Assembly: GCA_002082585.1 (NCBI GenBank)
Contig: CP020563.1
Coordinates: 924,001-988,000 of the forward strand
Direction: 5' to 3'
Origin: Kitasatospora albolonga
GTDB taxonomy: Bacteria; Actinomycetota; Actinomycetes; Streptomycetales; Streptomycetaceae
DNA length: 64,000 nucleotides
Numbering within the stretch: position 1 is the stretch's first letter; each line of letters starts with the position of its first letter. Under the pieces are notes generated by a model. The model did not search any database. It had not been told where the DNA came from and saw only the letters and a list, made by a program, of their open reading frames with translations. The position numbers were made by a program, and so were the translations under genes. Shown here piece after piece: positions 1-64,000 of this stretch.

Positions 1-394
1 GGCCCTGGTCGCCCGCACCCTGCTTGTCGAGCTCGTCCTCATCACCCTCGACCCGCTTCTCGTACGCGGTGTCGACACCCTGGGCGATGTCCGGCGACTG
101 CGCGCCGATGGAGACCGAGACGCCGCAGGACGCACCGTCGAAGCCCTTCTTCGAGGAGTCGTAGCCGATCTCCAGCACCTTGTTGCGCACGAGGTTGGGA
201 ATGTCGGCATACGCCTTGGTCGTCACCTCGCCCGCGACATGCACCAGACCGGTGGTGATCAAGGTCTCGACCGCGACACGCGAGGCCGGGTCCTCACGCA
301 GAAGCGCATCGAGAATCGTGTCGCTGATCTGGTCAGCGATCTTGTCGGGGTGACCCTCGGTGACAGATTCCGAGGTGAACAGACGGCGGGACAC
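1..394 (-). CDS. metK: S-adenosylmethionine synthetase, N-terminal part (3' end outside window)
   Basis: Makes S-adenosylmethionine from methionine and ATP in the cytoplasm. The visible 131 codons begin [17 protein letters not shown] after the start codon; GHPDK is the conserved N-terminal signature of MetK, and the frame continues without a stop to the left window edge. Family length is about 400 residues, so roughly two thirds are missing here. I chose the GTG at 394 because it gives the conserved N-terminus and has a GGGAG about 5-6 bases upstream. The ATG two bases earlier is in another frame. It lies downstream of coaBC on the same strand but is separated by a hairpin terminator, so it probably has its own promoter. 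I saw no recognisable SAM riboswitch upstream. Confidence 0.95.
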
Positions 395-556
395 ATCGCT
401 CCCTGGGGTTGCAGCGGCTGCTGGCTGATCATGGGTGGTACGGCCGAGAGCTGCGCTCGGCGCGTGCCGTGGACCAGTTTATCGGGCGCGCCCGGCGGCC
501 GGGGCATGCGTCTCGCCCTTTGGAGCGCGACAGCCCGTGACACAGCGGACACCTGA

Positions 557-582
557 AGGAAAATCGACCCCTCAGGAGGGTC
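557..582 (-). terminator. Rho-independent terminator after coaBC
   Basis: On the minus strand GACCCT pairs with GGGGTC across a five-base loop (566-582) and is followed by a run of four T. It lies about 50 bases past the coaBC stop. The rest of the 235-base gap to metK holds no other feature I recognise. Confidence 0.6.
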
Positions 583-629
583 ATTCTGCCCCGGTACGAT
601 CCACTTTGGCTCGCCCGGAGGGTTGATTG

Positions 630-1838
630 TCACATCTCCTGGAACCTGCCCGAAACCAGATCCCAGACCGTGTCGGCCAGGGCTTCCTTGGGCCCGTACG
701 GCACCGGGGTCTCCGTTCCGTCCGCCCCGAGGACGACCGCCTCGTTCTCCTCGGAGCCGAAGGTCCGGCGCTCCCCCACCTCGTTGACCACGAGCAGATC
801 GCACCCCTTGCGGCGGAGCTTGGCCCGGCCGTTGGCGAGGACGTCGTCGGTCTCGGCGGCGAAGCCCACCACGACCTGGCCCTCCCGGGGCCGCTCGGAA
901 GCGACCTCGGCGAGGATGTCGGGGTTCCGGACCAGGGTGACGGCGGGCGCCTCCTCGCCGTCCTTCTTCTTGATCTTGCCCGGCGCGTACGCGGCGGGCC
1001 GGAAGTCGGCCACCGCCGCCGCCATCACCACGACGTCCGCGTCGGCGGCCGCCTTCAGGACGGCCTCGCGCAGCTGGACCGCCGTCCCCACCCGTACGAC
1101 ATCGGCCCCGGCCGGGTCGGGCAGCTGGGTGTTGGCCTCGATCAGGGTGACGCGGGCGCCCCGGGCCACGGCGGTGCGCGCGAGCGCGTACCCCTGCTTG
1201 CCGGAGGAGCGGTTGCCGAGGTAGCGCACCGGGTCCAGGGGCTCGCGGGTGCCGCCCGCGCTGATCACCACATGGCGGCCCGCGAGATCGGGCTCGGTGA
1301 CCCCGCGCGCCAGCACCCGGCGGCAGACCTCGAAGATCTCGCCCGGGTCGGGCAGCCGCCCCTTGCCGGTGTCGACGCCGGTGAGCCGCCCCACGGCGGG
1401 CTCGATGACGACGGCGCCCCGGCGGCGCAGGGTCGCCACGTTCTCCTGGGTGGCCGGGTGCTCCCACATCTCGGTGTGCATGGCGGGGGCGAAGACCACC
1501 GGACAGCGGGCGGTCAGGAGCGTGTTGGTGAGCAGGTCGTCGGCGAGCCCGTGGGCGGCCTTGGCCAGCATGTCGGCGGTGGCCGGGGCGACCACGACGA
1601 GGTCGGCGTGCTGCCCGATCCGGACGTGCGGAACCTCGTGGACATCGTCCCAGACCTGGTCGGAGACGGGGTGGCCGGAGAGCGCCGACCAGGTGGCCGC
1701 GCCCACGAAGTGCAGCGAGGAGGCGGTCGGGACGACCCGTACATCGTGCCCGGACTCGGTCAGTCGGCGCAGCAGCTCGCACGCCTTGTAGGCGGCGATG
1801 CCCCCGCTGACCCCCAGGACGACCTTCGGCTTGTCCAC
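630..1838 (-). CDS. coaBC: Bifunctional phosphopantothenoylcysteine decarboxylase / phosphopantothenate-cysteine ligase
   Basis: Carries out two steps of coenzyme A synthesis: coupling 4'-phosphopantothenate to cysteine with CTP, then FMN-dependent decarboxylation. The 402-residue protein starts DKPKVVLGVSGGIAAYKAC, the flavin-binding CoaC signature; the active-site histidine of the decarboxylase and the PAMHTEMW substrate loop are visible near residues 130-140. The CoaB half follows, with SAGGTREPLDPVRYLGNRSSG around residue 190 and the KIKK element of the ligase near 290. The GTG at 1838 is preferred over an upstream ATG because GGGGAG precedes it and homologues begin there. It follows rpoZ on the same strand after a 138-base gap containing a hairpin. 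Length is typical of the family. Confidence 0.96.
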   Translation of the reverse strand: MDKPKVVLGVSGGIAAYKACELLRRLTESGHDVRVVPTASSLHFVGAATWSALSGHPVSDQVWDDVHEVPHVRIGQHADLVVVAPATADMLAKAAHGLADDLLTNTLLTARCPVVFAPAMHTEMWEHPATQENVATLRRRGAVVIEPAVGRLTGVDTGKGRLPDPGEIFEVCRRVLARGVTEPDLAGRHVVISAGGTREPLDPVRYLGNRSSGKQGYALARTAVARGARVTLIEANTQLPDPAGADVVRVGTAVQLREAVLKAAADADVVVMAAAVADFRPAAYAPGKIKKKDGEEAPAVTLVRNPDILAEVASERPREGQVVVGFAAETDDVLANGRAKLRRKGCDLLVVNEVGERRTFGSEENEAVVLGADGTETPVPYGPKEALADTVWDLVSGRFQEM

Positions 1839-1926
1839 TGCGTCTCCCCGCACTCGGCAACGTAAGAACGTAGCTCCATGCTGCCTCACCGCGCGGAACG
1901 TGTTCACCCGGCCCCGGACACACCTC

Positions 1927-1953
1927 AGGCCCGGCGGACGGGCCGCCGGGCCT
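1927..1953 (-). terminator. GC hairpin between rpoZ and coaBC
   Basis: A perfect 11-bp inverted repeat (AGGCCCGGCGG / CCGCCGGGCCT) with a five-base loop lies just past the rpoZ stop. It has no T run, which is common for Streptomyces terminators. It may only partly stop transcription into coaBC. Confidence 0.5.
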
Positions 1954-1976
1954 GGGAGTGAAGGTGCTTGTCCTGC

Positions 1977-2249
1977 TTACTGGGCGGGGCCCTCGATGGC
2001 CTCGGAGGTCAGCAGGCCCGCGTTGATCTCGCGGAGCGCGATCGACAGCGGCTTCTCGTGCACGTGGGTGTCGACGAGCGGACCGACGTACTCGAGGAGA
2101 CCCTCGCCGAGCTGCGAGTAGTACGCGTTGATCTGACGCGCGCGCTTGGCGGCGTAGATGACCAGGCTGTACTTCGAGTCGGTGGCCTCGAGGAGCTCAT
2201 CAATCGGCGGGTTGATGATGCCCTCGGGCGTGGTGATGGAAGAGGACAC
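1977..2249 (-). CDS. rpoZ: RNA polymerase omega subunit
   Basis: Omega binds the beta' C-terminal region and aids assembly of core RNA polymerase. The 90-residue product [20 protein letters not shown]... contains the omega signature [16 protein letters not shown] around residues 30-45, and its length is that of actinobacterial omega. I placed the start at the GTG at 2249, preceded by GGAAGG at about 7 bases; an ATG ten codons upstream would add residues not seen in homologues. It sits 60 bases after gmk on the same strand, a neighbourhood (gmk-rpoZ-coaBC-metK) that is conserved in actinobacteria. Confidence 0.96.
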
Positions 2250-2309
2250 TCTCTGCCTTCCGAAGGGGGTATAGATCAAAGATCAGGGGATCTGAACGAT
2301 CACGGAGAT

Positions 2310-2903
2310 CTAAGCCTGAAGCATCAAGGCTAGCAGCTCACGGGCCACGTCCTCGACGGAGGTGTTGACGAGCGTCGTATCGAACTCGGCCTCGGCGGCC
2401 AGTTCGACCTTGGCGGCGGCGAGCCGGCGCTCGATGACCTCGGGCGCCTCGGTGCCCCGGCCGGTGAGCCGGCGGACCAGCTCCTCCCAGCTCGGCGGGG
2501 CCAGGAAGACCAGGCGCGCGTCGTCCATCGACTGGCGGACCAGCCGGGCGCCCTGGAGGTCGATCTCCAGCAGGACCGGCTCGCCCGCCTCCAGGCGGTC
2601 CAGTACGGCGCGGCGCGGTGTGCCGTAGCGGTTGCCCGCGAACTCGGCCCACTCCAGCAGTTCACCGTTGGCGACGAGCTTGTCGAACTCCTCGTCGTCC
2701 ACGAAGAAGTAGTGGACACCGTTGCGCTCCCCGGGGCGGGGCTTGCGGGTCGTCGCCGACACGGAGAGCCATACCTCGGGGTGCACGGTGCGCATATGGG
2801 CGACGACCGTGCTCTTGCCGACCCCGGAGGGGCCGGAGAGCACGGTCAGCCGCGGACGTACGTCCGGGGGTACGGGGGACGTCCCCCGGGATGTTGCAGC
2901 CAT
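2310..2903 (-). CDS. gmk: Guanylate kinase
   Basis: Phosphorylates GMP to GDP using ATP. The 197-residue protein has the P-loop GPSGVGKST near residues 24-32, the [16 protein letters not shown]-binding segment near 47-59, and the [10 protein letters not shown] and LLEIDLQGA segments of the kinase core. The first 17 or so residues ([12 protein letters not shown]) are a non-conserved extension typical of Streptomyces. It reads from ATG at 2903 and lies downstream of mihF with a 62-base gap, so the two may be co-transcribed. Confidence 0.96.
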
Positions 2904-2965
2904 GGACCGATTATCCAGGTTCTCAGGGGTGCCTGAGAACGCGGGACGGAACGGCGGCCGGAACG

Positions 2966-3289
2966 TCAGGCGGCGCTGCCGCCGAACTCCCGCTCCAGGG
3001 ATGCGATCTGGTTGGAGCCGAGCCCGCGGACCCGGCGGCTTTCGGAGATGCCGAGACGCTCCATGATCTGCTTGGCACGGACCTTGCCGACGCCCGGCAG
3101 GGACTCCAGGAGGGCGGAGACCTTCATCTTCCCGATGACGTCGTTCTCCTGGCCCTGCTTGATGACCTCGTGGAGGGAGGCTCCGGAGTGCTTGAGTCGA
3201 TTCTTGACCTCGGCCCGCTCCCGGCGAGCCGCGGCGGCCTTTTCGAGCGCGGCTGCGCGCTGTTCAGGGGTAAGGGGCGGAAGAGCCAC
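2966..3289 (-). CDS. mihF: Actinobacterial integration host factor (sIHF/mIHF)
   Basis: A small basic nucleoid-associated protein that binds DNA without sequence specificity in actinobacteria; in Streptomyces it affects chromosome condensation, sporulation and antibiotic production (established knowledge of the family). The 107-residue product begins [17 protein letters not shown] and ends with a helix-two-turn-helix stretch [20 protein letters not shown] around residues 62-81, including the conserved GVGKVRA DNA contact. The GTG start at 3289 matches homologues. It is a separate unit upstream of gmk. The 244 bases before it, up to pyrF, contain the pyrF terminator but no promoter I can assign with confidence. 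Confidence 0.95.
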
Positions 3290-3436
3290 GCCTACGTCAC
3301 CTCGGATGTCGATCTGTCGGATACGGACCGGTGGGAAAGCTGGACGCCCTCCACCAGGTGAGCGACGGGCACGCTGTGCTCGGCTGCTCTCGACGGAGAC
3401 TAGCGGCCAGGGCCGCTGTAGTCAGCGAGAACAGAC

Positions 3437-3469
3437 GAAAAGTCCTGGTCAGCCTTGGCCGACCAGGAC
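3437..3469 (-). terminator. Terminator of the pyrimidine operon
   Basis: GTCCTGGTC (3442-3450) and GACCAGGAC (3461-3469) form a perfect 9-bp stem, followed on the minus strand by TTTT. It lies 65 bases past the pyrF stop and closes the pyr operon. Confidence 0.75.
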
Positions 3470-3533
3470 ATTTGCCGCATAACCACCGGGTTTCCGGTCA
3501 GTAATTCGTCAACGGCCGGGAAACGTGCCAGGG

Positions 3534-4369
3534 TCAACTGCCGGAGACGGCACCGCGGATCTCGTCCGCGAACCGCTCGGCCGCTTCGCGCAGCCCCGAC
3601 GCGTCCGGACCGTGGCGCAGCACGCCCCGGCTCACGCTCGGCACGACGTTGCCGACCGCGTCGCCGAAGACCGCCGGAAGATCCGCCGGGGTCGCTCCCT
3701 GGGCACCGATGCCGGGCGCGAGGAGCGGTCCGTTGATCGCCAGATCCACGCCCGCGTCGCCGAGCGTCGCGCCGACCACCGCGCCGACCGAGCCGAGCGG
3801 GGCGGCCCCCTCGTTCTCCGCCGCCATGTGGTCCAGCATCAGCTGGGCCAGCGAGCGGCCGTCGGCGGCGGTGGCGCGCTGGACCTCGGCGCCCTCCGGG
3901 TTGGAGGTGAGCGCGAGGACGAAGACGCCCGCACCGGAGGCGGCGGCCGCGTCCAGCGCCGGGCGCAGCGAGCCGAATCCGAGGTACGGGGAGACGGTCA
4001 CTGCGTCGGAGAAGAGCGGGGAGTCCTGGTCCAGGTAGGTCGCCGCGTAGGCCCCCATGGTGGAGCCGATGTCACCGCGCTTGGCGTCCATGAGGACCAG
4101 CGCCCCGGCGGACCGGGCCTCCTCGACGGCCTTCTCCAGTACGGCGATGCCGCGCGAGCCGAACCGCTCGAAGAACGCCGACTGCGGCTTGAGGACGGCC
4201 ACCCGGTCGGCCAGCGCCTCCACGGTGGTCCGGGTGAAGCGCTCCAGGCCCGCGATGTCGTCGTCCAACCCCCAGGAGGTGAGCAGAGAGGCGTGCGGGT
4301 CGATGCCGACGCAGAGCGGCCCCCGGGTGTCCATGGCGTGGCGCAGCCGGGCGCCGAAGGGTTCGGGGG

Positions 4370-4373
<4 letters not shown>
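3534..4373 (-). CDS. pyrF: Orotidine 5'-phosphate decarboxylase
   Basis: Catalyses the last step of UMP synthesis, decarboxylating OMP. The 279-residue protein is of the longer actinobacterial class: it begins with CVGIDPHASLL near residue 21 and carries the catalytic motif LMDAKRGDIGST near residues 94-105, with the Lys and Asp residues that form the active-site network. The GTG start at 4373 overlaps the pyrD stop by four bases (GTGA), so it is translationally coupled. It is the last gene of the pyr operon and is followed by a terminator. Confidence 0.97.
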
Positions 4374-5482
<1,109 letters not shown>

Positions 5483-5557
5483 GGGGAGGTGTCCTCAGGT
5501 GCTCGGTGGGGCTCGCAGAGAGGGGGACACCGTTTCCGGTGTCCCCCTGCTGGGCTG

Positions 5558-8855
<3,298 letters not shown>

Positions 8856-8863
<8 letters not shown>

Positions 8864-10019
8864 GCTGGCCCTCCATCAGGGTGACGAAACGGTCGAAGAG
8901 GTACGCGGCGTCGTGCGGGCCGGCGGCCGCCTCGGGGTGGTACTGGACGCTGAAGGCAGGGCGGTCGAGGAGCTGGAGCCCCTCGACGACCTGGTCGTTC
9001 AGGCAGACGTGGGAGACCTCGGCCCGGCCGAACTCCGTGTCGGAGACCCGGTCCAGGGGGGCGTCCACGGCGAAGCCGTGGTTGTGCGCGGTGACCTCGA
9101 CCTTGCCGGTGGTGCGGTCCTGCACCGGCTGGTTGATCCCGCGGTGGCCGTACTTCAGCTTGTACGTGCCGAAGCCGAGCGCGCGGCCGAGGATCTGGTT
9201 GCCGAAGCAGATGCCGAAGAGCGGGGTGGACCGCTCCAGGACGCCCCGCATGAGGGCGACCGGGTGGTCGGCGGTGGACGGGTCGCCGGGGCCGTTGGAG
9301 AAGAAGACGCCGTCCGGCTTCACCGCGTACACCTCCTCCAGGGTGGCGGTGGCGGGCAGGACGTGCACCTCGATGCCGCGCTCGGCCATCCGGTGCGGGG
9401 TCATGCCCTTGATGCCGAGGTCGATCGCGGCGACGGTGAACTTCTTCGTGCCGATGGCGGGGACGACGTACGTCTCCTTGGTGGCGACCTCGGCGGAGAG
9501 GTCGGCGCCGGTCATCTCGGGGGCCTGACGGACCTTGGCGAGGAGGGTGTCCTCGTCGGGGATCCCCGCGGCGGAGCCGCTGGTGAGCGCAGGGCCGGAG
9601 AAGATCCCGACGCGCATGGCGCCGCGCTCGCGCAGGTGGCGGGTGAGGGCGCGGGTGTCGACCCCGCTGATCCCGACGACGCCCTGGGCGGTCAGCTCCT
9701 CGTCCAGCGAGCGCCGCGAACGCCAGTTGGACGGCTTGCGGGCGGGGTCGCGGACGACGTAGCCGGAGACCCAGATGCGGGCCGACTCGGGGTCCTCGTC
9801 GTTCACCCCGGTGTTGCCGACGTGCGGGGCCGTCATGACGACGACCTGGCGGTGGTAGGAGGGGTCGGTCAGCGTTTCCTGGTAGCCGGTCATGCCGGTG
9901 GAGAACACCGCCTCGCCGAAGGTCTCCCCCACGGCCCCGTAGGCACGGCCGCGGAAGGTGCGGCCGTCCTCCAGGACGAGTACGGCGGGGGCCTGGGCCC
10001 CCCGGGTGGAGATCGTCAT
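8856..10019 (-). CDS. carA: Carbamoyl phosphate synthetase small (glutaminase) subunit
   Basis: Hydrolyses glutamine and channels ammonia to CarB. The 387-residue protein has the N-terminal CarA domain ([30 protein letters not shown]) and a C-terminal class I glutamine amidotransferase domain with nucleophile Cys in [11 protein letters not shown] and the His/Glu pair in [11 protein letters not shown]. The start is the ATG at 10019, which overlaps the stop of the upstream membrane-protein gene by four bases (ATGA). A much longer open frame upstream is not coding. It is coupled at its 3' end to carB by an eight-base overlap. Confidence 0.97.
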
Positions 10020-10624
10020 CGTGCGGTGCCTTCCGTAGGGGTGGTGGTGAGTTCCGCGGCGGCGGGGGCGCCGGCCAGCCGGTTGACGGCGTCGACCCAG
10101 GCCGGGTGCTCGGCGGCGTGGTCGGAGCGGAAGCCGGAGTCGATCAGGGTCCCGCCGTGGGCCCAGGTGACGATCAGCAGGCCGCCCTCGGGGAGGACCT
10201 TGCCCGCGAGCGCCTTGTCGAGGCGGGCCTCGCGCAGGGCCGTCGCCGGGATGAAGAAGTCGCTCGCACCGGGGCGTACGACGTCCAGGCCGCGGGCGGT
10301 GAGCCTGAGCTCGGCCCGGCTGCGGGTGCCGAGGCCGTGCGCGACGATCCGGTCGAGCCACTGCCCGGCGGTGGTGGAGGCGTGGTAGCGCCCCTCCAGC
10401 GTCAGCAGCGTCTCGTCGTCGGCGAAGCCCTCGGGGGTGGCCGCCAGACCGGGCAGGTCGGACTGGAGGCTTGCGCGCCACTTCCAGCCCTGGCGCATCA
10501 GCCAGTAGACGAGGGCGATGAAGAGCAGCAGCCCGATCACCCAGGCGATGCGGGCGGACCAGTCCGTCACTTCCGCCGACTTCTTCTCGGCGGCCAGCAG
10601 GTACAGGGGGGTCAGTGTTGTCAC
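10016..10624 (-). CDS. PH-like membrane protein of unknown function within the pyr operon
   Basis: A 202-residue protein with one clear transmembrane helix ([18 protein letters not shown], about residues 27-44) and a soluble C-terminal region of about 140 residues. The soluble part, with [15 protein letters not shown] and the strand-rich [23 protein letters not shown], resembles the PH-like domain proteins often annotated as transporters in actinobacteria. No catalytic motif is visible and I assign no reaction. Its GTG start overlaps the pyrC stop by four bases and its stop overlaps carA by four bases, so it is tightly embedded in the operon. The position is shared, from memory, with other Streptomyces, which argues it is not a random insertion. 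Confidence 0.85.
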
Positions 10625-11907
10625 GCGAGCTTCCCGTCGACGACCGTGGCACGGCCCCGCAGGAAGGTATGGGTGACGCGGCCCGGCAGCTCGCGCCCCT
10701 CGTAGGGGGTGTTACGGCTGCGGGACGCGAAGCCCGCGGGGTCCACGGCTCCACGGTATGCCGGATCGACCAGCGTGAGGTTGGCGGGCTCACCCGCCGA
10801 GACGGGGCGGCCGTGTCCTTCGAGCCGGCCGATGGCCGCGGGGCGGAAGGACATGCGGTCGGCGACGCCCGCCCAGTCGAGCAGACCGGTGTCCACCATC
10901 GTCTGCTGGACGACGGAGAGCGCGGTCTCCAGGCCCACCATGCCCATGGCGGCGGCAGCCCACTCGCAGTCCTTGTCCTCGTGCGGGTGGGGGGCGTGGT
11001 CGGTGGCGACGCAGTCGATCGTGCCGTCGGCGAGGGCCTCGCGCAGGGCCAGGACGTCGGCCTCGGTGCGCAGGGGCGGGTTCACCTTGTAGACGGGGTT
11101 GTAGGTGCGGACCAGCTCGTCGGTGAGGAGGAGGTGGTGCGGGGTGACCTCGGCGGTGACGTTCCAGCCCTTGGACTTGGCCCAGCGGACGATCTCCACG
11201 GAACCGGCGGTGGAGAGGTGGCAGATGTGGACGCGGGAGCCGACGTGGGCGGCGAGGAGGACATCGCGGGCGATGATCGACTCCTCGGCGACGGCGGGCC
11301 AGCCGCCGAGCCCGAGTTCGGCGGAGACGATGCCCTCGTTCATCTGGGCGCCCTCGGTGAGGCGGGGCTCCTGGGCGTGCTGGGCGACGACGCCGTCGAA
11401 CGCCTTCACGTACTCCAGGGCGCGGCGCATGATCACCGCGTCGTCGACGCACTTGCCGTCGTCGGAGAAGACCTTCACCCCGGCGGCCGAGTCGTGCATC
11501 GCGCCGAGCTCGGCGAGCTTCTTGCCCTCCAGGCCGACGGTGACGGCGCCGACGGGCTGGACGTCGCAGTAGCCGGACTCCTTGCCCAGGCGCCAGACCT
11601 GCTCGACGACACCGGCGGTGTCGGCGACGGGGAAGGTGTTGGCCATGGCGTGGACGGCGGTGAAGCCGCCGACGGCGGCGGCCTTCGTGCCGGTGAGGAC
11701 GGTCTCGGAGTCCTCGCGGCCGGGCTCGCGCAGATGGGTGTGGAGGTCGACGAGGCCGGGCAGCAGGATCTGGCCCGCGGCCTCGATCACGGTGGCGCCG
11801 GGGGCGTCGATGCCGGTGCCCACCTCGGCGACGGTCTCGCCGTCGATCAGGACGTCCTGCGGCTCGCCGCCGAGGACCCGCGCACCGCGGATAATGATCT
11901 TGCTCAT
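10621..11907 (-). CDS. pyrC: Dihydroorotase
   Basis: Cyclises carbamoyl aspartate to dihydroorotate. The 428-residue amidohydrolase has the metal-binding HxH in [16 protein letters not shown] near residues 57-72, further metal-ligand histidine segments (VHICHLST; the lysine region of type I enzymes is not resolved by eye) and the catalytic Asp in [14 protein letters not shown] near residue 300. Size and the [10 protein letters not shown] motif place it in the type I group. The ATG at 11907 sits two bases after the pyrB stop. Its own stop overlaps the next gene by four bases. Confidence 0.96.
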
Positions 11908-11909
11908 GG

Positions 11910-12896
11910 TTACTTGGTCTCCTCGGTACGGGCGGGGGCGGCGGACAGGGCGGTGTCGGAGCCGCCGAGCAGCAGGTAGAGCACGGCCATGCGGATGGAG
12001 ACGCCGTTGGCGACCTGCTCGACGACCGTGCAGCGGTCGGAGTCGGCGACCTCGGCGGTGATCTCCATGCCGCGGACCATCGGGCCGGGGTGCATGACGA
12101 CGGCGTGCTCGGGCATCTTCGCCATCCGCCGGCCGTCCAGGCCGTAGCGGCGGGAGTACTCGCGCTCGGTCGGGAAGTAGGCGGCGTTCATCCGTTCGCG
12201 CTGCACACGCAGCATCATCACCGCGTCGGACTTCGCCAGCACGTCGTCCAGGCTGTAGCTGACGTCGCAGGGCCACTGCTCGACGCCCACGGGCACCAGG
12301 GTGGGCGGGGCCACCAGGGTGACGTGCGCGCCCAGGGTGGTGAGCAGATGGACGTTGGAGCGGGCGACCCGGCTGTGCAGGATGTCGCCGACGATCGTGA
12401 TCCGGCGGCCCTCCAGGTCCCGGCCGAGCCCGGCGTCGGGGCCGACGAGGCGCCGCCGCACGGTGAAGGCGTCCAGCAGGGCCTGGGTGGGGTGCTCGTG
12501 GGTGCCGTCACCGGCGTTGACCACGGCCCCGTCGATCCAGCCGGAGGTGGCGAGCCGGTAGGGGGCACCGGAGGCGCCGTGCCGGATGACGACGGCGTCG
12601 GCGCCCATCGCCTCCAGGGTCAGCGCGGTGTCCTTCAGGGACTCGCCCTTGGAGACGGAGGAGCCCTTGGCGGAGAAGTTGATGACGTCGGCGGAGAGCC
12701 GCTTGGCGGCGGCCTCGAAGGAGATGCGGGTCCGGGTCGAGTCCTCGAAGAAGAGGTTGACGACGGTACGGCCGCGCAGGGTCGGGAGTTTCTTGATCGG
12801 CCGGTCCGCGACCCGGGCCATCTCCTCGGCGGTGTCGAGGATCAGGACGGCGTCGTCGCGGGTGAGGTCGGCGGCCGAGATGAGGTGACGCTTCAT
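11910..12896 (-). CDS. pyrB: Aspartate carbamoyltransferase catalytic subunit
   Basis: Condenses aspartate with carbamoyl phosphate, the committed step of pyrimidine synthesis. The 328-residue protein carries [13 protein letters not shown] (carbamoyl phosphate binding, about residues 49-61), [13 protein letters not shown], the [14 protein letters not shown] active-site loop around 128-141 and [11 protein letters not shown] near 276. No regulatory PyrI subunit gene is present in the window. ATG at 12896 starts 98 bases after the pyrR stop, and pyrC follows directly. Confidence 0.97.
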
Positions 12897-12994
12897 CTGG
12901 GGTTCTCCGGTGGCTGGAGGGGGTGTTTCACGGCATGCGGGCGCGCGGGAGCGTCCGTACGGTCCCCCGGAAGGGCGTACGGGAGGGCTCGGGC

Positions 12995-13612
<618 letters not shown>

Positions 13613-13711
13613 GGACCTTAAAGGACGTCGAAATTACGTCATCCACGGTACCAGGGCTTGCGTGAGGCCCCGGCCCCGCCCCCTGGAGGTACGGGGTCCG
13701 GACCATTCGGC

Positions 13712-13741
13712 TTGACGCATCCAAGTAACGCTGCGTAACCT
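13712..13741 (+). promoter_or_regulatory. Probable bldD promoter
   Basis: TTGACG (13712-13717), an 18-base spacer and TAACCT (13736-13741) resemble a primary-sigma (HrdB-type) promoter. It lies about 60 bases upstream of the bldD ATG. Confidence 0.55.
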
Positions 13742-13744
13742 CAC

Positions 13745-13755
13745 AGTGAGTTACC
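13745..13755 (+). promoter_or_regulatory. BldD-like operator near the bldD transcription start
   Basis: AGTGAGTTACC fits the BldD half-site arrangement AGTGA-N-TCACC with one change, and it sits within the near-palindrome CTCACAGTGAG. It begins four bases after the -10 element, so bound BldD would block initiation. BldD autorepression is known in S. coelicolor. The exact site here is inferred from sequence. Confidence 0.5.
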
Positions 13756-13801
13756 AGCCACGCGGCGGAGCCGCACACTGTTCCAGCGTCCGGGGAGCCA
13801 T

Positions 13802-14302
13802 ATGTCCAGCGAATACGCAAAACAGCTCGGGGCCAAACTCCGTGCCATCCGCACCCAGCAGGGCCTCTCCCTCCACGGTGTGGAGGAGAAGTCACAGGGC
13901 CGCTGGAAGGCCGTCGTGGTCGGTTCGTACGAGCGCGGCGACCGCGCCGTGACCGTACAGCGCCTCGCCGAGCTGGCGGATTTCTACGGGGTCCCCGTGC
14001 AGGAGCTGCTGCCCGGTACGACGCCGGGCGGAGCCGCCGAGCCGCCGCCGAAGCTCGTTCTGGACCTGGAGCGCCTCGCCCATGTCCCGCCGGAGAAGGC
14101 CGGTCCGCTCCAGCGCTACGCGGCGACCATCCAGAGCCAGCGCGGTGACTACAACGGCAAGGTGCTCTCGATCCGCCAGGACGACCTGCGCACGCTCGCC
14201 GTGATCTACGACCAGTCGCCGTCCGTGCTGACGGAGCAGCTGATCAGCTGGGGCGTCCTGGACGCAGACGCGCGCCGCGCGGTCTCCCACGACGAGAGCT
14301 GA
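13802..14302 (+). CDS. bldD: Developmental master repressor BldD (c-di-GMP responsive)
   Basis: BldD represses sporulation genes during vegetative growth and dimerises through tetrameric c-di-GMP. The 166-residue protein begins [20 protein letters not shown] and has an N-terminal helix-turn-helix of the XRE type (about residues 8-65) in which [18 protein letters not shown] contains the recognition helix. The C-terminal domain carries both c-di-GMP signature elements, RGD near residue 115 and RQDD near residue 125. It matches S. coelicolor BldD over nearly its whole length as I remember it. GGGGAG precedes the ATG. It is transcribed alone, between the pyr operon and nusB. Confidence 0.98.
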
Positions 14303-14350
14303 GACCACAGGGGTCCACCGCCCACGGCGGACCCCGCAGCAGAAACGTGC

Positions 14351-14397
14351 CGCCGGTCCGGCGGGAGCCTTCGGGTTCCCGCCGGACCGGCGTTTTT
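14351..14397 (+). terminator. bldD terminator
   Basis: A 16-bp perfect stem (14351-14366 with 14377-14392) is followed by five T. It is a strong intrinsic terminator for bldD, 49 bases past its stop. Confidence 0.85.
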
Positions 14398-14422
14398 CGT
14401 CGCCCGCGTCCGTGTCCACGCC

Positions 14423-14456
14423 GAAGGGCCCACGGTCGGCTGACCGTGGGCCCTTC
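14423..14456. terminator. Hairpin between convergent bldD and nusB
   Basis: GAAGGGCCCACGGTC and its exact complement flank a four-base loop, a perfect 15-bp stem. It lacks a T run on either side but lies 53 bases past the nusB stop and probably ends that leftward transcript. Confidence 0.65.
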
Positions 14457-14508
14457 TCGTGGCGTGCGTGCCGAGCGGCCCACCGGGGGCCTCCCTCCTC
14501 GCCGGGGG

Positions 14509-14940
14509 CTACTGCTCCCGGCGGAGGTTCGGCTTGAGGTCCTTGAAGCGGGCCAGCATGCCGTTCACGAACGACGGGGAGTCGTCGGTGGAGAACTCCT
14601 TGGCGAGCTGGACCGCCTCGTCGATCACCACGGCGTCCGGGGTCTCGTCCATCCAGATCAGCTCGTACGCGCCGAGCCGGATGATGCTGCGGTCGACGAC
14701 CGGCATGCGGTCGATCTCCCAGTCCACGGCATAGGTGACGATGAGGTCGTCGATCCGGTCCGCGTACTGCGCGTACCCCTCGACGAGCTCCATCGTGAAT
14801 TCGCCGACCGGCGGCTGACGGTCGTCGGTCCGCGAGTGCCGGACCCAGTCCGCGAGGACGCTCTGCACGGACTCACCGCGCTGGTCGGCCTCGAAGAGGA
14901 TCTGGAAGGCGCGCTTGCGGGCCTTGTTCCGGGCGGCCAC
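14509..14940 (-). CDS. nusB: Transcription antitermination factor NusB
   Basis: NusB with NusE (S10) binds boxA RNA and supports antitermination on rRNA operons. The 143-residue all-helical protein shows ARNKARKRAFQILFEADQRGE at the N-terminus and the conserved LGAYELIWMDETPDAVVIDEAVQLAKEF block around residues 91-118, ending FVNGMLARF. GTG at 14940 follows the efp stop by two bases, so the two are probably translated from one mRNA. Confidence 0.96.
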   Translation of the reverse strand: MAARNKARKRAFQILFEADQRGESVQSVLADWVRHSRTDDRQPPVGEFTMELVEGYAQYADRIDDLIVTYAVDWEIDRMPVVDRSIIRLGAYELIWMDETPDAVVIDEAVQLAKEFSTDDSPSFVNGMLARFKDLKPNLRREQ

Positions 14941-14942
14941 GG

Positions 14943-15509
14943 TTAGCTGTTCACCCGGCCGAGGTAGTCGCCCGTGCGGGTGTCGACCTTGATCTTCTCG
15001 CCGGTGGTGATGAAGAGCGGCACGCCGATCTCGTAACCGGTCTCCAGGGTGGCGGGCTTGGTGCCGCCGGTGGAGCGGTCGCCCTGGACGCCCGGGTCGG
15101 TGTGCTGGATGGTCAGCTCGACGGCGGCGGGCAGCTCGACGTAGAGCACCTCGCCCTCGTACTGGGCGACGGAGGCGGTGAAGCCCTCGATCAGGAAGTT
15201 GGCGGCGTCGCCGACGGCCTTGCGGTCGACCATGAGCTGGTCGTAGGTGTCCATGTCCATGAAGACGAAGTACTCGCCGTCCATGTACGAGAACTGCATG
15301 TCGCGGCGGTCAATGGTGGCCGTCTCGACCTTCACACCGGCGTTGAACGTCTTGTCGACGACCTTGCCGGAGAGCACGTTCTTGAGCTTGGTGCGCACGA
15401 AGGCGGGGCCCTTGCCGGGCTTGACGTGCTGGAACTCGACGACGGACCAGAGCTGGCCTCCGTCGAGCTTGAGCACCAGGCCGTTCTTGAGGTCGTTCGT
15501 GGAAGCCAC
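14943..15509 (-). CDS. efp: Elongation factor P
   Basis: Relieves ribosome stalling at polyproline stretches, of which this genome has many (see relA and the P-loop gene nearby). The 188-residue protein has three beta-barrel domains. The domain I loop reads KPGKGPAF at residues 30-37; this PGKGP loop is the actinobacterial form reported to work with an unmodified lysine. The C-terminal signature [20 protein letters not shown] is intact. GTG at 15509 is the start. It lies 50 bases after the aminopeptidase-like gene and directly before nusB, an order typical of Gram-positive bacteria. Confidence 0.97.
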
Positions 15510-15559
15510 GGTTGCGGAATCTCCTGGACTGAAGCTGGTGGAACGACCGGGAACGCGCG

Positions 15560-16666
15560 CTAGAGCGCGAGCAGCTCCTTGGTCGTCATGGTGAGTAGCT
15601 CGGGTCCGCCGTCCGCCTCGGGGCGCACGACGAGCGTGTCATCGATCCGGACACCGCCCCGGCCCGGGAGGTGGACCCCCGGTTCGACGGTGACCGGCAC
15701 ACAAGCGTCCAGTTTACCCATGGCTGTCGGTGCCAGTTGCGGGTCCTCCTCGATTTCGAGCCCCACACCGTGCCCGGTCCACGGCTGGAGCCCCTCTCCG
15801 TACCCCGCGGACTCCAGTGGATGCCGGGCGGCCCGGTCCACGTCCCGGTAGGCGGTGCCCGGCGCCAGGGCCTCCCGGCCGCCCCGCTGAGCGGCGAAAA
15901 CGAGGTCGTACAGCTCGATCTGCCACTCGGCGGGGGCGGTGCCGATGACGAAGGTCCGGCCGATCTCGCAGCGGTAGCCGTGGTAGCTCGCGCCGAGGCG
16001 GACGGAGAGGAAATCGCCCTCCTCCACCCTGCGGTCCGTGGGGCGGTGGCGCCCCTGGCCCGCGTTGGGGCCGGTGGCGACGGAGGTGGCGAAGGCGGGG
16101 CCGTCCGCCCCGTGGTCGACGAGGCGGCGTTCCAGTTCCAGCGCGAGATGGCGTTCGGTGCGGCCGACCAGGATCGATTCGAGGAGCTCGCCGAGGGCCT
16201 GGTCGGTGATCTCGGCGGCGATCCGCAGACAGCCGATCTCCTCCTCGTCCTTGACGATCCGCTGCTGCTCCACGGTGAACCCCAGATCGGCCAGGAGCAG
16301 GCGCGGGGCGGCCTTCCCCATGGCCCGGTGCCGGGCCACGGTCAGGTCGTGCTCCTCCACGGCGAGCGAATCGGCGCCCGAGGCGGCGGCGAGACCGGCG
16401 GCGGCCACCACCGGATCGCCGTCCGGGACGGGCAGGACGTCGACCCGGAGCGCCTCGTCGGGCCGCCCGTGGCCGCCCTCGCCGGTGGGGGCGCGGGGGC
16501 AGAGCAGAACGTCCTCGCCGGGGCCGAGCAGCAGCACGGCGCCGGGAGGCGCTCCGCCCGCGAGATAGCGGACGTTGGCGGGGCGGGAGACCAGGGCGGC
16601 CGCGGACCCCGCGGCGGCGCACCGGTCGCGGAGCAGCCCGCGTCGGACGGCGTGCACCTCAGACAT
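15560..16666 (-). CDS. Aminopeptidase P-like protein with degenerate metal site
   Basis: The 368-residue protein has the two-domain layout of Xaa-Pro aminopeptidases: a creatinase-like N-terminal domain to about residue 130 and a pita-bread C-terminal domain. In active enzymes the dinuclear metal site uses Asp, Asp, His, Glu, Glu. Here the first position is Arg (R223 in SVRLGAS), the second is Glu (E234 in CEIGRTF), His299 in TGHGVG and Glu328 in VEPG are kept, and the last is Asp (D342 in RIDDT). Loss of the first Asp makes canonical activity doubtful, so it may be a pseudoenzyme or have changed chemistry. It sits directly upstream of efp, where many bacteria carry pepQ/ypdF-type genes. ATG at 16666. 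Confidence 0.85.
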
Positions 16667-16753
16667 GCTTCGAGCGTACGAGCGGGGGCCGCTGCCCGCC
16701 CGGTCAGCGCATCCGACCGGGGGGACGGGTGCCGGGGCACCGACGGGGAGGCG

Positions 16754-17703
16754 CTACCAGGCGGGCGGGGACGCGATGGAGCGGGCCAGCACGTCGTCCA
16801 GGACGCGGGCGGTGGTCTCGACGTCGTACGTGGAGTTGTCGATGATCGGCAGCCCGGAGCCGTACCAGCCGGCCATCCGGCCGTGGATGCGGGCGACCTC
16901 CTCGTCGGAGAGCCTGCGGTTGCCGCTGCGGGCCGCGTTGCGCTCCAGGACGATCTCCAGGCCGGGCAGCAGGACGACGGGCAGCAGCCCGGGGCCCACA
17001 TGGCGCTTCCAGCCGCCGAGGCCGACGACCGGGCGGTCGGGGAAGACGGCGTCGTCGAGGATGCAGGAGATGCCGTTGGCGAGGAAGTTACGGGCGGCGA
17101 AGCCGCAGGTGCGGCGGGCCAGCCGGTACTGGGCCTCGGAGTGGTCGTTCCAGCCTGCCTGCGGGTCGGCGAAGCCGGAGCAGACCCATTCGCGGACGTC
17201 GTCCAGGGAGACATGGGCGGTGGGCACCCGGCGGCGGGCCGCCCAGAGCCGGGCCACGGTGGTCTTGCCCGCTCCGGCCGGGCCGATCAGCAGCACGGCG
17301 AGCGTGGCGCCGCCGGTGCCGGGCTCGGCGGGCGGTGCGGGCAGCGGCACGGGGCCGCCCGGGGGGCAGCTGGACGTGTCCGGTGGGCTGGCCGCCGGAG
17401 GGCGGCGGGGTGGGCCCGGTGCCGCTCCAGCCGTACTGGGGGGGCCTGGCCCGGGGTGGGCGGGGCCGGAGGGGCCGGGGGCTGGGGCGCCTGGCCGGGG
17501 GCGGGCGGGGGCGGCGGTACGTGGCCCGGGCCGGGAGACTGCGGGGCCTGTCCCGGAGCCGGAGGTCGGGGCGCCTGTCCCGGAGTCGGGGGTATCGGGG
17601 GCGGTCCGGGGGGACCGGGGTGCTGGGCCTGGTGCGACCAGCCGGCAGGACCGTTCCCGGGTCCCTGGGGCGGCGGCAGCGGGGCCCCCACTGCGTGCTG
17701 CAT
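16754..17703 (-). pseudogene. P-loop ATP/GTP-binding protein, reading frame broken twice in a poly-C region
   Basis: From ATG 17703 the frame reads MQHAVGAPLPPPQGPGNGPA and a proline-rich tract with repeats of PPAPGQAP. The conserved part (TLAVLLIGPAGAGKTTVARLW, SLDDVREWVCSGFADPQAGW, ILDDAVFPDRPVVGLGGWKRH) lies in another frame ending at 16754. Between them, a short YGWSGTGPTPPPSGGQPTG segment in the third frame resembles the homologous linker. Removing one C from the 7-C run near 17440 and one C from the 6-C run near 17362 on the minus strand restores a single protein of about 315 residues. The kinase-like domain itself is complete with Walker A GPAGAGKTT. This is either sequencing error in homopolymers or a real frameshift. 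A second start at 17713 gives one open frame with an unnatural N-terminus. SD GGAG precedes 17703. Confidence 0.7.
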
Positions 17704-17757
17704 CCGGTGCCACTCCGTCTCGTAACTGCGACTGACGCTGATGGGACGGCTACCGTA

Positions 17758-17795
17758 CCCTCCCGGGCCGTCTCGGGGTGAACGGCCCGGGAGGG
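17758..17795 (-). terminator. Hairpin downstream of aroQ
   Basis: CCCTCCCGGGCCGT and its perfect complement form a 14-bp stem with a ten-base loop, 30 bases past the aroQ stop and 55 bases before the P-loop gene. There is no T run. It probably ends the aro operon. Confidence 0.55.
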
Positions 17796-17824
17796 CACGA
17801 AGTGCCCGTACCCTCCCGGGACTG

Positions 17825-21080
<3,256 letters not shown>

Positions 21081-21215
21081 CGGTGTGCTCCTCATGCTCG
21101 CGCCTGAAAATCCAACGGCGCGACCGGGTGCGCGGCCCTGGCCCGCCGCCTTTGATCCTCCCACGACTGGGGGCGATGTCCGGCCGCCGGTCCAGCAGAC
21201 GGACGCCGTGCCGGG

Positions 21216-22058
21216 TCAGCGGGCCGCGAGCGCCGCTTCCCCGGCCAGCCGCATGGCACCGAGGGGGCCGGGAACCCGGCCGGTCATCCGCTCGACCTGG
21301 AGCAGCGCCTGATGGACGAGGAGGTCGAGCCCGCCGACGACCGCGCCGCCGCGCGCGGACCAGGCCGAGGCCAGCGCGGTCGGCCAGGGCTCGTACAGCA
21401 CGTCGAAGAGGATGCCGGGGTGCTCCGGTACGTCGGTGGCCACCGCGTCGGTCGTGCCCGCCGGGGTCGTGGCGATGACGAGCGGCGCGGTGAGTGCCCG
21501 CGCCCCCTCGGCCCAGTCCGCCACCCGGACGTCCACGCCGAGCCGCTGCCCCCAGCCCCGCATCTCGTCGCCGCGCTCCCGGCTGCGTACGTAGGCGGTG
21601 ACCGGTCCGGCGCAGATCACCGCGAGCGCGGCGAGGGCGGAGGAGGCGGTGGCGCCCGCGCCGAGGATCGCGGCGGACTCGACCTTCTCGACGCCGCGTT
21701 CCCGCAGGGCGGCGATCATGCCGGGGATGTCCGTGTTGTCGCCGAGCCGCCGCCCGTCCTCGGTGAACACGACCGTGTTGACGGCCTCCACGGAGGCGGC
21801 GGTCGGGCTGATCTCGTCCAGCAGCGGGATGACCGCCCGCTTGAGCGGCATGGTGAGGGAGAGCCCCGCCCAGGAGGCGTCCAGCCCTTCGACGAAGCCG
21901 GGCAGCGCCGCCTCGTCGACCTCGAACCGGTCGTAGGACCAGTCGTCGAGGCCGAGCTCGGCGTACGCGGCGCGGTGCAGCACCGGGGAGAGCGAGTGGG
22001 CGATGGGCGAGCCGAGGACGGCCGCCCGGCGCGCCCCGGCCGGATCAGTCGAGGTCAT
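21216..22058 (-). CDS. aroE: Shikimate 5-dehydrogenase
   Basis: Reduces 3-dehydroshikimate with NADPH. The 280-residue protein has the substrate-binding SPIAHSLSPVLHRAAY near residues 17-32, SLTMPLKRAVIPLLDE with the catalytic Lys near 70, DNTDIPGM near 107, and a dinucleotide-binding AAILGAGATASSA around 128-140. The ATG at 22058 lies inside the end of mltG, overlapping it by 14 bases with AAGAAG ahead. A start ten codons earlier is possible but adds a serine-rich stretch. It belongs to the leftward mltG-aro gene group. Confidence 0.95.
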   Translation of the reverse strand: MTSTDPAGARRAAVLGSPIAHSLSPVLHRAAYAELGLDDWSYDRFEVDEAALPGFVEGLDASWAGLSLTMPLKRAVIPLLDEISPTAASVEAVNTVVFTEDGRRLGDNTDIPGMIAALRERGVEKVESAAILGAGATASSALAALAVICAGPVTAYVRSRERGDEMRGWGQRLGVDVRVADWAEGARALTAPLVIATTPAGTTDAVATDVPEHPGILFDVLYEPWPTALASAWSARGGAVVGGLDLLVHQALLQVERMTGRVPGPLGAMRLAGEAALAAR

Positions 22059-23844
22059 CGAACTTCTTCTTGAGCTTGAGGTGCTCATCGTACGTCTTGG
22101 CGAACTCGGTCTTGTTCATGCCGTCGGTCGCCACGAAGTACAGCCAGCCGTCCGCCGTGGGGTTCAGGGCCGCGCCCAGCGCGTCGGAGCCGGGGTTGCT
22201 GATGGGTCCCGGAGTGAGCCCCTTGCGCGTGTAGGTGTTGTACGGGTCCTTGTTGTTGAGGATCTCGGACTCGCTGATCTTGATGTTGCTCTGCTGCTTG
22301 AGGTAGTTGAACGCAGAGTCGAACTGGAGCAGCTGGTTCGTCTCGGTGTTGGTGGGCTTGAGGCGGTTGTAGACGACCTCGGCCATCTTCCGGAAGTCGT
22401 CGTGGGTCTTGCCCTCCACCTGCACCAGGCTCGCCACCGTGATCACCTGCCACGGCCCGTCGAGCTTGTACCTCTTGGCGGCGGCCTCCAGGTCGAGCTT
22501 GTCGTACTCCTTGTTCGCCCGGGTGACCATGCGCTTCAGCGCGTCCTCGGGCTTCGAGCCCTTGGCCACCGGGTAGGCCGCCGGATAGAGGAAGCCCTCC
22601 AGCGGGTCCTTGACGTCCGGGTTGTCGTCCACCCAGTCGGGCAGGCCCAGGGATTCCGCCTTGGTCTTGGCGACCTTCTCCGTGGTGCCCTTCTCCAGGC
22701 CGAGCCGTTCGTCGATCTTCTCGTAGACCTTGACGTTGCGCCATCCCTCGGGGATCACCATCGCGTTCTGGCTCTTCGGGTCCAGCATCAGCGTGACCGC
22801 GCTGGCCGCCGACATCTCCTTGTTGAGGAGGTAGACGCCGGCCTGGATCGACTTGCCCTTGGGGTTGTCGCTCTGGGCCGCGACGAAGGCGTCGGAGGAC
22901 TTCACGACGCCCTGCTTGCGCAGGATGTTGGCGATGTCGTAGCCGAGCGCCCCCTCGGGGATCTCGACCTCGACCTGTTCGCCGTTGCCCGATCCCGCGT
23001 AGTCGGCCGGGGCGCCGAACTTGTCCTTCCAGAAGTTGTAGCCGACGTACGACACTCCCCCGAGGCCGCCGACCAGGACGAGGGAGACGACCAGGCAGGC
23101 GCAGCCGTTGCGGCTCTTTTTCTTCTTGGTCTTGCCGCCCCGGCGTTCACCGGCACCCCGGTCCCGGCGCGCGGAGCGCGAGGTGTCGTCGTCCGGATCG
23201 TCATCGTCGTCGCGGGGCTCGCGGGAGTCGCGGTCGGCGGGCTCGTCGGCGCCGGTGAAGAAAGGATGCGTCTCTTCCCGCTGCTCGTCCGGGTCCCAGT
23301 CCGGCGACGGCTTCCCCTGCTGCTCGGGCTGCCCGTGCTGCGGGGCCTGCTGGGACTGCGGCTGCTGCTCGGGCGCCTCGCGGCGGCCCGGCGGCTGCGG
23401 CGGCGGGTAGGCGTCGGGCGTGCCGTAGTAGTCGTGCGATTCGCCGTAGCCGGGCGGGGGCTGCTGGGCGTACGGGTCCTGGGGCTCGGCCCCGTACGGC
23501 ATGGCGGTCCCCTGCCCGGTGTCCCAGCCGCCGTCGTACTGCGGCTGGGCGGAAGGCTGCTGACCGTACGGGTCCTGCTGCGGCGTGCCGTACTGCTGCT
23601 GGTGCGAGGGGTCGTACTGCTGCTGCCCGTACTGCTGGTCGTACGACGGCTGCTGCGCGTACGGCTGATGCTGCTGGTTGTTCTGGTGCTGCTGGGCGTA
23701 CGGGTCCTGCGGATAGGACTGCTGCTGGTCGCCGTACTGACCCTGGCCGTGGGCGGCCTGACGGCCTCCCCATCCCTGGTCCCCGTACAAGGGGTCCTCG
23801 GGATGCCACGGTTCGGAGCCGGGGCCCCGGCCATACTCAGTCAT
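22045..23844 (-). CDS. mltG: Endolytic murein transglycosylase MltG (YceG) with long Q/P/Y-rich cytoplasmic tail
   Basis: A membrane-bound lytic transglycosylase that cleaves nascent peptidoglycan. The 599-residue protein has a low-complexity, Gln/Pro/Tyr/Gly-rich N-terminus (about residues 1-190, with repeats such as DPYAQQ and QQYG), an acidic then basic segment, a transmembrane helix near 246-271 (CACLVVSLVLVGGLGGVSYV), a LysM-like region (VEIPEGALGYDIANILRKQGVV) and the YceG catalytic domain. E477 in SLVQVEG aligns with the catalytic Glu of the family in my reading. TPGPISNPGSDALGAALNP near the end is a family hallmark. The ATG at 23844 has AGGGG before it. It precedes the shikimate genes, as in other actinobacteria. 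Confidence 0.93.
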   Translation of the reverse strand: MTEYGRGPGSEPWHPEDPLYGDQGWGGRQAAHGQGQYGDQQQSYPQDPYAQQHQNNQQHQPYAQQPSYDQQYGQQQYDPSHQQQYGTPQQDPYGQQPSAQPQYDGGWDTGQGTAMPYGAEPQDPYAQQPPPGYGESHDYYGTPDAYPPPQPPGRREAPEQQPQSQQAPQHGQPEQQGKPSPDWDPDEQREETHPFFTGADEPADRDSREPRDDDDDPDDDTSRSARRDRGAGERRGGKTKKKKSRNGCACLVVSLVLVGGLGGVSYVGYNFWKDKFGAPADYAGSGNGEQVEVEIPEGALGYDIANILRKQGVVKSSDAFVAAQSDNPKGKSIQAGVYLLNKEMSAASAVTLMLDPKSQNAMVIPEGWRNVKVYEKIDERLGLEKGTTEKVAKTKAESLGLPDWVDDNPDVKDPLEGFLYPAAYPVAKGSKPEDALKRMVTRANKEYDKLDLEAAAKRYKLDGPWQVITVASLVQVEGKTHDDFRKMAEVVYNRLKPTNTETNQLLQFDSAFNYLKQQSNIKISESEILNNKDPYNTYTRKGLTPGPISNPGSDALGAALNPTADGWLYFVATDGMNKTEFAKTYDEHLKLKKKFDDLD

Positions 23845-23940
23845 CGATCCCCTAGAGCCGCGAGACGAGGTTCCGTCTCTTCGCTGTGCGGTGTTTGTTC
23901 GAATCACCGCCGCATCGCGCGGAACGTTACCGTATCGCGA

Positions 23941-24426
23941 TCAGACAACCACTTCGACGCCCTCGCCCGGCGGATTGCCTGACGCCCGTTCGGACTCCAG
24001 AGCGTTCTGAAGGATCACCACAGCGGCAGCCTGGTCGATGACAGATCGGCCCTTCTTGGACTTCACGCCCGAGGCACGCATGCCCTGAGCGGCCGTCACT
24101 GTGGTCATCCTCTCGTCCACCAGCCGCACCGGAACGGGTGCGATCGAACGGGCGAACGCCTGGGCGAAGTCGCGGACCTTGGCTGCCGCCGGGCCCTCGC
24201 CACCGCCGAGGGAACGCGGCAGGCCGAGGATGACCTCGATCGGCTCGTACTCCTCGACGATGGCCACCAGCCGCCGGTGGGCGGCCGGGACATCGCGTCC
24301 CGGCACGGTCTCCACCGGCGTGGCCAGGATGCCGTCGGGGTCGCACGAGGCGACCCCGATCCGGGCGTCCCCGACATCGACGGCGAGCCGTCGTCCGCGG
24401 CGCATCTGTGTCATCCCGTCCGTCAC
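23941..24426 (-). CDS. ruvX: RuvX/YqgF-family Holliday junction resolvase-like nuclease
   Basis: A RNase H-fold protein proposed to act in pre-16S rRNA 5' maturation and sometimes called putative Holliday junction resolvase. The 161-residue protein has [21 protein letters not shown] (first catalytic Asp), [30 protein letters not shown] (Glu) and the terminal [10 protein letters not shown] (Asp). The GTG start at 24426 overlaps the alaS stop by four bases; ATG at 24414 is an alternative. The alaS-ruvX-mltG-aroE order is conserved among actinobacteria. Confidence 0.94.
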
Positions 24427-27092
24427 GCGGTCTCGGTGACGAGGCGTTCGACCGCGGCGACGGCGTCGCCGATGGCGGCCGGGTCCGTACCGCCGCCCTG
24501 GGCCACGTCCGGCTTGCCGCCGCCACCGCCGCCGAGCGTCTTGGCGGCCGTACGGACGAGGTCACCGGCCTTGAGACCGCGCTCACGGGCGGCCTCGTTG
24601 GTGGCGATGACCGTGAGCGGGCGGCCGTTGGCCGTGGTGAACAGGGCCACCACGGCCGGGCGGCCGCCCTGGATGCGGCCGCGCACGTCCAGGACCAGCT
24701 TGCGCAGGTCGTCGGCGGAGGTGCCGTCGGGGACCTGGCCGGTGACCAGGGCGACGCCCCGGACGTCCTTGGCGGAGTCGGCCAGTCCGGCGGCGGCGGC
24801 CAGCACCTTCTCCGCGCGGAACTTCTCGATCTCCTTCTCGGCGTCCTTCAGCTTGCCGAGCATGCCCGCGATCTTCTCCGGCAGCTCCTCGGGACGGCCC
24901 TTGACCAGCTCCTGGAGCTGGGCGACGACCGTGTGCTCCCGGGCGAGGAAGTTGTACGCGTCCACGCCGACGAGGGCCTCGATGCGGCGCACGCCGGAGC
25001 CGATGGAGGACTCGCCGAGCAGCTTGACCAGGCCGAGCTGGGCGGTGTTGTGGACGTGGGTGCCGCCGCACAGCTCCTTGGAGAAGTCGCCGATGGTGAC
25101 GACCCGGACCCGCTCGCCGTACTTCTCGCCGAACTCGGCGATGGCGCCCTGCTTCTTGGCCTCGTCGATCGACATGACCTCGGCCTGGACGTCGAGTTCA
25201 CGCGAGAGGACCTCGTTGATCCGCTGCTCGACATCGGTGAGGACCGTGCCGGGAACGGCGGCGGGCGAACCGAAGTCGAAGCGGAAGCGGCCCGGGGAGT
25301 TCTCCGAACCGGCCTGGGCGGCCGTCGGGCCCAGCGCGTCGCGCAGCGCCTGGTGGGTGAGGTGGGTGGCGCTGTGGGCGCGGGCGATGGCCCGGCGGCG
25401 GGTGGCGTCGATGGAGGCGAAGACGGGGGCCCCGACCGTCACCTCCCCGACCTGGACGACACCCTTGTGGACGTGGACGCCGGGGACCGGCTTCTGGACG
25501 TCGCGGATCTCGATCACGGCGCCGGTGTCCAGCCGGATGCGGCCGGTGTCGGCGAGCTGGCCGCCGCCCTCGGCGTAGAAGGGGGTGCGGTCGAGGACGA
25601 CCTCGACCTCGTCGCCCTCGGTGGCGGCGGGCGAGGGCACGCCGTCGACCAGCAGGCCGACGATGGTGGACTCACCGGCCACGCTGGTGTAGCCGGTGAA
25701 CTCGGTGGCGCCGGAGGCGTCGGCGACCTCGCGGTACGCGGACAGGTCGGCGTGGCCGGTCTTCTTGGCGCGGGCGTCGGCCTTGGCCTTGTCGCGCTGC
25801 TCCTGCATGAGGCGGCGGAAGCCGTCCTCGTCCACGGAGAGCCCCTGCTCGGCAGCCATCTCCAGGGTCAGGTCGATCGGGAAGCCCCAGGTGTCGTGGA
25901 GCAGGAACGCCTTGTCGCCGGGGAGGACCCGGCCGCCGGCGGCCTTGGTCTCGGTGACGGCGGTCTCCAGGATGTTGGTGCCGCCCTTGAGGGCCTTGAG
26001 GAAGGCGGCCTCCTCGGCGAGCGCGACCGTCTCGATGCGTTTGCGGTCGGTGATCAGCTCGGGGTACTGGAGCCCCATCGTGTCGATCACGACGTCGACC
26101 AGGTCCTTGACGACCGTGCCGGTGGCGCCCATGAGGCGCATGTTGCGGATGGCGCGGCGCATGATGCGGCGCAGCACATAGCCGCGGCCCTCGTTGCCGG
26201 GGGTGACGCCGTCGCCGATGAGCATCACCGACGTACGGATGTGGTCGGCGACGACGCGGAGCGAGACGTCCGTGCCCTTCTCCGCGCCGTAGCGGACGCC
26301 GGTCAGCTCGGTGGCCTTGTCCATGACGACGCGCAGGGTGTCGGTCTCGTACATGTTCTGTACGCCCTGGAGGATCATCGCCAGGCGTTCCAGGCCGAGA
26401 CCGGTGTCGATGTTCTTGGACGGCAGGTCCCCGAGGATCGGGAAGTCCTCCTTGCCGTCGCCCGCGCCGCGCTCGTACTGCATGAAGACCAGGTTCCAGA
26501 TCTCCACGTACCGCTCGTCGTTGACGGCGGGGCCGCCCTCGACGCCGAACTCGGGGCCGCGGTCGTAGTTGATCTCCGAACAGGGGCCGCAGGGTCCGGG
26601 GACGCCCATGGACCAGAAGTTGTCCTTCTTGCCCAGGCGCTGGATGCGCTCGGCCGGGACACCGATCTTGTCGCGCCAGATGGCCTCGGCCTCGTCGTCG
26701 TCGAGGTAGACCGTGATCCAGAGCTTCTCGGGCTCCAGGCCGAAGCCGCCGTCCTCGACGGAGTTGGTCAGGGCCTCCCAGGCGAGCTGGATGGCGCCTT
26801 CCTTGAAGTAGTCCCCGAAGGAGAAGTTCCCGCACATCTGGAAGAAGGTGCCGTGGCGGGTGGTCTTGCCGACCTCTTCGATGTCCGGCGTACGCACGCA
26901 CTTCTGCACGCTGGTGACGCGCGGGGCGGGCGGCTTGACCTCGCCGAGGAAGTACGGCTTGAAGGGAACCATGCCCGCGGGGACCAGCAGCAGAGTCGGG
27001 TCGTCCGCGATGAGCGACGCCGAAGGCACGACGGTGTGACCGCGCTCCTCGAAGAAGCTCAGCCAGCGGCGGCGGATTTCAGCCGACTCCAT
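24423..27092 (-). CDS. alaS: Alanyl-tRNA synthetase
   Basis: Charges tRNA-Ala and edits mischarged Ser/Gly. The 889-residue protein has the class II catalytic domain (motif 2/3 segments, [35 protein letters not shown]), then the editing domain with the zinc-binding HxxxH in [14 protein letters not shown] and the Cys/His pair in [15 protein letters not shown], and a C-terminal C-Ala domain with a glycine-rich [15 protein letters not shown] around residues 855-870. Its ATG shares one base with the stop of the preceding small gene (TAATG). It is the head of the alaS-ruvX-mltG-aro group. Confidence 0.98.
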
Positions 27093-27442
27093 TAGTGGTC
27101 CTCATTCCGGTTGTTCGATGTGTAGGGGAGCGTGCGGTACGTGTTCGGGCGGGCGGCGGGCTCGGCCCCCGCCTCCACGGCGTAGTGCCGCTGGACGGGG
27201 AGGTCGGGGTCGACCGGTGCCTCCAGGCCCAGGGCGCCGCCCAGTTCGGCTTCGCGCCGGACCATTCCCTCACGGACGTCGAGGGCGAAGTCCTTGAGCT
27301 TGTGGCCGGTCTCGATCGCCTTGTCGGCGGCCTGCGCCGCGAGGCTCTCGGGCGTCAGCTGCCTGAGCTTGCGGTTGACCTTGGTGGTGGCCCAGACACC
27401 GGCGGCTGCGCCGGCGGTGAACCAGAAGGTGCGGCGGAACAT
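27092..27442 (-). CDS. DUF6167-like small membrane-associated protein
   Basis: A 116-residue protein starting [25 protein letters not shown], a single N-terminal hydrophobic segment of about 18 residues, followed by a helical charged region ([32 protein letters not shown]) and a polar tail. No catalytic motif is visible and the function is unknown. The family name is my recollection from its fixed place between the DUF948 gene and alaS in Streptomyces. Its stop overlaps the alaS start by one base, indicating translational coupling with the synthetase. Confidence 0.8.
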
Positions 27443-27449
27443 CGCTGGA

Positions 27450-27926
27450 TCAGTCCTTCTGTCCGCGGGGGTTTCGGCGTTCGCGCTTGCGTCCGCGCGC
27501 CGAGGGTACGGTCCGGCCGACGATCACCGTACGGCGGACGGAGGAGCGGCCCCGCGCCGGTTCCGGTTCGGGCTCGGGGGCGGTGCGGCGGCCGAGGGCC
27601 TGCCGGACGCCGTAGCCGAAGGCGGCGACCTTGACGAGCGGTCCGCCGAAGGTGGAGGCGACGGTGGTGGAGAGCGCGGAGGCGTTGGAGGTGACCTCCT
27701 GGACGTCGCTCGCGATGGCGTCGACCTTGTCCAGCTGGGTCTGCGCGGACCGCACGGTGGCCGAGGCGTCGGCCAGCAGCGGAACGGCCTGTTCGGTCAC
27801 GTCCGCCACGAGCTTGGTGGTCGCCCTGAGCGTCTGGGCGAGCCTCACCAGCACCACGGCGAGGAACGAGACCAGGATCGCCCAGAAGACGGCCACCAGA
27901 ATCCCGGCCACCTCTCCACCGGACAC
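27450..27926 (-). CDS. DUF948-family membrane protein
   Basis: The 158-residue product begins SGGEVAGILVAVFWAILVSFLAVVLVRLAQTLR, a single N-terminal transmembrane helix, then a coiled-coil-prone stretch (residues about 40-85; TTKLVADVTEQAVPLLADASATVRSAQTQLDKV) as in DUF948 proteins, and a basic Arg-rich tail. The function is unknown. I set the start at GTG 27926, directly before the hydrophobic segment; the open frame extends further upstream but with non-membrane, non-conserved sequence. The ribosome-binding site is weak. It is the first gene of the alaS group and is divergent from the STAND gene. Confidence 0.8.
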   Translation of the reverse strand: MSGGEVAGILVAVFWAILVSFLAVVLVRLAQTLRATTKLVADVTEQAVPLLADASATVRSAQTQLDKVDAIASDVQEVTSNASALSTTVASTFGGPLVKVAAFGYGVRQALGRRTAPEPEPEPARGRSSVRRTVIVGRTVPSARGRKRERRNPRGQKD

Positions 27927-28093
27927 TGTGCACCGCTCTCTGCTCGTCGCTCGGCCCCCTCGGGGGCTTGTCCCTGTTCGGTGCGGCCGGCCTTCCGCCC
28001 GCGCGCCCGATCGTCGTCCCACGAGCCTATCGCGCCGGGCATCTCCTCCCCTACCGCATTCCCGGTGGGCAGGGCGGGAGTTGTCCCGGGGAA

Positions 28094-28123
28094 TTGTACG
28101 GAGCGCTTCCGGGCCAGTACTCT
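28094..28123 (+). promoter_or_regulatory. Candidate promoter giving a near-leaderless STAND mRNA
   Basis: TTGTAC, an 18-base spacer and TACTCT (28118-28123) look like a primary-sigma promoter. Transcription would begin about 28130, almost at the ATG at 28133. No ribosome-binding site precedes that ATG, which fits leaderless translation, common in actinobacteria. Inferred from sequence only. Confidence 0.4.
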
Positions 28124-28132
28124 GCGTGTCTC

Positions 28133-30349
28133 ATGCGACGCCTGCGGCCCTCCTCCACGAACCCGGACGATCCGGGACCCCGCCCCTCCGCGCCGACCGG
28201 CAACATCCCGGCGGAGCTGAACCGGTTCGTGGGCCGTGAGGACGAACTCGCCGCGCTGGGCGGGCTGTTGGAGGAGTCCCGGCTCGTCACCGTCGTCGGG
28301 GCGGCGGGGGTGGGCAAGAGCCGGTGCGTCAGCAGAATCGCCGCGCTGCTGGGGCAGTCGTTGGAGAAACGGTACTGCGACGGGGTCTGGCTCGCCGAGC
28401 TGTCCCCCGTGCACGACCCCGCCCTGCTGGAACACACCGTGGCCGAGGCGCTGGGTCTGACCGATCACACCGGCCGGCCGCCGCGCACCGCCCTCGTCGA
28501 ACACCTCCGTGAGCGCCGTGCCCTGCTGGTGCTGGACGGCTTCGAACACCTCGTGGACGCCTGTGCCGATCTCGTACGGGAGTTGCTGCGCCGGGCGCCG
28601 GGGCTCCGGGTGCTCGCGGCCGGGCGCCGCCCGCTCCTGGTGGACGGTGAGGTGACGTTCACCCTCGCGCCCATGGGCGACGAGGACGCGGTGGAACTCT
28701 TCACCGAGCGGGCCCGTTCGGTGCGGCCGGACCGGGAGCCGACGGCCGGGGAGCGGGCGGCGGCCCTGGAGCTCTGCCGCCGCCTCGACGGGGTTCCGCT
28801 GGCGCTCGAACTGGCGGCGGGGCGGCTGCGGGCCCTCTCCGTCGACCAGGTGCTGCTGCGCCTGGACGACCGGTTCCGGCTGCTGACGGGCGGCAGCCGG
28901 GGCGCTCCGCCCCGGCACCGGGCGCTGCGTACGGCCATCGGCTGGAGCCATGAGCTGTGCACCCCCGCGCAACGGCTGCTCTGGGCGCGGCTCTCGGTCT
29001 TCGCCGGGCAGTTCGACCTGGAGGCGGCGGAGTACGTCTGCGGCGGTGCCGGGCTGCCGGCCGACGCGGTGCTCGACGTCCTGGACGAGCTGCTGGCCCA
29101 GTCGGTGGTGGAGCGCGAGGACGGGGTGACCGGGACCCGCTACCGGCTGCTGGAGTCGGTCCGCGAGTACGGCGCCGAGTGGCTGGCCGCGACCGGCGAC
29201 ACCCGGCGGATGCGGCGCCGCCACCGGGACTGGTTCCTGGGGCTCGCCACCTGGTGCGAACTGGACTGGTTCTCCCCGCGCCAGGCGGAGGTGGCGGCCC
29301 GGATCGACAGCGAGCTGCCCAACCTGCGCCGGGCGATGGAGTGCTCCATGGAGAGCGCCGACGAGGTCCACCTGGCGCAGCACCTGGCGGGCTCGCTCTG
29401 GTTCTACTGGGCCGGGTGCGGCCGGCTCTCGGAGGGGCGGTACTGGCTGGAGCACGTACTGGAGGAGCCGACCCCGTACGACGCCTCGCGGCTCAAGGTG
29501 CTGTGGGTGCTGGGTTATGTGGCGGTGCTCCAGGGGGACGCGGTCGGGGCGGTCTCGGCGCTCCAGGAGTGCCGGGAGGAGGCCGAGCGGTCCGGGGACG
29601 CCACGGCGATGGCGTACGCGGTCCACCGCACGGGCTGTCTGGCGATCGTGACGGACGACCCGGCGCGCGCAGAGGAGCTGCTGCGCGACGCGCTCGGCCG
29701 CTACCGGGAGATCGGCGAGCTGAACAGCAATGTGGTGATGGCGCAGGTCGAGCTGGCGATGGCGGTGGCGTTCCAGGGCGGTCTGGACGCGGCGGCGGAC
29801 ATCTGCGAGGAGGTCCGGGAGGTCTGCGAGGACCACGGGGAGCGGTGGGCGCTGGCGTACGCGCTCTACGTCCTGGCGTACGCGGCGCTGCGGCGGGGGC
29901 GGCCGGAGCGGGCGCGGCGGATACTCGGGGAGTGCCTGTCGATCGGCCGGACCTTCGACGATCTGCTGGCCACCGCGCTCTCGCTGGAGCTGCTGGCACT
30001 GGTGACGGCGGTGGAGGGCGATGCCGGGGAGGCCGCGGTGCTCCAGGGGGCGGCGGAGCGGATCTGGCCCTCGGTGGGGCTGCCGCTGTTCGGCTCGGTG
30101 TACTTCGGGCGGCCCCGGGTGGAGTGCGCGGAGCAGGTGCGGCGGGAGCTGGGGGAGGCGGCGTACGAGGCGGGGCTGCGGGCCGGGAGGCGGCTGGAGC
30201 GGGCCGCCGCCGTCGAACGGGCGCTGGGCGGGGGCGGGTCCCGGGAGCACCGCGACACGCCCGGGGCGGAGAGCGGACCGGCGGCCGGCGGAACGCGAAG
30301 GCCCGCCGCCTCCCGGATGACCGGGAGGGGCGGGCCGGAGCGCTGGTGA
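28133..30349 (+). CDS. STAND-type NTPase with C-terminal helical repeats, no DNA-binding domain seen
   Basis: A 738-residue regulator-like ATPase. ELNRFVGREDELAAL at 28-42 leads into Walker A GAAGVGKS (56-63), Walker B-like ALLVLDGFEHL near 130-140 and the GVPLALELAAGRL motif of NB-ARC/AfsR-type proteins near 220. Residues from about 400 to 690 are helical and TPR-like (repeated Leu/Ala-rich 30-40-residue helices such as AVSALQECREEAERSGDATAMA). Unlike AfsR/SARP or LuxR-family STAND regulators it has no winged-helix or LuxR domain at either end, so its output is unclear; it may act through a partner. Walker B has DGFEHL where relatives usually have DNCEHL. It is transcribed alone between a divergent membrane gene and convergent rpsD. 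Confidence 0.85.
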   Translation: MRRLRPSSTNPDDPGPRPSAPTGNIPAELNRFVGREDELAALGGLLEESRLVTVVGAAGVGKSRCVSRIAALLGQSLEKRYCDGVWLAELSPVHDPALLEHTVAEALGLTDHTGRPPRTALVEHLRERRALLVLDGFEHLVDACADLVRELLRRAPGLRVLAAGRRPLLVDGEVTFTLAPMGDEDAVELFTERARSVRPDREPTAGERAAALELCRRLDGVPLALELAAGRLRALSVDQVLLRLDDRFRLLTGGSRGAPPRHRALRTAIGWSHELCTPAQRLLWARLSVFAGQFDLEAAEYVCGGAGLPADAVLDVLDELLAQSVVEREDGVTGTRYRLLESVREYGAEWLAATGDTRRMRRRHRDWFLGLATWCELDWFSPRQAEVAARIDSELPNLRRAMECSMESADEVHLAQHLAGSLWFYWAGCGRLSEGRYWLEHVLEEPTPYDASRLKVLWVLGYVAVLQGDAVGAVSALQECREEAERSGDATAMAYAVHRTGCLAIVTDDPARAEELLRDALGRYREIGELNSNVVMAQVELAMAVAFQGGLDAAADICEEVREVCEDHGERWALAYALYVLAYAALRRGRPERARRILGECLSIGRTFDDLLATALSLELLALVTAVEGDAGEAAVLQGAAERIWPSVGLPLFGSVYFGRPRVECAEQVRRELGEAAYEAGLRAGRRLERAAAVERALGGGGSREHRDTPGAESGPAAGGTRRPAASRMTGRGGPERW
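30301..30336 (-). terminator. Probable rpsD terminator inside the STAND gene 3' end
   Basis: CCTCCCGG and CCGGGAGG (30309-30316, 30321-30328) with flanking GCCCGCC/GGCGGGC form a long stem with an ATGA loop. It lies about 30 bases past the rpsD stop, within the last codons of the convergent STAND gene, so the two transcripts overlap. Confidence 0.5.
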
Positions 30350-30366
30350 GAGCGGCTGCGCCTGGA

Positions 30367-30981
30367 TCAGCGGGCGTAGTACTCGACGACGAGCTGCTCG
30401 TCGCAGATCACCGGGATCTCCTTGCGGTTCGGGTCCCGGTCCAGGCGGAAGGCCAGGGCCTTCAGGTTCACCTGGAGGTAGCGCGGGGTCTCGCCCTCGG
30501 TGTCGTAACCACCCTCGCGGGCCACCTGGAAGGGGACCTTGGAGCGGCTGCGCTCGCGGACCTGGACGATGTCGTCCGGGCGCACGCGGAAGGACGGCTT
30601 GTCGACCTTGCCGCCGTTGACCTCGATGTGGCCGTGGACGACCATCTGGCGGGCCTGGTAGATGGTGCGGGCGATGCCCGAACGCAGGACCAGGGCGTCG
30701 AGGCGGCGCTCGAGCTCGACGACCAGCGCCTCGCCCGTCTTGCCCTCGGCCTTCTTGGCGCGGTCGTAGGCGCGCGCCATCTGGCGCTCGCTGATGTCGT
30801 ACTGCGCACGCAGGCGCTGCTTCTCCAGCAGACGGACCTTGTAGTCCGAGTTCTGCTTGCGGCCACGGCCGTGCTCGCCCGGCGGGTACGGACGCGCTTC
30901 GAAGTACTTGACAGCCTTGGGCGTCAGGGCGATGCCGAGGGCACGCGACTTCTTGACCTTGGGACGCGACTGGTTAGGCAC
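30367..30981 (-). CDS. rpsD: 30S ribosomal protein S4
   Basis: A primary 16S rRNA-binding protein of the small subunit. The 204-residue protein begins [26 protein letters not shown] without the N-terminal Cys cluster, i.e. the zinc-free form, and has the S4 RNA-binding domain in [32 protein letters not shown] at about residues 92-123. GTG at 30981 is preceded by GGAGGTCTGGAGA. As in Streptomyces generally it stands outside the alpha operon. Its start lies only 24 bases from an iron-box-like sequence shared with the divergent DUF2470 gene. Confidence 0.97.
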
Positions 30982-31004
30982 GTTCTCCAGACCTCCGTTG
31001 TAGG

Positions 31005-31023
31005 TTAGGTTAGGCTTACCTTA
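31005..31023. promoter_or_regulatory. Iron box (DtxR/IdeR/DmdR1-type) between rpsD and DUF2470 gene
   Basis: TTAGGTTAGGCTTACCTTA matches the DtxR-family consensus TTAGGTTAGSCTAACCTAA at 17 of 19 positions. It sits 15 bases ahead of the DUF2470 ATG and 24 ahead of the rpsD start. Weak divergent promoters can be drawn around it: TTGTAG with TTACTC to the right, and TTGAGT with ACCTAC to the left, each using the box as spacer. Binding by an iron repressor is inferred. Confidence 0.65.
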
Positions 31024-31037
31024 CTCAAGGAGATCGC

Positions 31038-31874
31038 ATGTCTCGCCCTGGGAACACCACTCACGTCACGGACAGCACAGACAGCGGCAGCACCTCTTCT
31101 GAGGATGCTGCTACGACGGAAGGCCGATCTGATCGTGGTCAGCCGCGTCCCAGCGGGCTTGATACCACTCGGATGCCGTCAGCAGCCGAGCGCACACGAA
31201 CTCTCGTACAGAGTACCTGCTCCGCACTGCTGGTCGTACCGGGGCTCGATCTGGCCCGCGCCGAACCCCTGGTCCCGGACGCCCGGAGCGTGGGGCCCGA
31301 GGGCGATCTGTTCCTCGAATTCCCCGCGGACTCCCCGGCCGTACGGGCCGCGACCCACGCGCAGGGCGACGAGCTGACGGCCGTGCTGGAGATCACGGAC
31401 GTCGCCCCGGTCTCCGTACCGCACCGCATCCGGGGCCGCGCCTGGATCTCCGGCTGGCTCACCTCCGTACCCGGACTCGCCGAACCGGGCCGGATGATGC
31501 TGCGGCTGGAGTTCGGAGAGGCGTACGTCGACGACCTCTGGGGCGCCGAGGACATCGAGGCGGAGGACTTCCGGGACGCGGCCCCCGATCCGCTGGCCGG
31601 CCACGAGGCGGAGCTGCTCCAGCACCTGGCCGCCGCCCACGACGAGCAGATGCGCACCCTGTGCGGGCTGCTCGGCGAGCGCACCGCCCGGACCTGCTCC
31701 TCCCACCAGCCCGCCGCGGTGCCCGTGGCGCTGGACCGCTTCGGGCTGCGGGTGCGCTTCGTGGAGGACAAGGGGTCCTGCTTCGACGCCCGCTTCGAGT
31801 TCCCGGACCCGGTGCGGGACGTCACCGAGCTGCGCCGGGCCATGCACACCCTCTTCGAGGCGGCCGCGTCCTGA
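31038..31874 (+). CDS. DUF2470 (HugZ C-terminal-like) domain protein, probably iron regulated
   Basis: The protein matches the DUF2470 pattern: AAERTRTLVQSTCSALLVVPGLD, DLFLEFPADSPAVRA, a substrate-domain stretch RIRGRAWISGWLTSVPG, and a C-terminal segment (GHEAELLQHLAAAHDEQM, VALDRFGLRVRFVEDKG, ARFEFPDPVRDVTELRRAMHTLF). DUF2470 is found alone or at the C-terminus of HugZ-type haem-utilisation proteins, so a role in haem or iron handling is plausible but unproven. I use the ATG at 31038 because AAGGAG lies five bases upstream; that adds about 45 residues of Ser/Thr/Asp-rich sequence with lower GC3. The conserved part starts near 31173, where an in-frame ATG (MPSAAERTRT) is an alternative. The iron box overlaps its promoter. 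Confidence 0.8.
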   Translation: MSRPGNTTHVTDSTDSGSTSSEDAATTEGRSDRGQPRPSGLDTTRMPSAAERTRTLVQSTCSALLVVPGLDLARAEPLVPDARSVGPEGDLFLEFPADSPAVRAATHAQGDELTAVLEITDVAPVSVPHRIRGRAWISGWLTSVPGLAEPGRMMLRLEFGEAYVDDLWGAEDIEAEDFRDAAPDPLAGHEAELLQHLAAAHDEQMRTLCGLLGERTARTCSSHQPAAVPVALDRFGLRVRFVEDKGSCFDARFEFPDPVRDVTELRRAMHTLFEAAAS

Positions 31875-31950
31875 TCCCGGGACCGCTTCCGGCGGGTCAG
31901 GACGGGGCCGCTCCCCGGGCGGAACGGCGCGGGACGGCTTCCCGGGCGGA

Positions 31951-33318
31951 TCAGGAAGGGTCCGCGCCGCTGCCCGTACGGCCCAGACGCTCGCGGACCC
32001 GCTCGACCACGTCCGCGTACCGTGCCTCGGCGCCGTGCCGGGTCGGGGTGTAGTACCGCCGGTCGCGGACCTCGTCCGGGGCGTACTGCTGGGCGGCGAT
32101 GCCGCCCTGGACGTCGTGCGGATACACATAGCCCTGGGCGTGGCCGAGCTTGGCCGCGCCCTTGTAGTGGCCGTCGCGCAGATGCGCCGGGACGGGACCC
32201 GCGAGCCCCTTCCGCACGTCCTCCTGCGCGGCCGATATCGCGAGCGTCGCCGCGTTCGACTTGGGCGCGAGCGCCAGGGCGATCGTGGCGTGGCTGAGGG
32301 TGAGCGCCGCCTCCGGGAAGCCGATCATGGCGACGGCCTGGGCGGCCGCCACCGCCGTCGGCAGCGCGGTGGGGTCGGCGAGGCCGATGTCCTCGCTGGC
32401 GGAGATCATCAGCCGCCGGGCGATGAACCGGGGGTCCTCCCCCGCCTCGATCATCCGGGCCAGATAGTGCAGGGCGGCGTCCACGTCGGAGCCGCGGATG
32501 GACTTGATGAGCGCGCTGGCCACGTCGTAGTGCTGGTCGCCGTCGCGGTCGTACTTCACGGCGGCCCGGTCGACGGTCGCCTCGACCGTCTCCAGCGTGA
32601 TCTCCGCCTCGTGCGTGGCGAGCGCCGCACCGGCGGCCGCCTCCAGGGCGGTGAGCGCCCGGCGCGCGTCGCCGCCCGCGATCCGCAGCAGATGCGCCTC
32701 CGCGTCCTCGGGCAGCGTGACGGCGCCGCCGAGCCCGCGCTCGTCGGTCAGCGCCCGACGCAGCAGATCACGCAGGTCGTCGTCGGTGAGCGGCTCCAGG
32801 GTGAGGAGCAGCGAGCGCGAGAGCAGCGGCGAGATGATCGAGAAGTACGGGTTCTCCGTGGTGGCGGCAATCAGGGTCACCCAGCGGTTCTCCACGGCGG
32901 GGAGCAAGGAGTCCTGCTGGGCCTTGGAGAAGCGGTGGATCTCGTCCAGGAAGAGGACGGTCTCCTTGCCGAAGCCGCCGGTGGCGCGGCGCGCGCTCTC
33001 GATAACGGCCCGGACCTCCTTGACGCCCGCGGTGATCGCGGAGAGCTCCACGAAGCGCTTGTTGGTGGCCTTGCTGACCACGTACGCCAGGGTCGTCTTC
33101 CCGGTGCCGGGCGGGCCCCACAGGATCACCGACGAGGCTCCGGCCGGGCCGCCGCTCCCCTCGACGAGCCGGCGCAGCGGCGATCCCGGCTTGAGCAGGT
33201 GCTGCTGGCCGACGACCTCGTCCAGGACGCGCGGACGCATCCGGACAGCGAGGGGGCTGCTGGACGGGTCCTTCTCCTGGCGGTCTTCGGCGGCTGCGGT
33301 AAAGAGGTCGGGCTCCAC
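31951..33318 (-). CDS. rarA: Replication-associated recombination protein RarA (MgsA)
   Basis: An AAA+ clamp-loader-like ATPase that acts at stalled replication forks. The 455-residue protein has [17 protein letters not shown] near residues 25-41, Walker [16 protein letters not shown] near 64-78, Walker [17 protein letters not shown] near 118-133, sensor 1 [12 protein letters not shown], and the tetramerisation domain with [40 protein letters not shown] start at GTG 33318 ([16 protein letters not shown]); the frame runs ten codons further. It lies downstream of the VKOR gene, separated by a terminator-like hairpin. Confidence 0.94.
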
Positions 33319-33348
33319 GTCATGAAGCCTATGCGACCCCACTGACAA

Positions 33349-33384
33349 CGCCCCCGGCCGCCTGCGGAGAGGCTGCCGGGGGCG
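33349..33384 (-). terminator. Hairpin between VKOR gene and rarA
   Basis: CGCCCCCGGC (33349-33358) pairs perfectly with GCCGGGGGCG (33375-33384) around a 16-base loop, 19 bases past the VKOR stop. No T run follows. Confidence 0.55.
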
Positions 33385-33402
33385 TCGGGTCGACGGTCGG
33401 GC

Positions 33403-34041
33403 TCAGCTGGTCCAGAAGTCCCACCAGCGGGTCAGGATCAGCATGCCGATGATCCCGGTCCACATCACCGGCAGCACCCAGTGGAACTCGGTCAGCCCGT
33501 TCCGCAGCCAGGCGGGCGCGGGGAGGATGCGGTGCTTGACGTTGTGCGTGGTCACGTAGCAGAACATGACGATGGTGGCGACCCAGGCCAGGCAGCACCA
33601 GAGGCAGAGCGAGTTGATGTTGTACAGCGACTGGTACTGGAGCCAGGTGCAGAAGCCGACGCCGAACAGGGTCCCGGCGTTCAGCCCGAGCCAGAACCAG
33701 CTGCGGTAGCGGGCCCCGGCGAGCAGGCCCATCCCGATGGCGATGACCATGCCGTACGTGACCAGGCCGAGCATCGGGTTGGGGAACCCGAAGGCCGACG
33801 CCTGCTCGCTCTTCATGATGTTGCCGCACGCGACGACCGGGTTGAGGCTGCACCCCGGCGTGAAGGAGGGGTCCTCCAGCAGCTTGAACTTGTCGATCGT
33901 GATGACCCAGGAGGCCAGCAGCCCGGCCGCGCCGGTGATCACCAGGAGCAGGGCGAGACCGCGTCCGGCCCCGAAGGTGCGCTTTCCGCCGTCCTCGTCC
34001 TGGCCGGAGGAGAGGTCGTGGTCTACCGCTGCAGTCGTCAT
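33403..34041 (-). CDS. Vitamin K epoxide reductase (VKOR)-family disulfide oxidoreductase
   Basis: Integral membrane quinone-linked enzyme that regenerates a periplasmic DsbA-like thiol oxidase in actinobacteria. The 212-residue protein has five probable transmembrane helices (starting LALLLVITGAAGLLASWVITI at 29-49; others near 90-108, 113-130, 148-165 and 190-208). The four redox cysteines are present: the loop pair C64 and C72 in PGCSLNPVVACGN and the quinone-site CxxC C146-C149 in SLCLWC. Homologues are often paired with or fused to a thioredoxin-like partner; none is adjacent here. Starts at ATG 34041, divergent from the ABC module. Confidence 0.92.
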   Translation of the reverse strand: MTTAAVDHDLSSGQDEDGGKRTFGAGRGLALLLVITGAAGLLASWVITIDKFKLLEDPSFTPGCSLNPVVACGNIMKSEQASAFGFPNPMLGLVTYGMVIAIGMGLLAGARYRSWFWLGLNAGTLFGVGFCTWLQYQSLYNINSLCLWCCLAWVATIVMFCYVTTHNVKHRILPAPAWLRNGLTEFHWVLPVMWTGIIGMLILTRWWDFWTS

Positions 34042-34177
34042 ATCGCCGTTCCGTCACCGAGTGGTCAGCCGGGCAAGGTCATTGTGCCGCACCCCCGTAC
34101 GGGTCAACCGTTCGGTGGACATAAAGGTGTACGCCCGGTGGGCAGGGAAACGTCGGCTCTGCGGAATGCTCGGAGCC

Positions 34178-35035
34178 ATGACGGAACTCGTGGTGAACGT
34201 GCGCGGCCTGCGCAAGAAATACGGCGGCACGGTGGCGCTGGACGGCCTGGACCTGGGCATCCGGCGCGGTGAGGTGTGCGGACTGCTCGGACCGAACGGC
34301 GCGGGGAAGAGCACGTGTGTGGGGGTGCTCCAGGGGCAGCGGTCCCGGGACGGCGGGAGTGTGGAGGTCCTCGGCGCCGATCCCGCGACGGCCGGCCGCC
34401 GGTGGCGGTCCCGGGTCGGGATCGTCTGGCAGGATGAATCCGCGCCCGCCGAGTTGACGGTACGGGAGACGGTCCGGCATTTCGCCCGCTACTACCCGCG
34501 CCCGCGCGACCCCGAGGAGACCATCGCCCTCGTCGGTCTGGAGGCGAAGGCGGAGTCCCGGATCAAGGCGCTCTCGGGCGGTCAGCGGCGCCGCCTCGAT
34601 GTGGCGCTCGGGGTGATCGGCTCCCCCGAACTGCTCCTCCTCGACGAGCCGACCACCGGTTTCGACCCGGCGGCCCGGCACCAGTTCTGGGAGCTGATCC
34701 GGCTGCTCGCGGACGACGGCACCACCATCCTCCTCACCACGCACTACCTGGAGGAGGCCGAGGCGCTCGCCGACCGGCTCGTCGTCGTCGCGGCGGGCAC
34801 CGCGGTCGCCGAGGGGAGCCCCGAGGAGCTGCGGGCCCGGTTCGGCACCCGGGCGACGGTCCGGTGGACGGAGCCGGACGGAGCCCCGCGCTCGGAGGAG
34901 ACCGAGACCCCTACCCGTACGATTTCCGCGCTCGCCGACCGCTTCGGCGGCGAGGTCCCCGGGCTGTGGGTCACCCGGCCCACGCTGGAGGACGTCTATC
35001 TGCGGCTCACCGGCCAGTCGGAGGTGACCCGATGA
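34178..35035 (+). CDS. ABC transporter ATP-binding protein (drug/ABC-2 type)
   Basis: The cytoplasmic ATPase of an exporter. The 285-residue protein has Walker A GLLGPNGAGKST near residues 39-50, Q-loop VGIVWQDE near 88, signature KALSGGQRRRLDVALG near 135 and Walker B LLLLDEPTTGFDP near 155, followed by an H-loop TTHYLEEAEALADRL. The C-terminal 70 residues are the DrrA-like extension. I use ATG 34178, while an in-frame ATG at 34166 is possible. Its stop overlaps the permease start by four bases. It heads a four-gene coupled module with a permease, sensor kinase and response regulator, an arrangement typical of self-regulated drug or peptide resistance exporters. Confidence 0.92.
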   Translation: MTELVVNVRGLRKKYGGTVALDGLDLGIRRGEVCGLLGPNGAGKSTCVGVLQGQRSRDGGSVEVLGADPATAGRRWRSRVGIVWQDESAPAELTVRETVRHFARYYPRPRDPEETIALVGLEAKAESRIKALSGGQRRRLDVALGVIGSPELLLLDEPTTGFDPAARHQFWELIRLLADDGTTILLTTHYLEEAEALADRLVVVAAGTAVAEGSPEELRARFGTRATVRWTEPDGAPRSEETETPTRTISALADRFGGEVPGLWVTRPTLEDVYLRLTGQSEVTR

Positions 35036-35862
35036 CGACGCCGAGCACTCCGTTCACGACCGGCCTGCCCGGTGCGTGGGGGCTGGGCCTGCTGCGCGGC
35101 GGGCTGGAGCTGAAGCAGTTCTTCCGCCAGCGCGACCAGGTCGTCTTCACCTTCGCCTTCCCCATCGTCTTCCTGGTGCTGTTCGCCTCGATCTTCAGCG
35201 GGACGGCGGGAGACACCGGCGTCCCCGTCTCGCAGCTCTATGTGGCCGCGATGCTCGGGGCGGGCATCATGGCGACCAGCTTCCAGTCGCTCGGCATCTC
35301 CATCGCGATCGAGCGCGACGAGCGGCAGCTGCGCCGGCTGAGCTCCACCCCGATGCCTCCCGCCGCCTACTTCCTCGGGAAGGTGTGGCTGGTCCTGGTG
35401 ACCGGGGTGATGGAGGCGGTGCTCCTGCTGCTGGTCGGGGTGGGCCTGTTCGATCTCACCCTGCCCCGGGACGTGGTCTCCTGGCTGACGTTCGGCTGGA
35501 TCTTCCTGCTCGGGACGGCCGGGTGCGCGCTGCTGGGCATCGCGATCAGCAGTGTGCCCCGGTCGGGGCGGAGCGCGGGGTCGGTGGTCATCCTGCCCTT
35601 CCTGGTGCTCCAATTCATCTCCGGTGTCTACATCCCGGCGAGCGAGCTGCCCGGCTGGATGCTGAACATCGGCGCGCTGTTCCCGCTGAAGTGGATGTGC
35701 CAGGGCTTCCGCGGGGTGTTCCTGCCCGACTCGGCCGCCGTGCTGGAGCAGGCGGGCAGCTGGGAGTTCGGACGGATCGCCCTGGTACTGGGCGCCTGGT
35801 GCATCGGAGGATTGCTGCTGTGTCTGCTGACGTTCCGCTGGAAGAGCCGGCGCGACGGCTGA
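35032..35862 (+). CDS. ABC-2 type transporter permease
   Basis: The membrane subunit partnering the ATPase just upstream. The 276-residue protein has an N-terminal cytoplasmic helix (GGLELKQFFRQRDQVV) and six hydrophobic segments, including VFTFAFPIVFLVLFASIF, the VWLVLVTGVMEAVLLLLVGVGLF region, WLTFGWIFLLGTAGCALLGIAI, VVILPFLVLQFISGVYIP and a final IALVLGAWCIGGLLLCLLTF. ISGVYIPASELPGWM is the ABC-2 signature region. Start ATG 35032 overlaps the ATPase stop. The substrate cannot be read from sequence. Confidence 0.92.
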   Translation: MTTPSTPFTTGLPGAWGLGLLRGGLELKQFFRQRDQVVFTFAFPIVFLVLFASIFSGTAGDTGVPVSQLYVAAMLGAGIMATSFQSLGISIAIERDERQLRRLSSTPMPPAAYFLGKVWLVLVTGVMEAVLLLLVGVGLFDLTLPRDVVSWLTFGWIFLLGTAGCALLGIAISSVPRSGRSAGSVVILPFLVLQFISGVYIPASELPGWMLNIGALFPLKWMCQGFRGVFLPDSAAVLEQAGSWEFGRIALVLGAWCIGGLLLCLLTFRWKSRRDG

Positions 35863-37106
35863 CCGGGGCGGACGGGGCCCGGGACTCCGACGTCTGGGTC
35901 AGGTCGCTGCGCCCCTGGGACGGCTATTTCGCCGTCGTCTGGGTCGTCACGCTCGCTGTGGTGCTGGAGGCAGCCCAGCCGTCCTGGCCGGTCCGGGCCA
36001 CGGCGGCGGCGATAGTGGCGCTGAACCTGCCGTGGTACGTCCTGGTCGGCCGCCCGGCCGTGCTGGACGACACGAGGGCCGAGGGCCCGGCCCGCTGCTA
36101 TGTGGTGGGGGCGATGCTGCTCTTCCTGCCCACGGCGATGCTGGTGGGCGAGACACAGCTCGTCACGTTCGCGCTGGCCCCGCAGTGCTTCATGCTGCTG
36201 CGGCTGCGGGACGCGCTGTGGGTGCTGGGCATCATGGGCGCGGTGCCGTTCGCCGGGTGGGCGCTGCTGTGGCGGCCGACGGTGGGCGAGGCGGGGTTCC
36301 GGTTCCTGCTGGCGGTGGCGACCTTCGCGTTCAGCGCGTTCCTGGGGCAGTGGACGATGCGGATCATCGCCCAGAGCCGGGACCGGGCCGCGCTGATCGC
36401 CGAGCTGGAGGCGGGCCGCGAGGAGATCGCCCGGCTGTCGACGGCCCACGGGGCGCTGGCGGAGCGGGAGCGGATGTCGCGGGAGATCCACGACACGCTG
36501 GCCCAGGGCTTCACCAGCCTGCTGATGCTCTCCCAGGCCGTCGAGTCCGAGCTCGACCACGATCTGCCGCAGGCCCGGCGGCATGTGGCGCTGATGACGC
36601 GGACCGCGCGGGAGAACCTCGCCGAGGCACGGGCGCTGGTGGCCGACGGCTCCCCCGCCGATCTGGCCGGCACCTCGCTGCCGGACGCCCTGTGCCGGCT
36701 GGCCGACCGGCACACCGCGCAGACCGGTGCCCCGGCCCCGCTGACGGTGACCGGCGTGGTCCGGCCGCTGCCGACCGCGTACGAGGTGGTCGCCCTGCGC
36801 TCCTGTCAGGAGGCCCTCGCCAACACCCGTAAGCACGCGGGCCCGTCCGTGCCGGTGTCGGTGGTGCTGGAGTACGCCCCCGACGCCCTGACCCTGTCCG
36901 TACGGGACGAGGGGTGCGGCTTCGACCTCCGGAAGCGGCGCGAGGGCTACGGTCTGGACGGGGTGCGGGCCCGTGCCGAGGAGGCGGGCGGCGGCGCGGC
37001 GGTCCGCAGCGCCCCGGGCGCGGGGACCTCGGTGACCGTGACCCTGCCGCTGCCCCTGCCGTCGGCCGCCCCGGCCCCGGACGCCTCCCGAAGGAGTACC
37101 CGATGA
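35820..37106 (+). CDS. Two-component sensor histidine kinase (NarL/DesK-type, HisKA_3)
   Basis: The 428-residue membrane kinase has about five or six hydrophobic segments between residues 37 and 178 with short loops, a coiled linker (RDRAALIAELEAGREEIARL) and a HisKA_3 domain with phospho-acceptor H224 in MSREIHDTLAQGFTSLL. The HATPase domain shows the N-box ALRSCQEALANTRKHA and the G1 box LSVRDEGCGFD. No extracellular sensing domain is evident, as in intramembrane-sensing kinases linked to ABC exporters. There is no ATG nearby; I chose GTG 35820 because GGAGG lies nine bases upstream. It therefore overlaps the permease by 43 bases. Its stop overlaps the response regulator start by four. Confidence 0.88.
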   Translation: MSADVPLEEPARRLTGADGARDSDVWVRSLRPWDGYFAVVWVVTLAVVLEAAQPSWPVRATAAAIVALNLPWYVLVGRPAVLDDTRAEGPARCYVVGAMLLFLPTAMLVGETQLVTFALAPQCFMLLRLRDALWVLGIMGAVPFAGWALLWRPTVGEAGFRFLLAVATFAFSAFLGQWTMRIIAQSRDRAALIAELEAGREEIARLSTAHGALAERERMSREIHDTLAQGFTSLLMLSQAVESELDHDLPQARRHVALMTRTARENLAEARALVADGSPADLAGTSLPDALCRLADRHTAQTGAPAPLTVTGVVRPLPTAYEVVALRSCQEALANTRKHAGPSVPVSVVLEYAPDALTLSVRDEGCGFDLRKRREGYGLDGVRARAEEAGGGAAVRSAPGAGTSVTVTLPLPLPSAAPAPDASRRSTR

Positions 37107-37723
37107 TCCGTGTCCTGTTGGCCGACGACCACCCCGTCGTACGGGAGGGGCTGCGCGGGATGCTCGACGCCGAGCCGGACCTGAGCGTGGTGGGCGAGGC
37201 GTCCAGCGGTCCCCGGGCCGAGGCCCTGTGCGCCGAGCTGCTGCCGGACATCGTGCTGATGGACCTGCGGATGCCCGGCGGCGGGGGCGTCGAGTCGATC
37301 CGCCGGATCAGGGCGGCCGGGCTGCCCTGCCGGGTCGTGGTGCTGACCACGTACGAGAGTGACGGCGACATCCTGCGGGCGGTGGAGGCGGGGGCGTCCG
37401 GCTATCTGCTCAAGGATCTGGGCCGGGGTGAGCTGGCGGAGGCGATCCGGGCCGCGGCCCGGGGAGAGACGGTGCTCGCGCCGACGGTGGCGACCCGGCT
37501 GGTGGACCAGTTGCGCGGGGTGCCGGAGCTGCCCCGGCTCTCGGAGCGCGAGACGGAGGTGCTGCGGCTGGTGGCGGAGGGGTGCACCAACGCGGAGATC
37601 GGGCGGCGGCTGTTCATCGGGGAGTCGACGGTGAAGACCCATCTGCTGCGGATCTTCGGCAAGCTGGGGGTGAGCGACCGGACCGCCGCGGTGACCGGGG
37701 CGATGCGCCACGGCCTGCTGTGA
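37103..37723 (+). CDS. NarL/LuxR-family response regulator
   Basis: Partner of the upstream kinase. The 206-residue protein has a receiver domain with acidic pair D8/D9, phospho-acceptor D54 (VLMDLRMP) and K104 (YLLKD), and a C-terminal LuxR-type HTH from about residue 141 (LSERETEVLRLVAEGCTNAEIGRRLFIGESTVKTHLLRIFGKL). Start ATG 37103 overlaps the kinase stop (ATGA) with AAGGAG ahead. It most likely controls the exporter operon itself. Its last codons (RHGLL and stop) are the first copy of a 32-33-bp tandem repeat that runs on past the gene. Confidence 0.94.
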   Translation: MIRVLLADDHPVVREGLRGMLDAEPDLSVVGEASSGPRAEALCAELLPDIVLMDLRMPGGGGVESIRRIRAAGLPCRVVVLTTYESDGDILRAVEAGASGYLLKDLGRGELAEAIRAAARGETVLAPTVATRLVDQLRGVPELPRLSERETEVLRLVAEGCTNAEIGRRLFIGESTVKTHLLRIFGKLGVSDRTAAVTGAMRHGLL

Positions 37724-37863
37724 GCGGCCGGGGCACGCACAACGGACTGCTGTGAACAGGCCCGGGCACGCGCAACGGACTGTTGTGAGCGGCCGGGGCA
37801 CACACAACGGACTGCGGTGAACCGCCCGGGCAGGTGACGCGGACTGCTGTGGAACGGCTGCGG
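37706..37863 (+). repeat. Tandem repeat, 32-33 bp x about 5, starting in the regulator 3' end
   Basis: The stop codon TGA of the response regulator (37721) recurs in matching context at 37753, 37786 and 37818, and as TGG at 37850. Each unit reads approximately CxCAACGGACTGCTGTGAxC followed by GGCCGGGGCA. Units are 75-90 percent alike. The first copy is coding, the rest are not. Confidence 0.85.
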
Positions 37864-37902
37864 CGCGGGCGGGGGGACCTGGGGTCCTTCCCGCCCGCGC
37901 CG
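37861..37902. terminator. Bidirectional terminator between response regulator and hisS
   Basis: CGGCGCGGGCGGG (37861-37873) pairs perfectly with 37890-37902, and the inner part can pair further (GGACC/GGTCC). It sits between two convergent genes, 30 bases past the hisS stop. Confidence 0.7.
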
Positions 37903-37905
37903 CTT

Positions 37906-37935
37906 CCGGTGCTTCCTCAGCCGGTGCTTCCTCAG
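37906..37935 (-). repeat. 15-bp perfect duplication spanning the hisS stop
   Basis: CCGGTGCTTCCTCAG occurs twice head to tail (37906-37920, 37921-37935). The hisS stop lies in the second copy and is copied in the first. Confidence 0.9.
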
Positions 37936-39194
37936 CCGAGCCGGGCCGTCAGCTCCGCCACGGCCCCGGCCAGCGGCACCGCGCTCTGCTCGCCGGACTC
38001 CATGTCCTTGAGCTGGACGACGCCCTCGGCCAGATCGCGTTCACCGGCCACCAGGGTGTAGCGGGCGCCCGAGCGGTTGGCGCTCTTCATCGCGCCCTTC
38101 AGGCCCCGGCCGCCGAACGCGAAGTCGGCGGCGATGCCCGCCCGGCGCAGCTCGGTGACGAGGGCGAACAGGGTCCGGCGGGCCTCCTCGCCGAGCGGGA
38201 CCGCGTACACGCTGGTGGTGACGGGCAGATCGAGCTCGACGCCCTCGGCCTCCAGCGCGAGGACCGTGCGGTCCACGCCGAGGGCCCAGCCCACGGACGG
38301 CAGCGCGGGGCCGCCGATCATCTCGGAGAGCCCGTCGTAGCGGCCGCCGCCGCCCACCGCGGACTGGGAGCCCAGCCCGTCGTGGACGAACTCGAAGGTG
38401 GTGCGGGTGTAGTAGTCGAGGCCGCGGACGAGCTTCTCGTCGTCCTCGTACACGACTCCGGCCGCCGTCAGCAGCGCGCGGACCTCCTCGTGGTACGCCT
38501 TGCAGGCGTCGCACAGGTAGTCCCGGAGCCGGGGGGCGTCGGTGAGCTGCTTCTGTACGTCCGCCCGCTTGTCGTCCAGGACGCGCAGCGGGTTGATCTC
38601 GATGCGGCGGCGGGTCTCCTCGTCGAGGTCGAGGTCGCGCAGGAAGGTCTGGAGCGCCTCGCGGTAGACGGGACGGCACTCCTTGTCGCCGAGCGAGTTC
38701 AGCAGGATGCGGAACTCGCGCAGGCCCAGCGAGCGGTACGCCTGGTCGGCGAGGATGATCAGCTCGGCGTCCAGGACCGGGTCCTCGGTGCCGATGGCCT
38801 CGGCGCCGACCTGCGAGAAGTGGCGGTAGCGGCCCTTCTGCGGGCGCTCGTAGCGGTAGTACGAGCCGGAGTACCAGAGCTTGACGGGGAGGTTGCCGGC
38901 CTTGTGGAGGTTGGCCTCCAAGGCGGCGCGCAGGACGGAGGCGGTGCCCTCGGGGCGCAGCGCCAGCTGGTCGCCGCCCTTGGTGGTGAGGGTGTACATC
39001 TCCTTGGTGACGATGTCGGTGGACTCGCCGACACCGCGCGCGAACAGCTCCACGTTCTCGAAGCCGGGCGTCTCGATGTAGCCGTAGCCGGAGTCGCGCA
39101 GGGGTGCGGAGATGGCCTCGCGCACCGCCAGGAACTTCGCGGAGTCCGGCGGGGTCAGGTCGTAGGTGCCCTTGGGGGCCTGGAAGGTGCTCAC
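37932..39194 (-). CDS. hisS: Histidyl-tRNA synthetase
   Basis: Charges tRNA-His. The 420-residue class II synthetase begins [20 protein letters not shown] and has motif 2 in [31 protein letters not shown], the HisA-type motif [21 protein letters not shown] near residue 255-275, motif 3 [17 protein letters not shown], and a C-terminal anticodon-binding domain ([26 protein letters not shown]). The GTG start at 39194 fits homologues; the open frame upstream is not conserved. The MBL hydrolase gene lies 17 bases upstream and is probably co-transcribed. Confidence 0.97.
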
Positions 39195-39211
39195 GTGGTT
39201 ACGTCTCTCGT

Positions 39212-39901
39212 CTACAGTCCTCGGCGCGGCGAGGCGTCCAGACCGTTCATGAACGGGTTGGTGGCGCGCTCGCGGCCGATGGTCGTCTGGGGGCCGTGGC
39301 CGGACAGCACCACGGTCGAGTCGTCGAGCGGCAGGCACACACGGGCCAGCGACTTCAACAGCTCGGCGTGGTCGCCGCCGGGCAGGTCGGTGCGTCCGAC
39401 GGAGCCGGCGAAGAGCAGGTCGCCCGAGAAGAGGACCGGCGGGATGTCCGCGGCCTCGGGCATCCCGAACGTCACCGACCCCTTCGTATGGCCGGGCGCG
39501 TGCGAGACACCGAACTCCAGACCGGCCAGGGTCAGCTTCGACCCGTCGGTCAGCTCCTTGACGTCGTCCGGCTCCCCCACGGTCAGCTCGCCCATGAGCG
39601 GCATCCCGATGGAGCGGCCGAGCGCCTTCTCCGGGTCGCTCATCATGTAGCGGTCCTCGGGGTGAATCCAGGCGGGGACGTCATGGGCGCCGCAGACGGG
39701 GACGACCGAGGCGACATGGTCGATGTGGCCGTGGGTGAGCACGACGGCGACGGGCTTGAGCCGATGCTTCTTCAGCGCTTCCTCGACGCCCTGGGTGGCC
39801 TGGTGGCCCGGGTCGATGATCACGCACTCCTCACCGGCGGCGGGGGCGACCAGATAGCAATTGGTCCCCCAGGCCCCGGCGGGGAACCCGGCAATGAGCA
39901 C
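39212..39901 (-). CDS. Metallo-beta-lactamase-fold hydrolase (glyoxalase II-like)
   Basis: A 229-residue MBL-fold protein with the metal-binding HxHxDH in [12 protein letters not shown] (H57, H59, D61, H62), a further His in [11 protein letters not shown] near 136, an Asp in [21 protein letters not shown] near 161 and the terminal His in [10 protein letters not shown]. These are the residues of hydroxyacylglutathione-hydrolase-type enzymes; in Streptomyces, which lacks glutathione, the thioester substrate is unknown. GTG at 39901 has AAGGA six bases upstream. It is conserved next to hisS in streptomycetes as I recall. Confidence 0.9.
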
Positions 39902-40050
39902 GATCGTCCTTAATGTTCGTCCGGAGGATGCGTCCGCAGCGATGGATGCGGTGGATCAGAGCCTACCGGCGCTCCTCATGACACAGGTAACCCATATACG
40001 GTACGGGCAGCCCAGCCCCCGATCCCATGATGTGACAAGGAGCCCAACCG

Positions 40051-40845
40051 GTGTCCAGCAGCGAACAGCGGCGGCGGCAGAACGCCCGGCTGAAGTACGA
40101 GCGCCAGCAGAAGCGCCGGGAGGAGGCCCGCCGCAGGACGAGGCGGATCACCGTGATCGTCGCGTCGGCGGTGGCCGTGACCGCCGTGGTGGGCGTGAGC
40201 GCCTTCGTCGTGGCGGACAGGTTCGGCGACGACGAGGACAAGAAGAAGGACACGGCGGCGAGCCAGAGCCCGGAGCCGACGCCGGAGGAGAGCGAGAGCA
40301 AGGCTCCCGAGCCTCCGATGACGATCGACAAGAAGGCGTCGTACACGATGTCGCTCGCCACGAGCCAGGGGGACATCGCGTTCTCCATGGACGCGGCGAA
40401 GACCCCGCACACGACGAACTCCTTCAAGGCGCTCGCCGACAAGGGCTACTTCGACGAGACGAAGTGCCACCGGCTCACCACCCAGGGCATCTTCGTCCTC
40501 CAGTGCGGCGACCCGAAGGGCGACGGCACGGGCGGCCCCGGTTACAACATCCCGGACGAGAACCTCACCGCGCTCGGCGAGGCGGGGGCCGACGGGACGG
40601 TGACGTTCCCCGCGGGCACGGTGGCGATGGCCAACACCGGTCAGCCGGGCTCCGGCGGCAGCCAGTTCTTCCTGGTCTACAAGGACACGAAGCTGCCCCC
40701 CACCTACACCCCGTTCGGCACGCTCGACAAGGAGTCCCTGAAGGCCGTCGAGAAGGTCGGCGCGGCGGGGGTCGAGGGCGGCATGGGCGACGGTGCGCCG
40801 AAGAAGGCCGTGGAGATCGAGAAGGCGACCGTGAAGAAGGACTGA
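40051..40845 (+). CDS. Membrane-anchored cyclophilin-type peptidyl-prolyl isomerase
   Basis: A 264-residue protein with a basic coiled N-terminus (QRRRQNARLKYERQQKRREEARRRT), one transmembrane helix near residues 34-55 (TVIVASAVAVTAVVGVSAFVV), an acidic and Lys-rich spacer, and an extracytoplasmic cyclophilin domain from about residue 90. The domain shows FKALADKGYFDETKCHRL, FVLQCGDPKGDGTGGPGYNIPDE, MANTGQPGSGGSQFFLVY and TYTPFGTL. The catalytic Arg/Phe positions of classical cyclophilins are only partly matched (HRLTTQGIFVLQCGDP in place of HRVIPGFMIQGGDP). The GTG start has AAGGAG nine bases upstream. Likely role: folding of secreted proteins. Confidence 0.92.
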   Translation: MSSSEQRRRQNARLKYERQQKRREEARRRTRRITVIVASAVAVTAVVGVSAFVVADRFGDDEDKKKDTAASQSPEPTPEESESKAPEPPMTIDKKASYTMSLATSQGDIAFSMDAAKTPHTTNSFKALADKGYFDETKCHRLTTQGIFVLQCGDPKGDGTGGPGYNIPDENLTALGEAGADGTVTFPAGTVAMANTGQPGSGGSQFFLVYKDTKLPPTYTPFGTLDKESLKAVEKVGAAGVEGGMGDGAPKKAVEIEKATVKKD

Positions 40846-40872
40846 TCCGGCCGGCGGCCCGGGGGCCGTGCT

Positions 40873-40895
40873 CCCGCCCGGAGCAGCCGGGCGGG
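40873..40895 (+). terminator. Terminator after the cyclophilin gene
   Basis: CCCGCCCGG and CCGGGCGGG form a 9-bp stem with an AGCAG loop, 28 bases past the stop. No T run. Confidence 0.5.
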
Positions 40896-40946
40896 GGCGG
40901 AGAATTTCGGCCGCGCTGAGTGCGGACAGCCGGGCGGCCGGTCGCC

Positions 40947-41030
40947 TAGATTGGCGTTGTGCAGGGCGGGCGAGGCCCGCCCGAGGAAACTGTGGACGAT
41001 GCCCGGGGGGCGAACCCCCTCGCAGGCATC
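40947..41030 (+). promoter_or_regulatory. Promoter and structured leader ahead of the DUF349 gene
   Basis: TAGATT at 40947 is a plausible -10 element. The transcript would then hold two hairpins: GGGCGGGC/GCCCGCCC with a GAG loop (40964-40982), and GATGCC...GGCATC with an inner GGGGG/CCCCC stem (40998-41030). The second ends one base before the sequence leading into the ribosome-binding GGAGGAGG. I do not recognise the fold as a known riboswitch. Confidence 0.45.
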
Positions 41031-41046
41031 AGGTGGAGGAGGCGCT

Positions 41047-42276
41047 GTGAGCAGCGACCCGTGGGGCCGCGTCGATGAGACGGGCACCGTGTACGTGCGT
41101 ACAGCCGACGGCGAGCAGGTCGTCGGATCGTGGCAGGCCGGTTCGCCTGAGGAGGCTCTGGCCTATTTCGAGCGCAAGTACGACGGCATTGTGGTCGAGA
41201 TCGGCCTCCTCGAACGGCGGGTGAAGACCACCGATCTGTCGGCGAAGGACGCGACGACCGCGATCGACCATCTGCGGCAGCAGGTGGACGAGCACCACGC
41301 GGTGGGCGACCTGGACGCGCTGCGCAAGCGGCTGGACGCGCTCGTGGCGACGGTCGAGGCGCGGCGCGAGGAGCGCAAGGCCCTCAAGGCCAAGCAGACC
41401 GACGAGGCCAAGCAGGCCAAGGAAGCGCTGGTCGCCGAGGCCGAGGAGCTGGCCAGGAGCGAGCAGTGGCGCTCGGCGGGTGAGCGGCTGCGGGCGCTGG
41501 TGGACACCTGGAAGGGTCTCCCCCGGCTGGACCGCAAGTCGGACGACGAGCTGTGGCACCGCTTCTCGCACGCCCGCTCGGCGTTCTCCAAGCGGCGCAA
41601 GGCGCACTTCGCCGCGCTGGACGCCCAGCGCGAGGAGGCCCGCAAGGCCAAGGAGAAGCTGGTCACCGAGGCCGAGTCCCTCTCCGGTTCGACGGACTGG
41701 GTCGGCACGGCCGCGCGCTACCGCGACCTGATGACCGAGTGGAAGGCGGCGGGCCGCGCCCAGCGCGAGGCCGAGGACGATCTGTGGTACCGATTCCGCG
41801 GCGCCCAGGACGTCTTCTTCGCCGCCCGCGGCGAGGTCTTCGCGGAGCGGGACGCCGAGCAGGGCGAGAACCTCAAGCTGAAGGAGGAGCTCGCCGCCGA
41901 GGCCGAGAAGCTGGTGCCGGTGAAGGACCTGAAGGCGGCCCGCGCCGCGTTCCGGTCCATCAACGAGCGCTGGGAGGCCATCGGCCACGTACCGCGTGAT
42001 GCCCGTCCCAAGGTCGAGGGCCGGATGCAGGCGGTGGAGCGGGCGCTCCAGGAGTCCGAGGAGTCCGAGTGGCGCCGGACGAACCCGGAGGCGCGGGCCC
42101 GCGCCGAGGGTCTGACCGGTCAGCTCCAGGCGGCCGTGGACAAGCTGCGCGGCCAGATCGACACCGCGCGCGCCCAGGGCAACAACGCCCGCGCGGACAA
42201 GCTGGCCAAGGAGCTGGAGGGCCGCCAGGCGCTGCTGGACCAGGCGCTGAAGGGCCTGGAGGAGTTCGGCGGCTGA
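41047..42276 (+). CDS. DUF349 coiled-coil protein
   Basis: A 409-residue, highly charged helical protein built from repeated DUF349 units of about 75 residues; signature pieces are WKGLPRLDRKSDDELWHRFSHARSAFSKRRKAHF, WKAAGRAQREAEDDLWYRFRGAQDVFFAARGEVF and RWEAIGHVPRDARPKVEGRM. The N-terminal 60 residues (SSDPWGRVDETGTVYVRTADGEQVVG) form a separate small beta-rich element. It has no enzyme motif and the biochemical role of DUF349 is not firmly known. The GTG at 41047 follows GGAGGAGG. It is convergent with relA and ends at a shared bidirectional terminator. Confidence 0.88.
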   Translation: MSSDPWGRVDETGTVYVRTADGEQVVGSWQAGSPEEALAYFERKYDGIVVEIGLLERRVKTTDLSAKDATTAIDHLRQQVDEHHAVGDLDALRKRLDALVATVEARREERKALKAKQTDEAKQAKEALVAEAEELARSEQWRSAGERLRALVDTWKGLPRLDRKSDDELWHRFSHARSAFSKRRKAHFAALDAQREEARKAKEKLVTEAESLSGSTDWVGTAARYRDLMTEWKAAGRAQREAEDDLWYRFRGAQDVFFAARGEVFAERDAEQGENLKLKEELAAEAEKLVPVKDLKAARAAFRSINERWEAIGHVPRDARPKVEGRMQAVERALQESEESEWRRTNPEARARAEGLTGQLQAAVDKLRGQIDTARAQGNNARADKLAKELEGRQALLDQALKGLEEFGG

Positions 42277-42286
42277 GACCCCGCGC

Positions 42287-42321
42287 AAAAGCCCCGGTAC
42301 GCATCGCGTACCGGGGCTTTT
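42287..42321. terminator. Bidirectional terminator between DUF349 gene and relA
   Basis: AAAAGCCCCGGTACGC and its exact complement (42306-42321) flank a three-base loop, so both strands carry a T run after a 16-bp stem. It serves both convergent genes. Confidence 0.9.
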
Positions 42322-42360
42322 CCGTTGCCGCCGTTACGGCTCCGTTGTCGCTCCTACGGC
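42321..42360 (-). repeat. 20-bp imperfect duplication spanning the relA stop
   Basis: 42321-42340 and 42341-42360 agree at 16 of 20 positions (TCCGTTG...ACGGC). The relA stop TAG (42354-42356) has a counterpart TAA in the other copy. Confidence 0.75.
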
Positions 42361-45005
42361 CTGCGGGCCGAGGTGACCCGGTAGACGTCGTAGACGCCCT
42401 CCACGCCGCGTACGGCCTTCAGGACATGGCCCAGATGCTTCGGGTCGCCCATCTCGAAGGTGAAGCGCGAGGTGGCCACCCGGTCGCGGGAGGTCTGGAC
42501 GGCCGCCGAGAGGATGTTGACGTGCTGGTCGGAGAGGATGCGGGTGACGTCGGAGAGGAGCCGGGAGCGGTCCAGCGCCTCGACCTGGATGGCGACCAGG
42601 AAGACCGAGGACTGGGTGGGGGCCCATTCGACGTCGAGGATGCGCTCGGGCTGCTGCGAGAGCGACTCCACGTTGACACAGTCGGCGCGGTGCACGGAGA
42701 CGCCGCTGCCCCGGGTGACGAAGCCGATGATCGGGTCGCCGGGGACGGGCGTGCAGCAGCGGGCGAGCTTGACCCAGACGTCCTCGACGCCCTTGACAAC
42801 CACACCGGGGTCCGCGTTGGCCCGGCGCTTGCTGCGGCCGCCGTGCGAGGGCGGGGTGGATTCGGCCAGATCCTCGTTGGCCTCGTCGTGGCCGCCGAGC
42901 GCCTGCACCAGCTTCTGTACGACACCGGCCGCCGCGACATGGCCCTCGCCGATCGCCGCGTACAGCGAGGAGATGTCGGGGTAGCGCATCTCGTGGGCGA
43001 GGGTGACCAGGGAGTCGCCGGTCAGGATGCGCTGGATCGGCAGGTTCTGCTTGCGCATGGCCCGCGCGATGGCGTCCTTGCCCTGCTCGATGGCCTCGTC
43101 ACGGCGCTCCTTGGAGAACCAGGCGCGGATCTTGTTGCGGGCGCGGGGTGACTTGACGAAGCCCAGCCAGTCCCGGGAGGGGCCCGCCCCGGCCGCCTTG
43201 GAGGTGAAGACCTCCACCAGGTCGCCGTTGTCGAGCGTCGACTCGAGCGGGACGAGCCGCCCGTTGACACGTGCTCCTATGGTCCGGTGGCCGACCTCGG
43301 TGTGGACGGCGTACGCGAAGTCGACGGGGGTCGCGCCGGCCGGCAGCGCTATCACGTCGCCCTTCGGTGTGAAGACGAAGACCTCGTTGCGCGAGAGGTC
43401 GAAGCGCAGGGACTCCAGGAACTCGCTGGGGTCCTCGGTCTCCTTCTGCCAGTCCAGGAGCTGGCGCAGCCACGCCATGTCGTTGACGGTGTCCTGGCCG
43501 CGTCCGGTGTTCTTGGGGACGTCGGTACGGACCTTGGAGGCGCCCGCGACGGCCTCCTGCTTGTACTTCCAGTGGGCGGCGATGCCGTACTCGGCGCGGC
43601 GGTGCATGTCGAACGTACGGATCTGGAGCTCGACGGGCTTGCCGCTGGGACCGATCACCGTGGTGTGCAGCGACTGGTACATGTTGAACTTGGGCATCGC
43701 GATGTAGTCCTTGAACCGCCCGGGCACCGGGTTCCACCGGGCGTGGACGGTGCCGAGCGCCGCGTAGCAGTCGCGGACGGTGTCGACAAGTACCCGAATC
43801 CCCACCAGGTCGTAGATCTCGGCGAAGTCGCGGCCCCGCACGATCATCTTCTGGTAGACGCTGTAGTAGTGCTTGGGGCGGCCGGTGACGGTGGCCTTGA
43901 TGCGGGCGGCGCGCAGGTCGGCCTGGACCTCGTCGGTCACTATGGCGAGGTACTCGTCGCGCTTGGGGGCCCGCTCGGCGACGAGGCGGACGATCTCGTC
44001 GTACATCTTGGGGTAGAGGATCGCGAAAGCGAGGTCCTCCAGCTCCCACTTGATGGTGTTCATGCCCAGCCGGTGCGCCAGCGGGGCGTAGATCTCCAGC
44101 GTCTCGCGGGCCTTCTTCTCCTGCTTCTCCCGCTTGAGGTAGCGCATGGTGCGCATGTTGTGCAGCCGGTCGGCGAGCTTGATGACGAGGACCCGGGGGT
44201 CCTTGGCCATGGCGACGACCATCTTGCGTACGGTCTCGGCCTGGGCGGCCTCGCCGAACTTGACCTTGTCCAGCTTGGTGACGCCGTCGACGAGCAGGGC
44301 GACCTGGTCGCCGAACTCGCGCCTGAGGGTGTCCAGGCCGTACTCGGTGTCCTCGACGGTGTCGTGGAGCAGCCCGGCCATCAGGGTGGCCGGGTCCATG
44401 CCGAGCTCGGCCAGGATCGTGGTGACGGCGAGCGGGTGCGTGATGTACGGGTCGCCGCTCTTGCGCTTCTGGCCGCGGTGCCAGCGCTCGGCCACCTGGT
44501 AGGCGCGCTCGATCTGGCGGAGGGTGGCCGTCTCGATCTTGGGGTCGTTGCCCCGGACCGTACGGAGGAGGGGCTCCAGAACCGGGTTGTACGGGCTGGA
44601 GCGCTGAACGCCCAGCCGGGCGAGGCGGGCCCGCACGCGGTTGGAGGAGCCGCCGGAGCGGGACGACGCGGAACCGGCCGGGGCGGCGGGCTTCACGGGC
44701 GCCGGGGGCGGGGTGGGGGCCGGGGGCTTCGGCGGGGGTGTGGCGGCCGGTTTCCCGGAGGTCCCGGAGGCGGGGGGTTCGGACGCCGGGCCCTTCCCGG
44801 ATGCCTTCGGCGCCGGGCTCGCGGGCGTGGCCGGTTTCGGCTGTCCGGCGGGGGGCGCGGCGGCCCGGGGGCGCTCGGAGGTCGCGGCGGGCTCCGGGGG
44901 CGCGGGCTTCGGCGCGTTCGAGGGCGCGGCCGTCCGGGGCGTGGCGGGGGACGCCACGGGCTTGTCGGGCTGCGGGGCGGCGGCTGACTGGGCCTCGTCT
45001 GGCAA
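42354..45005 (-). CDS. relA: (p)ppGpp synthetase/hydrolase RelA (Rel)
   Basis: Makes and degrades the stringent-response alarmones ppGpp/pppGpp. The 883-residue protein begins [15 protein letters not shown] and has an unusually long Pro/Ala/Lys-rich N-terminal segment to about residue 115. It is followed by the HD hydrolase domain with intact HDTVED at 214-219, the synthetase domain ([38 protein letters not shown]), a TGS domain ([24 protein letters not shown]) and a C-terminal ACT domain ([20 protein letters not shown]). I chose the TTG at 45005: homologues start at this PDEAQ, and AGGAG lies just upstream. The open frame continues upstream without coding character. Convergent with the DUF349 gene. 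Confidence 0.96.
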
Positions 45006-45359
45006 GAGCGCTCCTCGTGCGTGTCCGGGGTACCCGGAGAGCCCATGGTAACGATCCCCCGGCAGGTCCTCGCCCGGGGACGGTGAGAGCTTGGGCTGAG
45101 AGCTCGGACGACGAAGGACGTGTGCCCCCGGACCGGGCCCGGTCCGGGGGCACACGTTCAAGCGGGTCCAGCACACGTCATCGCCCGGCGGTACCGAGAA
45201 TTTCGGCCATACGAACCGCTCTTCCCGAGGGCCCCATCCGATGATTCGGCTGTGCCTCGAACCCGCCGGAGAATGAGCGATGCACCCTGCGCACTGATCT
45301 CGGTCAGGGAATCCGCCACTCAATGGCTTGAATGAGGATTCCTTTCACCGGTCCCCCCG
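45006..45359 (-). other. 354-base non-coding region upstream of relA with a 40-bp perfect palindrome
   Basis: No gene of normal length is visible. A 40-bp perfect inverted repeat with no spacer occupies 45118-45157 (ACGTGTGCCCCC at its ends, GGGCCC at its centre) and can fold as a strong terminator-like hairpin between the secreted-protein gene and relA. The relA promoter should lie between about 45006 and 45117. The part 45158-45359 has lower GC than the surroundings and I see nothing assignable in it. Confidence 0.6.
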
Positions 45360-45767
45360 TCAGGCAACACCCTTGCTCGTCGCACAGAACTTGGGAGTGC
45401 CCGAATATCCGTCACGCAGACACACCTTGAAAGTGACCGTCCTGCCTTCGGGAATGTTGAAGGAACTCGTCGTGTGCTTGCACGTGCCCTTGCCGCTCGC
45501 GGCGTCCAGGCGGATGCTGCCGCCGGACCACGACGCCTCGACGGTGGCGCGGTACCCGTCCGCCTTCTGGTCACAGACCGAGAGGAACTCCTCCTCCGCC
45601 CCGGGCCCGTCGTGATCGAATCCGGCACGGCCCCCGGGGCTGCTGTCGGTGGTCAGCGCGTACGCGTTCGTCCCCGCGTAGGCAGCCGTGGACATCAGCG
45701 CCAGCCCCAGGGCACCGGCGAACACTCCCACGGTCTTCACGAATCGGCGATCGACAGCTTTCGACAT
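45360..45767 (-). CDS. Small secreted protein with four cysteines, unknown
   Basis: A 135-residue protein beginning SKAVDRRFVKTVGVFAGALGLALMSTAAYA: a classical signal peptide with cleavage expected after AYA near residue 31. The mature part is about 104 residues with four Cys (in SVCDQKADG, GTCKHTTSS, KVCLRDGYS and KFCATS), probably two disulfides, and beta-rich spacing. It matches no family I know. Start ATG 45767 has GGAG five bases upstream. It lies between relA and apt, which are adjacent in S. coelicolor as I recall, so it looks like a lineage-specific insertion with lower GC around it. Confidence 0.75.
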   Translation of the reverse strand: MSKAVDRRFVKTVGVFAGALGLALMSTAAYAGTNAYALTTDSSPGGRAGFDHDGPGAEEEFLSVCDQKADGYRATVEASWSGGSIRLDAASGKGTCKHTTSSFNIPEGRTVTFKVCLRDGYSGTPKFCATSKGVA

Positions 45768-45891
45768 TTCACTCCGCTCACAGAACATCACGTACGGAGT
45801 GATCATCACACGGCCCCTCGGAAAGATACAGCGATTTAATCCGCCGGGGAATATTCGGAATTCTTTGTTCCACCTCGCGACAAGTCGAAGT

Positions 45892-45935
45892 GAAGAAAAA
45901 GGGCGGGCAACATGCGTTGCCCGCCCTTTTTCTTC
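45892..45935. terminator. Bidirectional terminator after apt
   Basis: A perfect 20-bp stem (GAAGAAAAAGGGCGGGCAAC and complement, ATGC loop) with A/T runs on both sides lies nine bases past the apt stop. The 120 bases to its left are AT-rich for this genome and probably hold the promoter of the secreted-protein gene. Confidence 0.9.
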
Positions 45936-45944
45936 ACAAGACGC

Positions 45945-46496
45945 TCAGACCGTGATCAGCGCCTCCAGCGGAGCGCCGCGCAGTCCCGGCTCCAGCCGGG
46001 CCCGGCCCGCGAGGAAGCCGAGCTCCATGAGGACCGCGACGCCCGCGACCTGGGCTCCGGCCCGCCGGATCAGCTCCAGCGAGGCTTCGGCGGTGCCGCC
46101 GGTGGCCAGGACGTCATCGATGACCATGATCCGGTCCTCGGCGGCGAGGTCCTCGGCGTGGATCTCGATCTCCGCGCTGCCGTACTCCAGCTCGTAGGAC
46201 TGGCTGAGCGTGGCTCCGGGAAGCTTCCCGGCCTTGCGGACGGGGACGAAGCCGATGCCCGCCCGGACCGCGACGGGCGCGGCCAGGATGAAGCCGCGCG
46301 CCTCCAGGCCGACGATCTTCGTGGCGCCGTGCAGGGCGCACAGCTCCGCGAGGGCGTCGGTGAGGGCCGTGAAGGCCACCGGGTCCGCCAGGAGCGGGGT
46401 GATGTCCTTGAACATCACGCCCGGCTTCGGGTAGTCCGCGACATCGCGGATACGGCTGAGCAGCAGCTCCCTGGTGGACTCGGTGGTGCTGGTCAT
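45945..46496 (-). CDS. apt: Adenine phosphoribosyltransferase
   Basis: Salvages adenine to AMP with PRPP. The 183-residue protein has PGVMFKDITPLLADP near residues 25-39, GLEARGFILAAPVA near 65, and the PRPP-binding motif RIMVIDDVLATGGTAEA near 125. ATG 46496 overlaps the secF stop by one base (TGATG), so it is translationally coupled to the secretion genes. The secD-secF-apt-relA order is conserved in actinobacteria. Note that apt is separated from relA here by an extra gene. Confidence 0.96.
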   Translation of the reverse strand: MTSTTESTRELLLSRIRDVADYPKPGVMFKDITPLLADPVAFTALTDALAELCALHGATKIVGLEARGFILAAPVAVRAGIGFVPVRKAGKLPGATLSQSYELEYGSAEIEIHAEDLAAEDRIMVIDDVLATGGTAEASLELIRRAGAQVAGVAVLMELGFLAGRARLEPGLRGAPLEALITV

Positions 46497-47605
46497 CAGC
46501 GCTTCCCCGGTGTGCGGCCGTGGCCCCGGGGCTGCCGGGGCCGGCCGACCGCGGCGCCCGCGGTCTCCGCGCCCTGACCGGCCCGGTCCTGCGGGCGGGC
46601 GGGACCGTCGTCCTCGGGGGAGTCGCCCCGGGCCTCGGCGGCGGCCCGCTTGGCGAGCACCCGCTTCTTCAGGGCCTTCATCTGCGGGTCGCGTTCCTTG
46701 AGGTCGGCGACGAGCGGTGTGGCGATGAAGATCGAGGAGTACGCACCGGCGGCGAGGCCGACGAACAGCGACAGCGAGATGTCGTTCAGCATGCCCGCGC
46801 CGAGGACACCGCCACCGATGAAGAGCAGACCGGCCACCGGCAGCAGCGCGACCACGGTGGTGTTGATCGAGCGGACCAGCGTGCTGTTGATCGACCGGTT
46901 GGCGATCTCGCTGTACGTGAAGCGGGTCTGCTGGGTGATGTCCTTCTGGCCCTCCTTGAGGCTGTCGAAGACGACCACCGTGTCGTACAGGGAGTAACCG
47001 AGAATGGTCAGCAGACCGATCACCGTACCCGGGGTGACCTCGAAGCCGACCAGGGCGTAGACACCGACCGTGATGGTGATGTCGTGGATCAGCGCGATGA
47101 GGGCGGCGACGGCCATCCGCCACTCGAACGCGATGGCCAGATAGATCACCACCAGGACCATGAAGATCCCGAGGCCCATCCACGCCTTGTTGGCGATCTG
47201 CTCACCCCAGCTGGGGCCGACCAGGTCCGCGTTGATCTCCTCGGCGGGGATACCGAGCTCGTCGGAGAGCGTCTCCTTGATCTCGTTCGCCTTTGCGGTG
47301 TCGACCTCGGTGATCTGGATGCGCAGACCGCCGTTGCCGAGCTCCTGGACGATGGCCATGTGGCCCGATGCCTCGGTCGCCACCTCCGTGGCCTGGGAGG
47401 TGGAGATCTTGGCCTTGGTGTCGGTCGTGAAGACCGCGCCGCCCTGGAACTCGATGCCCATGCGGAGGCCGCCGACCGCCACACCGATGATGGCGGTGAT
47501 GGTGATCAGGATGGAGACGCCGTACCAGATCTTGCGGTTGCGGATGAAGTCGTAGCCGACCTCACCCCGGTAGAGCTTGGCGCCGAGATCGCCGAGTCGC
47601 GACAT
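46496..47605 (-). CDS. secF: Protein translocase subunit SecF
   Basis: With SecD and YajC it supports proton-driven late steps of Sec export. The 369-residue protein has six transmembrane helices (first KIWYGVSILITITAIIGVAV near 26-45) and a periplasmic loop with GLRMGIEFQGGAVF. SecF signatures VGVYALVGFEVTPGTVIGLLTILGYSLYDTVVVFD and SINSTLVRSINTT follow. A basic, Arg/Gly/Pro-rich cytoplasmic tail of about 65 residues ends the protein. ATG 47605 comes one base after the secD stop, with AAGGAGG inside the end of secD. Confidence 0.97.
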   Translation of the reverse strand: MSRLGDLGAKLYRGEVGYDFIRNRKIWYGVSILITITAIIGVAVGGLRMGIEFQGGAVFTTDTKAKISTSQATEVATEASGHMAIVQELGNGGLRIQITEVDTAKANEIKETLSDELGIPAEEINADLVGPSWGEQIANKAWMGLGIFMVLVVIYLAIAFEWRMAVAALIALIHDITITVGVYALVGFEVTPGTVIGLLTILGYSLYDTVVVFDSLKEGQKDITQQTRFTYSEIANRSINSTLVRSINTTVVALLPVAGLLFIGGGVLGAGMLNDISLSLFVGLAAGAYSSIFIATPLVADLKERDPQMKALKKRVLAKRAAAEARGDSPEDDGPARPQDRAGQGAETAGAAVGRPRQPRGHGRTPGKR

Positions 47606-47606
47606 C

Positions 47607-49376
47607 TCACGCCTCCTTCGGTTCGGTGGAAGCGCTGACACGGCGCGAGCGGCGCAGCGGAGGCTGTGCGCCGAGCCGCTTCGGGTCCAGACCCGACCAG
47701 GGACCGCCCTTGGCGAAGAACTTCGTCCGGCCCATCAGCGTCATGAGGGGCTTGGTGAAGAAGAACACCACGACGACGTCGAGCAGCGTGGTCAGGCCGA
47801 GCGTGAACGCGAAGCCCTGGACCTTGCCGACAGTGACGAGGAAGAGCACGGCCGCCGCCAGGAACGACACGAAGTCGGAGACCAGGATGGTGCGCCGGGC
47901 GCGGGGCCAGGCGCGCTCGATGGCCGGGCGGAGCGTGCGGCCCTCGCGGATCTCGTCTCTCACACGTTCGAAGTACACGATGAACGAGTCCGCTGTGATA
48001 CCGATCGCGACGATGGCACCACAGACCGCCGGTAGGTTCAGTGCGAAGCCGATGGCCGGGCCCAGCAAGGACATGATCGTGTACGTCAGGATGCCGGACA
48101 CCAGGAGGCTCAGCAGCGCGATGAACGCCAGCCCCCGGTAGTAGGCGACCATGTAGATCACGACCAGCACCAGCCCGATGGCGCCTGCGATCAGGCCCCC
48201 CTTGAGCTGCTCGCTGCCGAGGGCGGCGGTCACGGTGGTGACGCTCATCTCCTTGAAGGTGAGCGGCAGCGCACCGTAGGAGAGGATGTTGCCGAGGTCC
48301 TCGGCGGACTGCTGGTCGAAGCTGCCGGAGATCTGGGCGTTCTTGCTGAGCGCCGTGCGCACCGAGGGCGCGGAGACGACCTCGCCGTCGAGGACGATGG
48401 CGAACTGGTTCATCGGCGGCTGCTGCTGCGAGAGCCGGCTGGTGATCGTCTGGAACTTCTTGGCGCCGGCGGAGGTGAACTCCATCGACACGATCCACTC
48501 ACCGGTCTGCTGGTCGATGGCGCCCTGGGCGTCGTCGACGTCGCTGCCGGAGACCTCGGCGGGGCCGAGCACGTACTTCTCGTAGCTGCCGGGGACGTTC
48601 GAACCGCAGGCGATGATCGGCTCGGTGGCCAGGGCGTTCTTGCCCGCCTCCGCGCGCTGCTCGGGGTCCGTGCAGTCGAGCTTGGCGAACTCCTCCTGGA
48701 GCTTGGCCATCGCAGGGTCCGCGGAGGGCTGGGCCTCCGGGCTGTCGGACGGCTTCGGCTCGCCGGAGCCCGTGGGGGTCGGCGTGGGGTCCTTCTTCAG
48801 GGCCCCGGTGACCGCGCGGCCCTGGGTGGTGGCGCTCGCTGAGGGGGTGGCCTCCGTACCGGTGGCCTCCTCGGGCTTGTCCTCGGGCTTCGCGGAGGCG
48901 TCGGCGCTCGGCGAGGCGCTGCCCGACGGGGTCGGGGAGGCGGAGGGCGCGGGCTGCTCGGGACCGCTGGCCGCCACCGTCAGAACGGGCCGGAAGTAGA
49001 GCTGGGCGGTGGTGCCGACCTGCTCCTGGGCCTGCTTGGAGTCGGTCCCCTTGGGGATGTTGACAATGATGTTGGCGCGGCCCTGGGTCTGAACCTCTGC
49101 CTCGGAAACGCCGAGCCCGTTGACACGCCGTTCGATGATCCCGACCGCGGTGTCCATGTTGGTCGGGTTGATCGCGTTCGGCTTGCCGGGCTGGTTCTGC
49201 GCTTCCAGAGTGATCGACGTACCACCGGCGAGGTCGATGCCCAGCCTCGGTGTGGTGTGTCCGGACAGGAACATCCCGCCGGCGAGCGCGACCATGGCAA
49301 TGAGGATCAGAGCCAGGGCACGCCCCGGCCTTCCATGACCGCCGGACGGCCCTCGGCCCTTGTTTGGTGCTGCCAC
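47607..49376 (-). CDS. secD: Protein translocase subunit SecD
   Basis: Partner of SecF. The 589-residue protein begins AAPNKGRGPSGGHGRPGRALALILIAMVALAGGMF with TM1 near 20-38, then the LGIDLAGGTSITLEAQ signature near 50. A large periplasmic region carries an inserted Ser/Pro/Thr/Ala-rich stretch (about residues 140-225) not found in E. coli SecD. Five further transmembrane helices follow, with GSEQLKGGLIAGAIGLVLVVIYM and TADSFIVYFERVRDE. The GTG start at 49376 has GGGAG about ten bases upstream. It lies 153 bases after yajC across a large hairpin. Confidence 0.97.
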   Translation of the reverse strand: MAAPNKGRGPSGGHGRPGRALALILIAMVALAGGMFLSGHTTPRLGIDLAGGTSITLEAQNQPGKPNAINPTNMDTAVGIIERRVNGLGVSEAEVQTQGRANIIVNIPKGTDSKQAQEQVGTTAQLYFRPVLTVAASGPEQPAPSASPTPSGSASPSADASAKPEDKPEEATGTEATPSASATTQGRAVTGALKKDPTPTPTGSGEPKPSDSPEAQPSADPAMAKLQEEFAKLDCTDPEQRAEAGKNALATEPIIACGSNVPGSYEKYVLGPAEVSGSDVDDAQGAIDQQTGEWIVSMEFTSAGAKKFQTITSRLSQQQPPMNQFAIVLDGEVVSAPSVRTALSKNAQISGSFDQQSAEDLGNILSYGALPLTFKEMSVTTVTAALGSEQLKGGLIAGAIGLVLVVIYMVAYYRGLAFIALLSLLVSGILTYTIMSLLGPAIGFALNLPAVCGAIVAIGITADSFIVYFERVRDEIREGRTLRPAIERAWPRARRTILVSDFVSFLAAAVLFLVTVGKVQGFAFTLGLTTLLDVVVVFFFTKPLMTLMGRTKFFAKGGPWSGLDPKRLGAQPPLRRSRRVSASTEPKEA

Positions 49377-49472
49377 CTTCTCGTTTCTCCCTGTCCGACC
49401 GCGCCCAGCGTCGGGTGCCCGCTCGGGCGGCCATGAAGTGATGTGGGGGCCCACCCCCCGCCGACGACCTCT

Positions 49473-49524
49473 ACGGCCCCGGGGACGCCGCGCGCCGATG
49501 GGCGCGCGACGTCCCCGGGGCCGT
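49473..49524 (-). terminator. Large hairpin between yajC and secD
   Basis: ACGGCCCCGGGGACG-N2-GCGCGCC and its complement form a 22-bp interrupted stem starting five bases after the yajC stop. It could terminate or attenuate transcription into secDF. Confidence 0.65.
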
Positions 49525-49529
49525 GAGAA

Positions 49530-50024
49530 CTACTTGGTGTCGGTCTCGCCGTCGGCCTTGCCCTCGCCCTTGGCGTCCTTGACGTTCTTGGCCGTCGCGT
49601 CGTCCTGGGGCTCGGCGGCGTCGGCCGCCTCGTCCTTGCCCAGGTCGATCTTGGCGATGTCCGCCTTGTCCGCGTCGGGCTCACCGGTCAGGGAGGAGGC
49701 GTCGTCGGGAACGACCGTTCCGTCCGCGTCCAGCTCGTCGTCGTCGCCGTGCACGATGCGGTTGTACTCCGCGTCGTCCAGGACGGCGCCGACCGCGTTC
49801 TTCGCGTAGATGGCGTGCACGCCGGGGGCGACCTCAAGGAGCACGGTGTCGTCGTGGACTTCCTTGACGGTCGCGTACATGCCCCCGATCGTCCGGACGC
49901 CGGTACCGGGCTGCATGTCGTTGCGCATCTGCGCGGCCGCCGCCTGCTTCTTCTTGGCGGAGCGGGTCATCAGGAACATGGCCCCGATGAGCACGATGAA
50001 GGGGAGGAGAGTCAAGATATCCAC
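49530..50024 (-). CDS. yajC: Preprotein translocase accessory subunit YajC
   Basis: A single-span membrane protein of the SecDF-YajC complex. The 164-residue product begins DILTLLPFIVLIGAMFLMTRSAKKKQAAAAQMRNDMQPGTGVRTIGGMYATV: TM near residues 5-20 and the YajC core to about residue 85. The C-terminal 80 residues are acidic and Lys/Asp/Ala-rich, a streptomycete-type extension. GTG 50024 has AAGGAA about ten bases upstream. It lies between ruvB and secD, the standard order. Confidence 0.95.
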   Translation of the reverse strand: MDILTLLPFIVLIGAMFLMTRSAKKKQAAAAQMRNDMQPGTGVRTIGGMYATVKEVHDDTVLLEVAPGVHAIYAKNAVGAVLDDAEYNRIVHGDDDELDADGTVVPDDASSLTGEPDADKADIAKIDLGKDEAADAAEPQDDATAKNVKDAKGEGKADGETDTK

Positions 50025-50191
50025 GGGACGGGAATTCCTTCGCACGACCGCGCTGGAAATGCGGCCTCTATATACGGGGGTGGGTATACCGACCTGTAAG
50101 GGCGGCATCGGCGGAGTCTAAGCGAGTCCGCATCGTTGGAACAACGCCCAGCATGGCACCCCGGTTCCGCTCGAAGCCAACCTGTGACGCA

Positions 50192-51277
50192 TCACGCCCC
50201 GAACAGACCCTGTTGTCCCTTTGCGCCGTGCTGCGGCGGAACGAGTCCCAGGTGGGCCCAGGCGGCCGGGGTGGCCACCCGCCCGCGCGGCGTCCTGGCC
50301 AGCAGTCCTTCCCGTACGAGGAAGGGTTCGGCGACCTCCTCGACGGTCTCGCGCTCCTCCCCCACGGCGACCGCCAGGGTGGACAGGCCGACCGGGCCGC
50401 CGCCGAACAGTTTCAGCAGCGCGCCGAGCACCGCGCGGTCCAGCCGATCGAGGCCCCTGGCGTCAACCTCGTACACCTTGAGGGCCGCCGCCGCGATCTC
50501 CCGGTCGATCGTGCCCTCGGCCTTGACCTGGGCGTAGTCCCGGACCCGGCGCAGCAGCCGGTTGGCGATACGGGGGGTGCCCCGGGAGCGTCCGGCGATC
50601 TCGGCGGCGCCCTCGGCGTCGATGCCGACGTCTAGCAGGCGGGCAGAGCGGTGGATGACGCGCTCCAGCTCGGTGGGGGCGTAGAACTCCATGTGGCCGG
50701 TGAAGCCGAAGCGGTCGCGCAGCGGGGGCGGGAGCAGTCCGGCCCGGGTGGTTGCCCCGACCAGGGTGAAGGGGGGCAGCTCCAGCGGGATCGCGGTGGC
50801 GCCGGGGCCCTTGCCGACGATGACGTCGACGCGGAAGTCCTCCATCGCCATGTAGAGCATCTCCTCGGCGGGCCGGGACATGCGGTGGATCTCGTCGAGG
50901 AAGAGGACCTCGCCCTCCTGGAGGGAGGAGAGGATCGCCGCGAGGTCGCCCGCGTGCTGGATGGCGGGGCCCGAGGTGATCCGGATCGGGGCGTTCATCT
51001 CCGCCGCGATGATCATGGAGAGGGTGGTCTTGCCGAGGCCGGGGGCGCCGGAGAGCAGCACGTGGTCGGCGGTGGCGCCCCGGGCGCGGGCCGCCTTGAG
51101 CACCAGGTCGAGCTGTTCACGGACCTTTTCCTGGCCGACGAACTCCTCCAGGTCCTTGGGGCGCAGGGCCGCCTCGACCGCGGTGTCCTCACCGTCCGCG
51201 TCAGCGTCGACCAGCCGGTCGTCGAAGACGGGCCCGGTGGGCTCGTCGGTCTCGGGTCCGGTCTCGTCCCAGTTCAT
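50192..51277 (-). CDS. ruvB: Holliday junction branch-migration ATPase RuvB
   Basis: An AAA+ motor that forms hexamers on RuvA-bound junctions. The 361-residue protein has [19 protein letters not shown] near residues 36-54, Walker [15 protein letters not shown] near 73-86, Walker [20 protein letters not shown] near 124, and the [21 protein letters not shown] sensor/arginine-finger block near 172. The winged-helix DNA-binding C-terminus includes [17 protein letters not shown]. Start ATG 51277 is 30 bases after the ruvA stop. Confidence 0.97.
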
Positions 51278-51307
51278 TTCGGGGCCTCTTCGGTGGTTCG
51301 GTGCCGG

Positions 51308-51934
51308 TCAGCGTGCGCGGTTGAGAGTCTGCAGGGCGGCCCGCAGCAGCTGCGGCACGGGGGGTGCGGCACCCTCGGCGACGGCCGCCTCCGCCTGCGG
51401 GGCGACGGCGGTGACGGCCTCCTCCGCCTCACGGCTCGCGTAACCGAGGCCGATCAGCGCGGCTTGGAGCTGGTCGCGCCAGCCCGAGGTCGCGGGGGTG
51501 CCGGTGCCCTGCTGGCCGATGTGCGCGCCGACCGGGGCGCCGAGCCGGTCCTTGAGCTCCAGCAGCAGCTTCTGGGCGCCCTTCTTCCCGATGCCGGAGA
51601 CGGCGGTCAGCGCCTTCTCGTCCCCGGTGGAGACGGCCAGGCGCAGCGCGTCGGGGCTGTGGGTGGCGAGCATGGCCTGCGCGAGCCGGGGGCCGACGCC
51701 GCTGGCGGTCTGAAGCAGCTCGAAGACCTGCCGCTCGTCGTCGTCGGCGAAGCCGTACAGCGTGAGGGAGTCCTCGCGGACGACGAGGGAGGTGGCGAGC
51801 CTGGCCTCCTGGCCGACGCGCAGCCCGGCCAGGGTCTGCGGGGTGCACTGGAGGGCCATACCGATGCCGCCGACCTCGATGACGGCCGTGGCCGGGGCGA
51901 GAGCGGCCACCGGGCCGGAGACGAAGGCGATCAT
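51308..51934 (-). CDS. ruvA: Holliday junction DNA helicase subunit RuvA
   Basis: Binds four-way junctions and loads RuvB. The 208-residue protein starts [24 protein letters not shown] (OB-fold domain I), has the tandem helix-hairpin-helix domain II ([25 protein letters not shown] and [21 protein letters not shown]), and domain III at the C-terminus ([21 protein letters not shown]). ATG 51934 overlaps the ruvC stop by four bases. Confidence 0.97.
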
Positions 51935-52803
51935 GCGGCGGGGCCTTTCAGCGTGCGGGAGATGCGGGGGGTGTCGGGTGCGCCGGAGGTACGGGGGGCG
52001 GCGGCGGACGTGGAGGGCGGCGCGGGCGTGCCTGCCGTACGGGACGGGCCTGCCGTGCCTGCCGTGCCTGCCGTACGGGACGTGGTGGGGGTACGGGAGG
52101 TGGCGGACGCGCCTGGGATGCCAGCCGTACGGGAGGCGGCGGACGCGCCCGGCGTGCGGGATGTGACAGGCGTGCCGGACGTACCCGGTGTGCGGGACGT
52201 GCCGGACGCCGTACGGGACGTGGTGGACTCACCTGTCGTGCGGGAGGCGCCGGGGTTACGGGAAGTCCCCGGCACCCGGGCCGTGCCCTGGGTGCGGTGG
52301 GCCGCTACCGCCTGCTGGAGCCTGTTCTGCGCGGGGGCCCGCCAGATGTGGCAGATCGCCAGGGCCAGGGCGTCGGCGGCGTCGGCGGGCCTGGGCGGGG
52401 CGTCCAGCCTCAGCAGCCGGGTCACCATCGCCCCGACCTGGGCCTTCTCCGCGCGGCCGGAGCCGGTGACGGCGGCCTTGACCTCGCTGGGCGTGTGCAG
52501 GGCGACCGGGATGCCCCGGCGGGCGGCGCAGAGCATGGCCACCGCGCTGGCCTGGGCCGTGCCCATCACCGTACGGACGTTGTGCTGGGCGAAGACGCGC
52601 TCCACGGCCACATAACCCGGGGCGTACTCGTCGAGCCAGGCTTCTATGCCCTGCTCGACGGCGACGAGCCGGTCCCCCAGCTCCGCGTCGGCCGGGGTAC
52701 GGACGACGCCGACGCCGAGCATGGTCAGCGGGCGGCCCGCCACCCCCTCGACCACGCCGACACCGCACCGGGTCAGTCCCGGGTCAATGCCCAGAACCCG
52801 CAT
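51931..52803 (-). CDS. ruvC: Holliday junction resolvase RuvC with 120-residue repetitive C-terminal extension
   Basis: Cuts Holliday junctions symmetrically. Residues 1-170 are a complete RuvC with the catalytic acidic residues D7 ([11 protein letters not shown]), E68 (VAVERVF), D141 and D144 ([14 protein letters not shown]). Typical RuvC ends about residue 170-185. Here residues 171-290 form a low-complexity tail of Ser, Thr, Arg, Pro, Gly and Ala with many copies of SRTxG and TSRTP. The four-base ATGA overlap with ruvA at the far end of the tail shows the extension is really translated and coupled. ATG 52803 is the start. The tail has no predicted fold and its length probably varies between strains. 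Confidence 0.93.
51934..52293 (-). repeat. Degenerate short tandem repeats coding for the RuvC tail
   Basis: On the plus strand, elements such as GCCGTACGGGACGTG and CCTGCCGTG recur many times at irregular multiples of three bases across about 330 bases. Because spacing is mostly in triplets, the reading frame stays open on more than one strand. Confidence 0.75.
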
Positions 52804-52896
52804 GGAGCCCCCTGTCCTCGCTGCTCGCCACGCCCACTCGTTCATCTGTTCCCGCAGGCTATCGGCTCGCACTGACAAACCGTCGGAACCGACAAG

Positions 52897-52933
52897 ACGG
52901 CGGGCCGACGGGGTGTCCCCGTCGGCCCGCCGT
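52897..52933 (-). terminator. Terminator after yebC
   Basis: A perfect 17-bp stem (ACGGCGGGCCGACGGGG and complement) with a TGT loop begins 23 bases past the yebC stop and precedes ruvC by about 100 bases. ruvCAB therefore probably has its own promoter in 52804-52896. Confidence 0.75.
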
Positions 52934-52955
52934 TCCGTGCTGTGCCGGCCGCGCC

Positions 52956-53708
52956 TCAGGCGTCGACCTTCTCCATGACCTCGTCGGACACGTCGAAGTT
53001 GGCGAAGACGTTCTGCACGTCGTCGCTGTCCTCCAGCGCGTCGATGAGCTTGAAGATCTTGCGCGCGCCCTCTTCGTCCAGCTCGACCTGCATGGTCGGC
53101 AGGAAGTTGGCCTCGGCGGAGTCGTAGTCGATGCCCGCCTCCTGGAGCGCGGTGCGCACCGCGACCATGTCGGTGGCCTCGCTGACCACCTCGAAGGTCT
53201 CGCCCAGGTCGTTGACCTCCTCCGCACCCGCGTCGAGCACCGCGCCGAGGACGTCGTCCTCGGTCAGCTCGCCCTTGGGGACGATCACGACGCCCTTGCG
53301 GTTGAAGAGGTACGAGACGGAGCCCGGGTCGGCCATCGAGCCGCCGTTCCGGGTCATCGCGACACGTACGTCGGAGGCGGCACGGTTGCGGTTGTCGGTG
53401 AGGCACTCGATGAGCACCGCGACACCGTTGGGGCCGTACCCCTCGTACATGATCGTCTCGTAGTCGGTCCCGCCCGCCTCGAGTCCGCCGCCGCGCTTGA
53501 CGGCGGATTCGATGTTCTTGTTCGGGACGGAACTCTTCTTCGCCTTCTGGATGGCGTCGACGAGGGTCGGGTTTCCATCGGGGTCCACGCCGCCGGAACG
53601 CGCCGCGACCTCGATGTTCTTGATCAGCTTCGCGAAGAGCTTGCCGCGCTTGGCGTCAATCACGGCCTTCTTGTGCTTCGTCGTAGCCCATTTAGAGTGG
53701 CCGGACAT
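52956..53708 (-). CDS. yebC: YebC/TACO1-family protein
   Basis: The 250-residue protein begins [27 protein letters not shown], the invariant YebC N-terminus, followed by the central [24 protein letters not shown] and C-terminal acidic region. YebC proteins have been described as transcriptional regulators and more recently as translation factors acting at proline-rich stalls; the role here is not determined by the sequence. ATG 53708 has GGAG upstream; the frame continues eight codons further. It follows pdxT by 61 bases. Confidence 0.95.
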
Positions 53709-53769
53709 CTGCCTTCTCCTTCGCGTCACCAAAATCGAGTCGAACCCGAGAGATCCTACCGGGGTCCGC

Positions 53770-54363
53770 TCACTTCACCGCGCGCACCATGTCCACGAAG
53801 AGCGCGTGCATACGGTGGTCGCCGGTCAGTTCGGGATGGAACGACGTGGCGAGGACATTCCGCTGCCGCACGGCCACGATGTGGCCGCCGTGCTCCGCGA
53901 TGACCTCGGCCTCGGCCCCGACGGACTCCACCCAGGGGGCGCGGATGAACACGCCCTCCACCGGGCCGCCCTCGATCCCGGCGACCTCGACCGCCGCTTC
54001 GAAGGACTCGTTCTGCCGTCCGAAGGCGTTGCGCCGCACGATCATGTCGATGCCGCCGACGGTCTCCTGGCCCGAGCGCGGGTCCAGGATCTTCTCGGCC
54101 AGCAGGATCATCCCGGCGCAGGTGCCGTAGACCGGCATCCCGGCCCGGACCCGCTCGCGCAGCGGCTCCATCATGCCGAAGAGGACCGCCAGCTTGGACA
54201 TGGTGGTGGACTCGCCGCCGGGGATGACCAGGCCGTCGACCTCGGCGAGCTCCTCGGGGCGCCGGACCGGCCTGGCCAGGGCGTCCGCCGAGGCCAGGGC
54301 GATCAGGTGCTCCCGTACGTCGCCCTGGAGCGCCAGGACACCGATCACAGGGGTGTCGCTCAT
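53770..54363 (-). CDS. pdxT: Pyridoxal 5'-phosphate synthase glutaminase subunit PdxT
   Basis: Supplies ammonia from glutamine to PdxS for direct PLP synthesis. The 197-residue protein has [14 protein letters not shown] at the N-terminus, IPGGESTTM near 47, the nucleophile Cys in [13 protein letters not shown] near 80 and the His/Glu pair in [10 protein letters not shown] near 172. ATG 54363 follows the pdxS stop by six bases. Confidence 0.97.
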
Positions 54364-54369
54364 CAGTGG

Positions 54370-55290
54370 TTACCAGCCGCGGTTGGCGTAGCGCTCGGAC
54401 TCGGGCAGGGTGTCGCAGTTGATGCCGACCATGGCCTCGCCCAGGTTGCGGGAGGCGTCCGCGATGACCTTGGGGTCGTCGTAGAAGGTGGTGGCCTTCA
54501 CGATGGCGGCGGCGCGCTTGGCCGGGTCGCCGGACTTGAAGATGCCGGAGCCGACGAAGACGCCCTCGGCGCCGAGCTGGCGCATCAGCGCGGCGTCGGC
54601 CGGGGTGGCGACACCACCGGCGGAGAAGAGGACGACGGGCAGCTTGCCGAGCTCCGCGACCTCCTTGACCAGCTCGTAGGGGGCGCGCAGGTCCTTGGCG
54701 GCGGCGTACAGCTCGTTGTTGTCGAAGCCGCGCAGCTTGGCGATCTCGTTCTTGATCTGGCGCAGGTGGCGGACGGCCTCGACGACGTTGCCGGTGCCTG
54801 CCTCGCCCTTGGAGCGGATCATGGCCGCGCCCTCGGCGATGCGGCGCAGGGCCTCGCCCAGGTTGGTGGCGCCACAGACGAAGGGGGTGGTGAAGGCGAA
54901 CTTGTCGCTGTGGTTGACCTCGTCGGCCGGGGTGAGGACCTCGGACTCGTCGATGTAGTCGACGCCGAGGGACTGGAGGACCTGGGCCTCGACGAAGTGG
55001 CCGATGCGGGACTTGGCCATGACGGGGATGGAGACGGCCCCGATGATCTCCTCGATCATGTTGGGGTCGGACATCCGGGCCACGCCGCCGTCCTTGCGGA
55101 TGTCGGCCGGGACCCGCTCCAGGGCCATGACAGCCACGGCGCCCGCGTCCTCGGCGATCTTCGCCTGCTCGGCGTCGACGACGTCCATGATCACGCCGCC
55201 CTTGAGCTGCTCGGCCATGCCGCGCTTGACGCGGGCGGTGCCGGTGGCGGGGGACTCGGCGGACTGCGGGGTGCTGGGAAGCGTGGACAC
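54370..55290 (-). CDS. pdxS: Pyridoxal 5'-phosphate synthase subunit PdxS
   Basis: Builds PLP from ribose 5-phosphate, glyceraldehyde 3-phosphate and ammonia. The 306-residue TIM-barrel protein has [18 protein letters not shown] with the first Asp, the catalytic lysines in [10 protein letters not shown] (near 92) and [15 protein letters not shown] (near 160), and the phosphate-binding [30 protein letters not shown]. The GTG start at 55290 matches Streptomyces homologues. It forms an operon with pdxT, downstream of the PIM lipid genes. Confidence 0.97.
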
Positions 55291-55435
55291 GGGACCTCAC
55301 TCGGTGAAAGACGCTGAATTACTGCATCGCCGAGCAAACGCTGTGGCACCGGTCCACAGCAAGGGCCAATAGGGAGGCTGTGGATCGTTTTGGCCCCGTA
55401 TCCGCTCCCGGCCCGGGTGCCGGGGCGGTCCGGTG

Positions 55436-55560
55436 TCAGGTCCCCGGGCGGGCCGGGCCCAGGCCACTGGGCAGTCGGGCTCAGGCCCCGGGCGGTCCGC
55501 TCTCAGGTCCCCGGCGGTTCGCTCTCAGGCCCCGGGCGGTTCGCTCTCAGGCCCCCGGCC
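55436..55560 (-). repeat. Tandem repeat, 22 bp x about 6, starting in the LemA-like gene 3' end
   Basis: The gene stop (complement TCA at 55547) recurs in matching context at 55525, 55503 and 55481, with weaker copies near 55459 and 55436. Spacing is 22 bases (once 23). The unit on the plus strand is about GGCGGTTCGCTCTCAGGCCCC. The remainder of the 256-base gap to pdxS holds no recognised feature. Confidence 0.85.
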
Positions 55561-56095
55561 GGTCCGCCAGCGCCACCGGAGGGGCGTCGTCCATCTCGAA
55601 GGCGAGCGGGAACGGGGCGTGCCCGGCCAGCCGGAACAGCCGTACCGTACGGTGCCGGCGCAGGGCGCGGGCGGCGCGTACGGAGTCGTTGTGGAAGCGC
55701 CGGGCCATGGGTACGCGGCGTACGGCGGCGGCCAGTTCGGTGGCCGCGTCCTCGCCGCCGGGGACCTCCTTCACCGCCTCCACCTGGGCCGGTTCGCCGA
55801 AGACGGCGCGCAGGGCGGCGCTCAGCTCGCTCTCGGCGACCTCGCGGTGGTCCTCCTCGGCCTGCCGGGCGGCGTGCGCGGCCTCGTACAGGACGATGGA
55901 GGCGGCCGGGTCCAGGACGCCGGAGGTGGCCAGCTCCTGGGTGACCGAGGCGCGGCGCAGGAGCTGGGCGTCGAGTGCGGCGCGGGCGGCGTCGATCCGG
56001 GAGTGCAGGCGGTCGAGGCGGCCGGCGGTCCAGCTGAGGTAGACGCCGATCGCGACGAGGGCGACGACGATCCAGACGATGAGGGTTACGGTCAC
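55547..56095 (-). CDS. LemA-like membrane protein
   Basis: A 182-residue protein with an N-terminal transmembrane helix (LIVWIVVALVAIGVYLSW, residues 5-22), then the helical RLDRLHSRIDAARAALDAQLLRRASVTQEL, which follows the LemA pattern of a helix with Asp/Gln around a double Arg. A second LemA-like motif is ARRFHNDSVRAARALRRHRTV near 143-163, where LemA has ARRxYNxxV. LemA function is unknown. GTG 56095 is the start. It lies between pimA and pdxS, an arrangement seen in other streptomycetes from memory. The 3' end carries stop-spanning tandem copies. Confidence 0.8.
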   Translation of the reverse strand: MTVTLIVWIVVALVAIGVYLSWTAGRLDRLHSRIDAARAALDAQLLRRASVTQELATSGVLDPAASIVLYEAAHAARQAEEDHREVAESELSAALRAVFGEPAQVEAVKEVPGGEDAATELAAAVRRVPMARRFHNDSVRAARALRRHRTVRLFRLAGHAPFPLAFEMDDAPPVALADRPGA

Positions 56096-56221
56096 GGGCC
56101 CACACGCTACCGTCGCCGGGGCCCGGTCCTTTCAACGGGAGGCCGCGCCTCCTGGTTCCCACGGAAGGCCGCGCCCCGGAAAAGCGGGAGCCCGCGCCCC
56201 GGCACAGCCCGTACGGGCTCC

Positions 56222-57382
56222 TCAGTCCCGCGCCAGCCCGAACCGCGCCCGCAGCCCCGACCGTTCGTCCTCCGCGACCGACGCGGCCCCGTCCGTCACC
56301 GTCTCGTACACCGCGAGGATGTCGGCCCCCACGGTCCCCCAGTCGAACCGCCGTACGTGCGCCTCGCCCCGCTCCCGCAGTCCGGCCCGGCGCTCCGGGT
56401 CGCCCAGCAGCCGGATCGCGGCGGCGGCCAGCGCGTCGGCGTCCTCGTTGGCGAAGAGGTCGCCCGCCGCCCCCTGGTCCAGCACCTGCGCGAAGGCGTC
56501 CAGGTCGCTCGCGAGGACCGGGGCCCCCGCCGACAGGGCCTCCACCAGGATGATGCCGAAGCTCTCGCCGCCCGTGTTCGGGGCCACGTACACATCGACA
56601 CTGCGCAGCAGCCGGGCCTTGTCCTCGTCGCTGACCATGCCGAGGAACTCCACGCGCCCGCGCAGCTCCTTAGGCAGCGATGCCACCGCCTCCTCCTCGT
56701 CCCCGCGCCCCGCGACCAGCAGCCGGGTCTCCGGGCGGGCCGCGATAATGGCGGGGAGCGCCTTCATCAGGACGGGCAGCCCCTTGCGGGGTTCGTCGAT
56801 GCGGCCGATGAAACCGAGGGTCTGCCCCTGCCACTCGGCCTTCGGCTCGGCCTTGGCGAAGAAGCCGACGTCGACGCCGTTCGGGATGACCACGGCGTCC
56901 CCGCCCAGGTGCTCGACCAGGGTGCGCCGCGCGTACTCGCTCACCGCGATCCGCGCGCTGATCTTCTCCAGCGCGGGCTGGAGGATCGGGTACGCGGCGA
57001 TCATCGCCCGGGAGCGCGGGTTGGAGGTGTGGAAGGTGGCCACGATGGGCCCCTGCGCGGACCAGCAGGCGAGCAGGCCGAGCGAGGGGGAGGTCGGCTC
57101 GTGGATGTGGATGACGTCGAAGGTGCCGTCGTGCAGCCAGCGGCGGACCCGGGCGGCCGACAGGAAGCCGAAGTTCAGCCGGGCGACGGAGCCGTTGTAC
57201 GGGACCGGGACGGCCCGGCCCGCCGAGACGACGTAACGAGGCAGCGGGGTCTCGTCGTCGGCCGGGGCCAGGACGGAGACGGTGTGGCCGAGCCCGATGA
57301 GGTGTTCGGCCAGGTCCCGGATGTGGAACTGGACGCCGCCGGGGACGTCCCAGGAGTACGGGCAGACGATGCCGATCTTCAC
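56222..57382 (-). CDS. pimA: Phosphatidylinositol alpha-mannosyltransferase PimA
   Basis: Transfers the first mannose from GDP-mannose to phosphatidylinositol on the cytoplasmic face of the membrane. The 386-residue GT4/GT-B enzyme starts KIGIVCPYSWDVPGGVQFHIRDLAEHL, the typical PimA N-terminus with the donor loop GG. The C-terminal domain has GFIGRIDEPRKGLPVLMKAL, and the nucleotide-binding EX7E element is visible as ESFGIILVEALSAG. GTG 57382 is preceded by GGGGAG at seven bases. The 133 bases between its start and the patA stop are made of 27-bp repeats of that same start/stop junction. Confidence 0.95.
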   Translation of the reverse strand: MKIGIVCPYSWDVPGGVQFHIRDLAEHLIGLGHTVSVLAPADDETPLPRYVVSAGRAVPVPYNGSVARLNFGFLSAARVRRWLHDGTFDVIHIHEPTSPSLGLLACWSAQGPIVATFHTSNPRSRAMIAAYPILQPALEKISARIAVSEYARRTLVEHLGGDAVVIPNGVDVGFFAKAEPKAEWQGQTLGFIGRIDEPRKGLPVLMKALPAIIAARPETRLLVAGRGDEEEAVASLPKELRGRVEFLGMVSDEDKARLLRSVDVYVAPNTGGESFGIILVEALSAGAPVLASDLDAFAQVLDQGAAGDLFANEDADALAAAAIRLLGDPERRAGLRERGEAHVRRFDWGTVGADILAVYETVTDGAASVAEDERSGLRARFGLARD

Positions 57383-57535
57383 GTGCGCGCTCCCCGGAGT
57401 CCGGTCCTCATGTGCTCCAGCCGGAATCCGGCCCTCACGTGCTCTCGCCGGAATCCGGCCCTCACGTGCCCTCCCCGGGCTTCGGGCTTCACGCGCTCTC
57501 CCCGGAATGCGGTCGTCACGCGCTCTCCCCCCGGG
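57379..57535 (-). repeat. 27-bp tandem repeat of the patA stop / pimA start junction
   Basis: The motif TGA of patA (57516-57518) recurs at exact 27-base steps at 57489, 57462, 57435 and 57408, then 29 bases further at the pimA GTGA (57379-57382). On the minus strand the unit is approximately GGAGAGCGCGTGAxGxCCGG plus seven bases. Most units hold a GGAG-like ribosome-binding sequence and a GTGA or ATGA stop/start. Confidence 0.9.
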
Positions 57536-58427
57536 GTTCCAGGTCGTCCAGCCAGAGCCGCTGGAGCATGTGCCAGTCCTCCGGGTGGTCCGCGATGCCT
57601 CCGGCGAAGGCGTCGGCCAGAGCCTGGGTCATGGCGGCCGTCTTCTCCGCCCGGGTGCCTTCCGCCGGTTCCTCGACCGCCGGGTGGACGCGGGCGCCCA
57701 TCACCGGCGTGCCGTCGTACCAGAGGGTCACCGGCAGCAGCAGCGCGCCCGTCTGCTGGGCGAGCAGGGCAGGGCCTGCAGGCATCCGGGCGGTGGCGCC
57801 GAAGAACGACACCTCGACCCCGGAGGCGGAGAGGTCCCGGTCCGCGACGAGGCAGACCAGGCCGCCCGCGCGCAGCCGCCGGGCCAGCGTCCCGAAGGCC
57901 GATCCGCCGCTGTGCGGGAGGACCTCCATGCCCAGGCCCTCGCGGTAGGCGACGAACCGTTCGTAGAGCGATTCGGGTTTCAGCCGCTCGGCGACGGTGG
58001 TGAAGGGGACCTTCAGATCGGTGGTGACCCAGGCTCCGGCCAGGTCCCAGTTGCCCAGGTGCGGCAGGGCCAGGACGACCCCGCGTCCGCTGTCCAGGCC
58101 CTCAGTCAGGAAGTGGGCATCCTTGACGTCGATGCTCGCCCTGATGCGCTCCGGGGTCCAGGTGGGCAGCCGGAACGACTCCATCCAGTACCGCATGTAC
58201 GAGCGCATCCCGGCCCGGGACAGCTCGGCCAGCCGCTCCGGGCCCGCGTCCGGGACCACCCGTGCGAGGTTGGACTCCAGGCGCAGCACGCTCTTGCCGC
58301 GCCGCTTCCAGACCCGGTCGGCGATCGTACGGAACAGGGCCTCGGCGGCGGGTTCGGGCAGCTTCTTCACCGCGCCCCAGCCGAGCCCGTACAGCCCGTC
58401 GGTGATCCGGCCCCTGAGCGCGCTCAC
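57516..58427 (-). CDS. patA: Phosphatidylinositol mannoside acyltransferase (PatA-type)
   Basis: Acylates phosphatidylinositol mannosides at the membrane; it belongs to the lysophospholipid/lipid A acyltransferase (HtrB/LpxL-like) superfamily. The 303-residue protein has the catalytic His/Glu-region motif ALPHLGNWDLAG (HxxxxD form) near residues 121-132 and RLRAGGLVCLVADRDLSASGVEVSFFG near 180-206 with the acceptor-site residues. GTG 58427 overlaps the pgsA stop by four bases. Its 3' end seeds the 27-bp repeats leading into pimA. Confidence 0.92.
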   Translation of the reverse strand: MSALRGRITDGLYGLGWGAVKKLPEPAAEALFRTIADRVWKRRGKSVLRLESNLARVVPDAGPERLAELSRAGMRSYMRYWMESFRLPTWTPERIRASIDVKDAHFLTEGLDSGRGVVLALPHLGNWDLAGAWVTTDLKVPFTTVAERLKPESLYERFVAYREGLGMEVLPHSGGSAFGTLARRLRAGGLVCLVADRDLSASGVEVSFFGATARMPAGPALLAQQTGALLLPVTLWYDGTPVMGARVHPAVEEPAEGTRAEKTAAMTQALADAFAGGIADHPEDWHMLQRLWLDDLEPRGESA

Positions 58428-59086
58428 CGGTCGGCCGGTCCGTTGGCGGCGGAGGCCGCGTCGGCCTCGGCGGACTCACGGCGTACGGTCACCACGCGCT
58501 GGATCAGGGTCACCAGGGAGCCCACGGCGACAATCCACAGGGCGATCGGGAGCAGGATGTCGATGTGCGGGACGCCGAACTTGTGGAGTCCGGCGAGACC
58601 CGCCGCGACCAGCGAGATGACGAGCCGCTCGGCCCGCTCCACCAGCCCGTTCACCGCGACGGGCAGCCCGATCGACTCGCCGCGCGCCTTGGTGTACGAG
58701 ACCACCTGACCGCTCGCCAGGCAGAAGATCGCGACCGCGCAGAGGATGTTGTCGTCACCGCGGCCCGCATACCAGAGGGCGAACCCGGCGAAGATCGCCC
58801 CGTCGGCGACCCGGTCCAGCGTCGAGTCGAGGAACGCGCCCCACCGGCTGGAGATCCCGGCCTGCCGCGCCATGTTGCCGTCGACGAGGTCGGAGAAGAC
58901 GAACAGGGTGATGACGATGGTGCCCCAGAAGAACTCCCCCATCGGGAAAAAGACCAGCGCACCTGCCATCACGCCGGCCGTGCCGATGAGAGTGACCGCG
59001 TCGGGGCTGACCCCGAGGCGGAGCAGCAGAGCGGCGAACGGTGTGAGGACACGCGTGAAAAATGCACGCGCGTACTTGTTCAGCAT
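58424..59086 (-). CDS. pgsA: Phosphatidylinositol phosphate synthase (CDP-alcohol phosphotransferase)
   Basis: Joins CDP-diacylglycerol and inositol phosphate at the membrane, the precursor step for PIM lipids. The 220-residue integral protein carries the complete CDP-alcohol phosphotransferase motif DG-x2-AR-x8-G-x3-D-x3-D in DLVDGNMARQAGISSRWGAFLDSTLDR near residues 66-92, and about six hydrophobic segments. The ATG at 59086 is used because the long open frame upstream is not conserved. It heads the pgsA-patA-pimA operon. The gene is named pgsA in actinobacterial usage although the product is a PIP synthase rather than PGP synthase; this is inferred from the neighbours. Confidence 0.93.
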   Translation of the reverse strand: MLNKYARAFFTRVLTPFAALLLRLGVSPDAVTLIGTAGVMAGALVFFPMGEFFWGTIVITLFVFSDLVDGNMARQAGISSRWGAFLDSTLDRVADGAIFAGFALWYAGRGDDNILCAVAIFCLASGQVVSYTKARGESIGLPVAVNGLVERAERLVISLVAAGLAGLHKFGVPHIDILLPIALWIVAVGSLVTLIQRVVTVRRESAEADAASAANGPADR

Positions 59087-59354
59087 GGCTTTCCCGAGGG
59101 TTCGGCTGGCCGAGCGGCCCCATCGGCCACCGGCTGGCCCATCGTAGTCACGACCGGTGCCCGCCACCGGACGGGCACCCTCCGGCAGTGGTGTCACGGC
59201 GGGCCCACGCCCCTGTCCCCCCTGTATGGACGCGTCGGCGCCCGGGTGCCAAGCTCGAAGGACCGGGGCCGCCTCGGCGGCTCTCCCCGTACCCGCCGTC
59301 CAGCGCGGTCGGCCGCTTCCCTCCCGTACCGCGCCACCCACCGGGAGGCACACC

Positions 59355-61586
59355 ATGGGCGAGAAGACGCACGCACACCCCGGGGCCGCCGGAGGCGTAC
59401 CGGCGGCCGGCCACCCCTCCGACGTACGGAACGTGGTGCTGGTCGGCCACAGCGGATCGGGCAAGACCACCCTGGTCGAGGCCCTGGCCCTGACGGCGGG
59501 GGCCGTGAACCGGGCGGGCCGGGTCGAGGACGGGGCGACCGTCTCCGACCACGACGAGATCGAGCGGCGGCGACGGCGTTCCGTACATCTCTCGCTGGTC
59601 CCGGTGGCCTGGGACGGCCGCAAGGTCAATCTGCTGGACACCCCCGGTTACGCCGACTTCGTCGGGGAACTGCGGGCCGGTCTGCGGGCGGCGGACGCGG
59701 CCCTCTTCGTCGTCTCGGCGGCCCAGGAGTCCGAGTCCGTGGCGGCGACCACCCGGGCCGTGTGGGAGGAGTGCGCGCTCGTCGGGATGCCGAGGGCGAT
59801 CGTCGTCACCCATCTCGACACCGCCCGCACCTCCTTCGAGGAGATGACCCGGATCTGCGCGGAGACGTTCGGCGGGGACGACCCCGATGCCGTACTCCCG
59901 CTCTATCTGCCGGTCCTCGGTCCCGAGGCCGCCGACGGGCACGCCCCGCTCACCGGGCTGACCGGGCTGCTCACCCGGCGCGTCCTGGACTACTCCTCCG
60001 GGGAGCGGGCCGAGCTGCCGCCCGCGCCGGACCAGGAGGAGCCGCTCGCGGAGGCCCGGGACCGGCTCATCGAGGGGATCATCGCCGAGAGCGAGGACGA
60101 GTCGCTGATGGACCGGTACCTCGACAGCGGGGGCGACAGCATCGATATATCGACACTGATCGCGGATCTGGAGCGGGCCGTCGCCCGGGGCACCTTCTTC
60201 CCCGTGCTGGCCGCCGCCCCAGCCGCCGAGGGCGCCCGGCAGGGCATCGGCACGGTGGAGCTGCTGGAGCTGGTCACCCGGGGCTTCCCGACCCCGCTGG
60301 AGCGCACCCCGCCCACCGTCACCACCCCGTCCGGCGAGCCCAGGACCGCCCCGGCCTGCGCCCCGGAGGGCCCGCTGCTCGCGGAGGTCGTCAAGACGTC
60401 GTCCGACCCGTACGCGGGCCGTATCTCGCTGGTCCGGGTCTTCTCCGGCACCCTGCGGCCCGACGACGCCGTGCATCTGTGCGGCCACGGTCTCGACGCG
60501 GCGGGGCGCGCGCCGCACCCCTGTCACGAGGCGGAGCTGCGGGTCACCGCGCTGACCACCCCGTTCGGCAGGCAGCAGCACCCGGCGGACCGGTGCGTGG
60601 CGGGCGATCTGGTCTGTGTGGGGCGGCTGGGCGAGGCGGAGACCGGCGACACCCTCTCCGCCTCCGGCGACCCGGTCCTCATCGAGCCCTGGTCGACCCC
60701 GGACCCGCTGCTCCCGACGGCCGTGAAGGCGCACGGGAAAGCGGACGAGGACAAGCTCTCGCACGCCCTGGCCCGGCTGGTCGCGGAGGACCCGACCCTG
60801 CGCCTGGAGCAGAACCCGGACACCCGCCAGGTCGTCCTGTGGTGCCTGGGCGAGGCCCACCAGGAGGTCGCCCTGGAGCGGCTGCGCAGCCGGTTCGGCG
60901 TCCGGGTCGACGCCGAACCGCACCGGGTCGCGCTGCGCGAGACGTTCGGCGGGCGGGCGGCCGGGCGCGGACGGCATGTCAAACAGTCCGGCGGGCACGG
61001 CCAGTTCGCGATCTGCGAGATCGAGGTGGAGCCGCTGCCTGCGGGCAGCGGTATCGAGTTCGTGGACAGGGTCGTGGGCGGTTCGGTGCCGCGCCAGTTC
61101 ATCCCGTCGGTGGAGAAGGGCGTACGGGCCCAGGCCGCCCGGGGCCTGGCCTCCGGGCATCCGCTCGTGGACGTACGCGTCACCCTGCTGGACGGCAAGG
61201 CGCACTCGGTGGACTCCTCCGACGCCGCCTTCCAGACCGCCGGGGCGCTCGCCCTCCGGGAGGCGGCGGCCGAGGCCCGTATCCAGCTCCTGGAGCCGGT
61301 CTGCGAGGTCGCCGTGCTGGTCCCCGACGACTATGTGGGCCCGGTGATGAGCGATCTGTCGGGGCGGCGCGGCCGGGTGGTGGGCACCGAGCAGAGTCCG
61401 GGCGGGCGCACCCTCGTACGGGCCGAGGTGCCGGAGACGGAGATCGGCCGGTACGCGCTCGACCTGCGCTCCCTGACCCATGGCACCGGGCGGTTCGACC
61501 GGACGCACGCCCGGTTCGAGGCGATGCCGCCGCAGCTCGCCGAGCGGGTCCGCGCGGAGCGGGGGAACGGATCACCCGGCGCGTGA
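59355..61586 (+). CDS. EF-G-like translational GTPase (EF-G2/FusA2 type)
   Basis: A 743-residue paralogue of elongation factor G. G1 is GHSGSGKTT (31-39), G3 is DTPGYADF (95-102), but the G4 position reads VTHLDTAR (T152-D155) where EF-G has NKMD, so base selectivity may be weak. Switch I is also shortened and altered. Domains II-V follow: KTSSDPYAGRISLVRVFSGTL (domain II), GEAHQEVALERLRSRFGV (domain III), HVKQSGGHGQFAICEIEVEPL (domain IV start) and a domain V with GDLSGRRGRV-type VMSDLSGRRGRVVG. EF-G2 proteins in mycobacteria lack normal translocase activity; the role here is unknown. The ATG at 59355 has GGGAGG six bases upstream. Divergent from pgsA across 268 bases. Confidence 0.92.
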   Translation: MGEKTHAHPGAAGGVPAAGHPSDVRNVVLVGHSGSGKTTLVEALALTAGAVNRAGRVEDGATVSDHDEIERRRRRSVHLSLVPVAWDGRKVNLLDTPGYADFVGELRAGLRAADAALFVVSAAQESESVAATTRAVWEECALVGMPRAIVVTHLDTARTSFEEMTRICAETFGGDDPDAVLPLYLPVLGPEAADGHAPLTGLTGLLTRRVLDYSSGERAELPPAPDQEEPLAEARDRLIEGIIAESEDESLMDRYLDSGGDSIDISTLIADLERAVARGTFFPVLAAAPAAEGARQGIGTVELLELVTRGFPTPLERTPPTVTTPSGEPRTAPACAPEGPLLAEVVKTSSDPYAGRISLVRVFSGTLRPDDAVHLCGHGLDAAGRAPHPCHEAELRVTALTTPFGRQQHPADRCVAGDLVCVGRLGEAETGDTLSASGDPVLIEPWSTPDPLLPTAVKAHGKADEDKLSHALARLVAEDPTLRLEQNPDTRQVVLWCLGEAHQEVALERLRSRFGVRVDAEPHRVALRETFGGRAAGRGRHVKQSGGHGQFAICEIEVEPLPAGSGIEFVDRVVGGSVPRQFIPSVEKGVRAQAARGLASGHPLVDVRVTLLDGKAHSVDSSDAAFQTAGALALREAAAEARIQLLEPVCEVAVLVPDDYVGPVMSDLSGRRGRVVGTEQSPGGRTLVRAEVPETEIGRYALDLRSLTHGTGRFDRTHARFEAMPPQLAERVRAERGNGSPGA

Positions 61587-61743
61587 CCGGCGCACTGTCG
61601 CACACACCGTCCGCTTCCCGGTGGGTGACGGACGGTGCGGGCGTCCGGACGATACGCTGTGGTCGCAGCTCAGAAGGTATGCCGCGTACGGTAGTTGGGC
61701 ACACCGCAGGAGCAGACCGTGCGGCGAGTGGGGGCGACAGACA

Positions 61744-63414
61744 GTGGCCAACGACGTATTCGACTTCTCACCCGGGGCGCAGATCCCGATCCAGGGGTCC
61801 GGCGGCCAGTCGGTGGCGACCAATGCCCTGGCCTCGGCCGCGTACCGCGACAGCCCGGTGGAGACGATCCTCGACGCCAACAGCGAGTGGCACAAATCCA
61901 CGGTGAAGGCGGGGGCATCCAAGCTCTTCAAGTCCGACTACTTCAAGCCGAACCTCGGCGAGGCGTTCTCCCGTGCCGTCCAGGAGCGGATGCTCGGCGG
62001 CTCCCGCGCCGCGCTCATCCAGTCCTTCGGCACCGATCCGCAGACCGTGGTGGAGCACTGCCTGTCGGCGACCAACCTCCGCAAGGCGCGCGACACCCGG
62101 CTCACGCTGATCACCGGGGTGTTCGGCTTCCTGTTCCTGCCGGGGATGATCCTCTGGATCATCGCCTTCCGCATCAAGGACGCCCTCGCCAAGTCCAAGG
62201 ACGCCGCGTTCCGGGCGGTCGGCACGGTGCTGCTCGCCGCGTTCGGGGTCGGCGCGCTGGTCCTGCTGTGGAAGCTGCCGATGGACGGGTTCCTGAACCT
62301 CTACATCCGGTGCTCGATCGTCGCCCCGGTGATCGGCTGGTTCCTCGCGAAGAGGGTCGCGGAGACCTCCGCCCAGGATCTGCGGGCCCGGTGGGAGGGG
62401 CTGCTGTCCGGCACCGGGGTGATCGCCAAGATCCCCGAGGCGGTGCCGAAGAACCCCAACGAGACCGCGCGCGAGGCGCTGCGCCAGGGACTGGAGAAGC
62501 TCTCGGCGGAGCAGCAGTCCAACGCGGTCTTCTACGCCGGTCCCAAGGGCATCCTCGGCATGGGCACCCGGTGGGGCAGCTGGCAGCTGGCCGAGGAGCT
62601 GACGCCGAAGGACCCGACGAAGGAGATCCACCAGTTCCGCAGCTGGGACCTGATCCGGATCATCCACGACCAGCTGAAGATGCTGGAGCGCGGCCCGCTG
62701 AACACCGGCGGCTTCCCCAAGCCGTCCGTGAAGCACTGGATCGTCTCCCCCATCGGCGAGGGCGCCGACTCCGTCTCCCGTCCCGACGGGGAGGATGTCG
62801 CGACCTTCCAGGTGAAGCCGCACGAGATACAGCGGATCTGCAACCACCAGCAGTTCGGCAGCGGTGACCGGCACTACCTGGGCGTGCAGTTCACGCTCTG
62901 GGACGGCCAGCTGGTGATCACCATGATGATCACGGTCACCGTGCTCCACGAGACGCTGCGCATCGAGGTCACCGGCCATGCGCTGGGCCCGGTCCACGGC
63001 CTCTTCTTCGCCAAGCCCGCCGCCCGCACGAAGACGGTCAACAAGACCGTCAAGTTCTGGGAGACCCGGGACATCCAGCTGCCGGTGGTGGAGGCCAGGG
63101 AGGTCGTCCGGCTGGCGCTGCGGGCGCCCTTCACCTGGTATCCGCCGCTGCTGGACTACCTGGGCGGGAAGATCGTGCTGCCGGAACCCTTCGGACTGCG
63201 GCACGCCTGGGCGGCCAAGCCGTGGAACCACCGCTTCATGGCGGACGACGCGATGCGCGCGGCGACCCCGGTGCTGCGGGTGGTGCACTCGGCGGCGATG
63301 CGGGTCCTCGCGGAGAACGGCGTGGACACCGAGCGCTTCGACAACCGCTCGATGATACTGAGCGGCCTCGTCCAGGACCCGTCCCCGCGCAAGGCGGACG
63401 TGTACGACGCGTAG
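61744..63414 (+). CDS. Conserved membrane protein of unknown function
   Basis: A 556-residue protein starting ANDVFDFSPGAQIPIQGSGGQSVATNALASAAYRDSPVETIL. Three hydrophobic segments lie near residues 119-142 (LTLITGVFGFLFLPGMILWIIAF), 158-178 (AVGTVLLAAFGVGALVLLWKL) and 184-203 (LNLYIRCSIVAPVIGWFLA); the large remainder is cytoplasmic or extracytoplasmic with no motif I recognise. It corresponds by position to an uncharacterised Streptomyces core protein near SCO1529 (memory). GTG 61744 follows a G-rich ribosome-binding stretch; the open frame upstream is not conserved. A terminator follows. Confidence 0.82.
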   Translation: MANDVFDFSPGAQIPIQGSGGQSVATNALASAAYRDSPVETILDANSEWHKSTVKAGASKLFKSDYFKPNLGEAFSRAVQERMLGGSRAALIQSFGTDPQTVVEHCLSATNLRKARDTRLTLITGVFGFLFLPGMILWIIAFRIKDALAKSKDAAFRAVGTVLLAAFGVGALVLLWKLPMDGFLNLYIRCSIVAPVIGWFLAKRVAETSAQDLRARWEGLLSGTGVIAKIPEAVPKNPNETAREALRQGLEKLSAEQQSNAVFYAGPKGILGMGTRWGSWQLAEELTPKDPTKEIHQFRSWDLIRIIHDQLKMLERGPLNTGGFPKPSVKHWIVSPIGEGADSVSRPDGEDVATFQVKPHEIQRICNHQQFGSGDRHYLGVQFTLWDGQLVITMMITVTVLHETLRIEVTGHALGPVHGLFFAKPAARTKTVNKTVKFWETRDIQLPVVEAREVVRLALRAPFTWYPPLLDYLGGKIVLPEPFGLRHAWAAKPWNHRFMADDAMRAATPVLRVVHSAAMRVLAENGVDTERFDNRSMILSGLVQDPSPRKADVYDA

Positions 63415-63433
63415 CGGATGCGCGTACGTACGG

Positions 63434-63469
63434 GAAGGGCCCCGCCGGAACGGATCGGCAGGGCCCTTC
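63434..63469. terminator. Bidirectional terminator between membrane gene and HIT gene
   Basis: GAAGGGCCC and GGGCCCTTC, with inner GCCG/CGGC pairing, form a hairpin 20 bases past the upstream gene and 52 bases past the convergent HIT-family stop. TTCTT follows on the plus strand. Confidence 0.75.
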
Positions 63470-63520
63470 TTCAGGTACGGGACGGTTCGCCCGCCCCTTC
63501 CGGGTGCGTACCCCGTCCGC

Positions 63521-64000
63521 TCAGCCCGTCGGCCAGGCGTCGGCCAGCATCGTGCGGGTGTCGCCCAGCAGCTGCGGCAGCACCTTGGTGTGGCCGATGA
63601 CCGGCATGAAGTTGGTGTCGCCGCCCCAGCGCGGCACCAGGTGCTGGTGCAGGTGGGCGGCGATCCCGGCACCGGCGACCGAGCCCTGGTTCATCCCGAT
63701 GTTGAAGCCGTGCGCCCCGGAGGCGGCGCGCAGGGCCGCCATCGCGCGCTTGGTGAAGTCCGCCAGCTCCGCCGTCTCCGGGCCGTCCAGCTCGGTGTAG
63801 TCGGCCACGTGACGGTAGGGGACGACCATGAGGTGTCCGCCGTTGTACGGGTAGAGGTTCAGCACCGCGTAGACGTGCTCGCCGCGTGCCACCACGAGCC
63901 CGTCCTCGTCGGATTTCGCCGGAATCGAACAGAACGGGCAGCCGTCCTCGGCCCCCGGGCCGCTCGGCTTGTCCTGACCCTGGATGTACGCCATCCGATG
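63521..64000 (-). CDS. HIT-family nucleotide hydrolase/phosphorylase (5' end outside window)
   Basis: A histidine-triad protein acting on dinucleoside polyphosphates or similar nucleotides. The visible part has the zinc-type CPFCSIP near its N-terminus, VYAVLNLYPYNGGHLMVVPYRHV, and the active-site triad HLHQHL followed by VPRWGGDTNFMPV. The ATG at 63994 could be read as a start, but the frame continues as His-Arg to the right edge, and Streptomyces homologues as I remember them have about 30 further residues ending in HRMAYIQG, so the true start probably lies beyond 64000. In S. coelicolor the neighbour beyond would be thrS. Confidence 0.9.
   Translation of the reverse strand, partial: HRMAYIQGQDKPSGPGAEDGCPFCSIPAKSDEDGLVVARGEHVYAVLNLYPYNGGHLMVVPYRHVADYTELDGPETAELADFTKRAMAALRAASGAHGFNIGMNQGSVAGAGIAAHLHQHLVPRWGGDTNFMPVIGHTKVLPQLLGDTRTMLADAWPTG

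Follow-up and report, generated by a model that had tools for sequence, protein, structure and literature searches.

Tandem repeats spanning stop codons in a Kitasatospora albolonga chromosome and a possible stop-start relay between patA and a pimA-like gene

The window analysed here, a 64-kb stretch of the Kitasatospora albolonga chromosome, contains several genes whose 3' end is occupied by a short tandem repeat that includes the stop codon and runs into the intergenic space. The five arrays named in an earlier note all exist, as found with the tandem-repeat caller TRF and, for relA, by alignment with the sister species G063 and a check of the letters. The response regulator gene (37103-37723, plus strand; stop 37721-37723) ends in an array at 37695..37858, called as 32 bp x 5.0 with units of 32-33 bp, in which a 65-bp dimer pattern is also present. 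The convergent hisS gene (37932-39194, minus strand; stop 37932-37934) carries 15 bp x 2.2 at 37906..37938 with a 100% match. Between these two genes, beyond both arrays, lies a terminator-like hairpin that is still single copy (37860..37903; RNA fold of 37840-37910, -53.9 kcal/mol) and whose sequence has one similar counterpart in G063. The relA gene (42354-45005, minus strand) has a 20-bp duplication in two copies across its stop at 42321..42360, which is not among the TRF rows at score 30, and a predicted single-copy hairpin downstream of it (42287-42321, minus strand). An uncharacterised gene at 55547-56095 (minus strand; stop 55547-55549) ends in 22 bp x 6.5 at 55423..55567; the earlier note had called it LemA-like, an identity that is not borne out by any Pfam or NCBIfam match of its protein at E<=0.001, and we keep the name as a label. 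The patA array (57390..57530, minus strand; stop 57516-57518) consists of 27 bp x 5.2. The rarA gene (31951-33318, minus strand; stop 31951-31953), previously suspected as a sixth case, indeed has 54 bp x 2.0 across its stop (31878..31982, minus strand, TRF score 122), and the pimA-like glycosyltransferase gene has an array across its stop that the earlier note does not list (56190..56259, minus strand, 29 bp x 2.5, score 71). Units in the window measure 15-54 bp, against 11 to about 70 bp for stop-spanning arrays of the whole sample. As had been claimed, they do not form one family, their sequences being mutually unrelated by eye, and copies within the larger arrays are imperfect (TRF matches of 77-84%).

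In G063, the repeat is missing at five of these seven sites, patA has one unit fewer and the seventh site holds a different repeat. The response regulator site is there in one copy (in the alignment, the blocks break from 37730 to 37862 in our sequence while G063 advances 6 bp), as is the LemA-like site; the hisS 15-bp duplication is absent, the relA duplication appears as a 20-bp insertion relative to G063, and the rarA site is 57 bp shorter and without array. At the glycosyltransferase, G063 has 44 bp x 2.2. Over 150 syntenic gaps, an array was present in our genome only in 18, in G063 only in 11 and in both in 5. Among the hisS 3' ends of other Streptomyces, 1 of 57 has a stop-spanning repeat at score 30 (locus L145, 12 bp x 1.9). 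Of 76 other Streptomyces loci, 8 have an array across the stop of the LemA-like ortholog at score 50, and 9 at score 30, the unit lengths differing from ours; the next most often hit gene in those loci was hit 3 times.

We then considered a sample of 1.84 Mb of the 8.03-Mb chromosome, with 1,517 called genes and 665 tandem arrays. An excess over random positions and an excess over non-coding DNA are easily mixed up and have to be kept apart. Compared with uniform placement, stop-spanning arrays are in excess (57 observed, 26.7 expected), those spanning starts are depleted (7, 24.8 expected), as are coding arrays (374, 530 expected), and wholly intergenic arrays number 222 of the 665 with 76.1 expected. 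Thus, stop-spanning arrays exceed what uniform placement predicts but show no excess over non-coding DNA as a whole. The enrichment at stops that the earlier note asked for is present against random positions and missing against non-coding DNA. Intergenic arrays are biased to units of a multiple of three (107/59/56 in the three length classes), and some of them may therefore be missed coding sequence, in which case the intergenic yardstick would drop. The window itself is atypical, with 6 stop-spanning arrays and 1 intergenic array against 51 and 221 in the remaining sample. Repeat coverage at score 50, computed like the bridging-ORF counts below on earlier gene calls that affect it little (1,511 instead of 1,517 genes in 1.84 Mb, and in part 1,381 genes in 1.664 Mb), is about 0.01 at a depth of 100 nt within genes and climbs to 0.13-0.19 over the 40 nt that follow the stop in convergent gaps; over the 20 nt before starts, it stands at 0.005-0.013. 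It is therefore a gradient around stops and not a spike. By gap type, it amounts to 0.133 in convergent, 0.051 in divergent and 0.071 in co-directional gaps. The position and frame of the arrays agree with the earlier suggestion that such events are simply tolerated: 52 of the 57 stop-spanning arrays reach at most one unit into the coding sequence, where a random position of the stop within the array would give 20.5, and their unit lengths are unbiased (18/20/19), in contrast to those inside genes (337/19/18), while starts are avoided.

It is probable, in our judgement, that most stop-spanning arrays are neutral or nearly neutral local duplications, and that the array between patA and the pimA-like gene is a duplicated junction turned into a stop-start chain. 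A short segment at the 3' end of a gene would be duplicated and its copy number would then rise or fall step by step, with replication slippage or unequal exchange as the probable mechanism. When the stop is part of the duplicated segment, the extra copy comes to lie behind the gene's first stop, as an insertion would, and the protein stays unchanged; duplications would survive in 3' regions and would mostly be purged inside genes and at starts. By this rule, repeats gather at gene ends and are mostly kept out of coding sequence and starts. Tolerance alone, however, does not predict the excess at stops within the convergent gaps of this genome (30 arrays, 22.1 expected, p 0.026), and since the LemA-like stop is hit in relatives above any other gene of the region, local sequence must matter too.

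That excess could mean that duplication has a genuine hotspot in the stop, or in a ribosome or RNA polymerase that pauses at it, as might follow from replication-transcription conflict at 3' ends; both the leading repeat coverage of convergent gaps and the recurrent arrays at the LemA-like stop would fit with it. In the other Streptomyces samples, however, stops in convergent gaps show no excess (9, 9.6 expected), and coverage plateaus beyond the stop instead of peaking at it; these convergent-gap counts make the stop a slight hotspot at most and do not support a strong one, and we regard the hotspot as an improbable explanation of the arrays. Selection for repeated backup stops against read-through might be suspected from the response regulator and LemA-like arrays, in several copies of which the TGA is kept. 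Yet the stop triplet recurs in 56 of 115 later copies (0.49) while control triplets recur in 952 of 1,586 (0.60), with 0.49 and 0.57 in the other samples, and there is thus no sign of such selection; moreover, the unit is a multiple of three in only 18 of 57 arrays, so that most copies are out of frame. Backup stops are therefore rejected as very unlikely. We give equally little credit to a dispersed mobile family of the MIRU or REP kind targeting gene ends. Passages of PMC12548453 do describe mycobacterial MIRUs that sit where a stop and a start meet, coupled at -4 nt, but the units in our window are by eye unrelated between sites, and single-copy relatives show that they correspond to the local gene end. 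Searched against the 1.84-Mb sample (E<=0.1), the patA array found no match outside its own locus, and a search of the whole genome (G000) gave one match, again its own locus, at E<=0.001 (5 of 162 candidates scored). Tandem repeats are prone to misassembly, and an assembly artefact had thus to be considered; it is the least credible of these explanations, because copies within the larger arrays differ, because other sequenced species have stop-spanning arrays as well, and because G063, a one-contig genome, has a related but different patA array.

Returning to neutral local duplication, our genome appears to make or retain roughly twice as many arrays as the other Streptomyces samples. Stop-spanning arrays per gene are 57/1,517 here and 38/2,369 in the other Streptomyces (Fisher p 4e-5), the latter figure taking in 80 loci of one orthologous region, so that samples are not independent; without the window, the rate is 51/1,459 (p 2e-4). 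The 38 are arrays of the class 'stop'; a second count gives 40 array-stop pairs, and one further array that spans both a stop and a start accounts for part of the difference. Against G063 alone (10/532), p is 0.034 with and 0.077 without the window, the raised rate losing significance in the latter case. The collections compared contain one genome per species, and where a relative's genome is a draft, arrays may have dropped out during assembly. The unusual slippage or repair habit proposed earlier is partly supported by the rate; on the other hand, the surplus is one of non-coding repeats as a whole, and every Streptomyces sample contains arrays across stops. The small samples from G063 give no sign that starts are avoided (3 arrays across starts with 3.6 expected, and 4 with 2.9 expected). 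Loss of the mismatch-repair nuclease NucS was rejected as a cause of the repeat load, NucS being over cut-off in all 6 Streptomyces genomes checked. Two further samples were small: in 150 kb of E. coli (128 genes), we found 1 array and none across a stop, and in 100 kb from three other actinobacteria (106 genes), 24 arrays with none across a stop where uniform placement predicts 0.9.

The patA-pimA junction is a particular case. The patA gene (57516..58427, minus strand) encodes a phosphatidylinositol mannoside acyltransferase (NCBIfam NF005919, 437.6 bits, cut-off 209). It is followed by a GT4 glycosyltransferase gene (56222..57382, minus strand) with Pfam domains PF13439 and PF13692; of its NCBIfam matches, none of the 25 listed out of 29 reaches the family cut-off, and the name pimA follows the mycobacterial operon order. 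Here, 133 nt separate the two genes, which are joined only by an ORF of 46 codons inside the array (57379..57519, minus strand), whose GTG overlaps the patA stop by 4 nt and whose TGA overlaps the GTG start of the pimA-like gene by 4 nt, each time as RTGA. Every unit of the array contains RTGA, at spacings of 27, 27, 27, 27 and 29, and all units but one have a Shine-Dalgarno-like core of at least 4 nt. G063 has the same architecture with a 37-codon ORF and both -4 overlaps, 27 bp shorter. Where a VNTR varies in copy number between strains of a species, what is seen here is a one-unit difference between sister species. In other Streptomyces, patA and pimA overlap directly by 4 nt (RTGA) in 70 of 71 loci holding both genes (80 fetched), and the -4 overlap is kept in 7 of 8 further genomes and persists although the PatA tail runs up to 55-56 residues past the matched part. 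These eight gave the strongest of the weak end-to-end matches to patA-pimA, which had been suspected of being further relays, but none has one: 7 are PatA tail extensions with a -4 overlap, and in the remaining genome, L249, the overlap is lost, the start lying 8 nt after the stop. This stop-start arrangement is absent from the earlier note.

The 27-bp unit seems to have been copied from the junction itself, that is, from a ribosome-binding core with RTGA. As the duplicated segment would be a stop-start junction, its duplication would also duplicate the coupling signal and turn the array into a chain of stop-start modules. According to the title of PMC10666635, coupling requires overlaps or very short distances; the termination-reinitiation overlap of -4 nt (ATGA/GTGA) of the other Streptomyces is of this kind, whereas here the genes stand apart and are linked through the array-borne ORF. 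The array may be a chain of small signals carrying ribosomes to the next gene, in which the relay ORF would take over ribosomes terminating at patA and hand them to pimA, and a conserved 4-nt overlapping junction could in this way separate while its genes stay linked. Over the seven internal units of the two species, no TGA column varies, against a mean pairwise identity of 0.67 in the other columns, and 6 of the 7 have a Shine-Dalgarno match of at least 4 nt upstream of RTGA, compared with 426 of 1,526 non-coding RTGA sites (28%). Against this, ten of the 27 unit columns are invariant, and the TGA makes up one invariant three-column window of 27 (p ~0.04, for copies that are not independent and sites that were found through the RTGA search).

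It is quite possible, if somewhat short of an even bet, that the array is neutral junk and the ORF a by-product, free of relay function, of copying a junction with a unit that is a multiple of three. Units of 27 bp preserve the frame by their length alone, the one spacing of 29 yields the final overlap with a one-in-three chance, and L249 tolerates the loss of the overlap. Likewise, among co-directional gaps of 20-400 nt, judged by one criterion, a bridging ORF joins the genes in 1 of the 20 that contain a stop-spanning array and in 22 of the 488 that are free of arrays. A relay as a general pattern is rejected on this count, the other 19 having no bridge; the proposed relay is seen at one locus, in two sister species. 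What speaks against pure by-product is that both species retain the TGA and the ribosome-binding cores in a unit that has otherwise diverged, and that the -4 overlap is so strictly conserved elsewhere. The stronger proposal, that the array is selectively kept as a translation relay, with a unit number serving as a slippage-adjustable dial on the enzyme ratio, and that it was born by junction copying and not by mobile insertion, seems to us doubtful. If true, an ORF of 37-46 codons would pass ribosomes from patA to pimA, the unit count would set how many arrive, and the dial would act on two enzymes of one membrane-lipid pathway.

The statement of the earlier note that no named description of such a pattern exists was too strong, given what passages of PMC9879509 and PMC12548453 report on Borg tandem repeats and mycobacterial MIRUs; a title-level search, which is no proof of absence, found no title on stop-spanning repeats of bacterial chromosomes. 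According to those on MIRUs, a short ORF in repeat units at gene junctions is coupled to the downstream gene with -4 nt spacing (PMC12548453), and parts of PMC2734929 describe them as dispersed, apparently mobile units of 40-100 bp at 41 places in M. tuberculosis H37Rv. The array ORF with its -4 overlap resembles this at patA-pimA only, where the unit is 27 bp, was found at one site and is apparently a junction copy; the other window sites have 15-33 bp, and rarA 54 bp. This local origin of the unit argues against MIRU-like mobility, and duplication of a junction would offer a route to MIRU-like intergenic ORFs without a mobile element. Another related layout is that of rnc-fpg1 in M. tuberculosis (ETR-F / VNTR3239), where direct repeats push genes that are a few bp apart in most related species to 279-358 bp, longer arrays having accompanied higher fpg1 mRNA (PMC2734929). 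As at patA-pimA, an array parts genes that elsewhere lie together; that array, however, starts 40 bp past the rnc stop, and the passages on this locus describe no bridging ORF. Borg repeats share with ours that arrays change fast and form independently (PMC9879509). The first Borg unit sits wholly or partly inside the end of a gene, and multiple-of-three lengths make up only 14-38% of the intergenic ones, as far as those passages go. A first unit at the gene end is likewise what the 52 of 57 stop-spanning arrays show, but 222 of all 665 arrays are wholly intergenic. Borg units are also perfect and A-rich, whereas the present arrays are GC-rich, mostly diverged and located in a bacterial chromosome; such perfection is not seen in the larger window arrays, while the hisS duplication is exact.

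In 71 of the 80 loci that we fetched from other Streptomyces, patA, whose product is a phosphatidylinositol mannoside acyltransferase, occurs together with pimA. The gene after patA encodes a GT4 glycosyltransferase, which we take to be pimA from its operon position, by analogy with mycobacteria. In 70 of these 71 loci, the two genes share a 4-nt stop-start overlap (RTGA), and in the 71st, L135, the overlap is nonetheless present with the patA frame broken upstream. The PatA C-terminal tail extends up to 55-56 residues past the matched part in some species (L088-L167, L243-L250); despite this growth the -4 nt overlap is exact, with one exception among loci with an unbroken patA. Eight further genomes gave weak end-to-end matches and keep the overlap in seven cases, the exception being L249, where pimA starts 8 nt past the patA stop. 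Of the 392 genomes of the genus searched at E<=1e-58, seven matched, this genome included. Of these seven, only this genome and that of the sister species (G063) match across the patA-pimA array, the other five loci having a plain junction.

Here, patA and pimA lie 133 nt apart. Six RTGA sites follow one another with spacings of 27, 27, 27, 27 and 29 nt, and G063 has five (27, 27, 27 and 29). By eye, the 27-bp unit appears to combine the patA end, with a ribosome-binding core, the RTGA and a diverged pimA start. An ORF of 46 codons (37 codons in G063), the putative relay, begins at the first RTGA, overlapping the patA stop, and closes at the last, overlapping the pimA start. The relay is present with this architecture in both sisters and matches the conserved overlapping junction. 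When both species are pooled, the TGA columns are invariant over the seven internal units, while pairwise identity in the remaining columns averages 0.67; across all seven units, 10 of the 27 columns do not vary, and either A or G fills the R position. A Shine-Dalgarno match of at least 4 nt is found in 6/7 internal units vs 28% of non-coding RTGA sites. We infer that ribosomes may use the relay and that selection may maintain it, the statistics being weak because they come from a single locus and related copies.

The earlier note knew of no named description of repeats that span stop codons, and published parallels exist. According to a 2025 review, MIRUs insert at start codons and the MIRU ORF then couples with -4 nt spacing (PMC12548453). 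In M. tuberculosis, an rnc-fpg1 array is reported whose length tracks the mRNA level (PMC2734929); like the patA-pimA array, it pushes apart genes that lie almost side by side in most relatives. Borg repeats are reported to have their first unit inside or partly inside gene ends (PMC9879509). Given these precedents, the general pattern is not new in kind; what is new here is the junction-derived relay at patA-pimA.

The window covers bases 924001-988000 of a single-contig genome of 8.03 Mb, which its relatives mark as a Streptomyces. Tandem Repeats Finder (TRF) recovered the arrays previously placed at the response-regulator, hisS, lemA-like and patA 3' ends, and also one at rarA, until now a possible sixth case. 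The relA duplication is real, as a 20-bp insertion relative to G063 in the alignment, though it is missing from the TRF rows, and one more array, the seventh to span a stop, occupies 56190-56259. The name LemA-like was not borne out, since the protein matches nothing in Pfam or NCBIfam. The two largest window arrays can also be read with a dimer or trimer period (65 and 67 bp), and the G063 patA array likewise fits a multiple-unit period (54 bp); such periods are the mark of stepwise expansion. RNA folding placed a terminator-like hairpin behind the response-regulator/hisS pair and another behind relA, each in single copy and beyond the repeats.

When the window is aligned with G063, the blocks break off and restart at the response-regulator and lemA-like arrays; across 219 kb of syntenic blocks, mean identity is 91.6%. 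G063 has no repeat at the response-regulator, hisS, relA, rarA and lemA-like sites; among other Streptomyces, any stop-spanning repeat occurs at the hisS 3' end in 1/57 and, at score 30, at the lemA-like 3' end in 9/76 loci. Since the repeats are missing in G063 and rare elsewhere, each window array was made from the end of the gene where it sits. At score 50, 8/76 loci carry an array at the lemA-like/pdxS junction (L095, L102, L103, L107, L118, L149, L152, L157), with units of 13 to 48 bp, a spread that points to repeated and mostly independent formation. Among the 76 loci, no other gene has its stop hit as often. Across 150 syntenic gaps, an array is present here only in 18, in G063 only in 11 and in both in 5. 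Next to hisS in G063 (L180), the ortholog of the response regulator looks frameshifted in its 3' part. Upstream of relA, the alignment also breaks at 45094-45944, where G063 has about 60 bp; a called small gene (45360-45809) lies inside.

We then counted arrays of period at least 9 and score at least 50 in 1.84 Mb, about 23% of the chromosome (samples at 100-kb intervals together with one 320-kb block containing the window). Genes came from our own codon model rather than a published annotation; starts are less certain than stops. The 665 arrays comprised 374 coding (530 expected), 57 stop-spanning (26.7), 7 start-spanning (24.8) and 222 intergenic (76.1), and 5 touching a gene edge and covering neither codon. 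Enrichment at stop codons thus holds against random positions, but it is weaker than that of intergenic arrays. Of the 222 intergenic arrays, 107 have a period divisible by 3, which suggests missed coding sequence or decayed genes. That duplications across a stop are simply tolerated agrees with several observations. Intrusion into the gene is at most one unit in 52/57 stop-spanning arrays (20.5 expected) and in 31/40 in the other samples (14.8 expected). Periods of stop-spanning arrays show no bias by frame class (18/20/19, vs 337/19/18 for coding arrays), and the stop triplet is not preferentially retained in later copies (0.49 kept vs 0.60 for control triplets). Moreover, repeat coverage rises over the last 20-40 nt of genes, plateaus past the stop and is minimal around starts. 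When the tolerated arrays in convergent gaps (75 of the 76 arrays there) were placed randomly with intrusion of at most one unit, 22.1 +/- 3.9 spanned a stop vs 30 seen (p 0.026); in other Streptomyces samples 9 of 31 did (9.6 expected). Start-spanning arrays are depleted here and in the other samples outside G063 (4 vs 19.9 expected in the latter). In the G063 samples (L178-L207) they are not (7 vs 6.5, small numbers), which counts against tolerance. Tolerance plus a small extra input from local sequence is the simplest account of the stop-spanning arrays.

The alternative of an unusual slippage or repair habit finds partial support. Repeats cover 0.066 of non-coding sequence in this genome; two samples of G063 give 0.027 and 0.029, and the other Streptomyces samples range over 0.024-0.094. 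Stop-spanning arrays number 57 per 1,517 genes here vs 10/532 in G063 (p 0.034) and 38/2,369 when all the other samples, G063 among them, are pooled (p 4e-5). Because the window was chosen for its arrays, we also excluded it; the count of 51/1,459 still differs from all others (p 2e-4), but the comparison with G063 gives p 0.077, a weakening that bears on the rate claim alone. So array turnover is general, with this genome near the top of the range at about twofold. All six genomes checked contain NucS. The window itself over-represents the stop pattern, with 6 stop-spanning arrays vs 1 wholly intergenic, compared with 51 vs 221 in the rest of the sample.

RuvC (gene at 51931-52803, minus strand) has 290 residues; its Pfam domain takes up residues 3-152 and is followed by a long tail rich in Ser, Thr and Pro. 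This tail is partly made of 18-bp repeats (52023-52084 and 52151-52201, TRF), and the G063 alignment breaks there.
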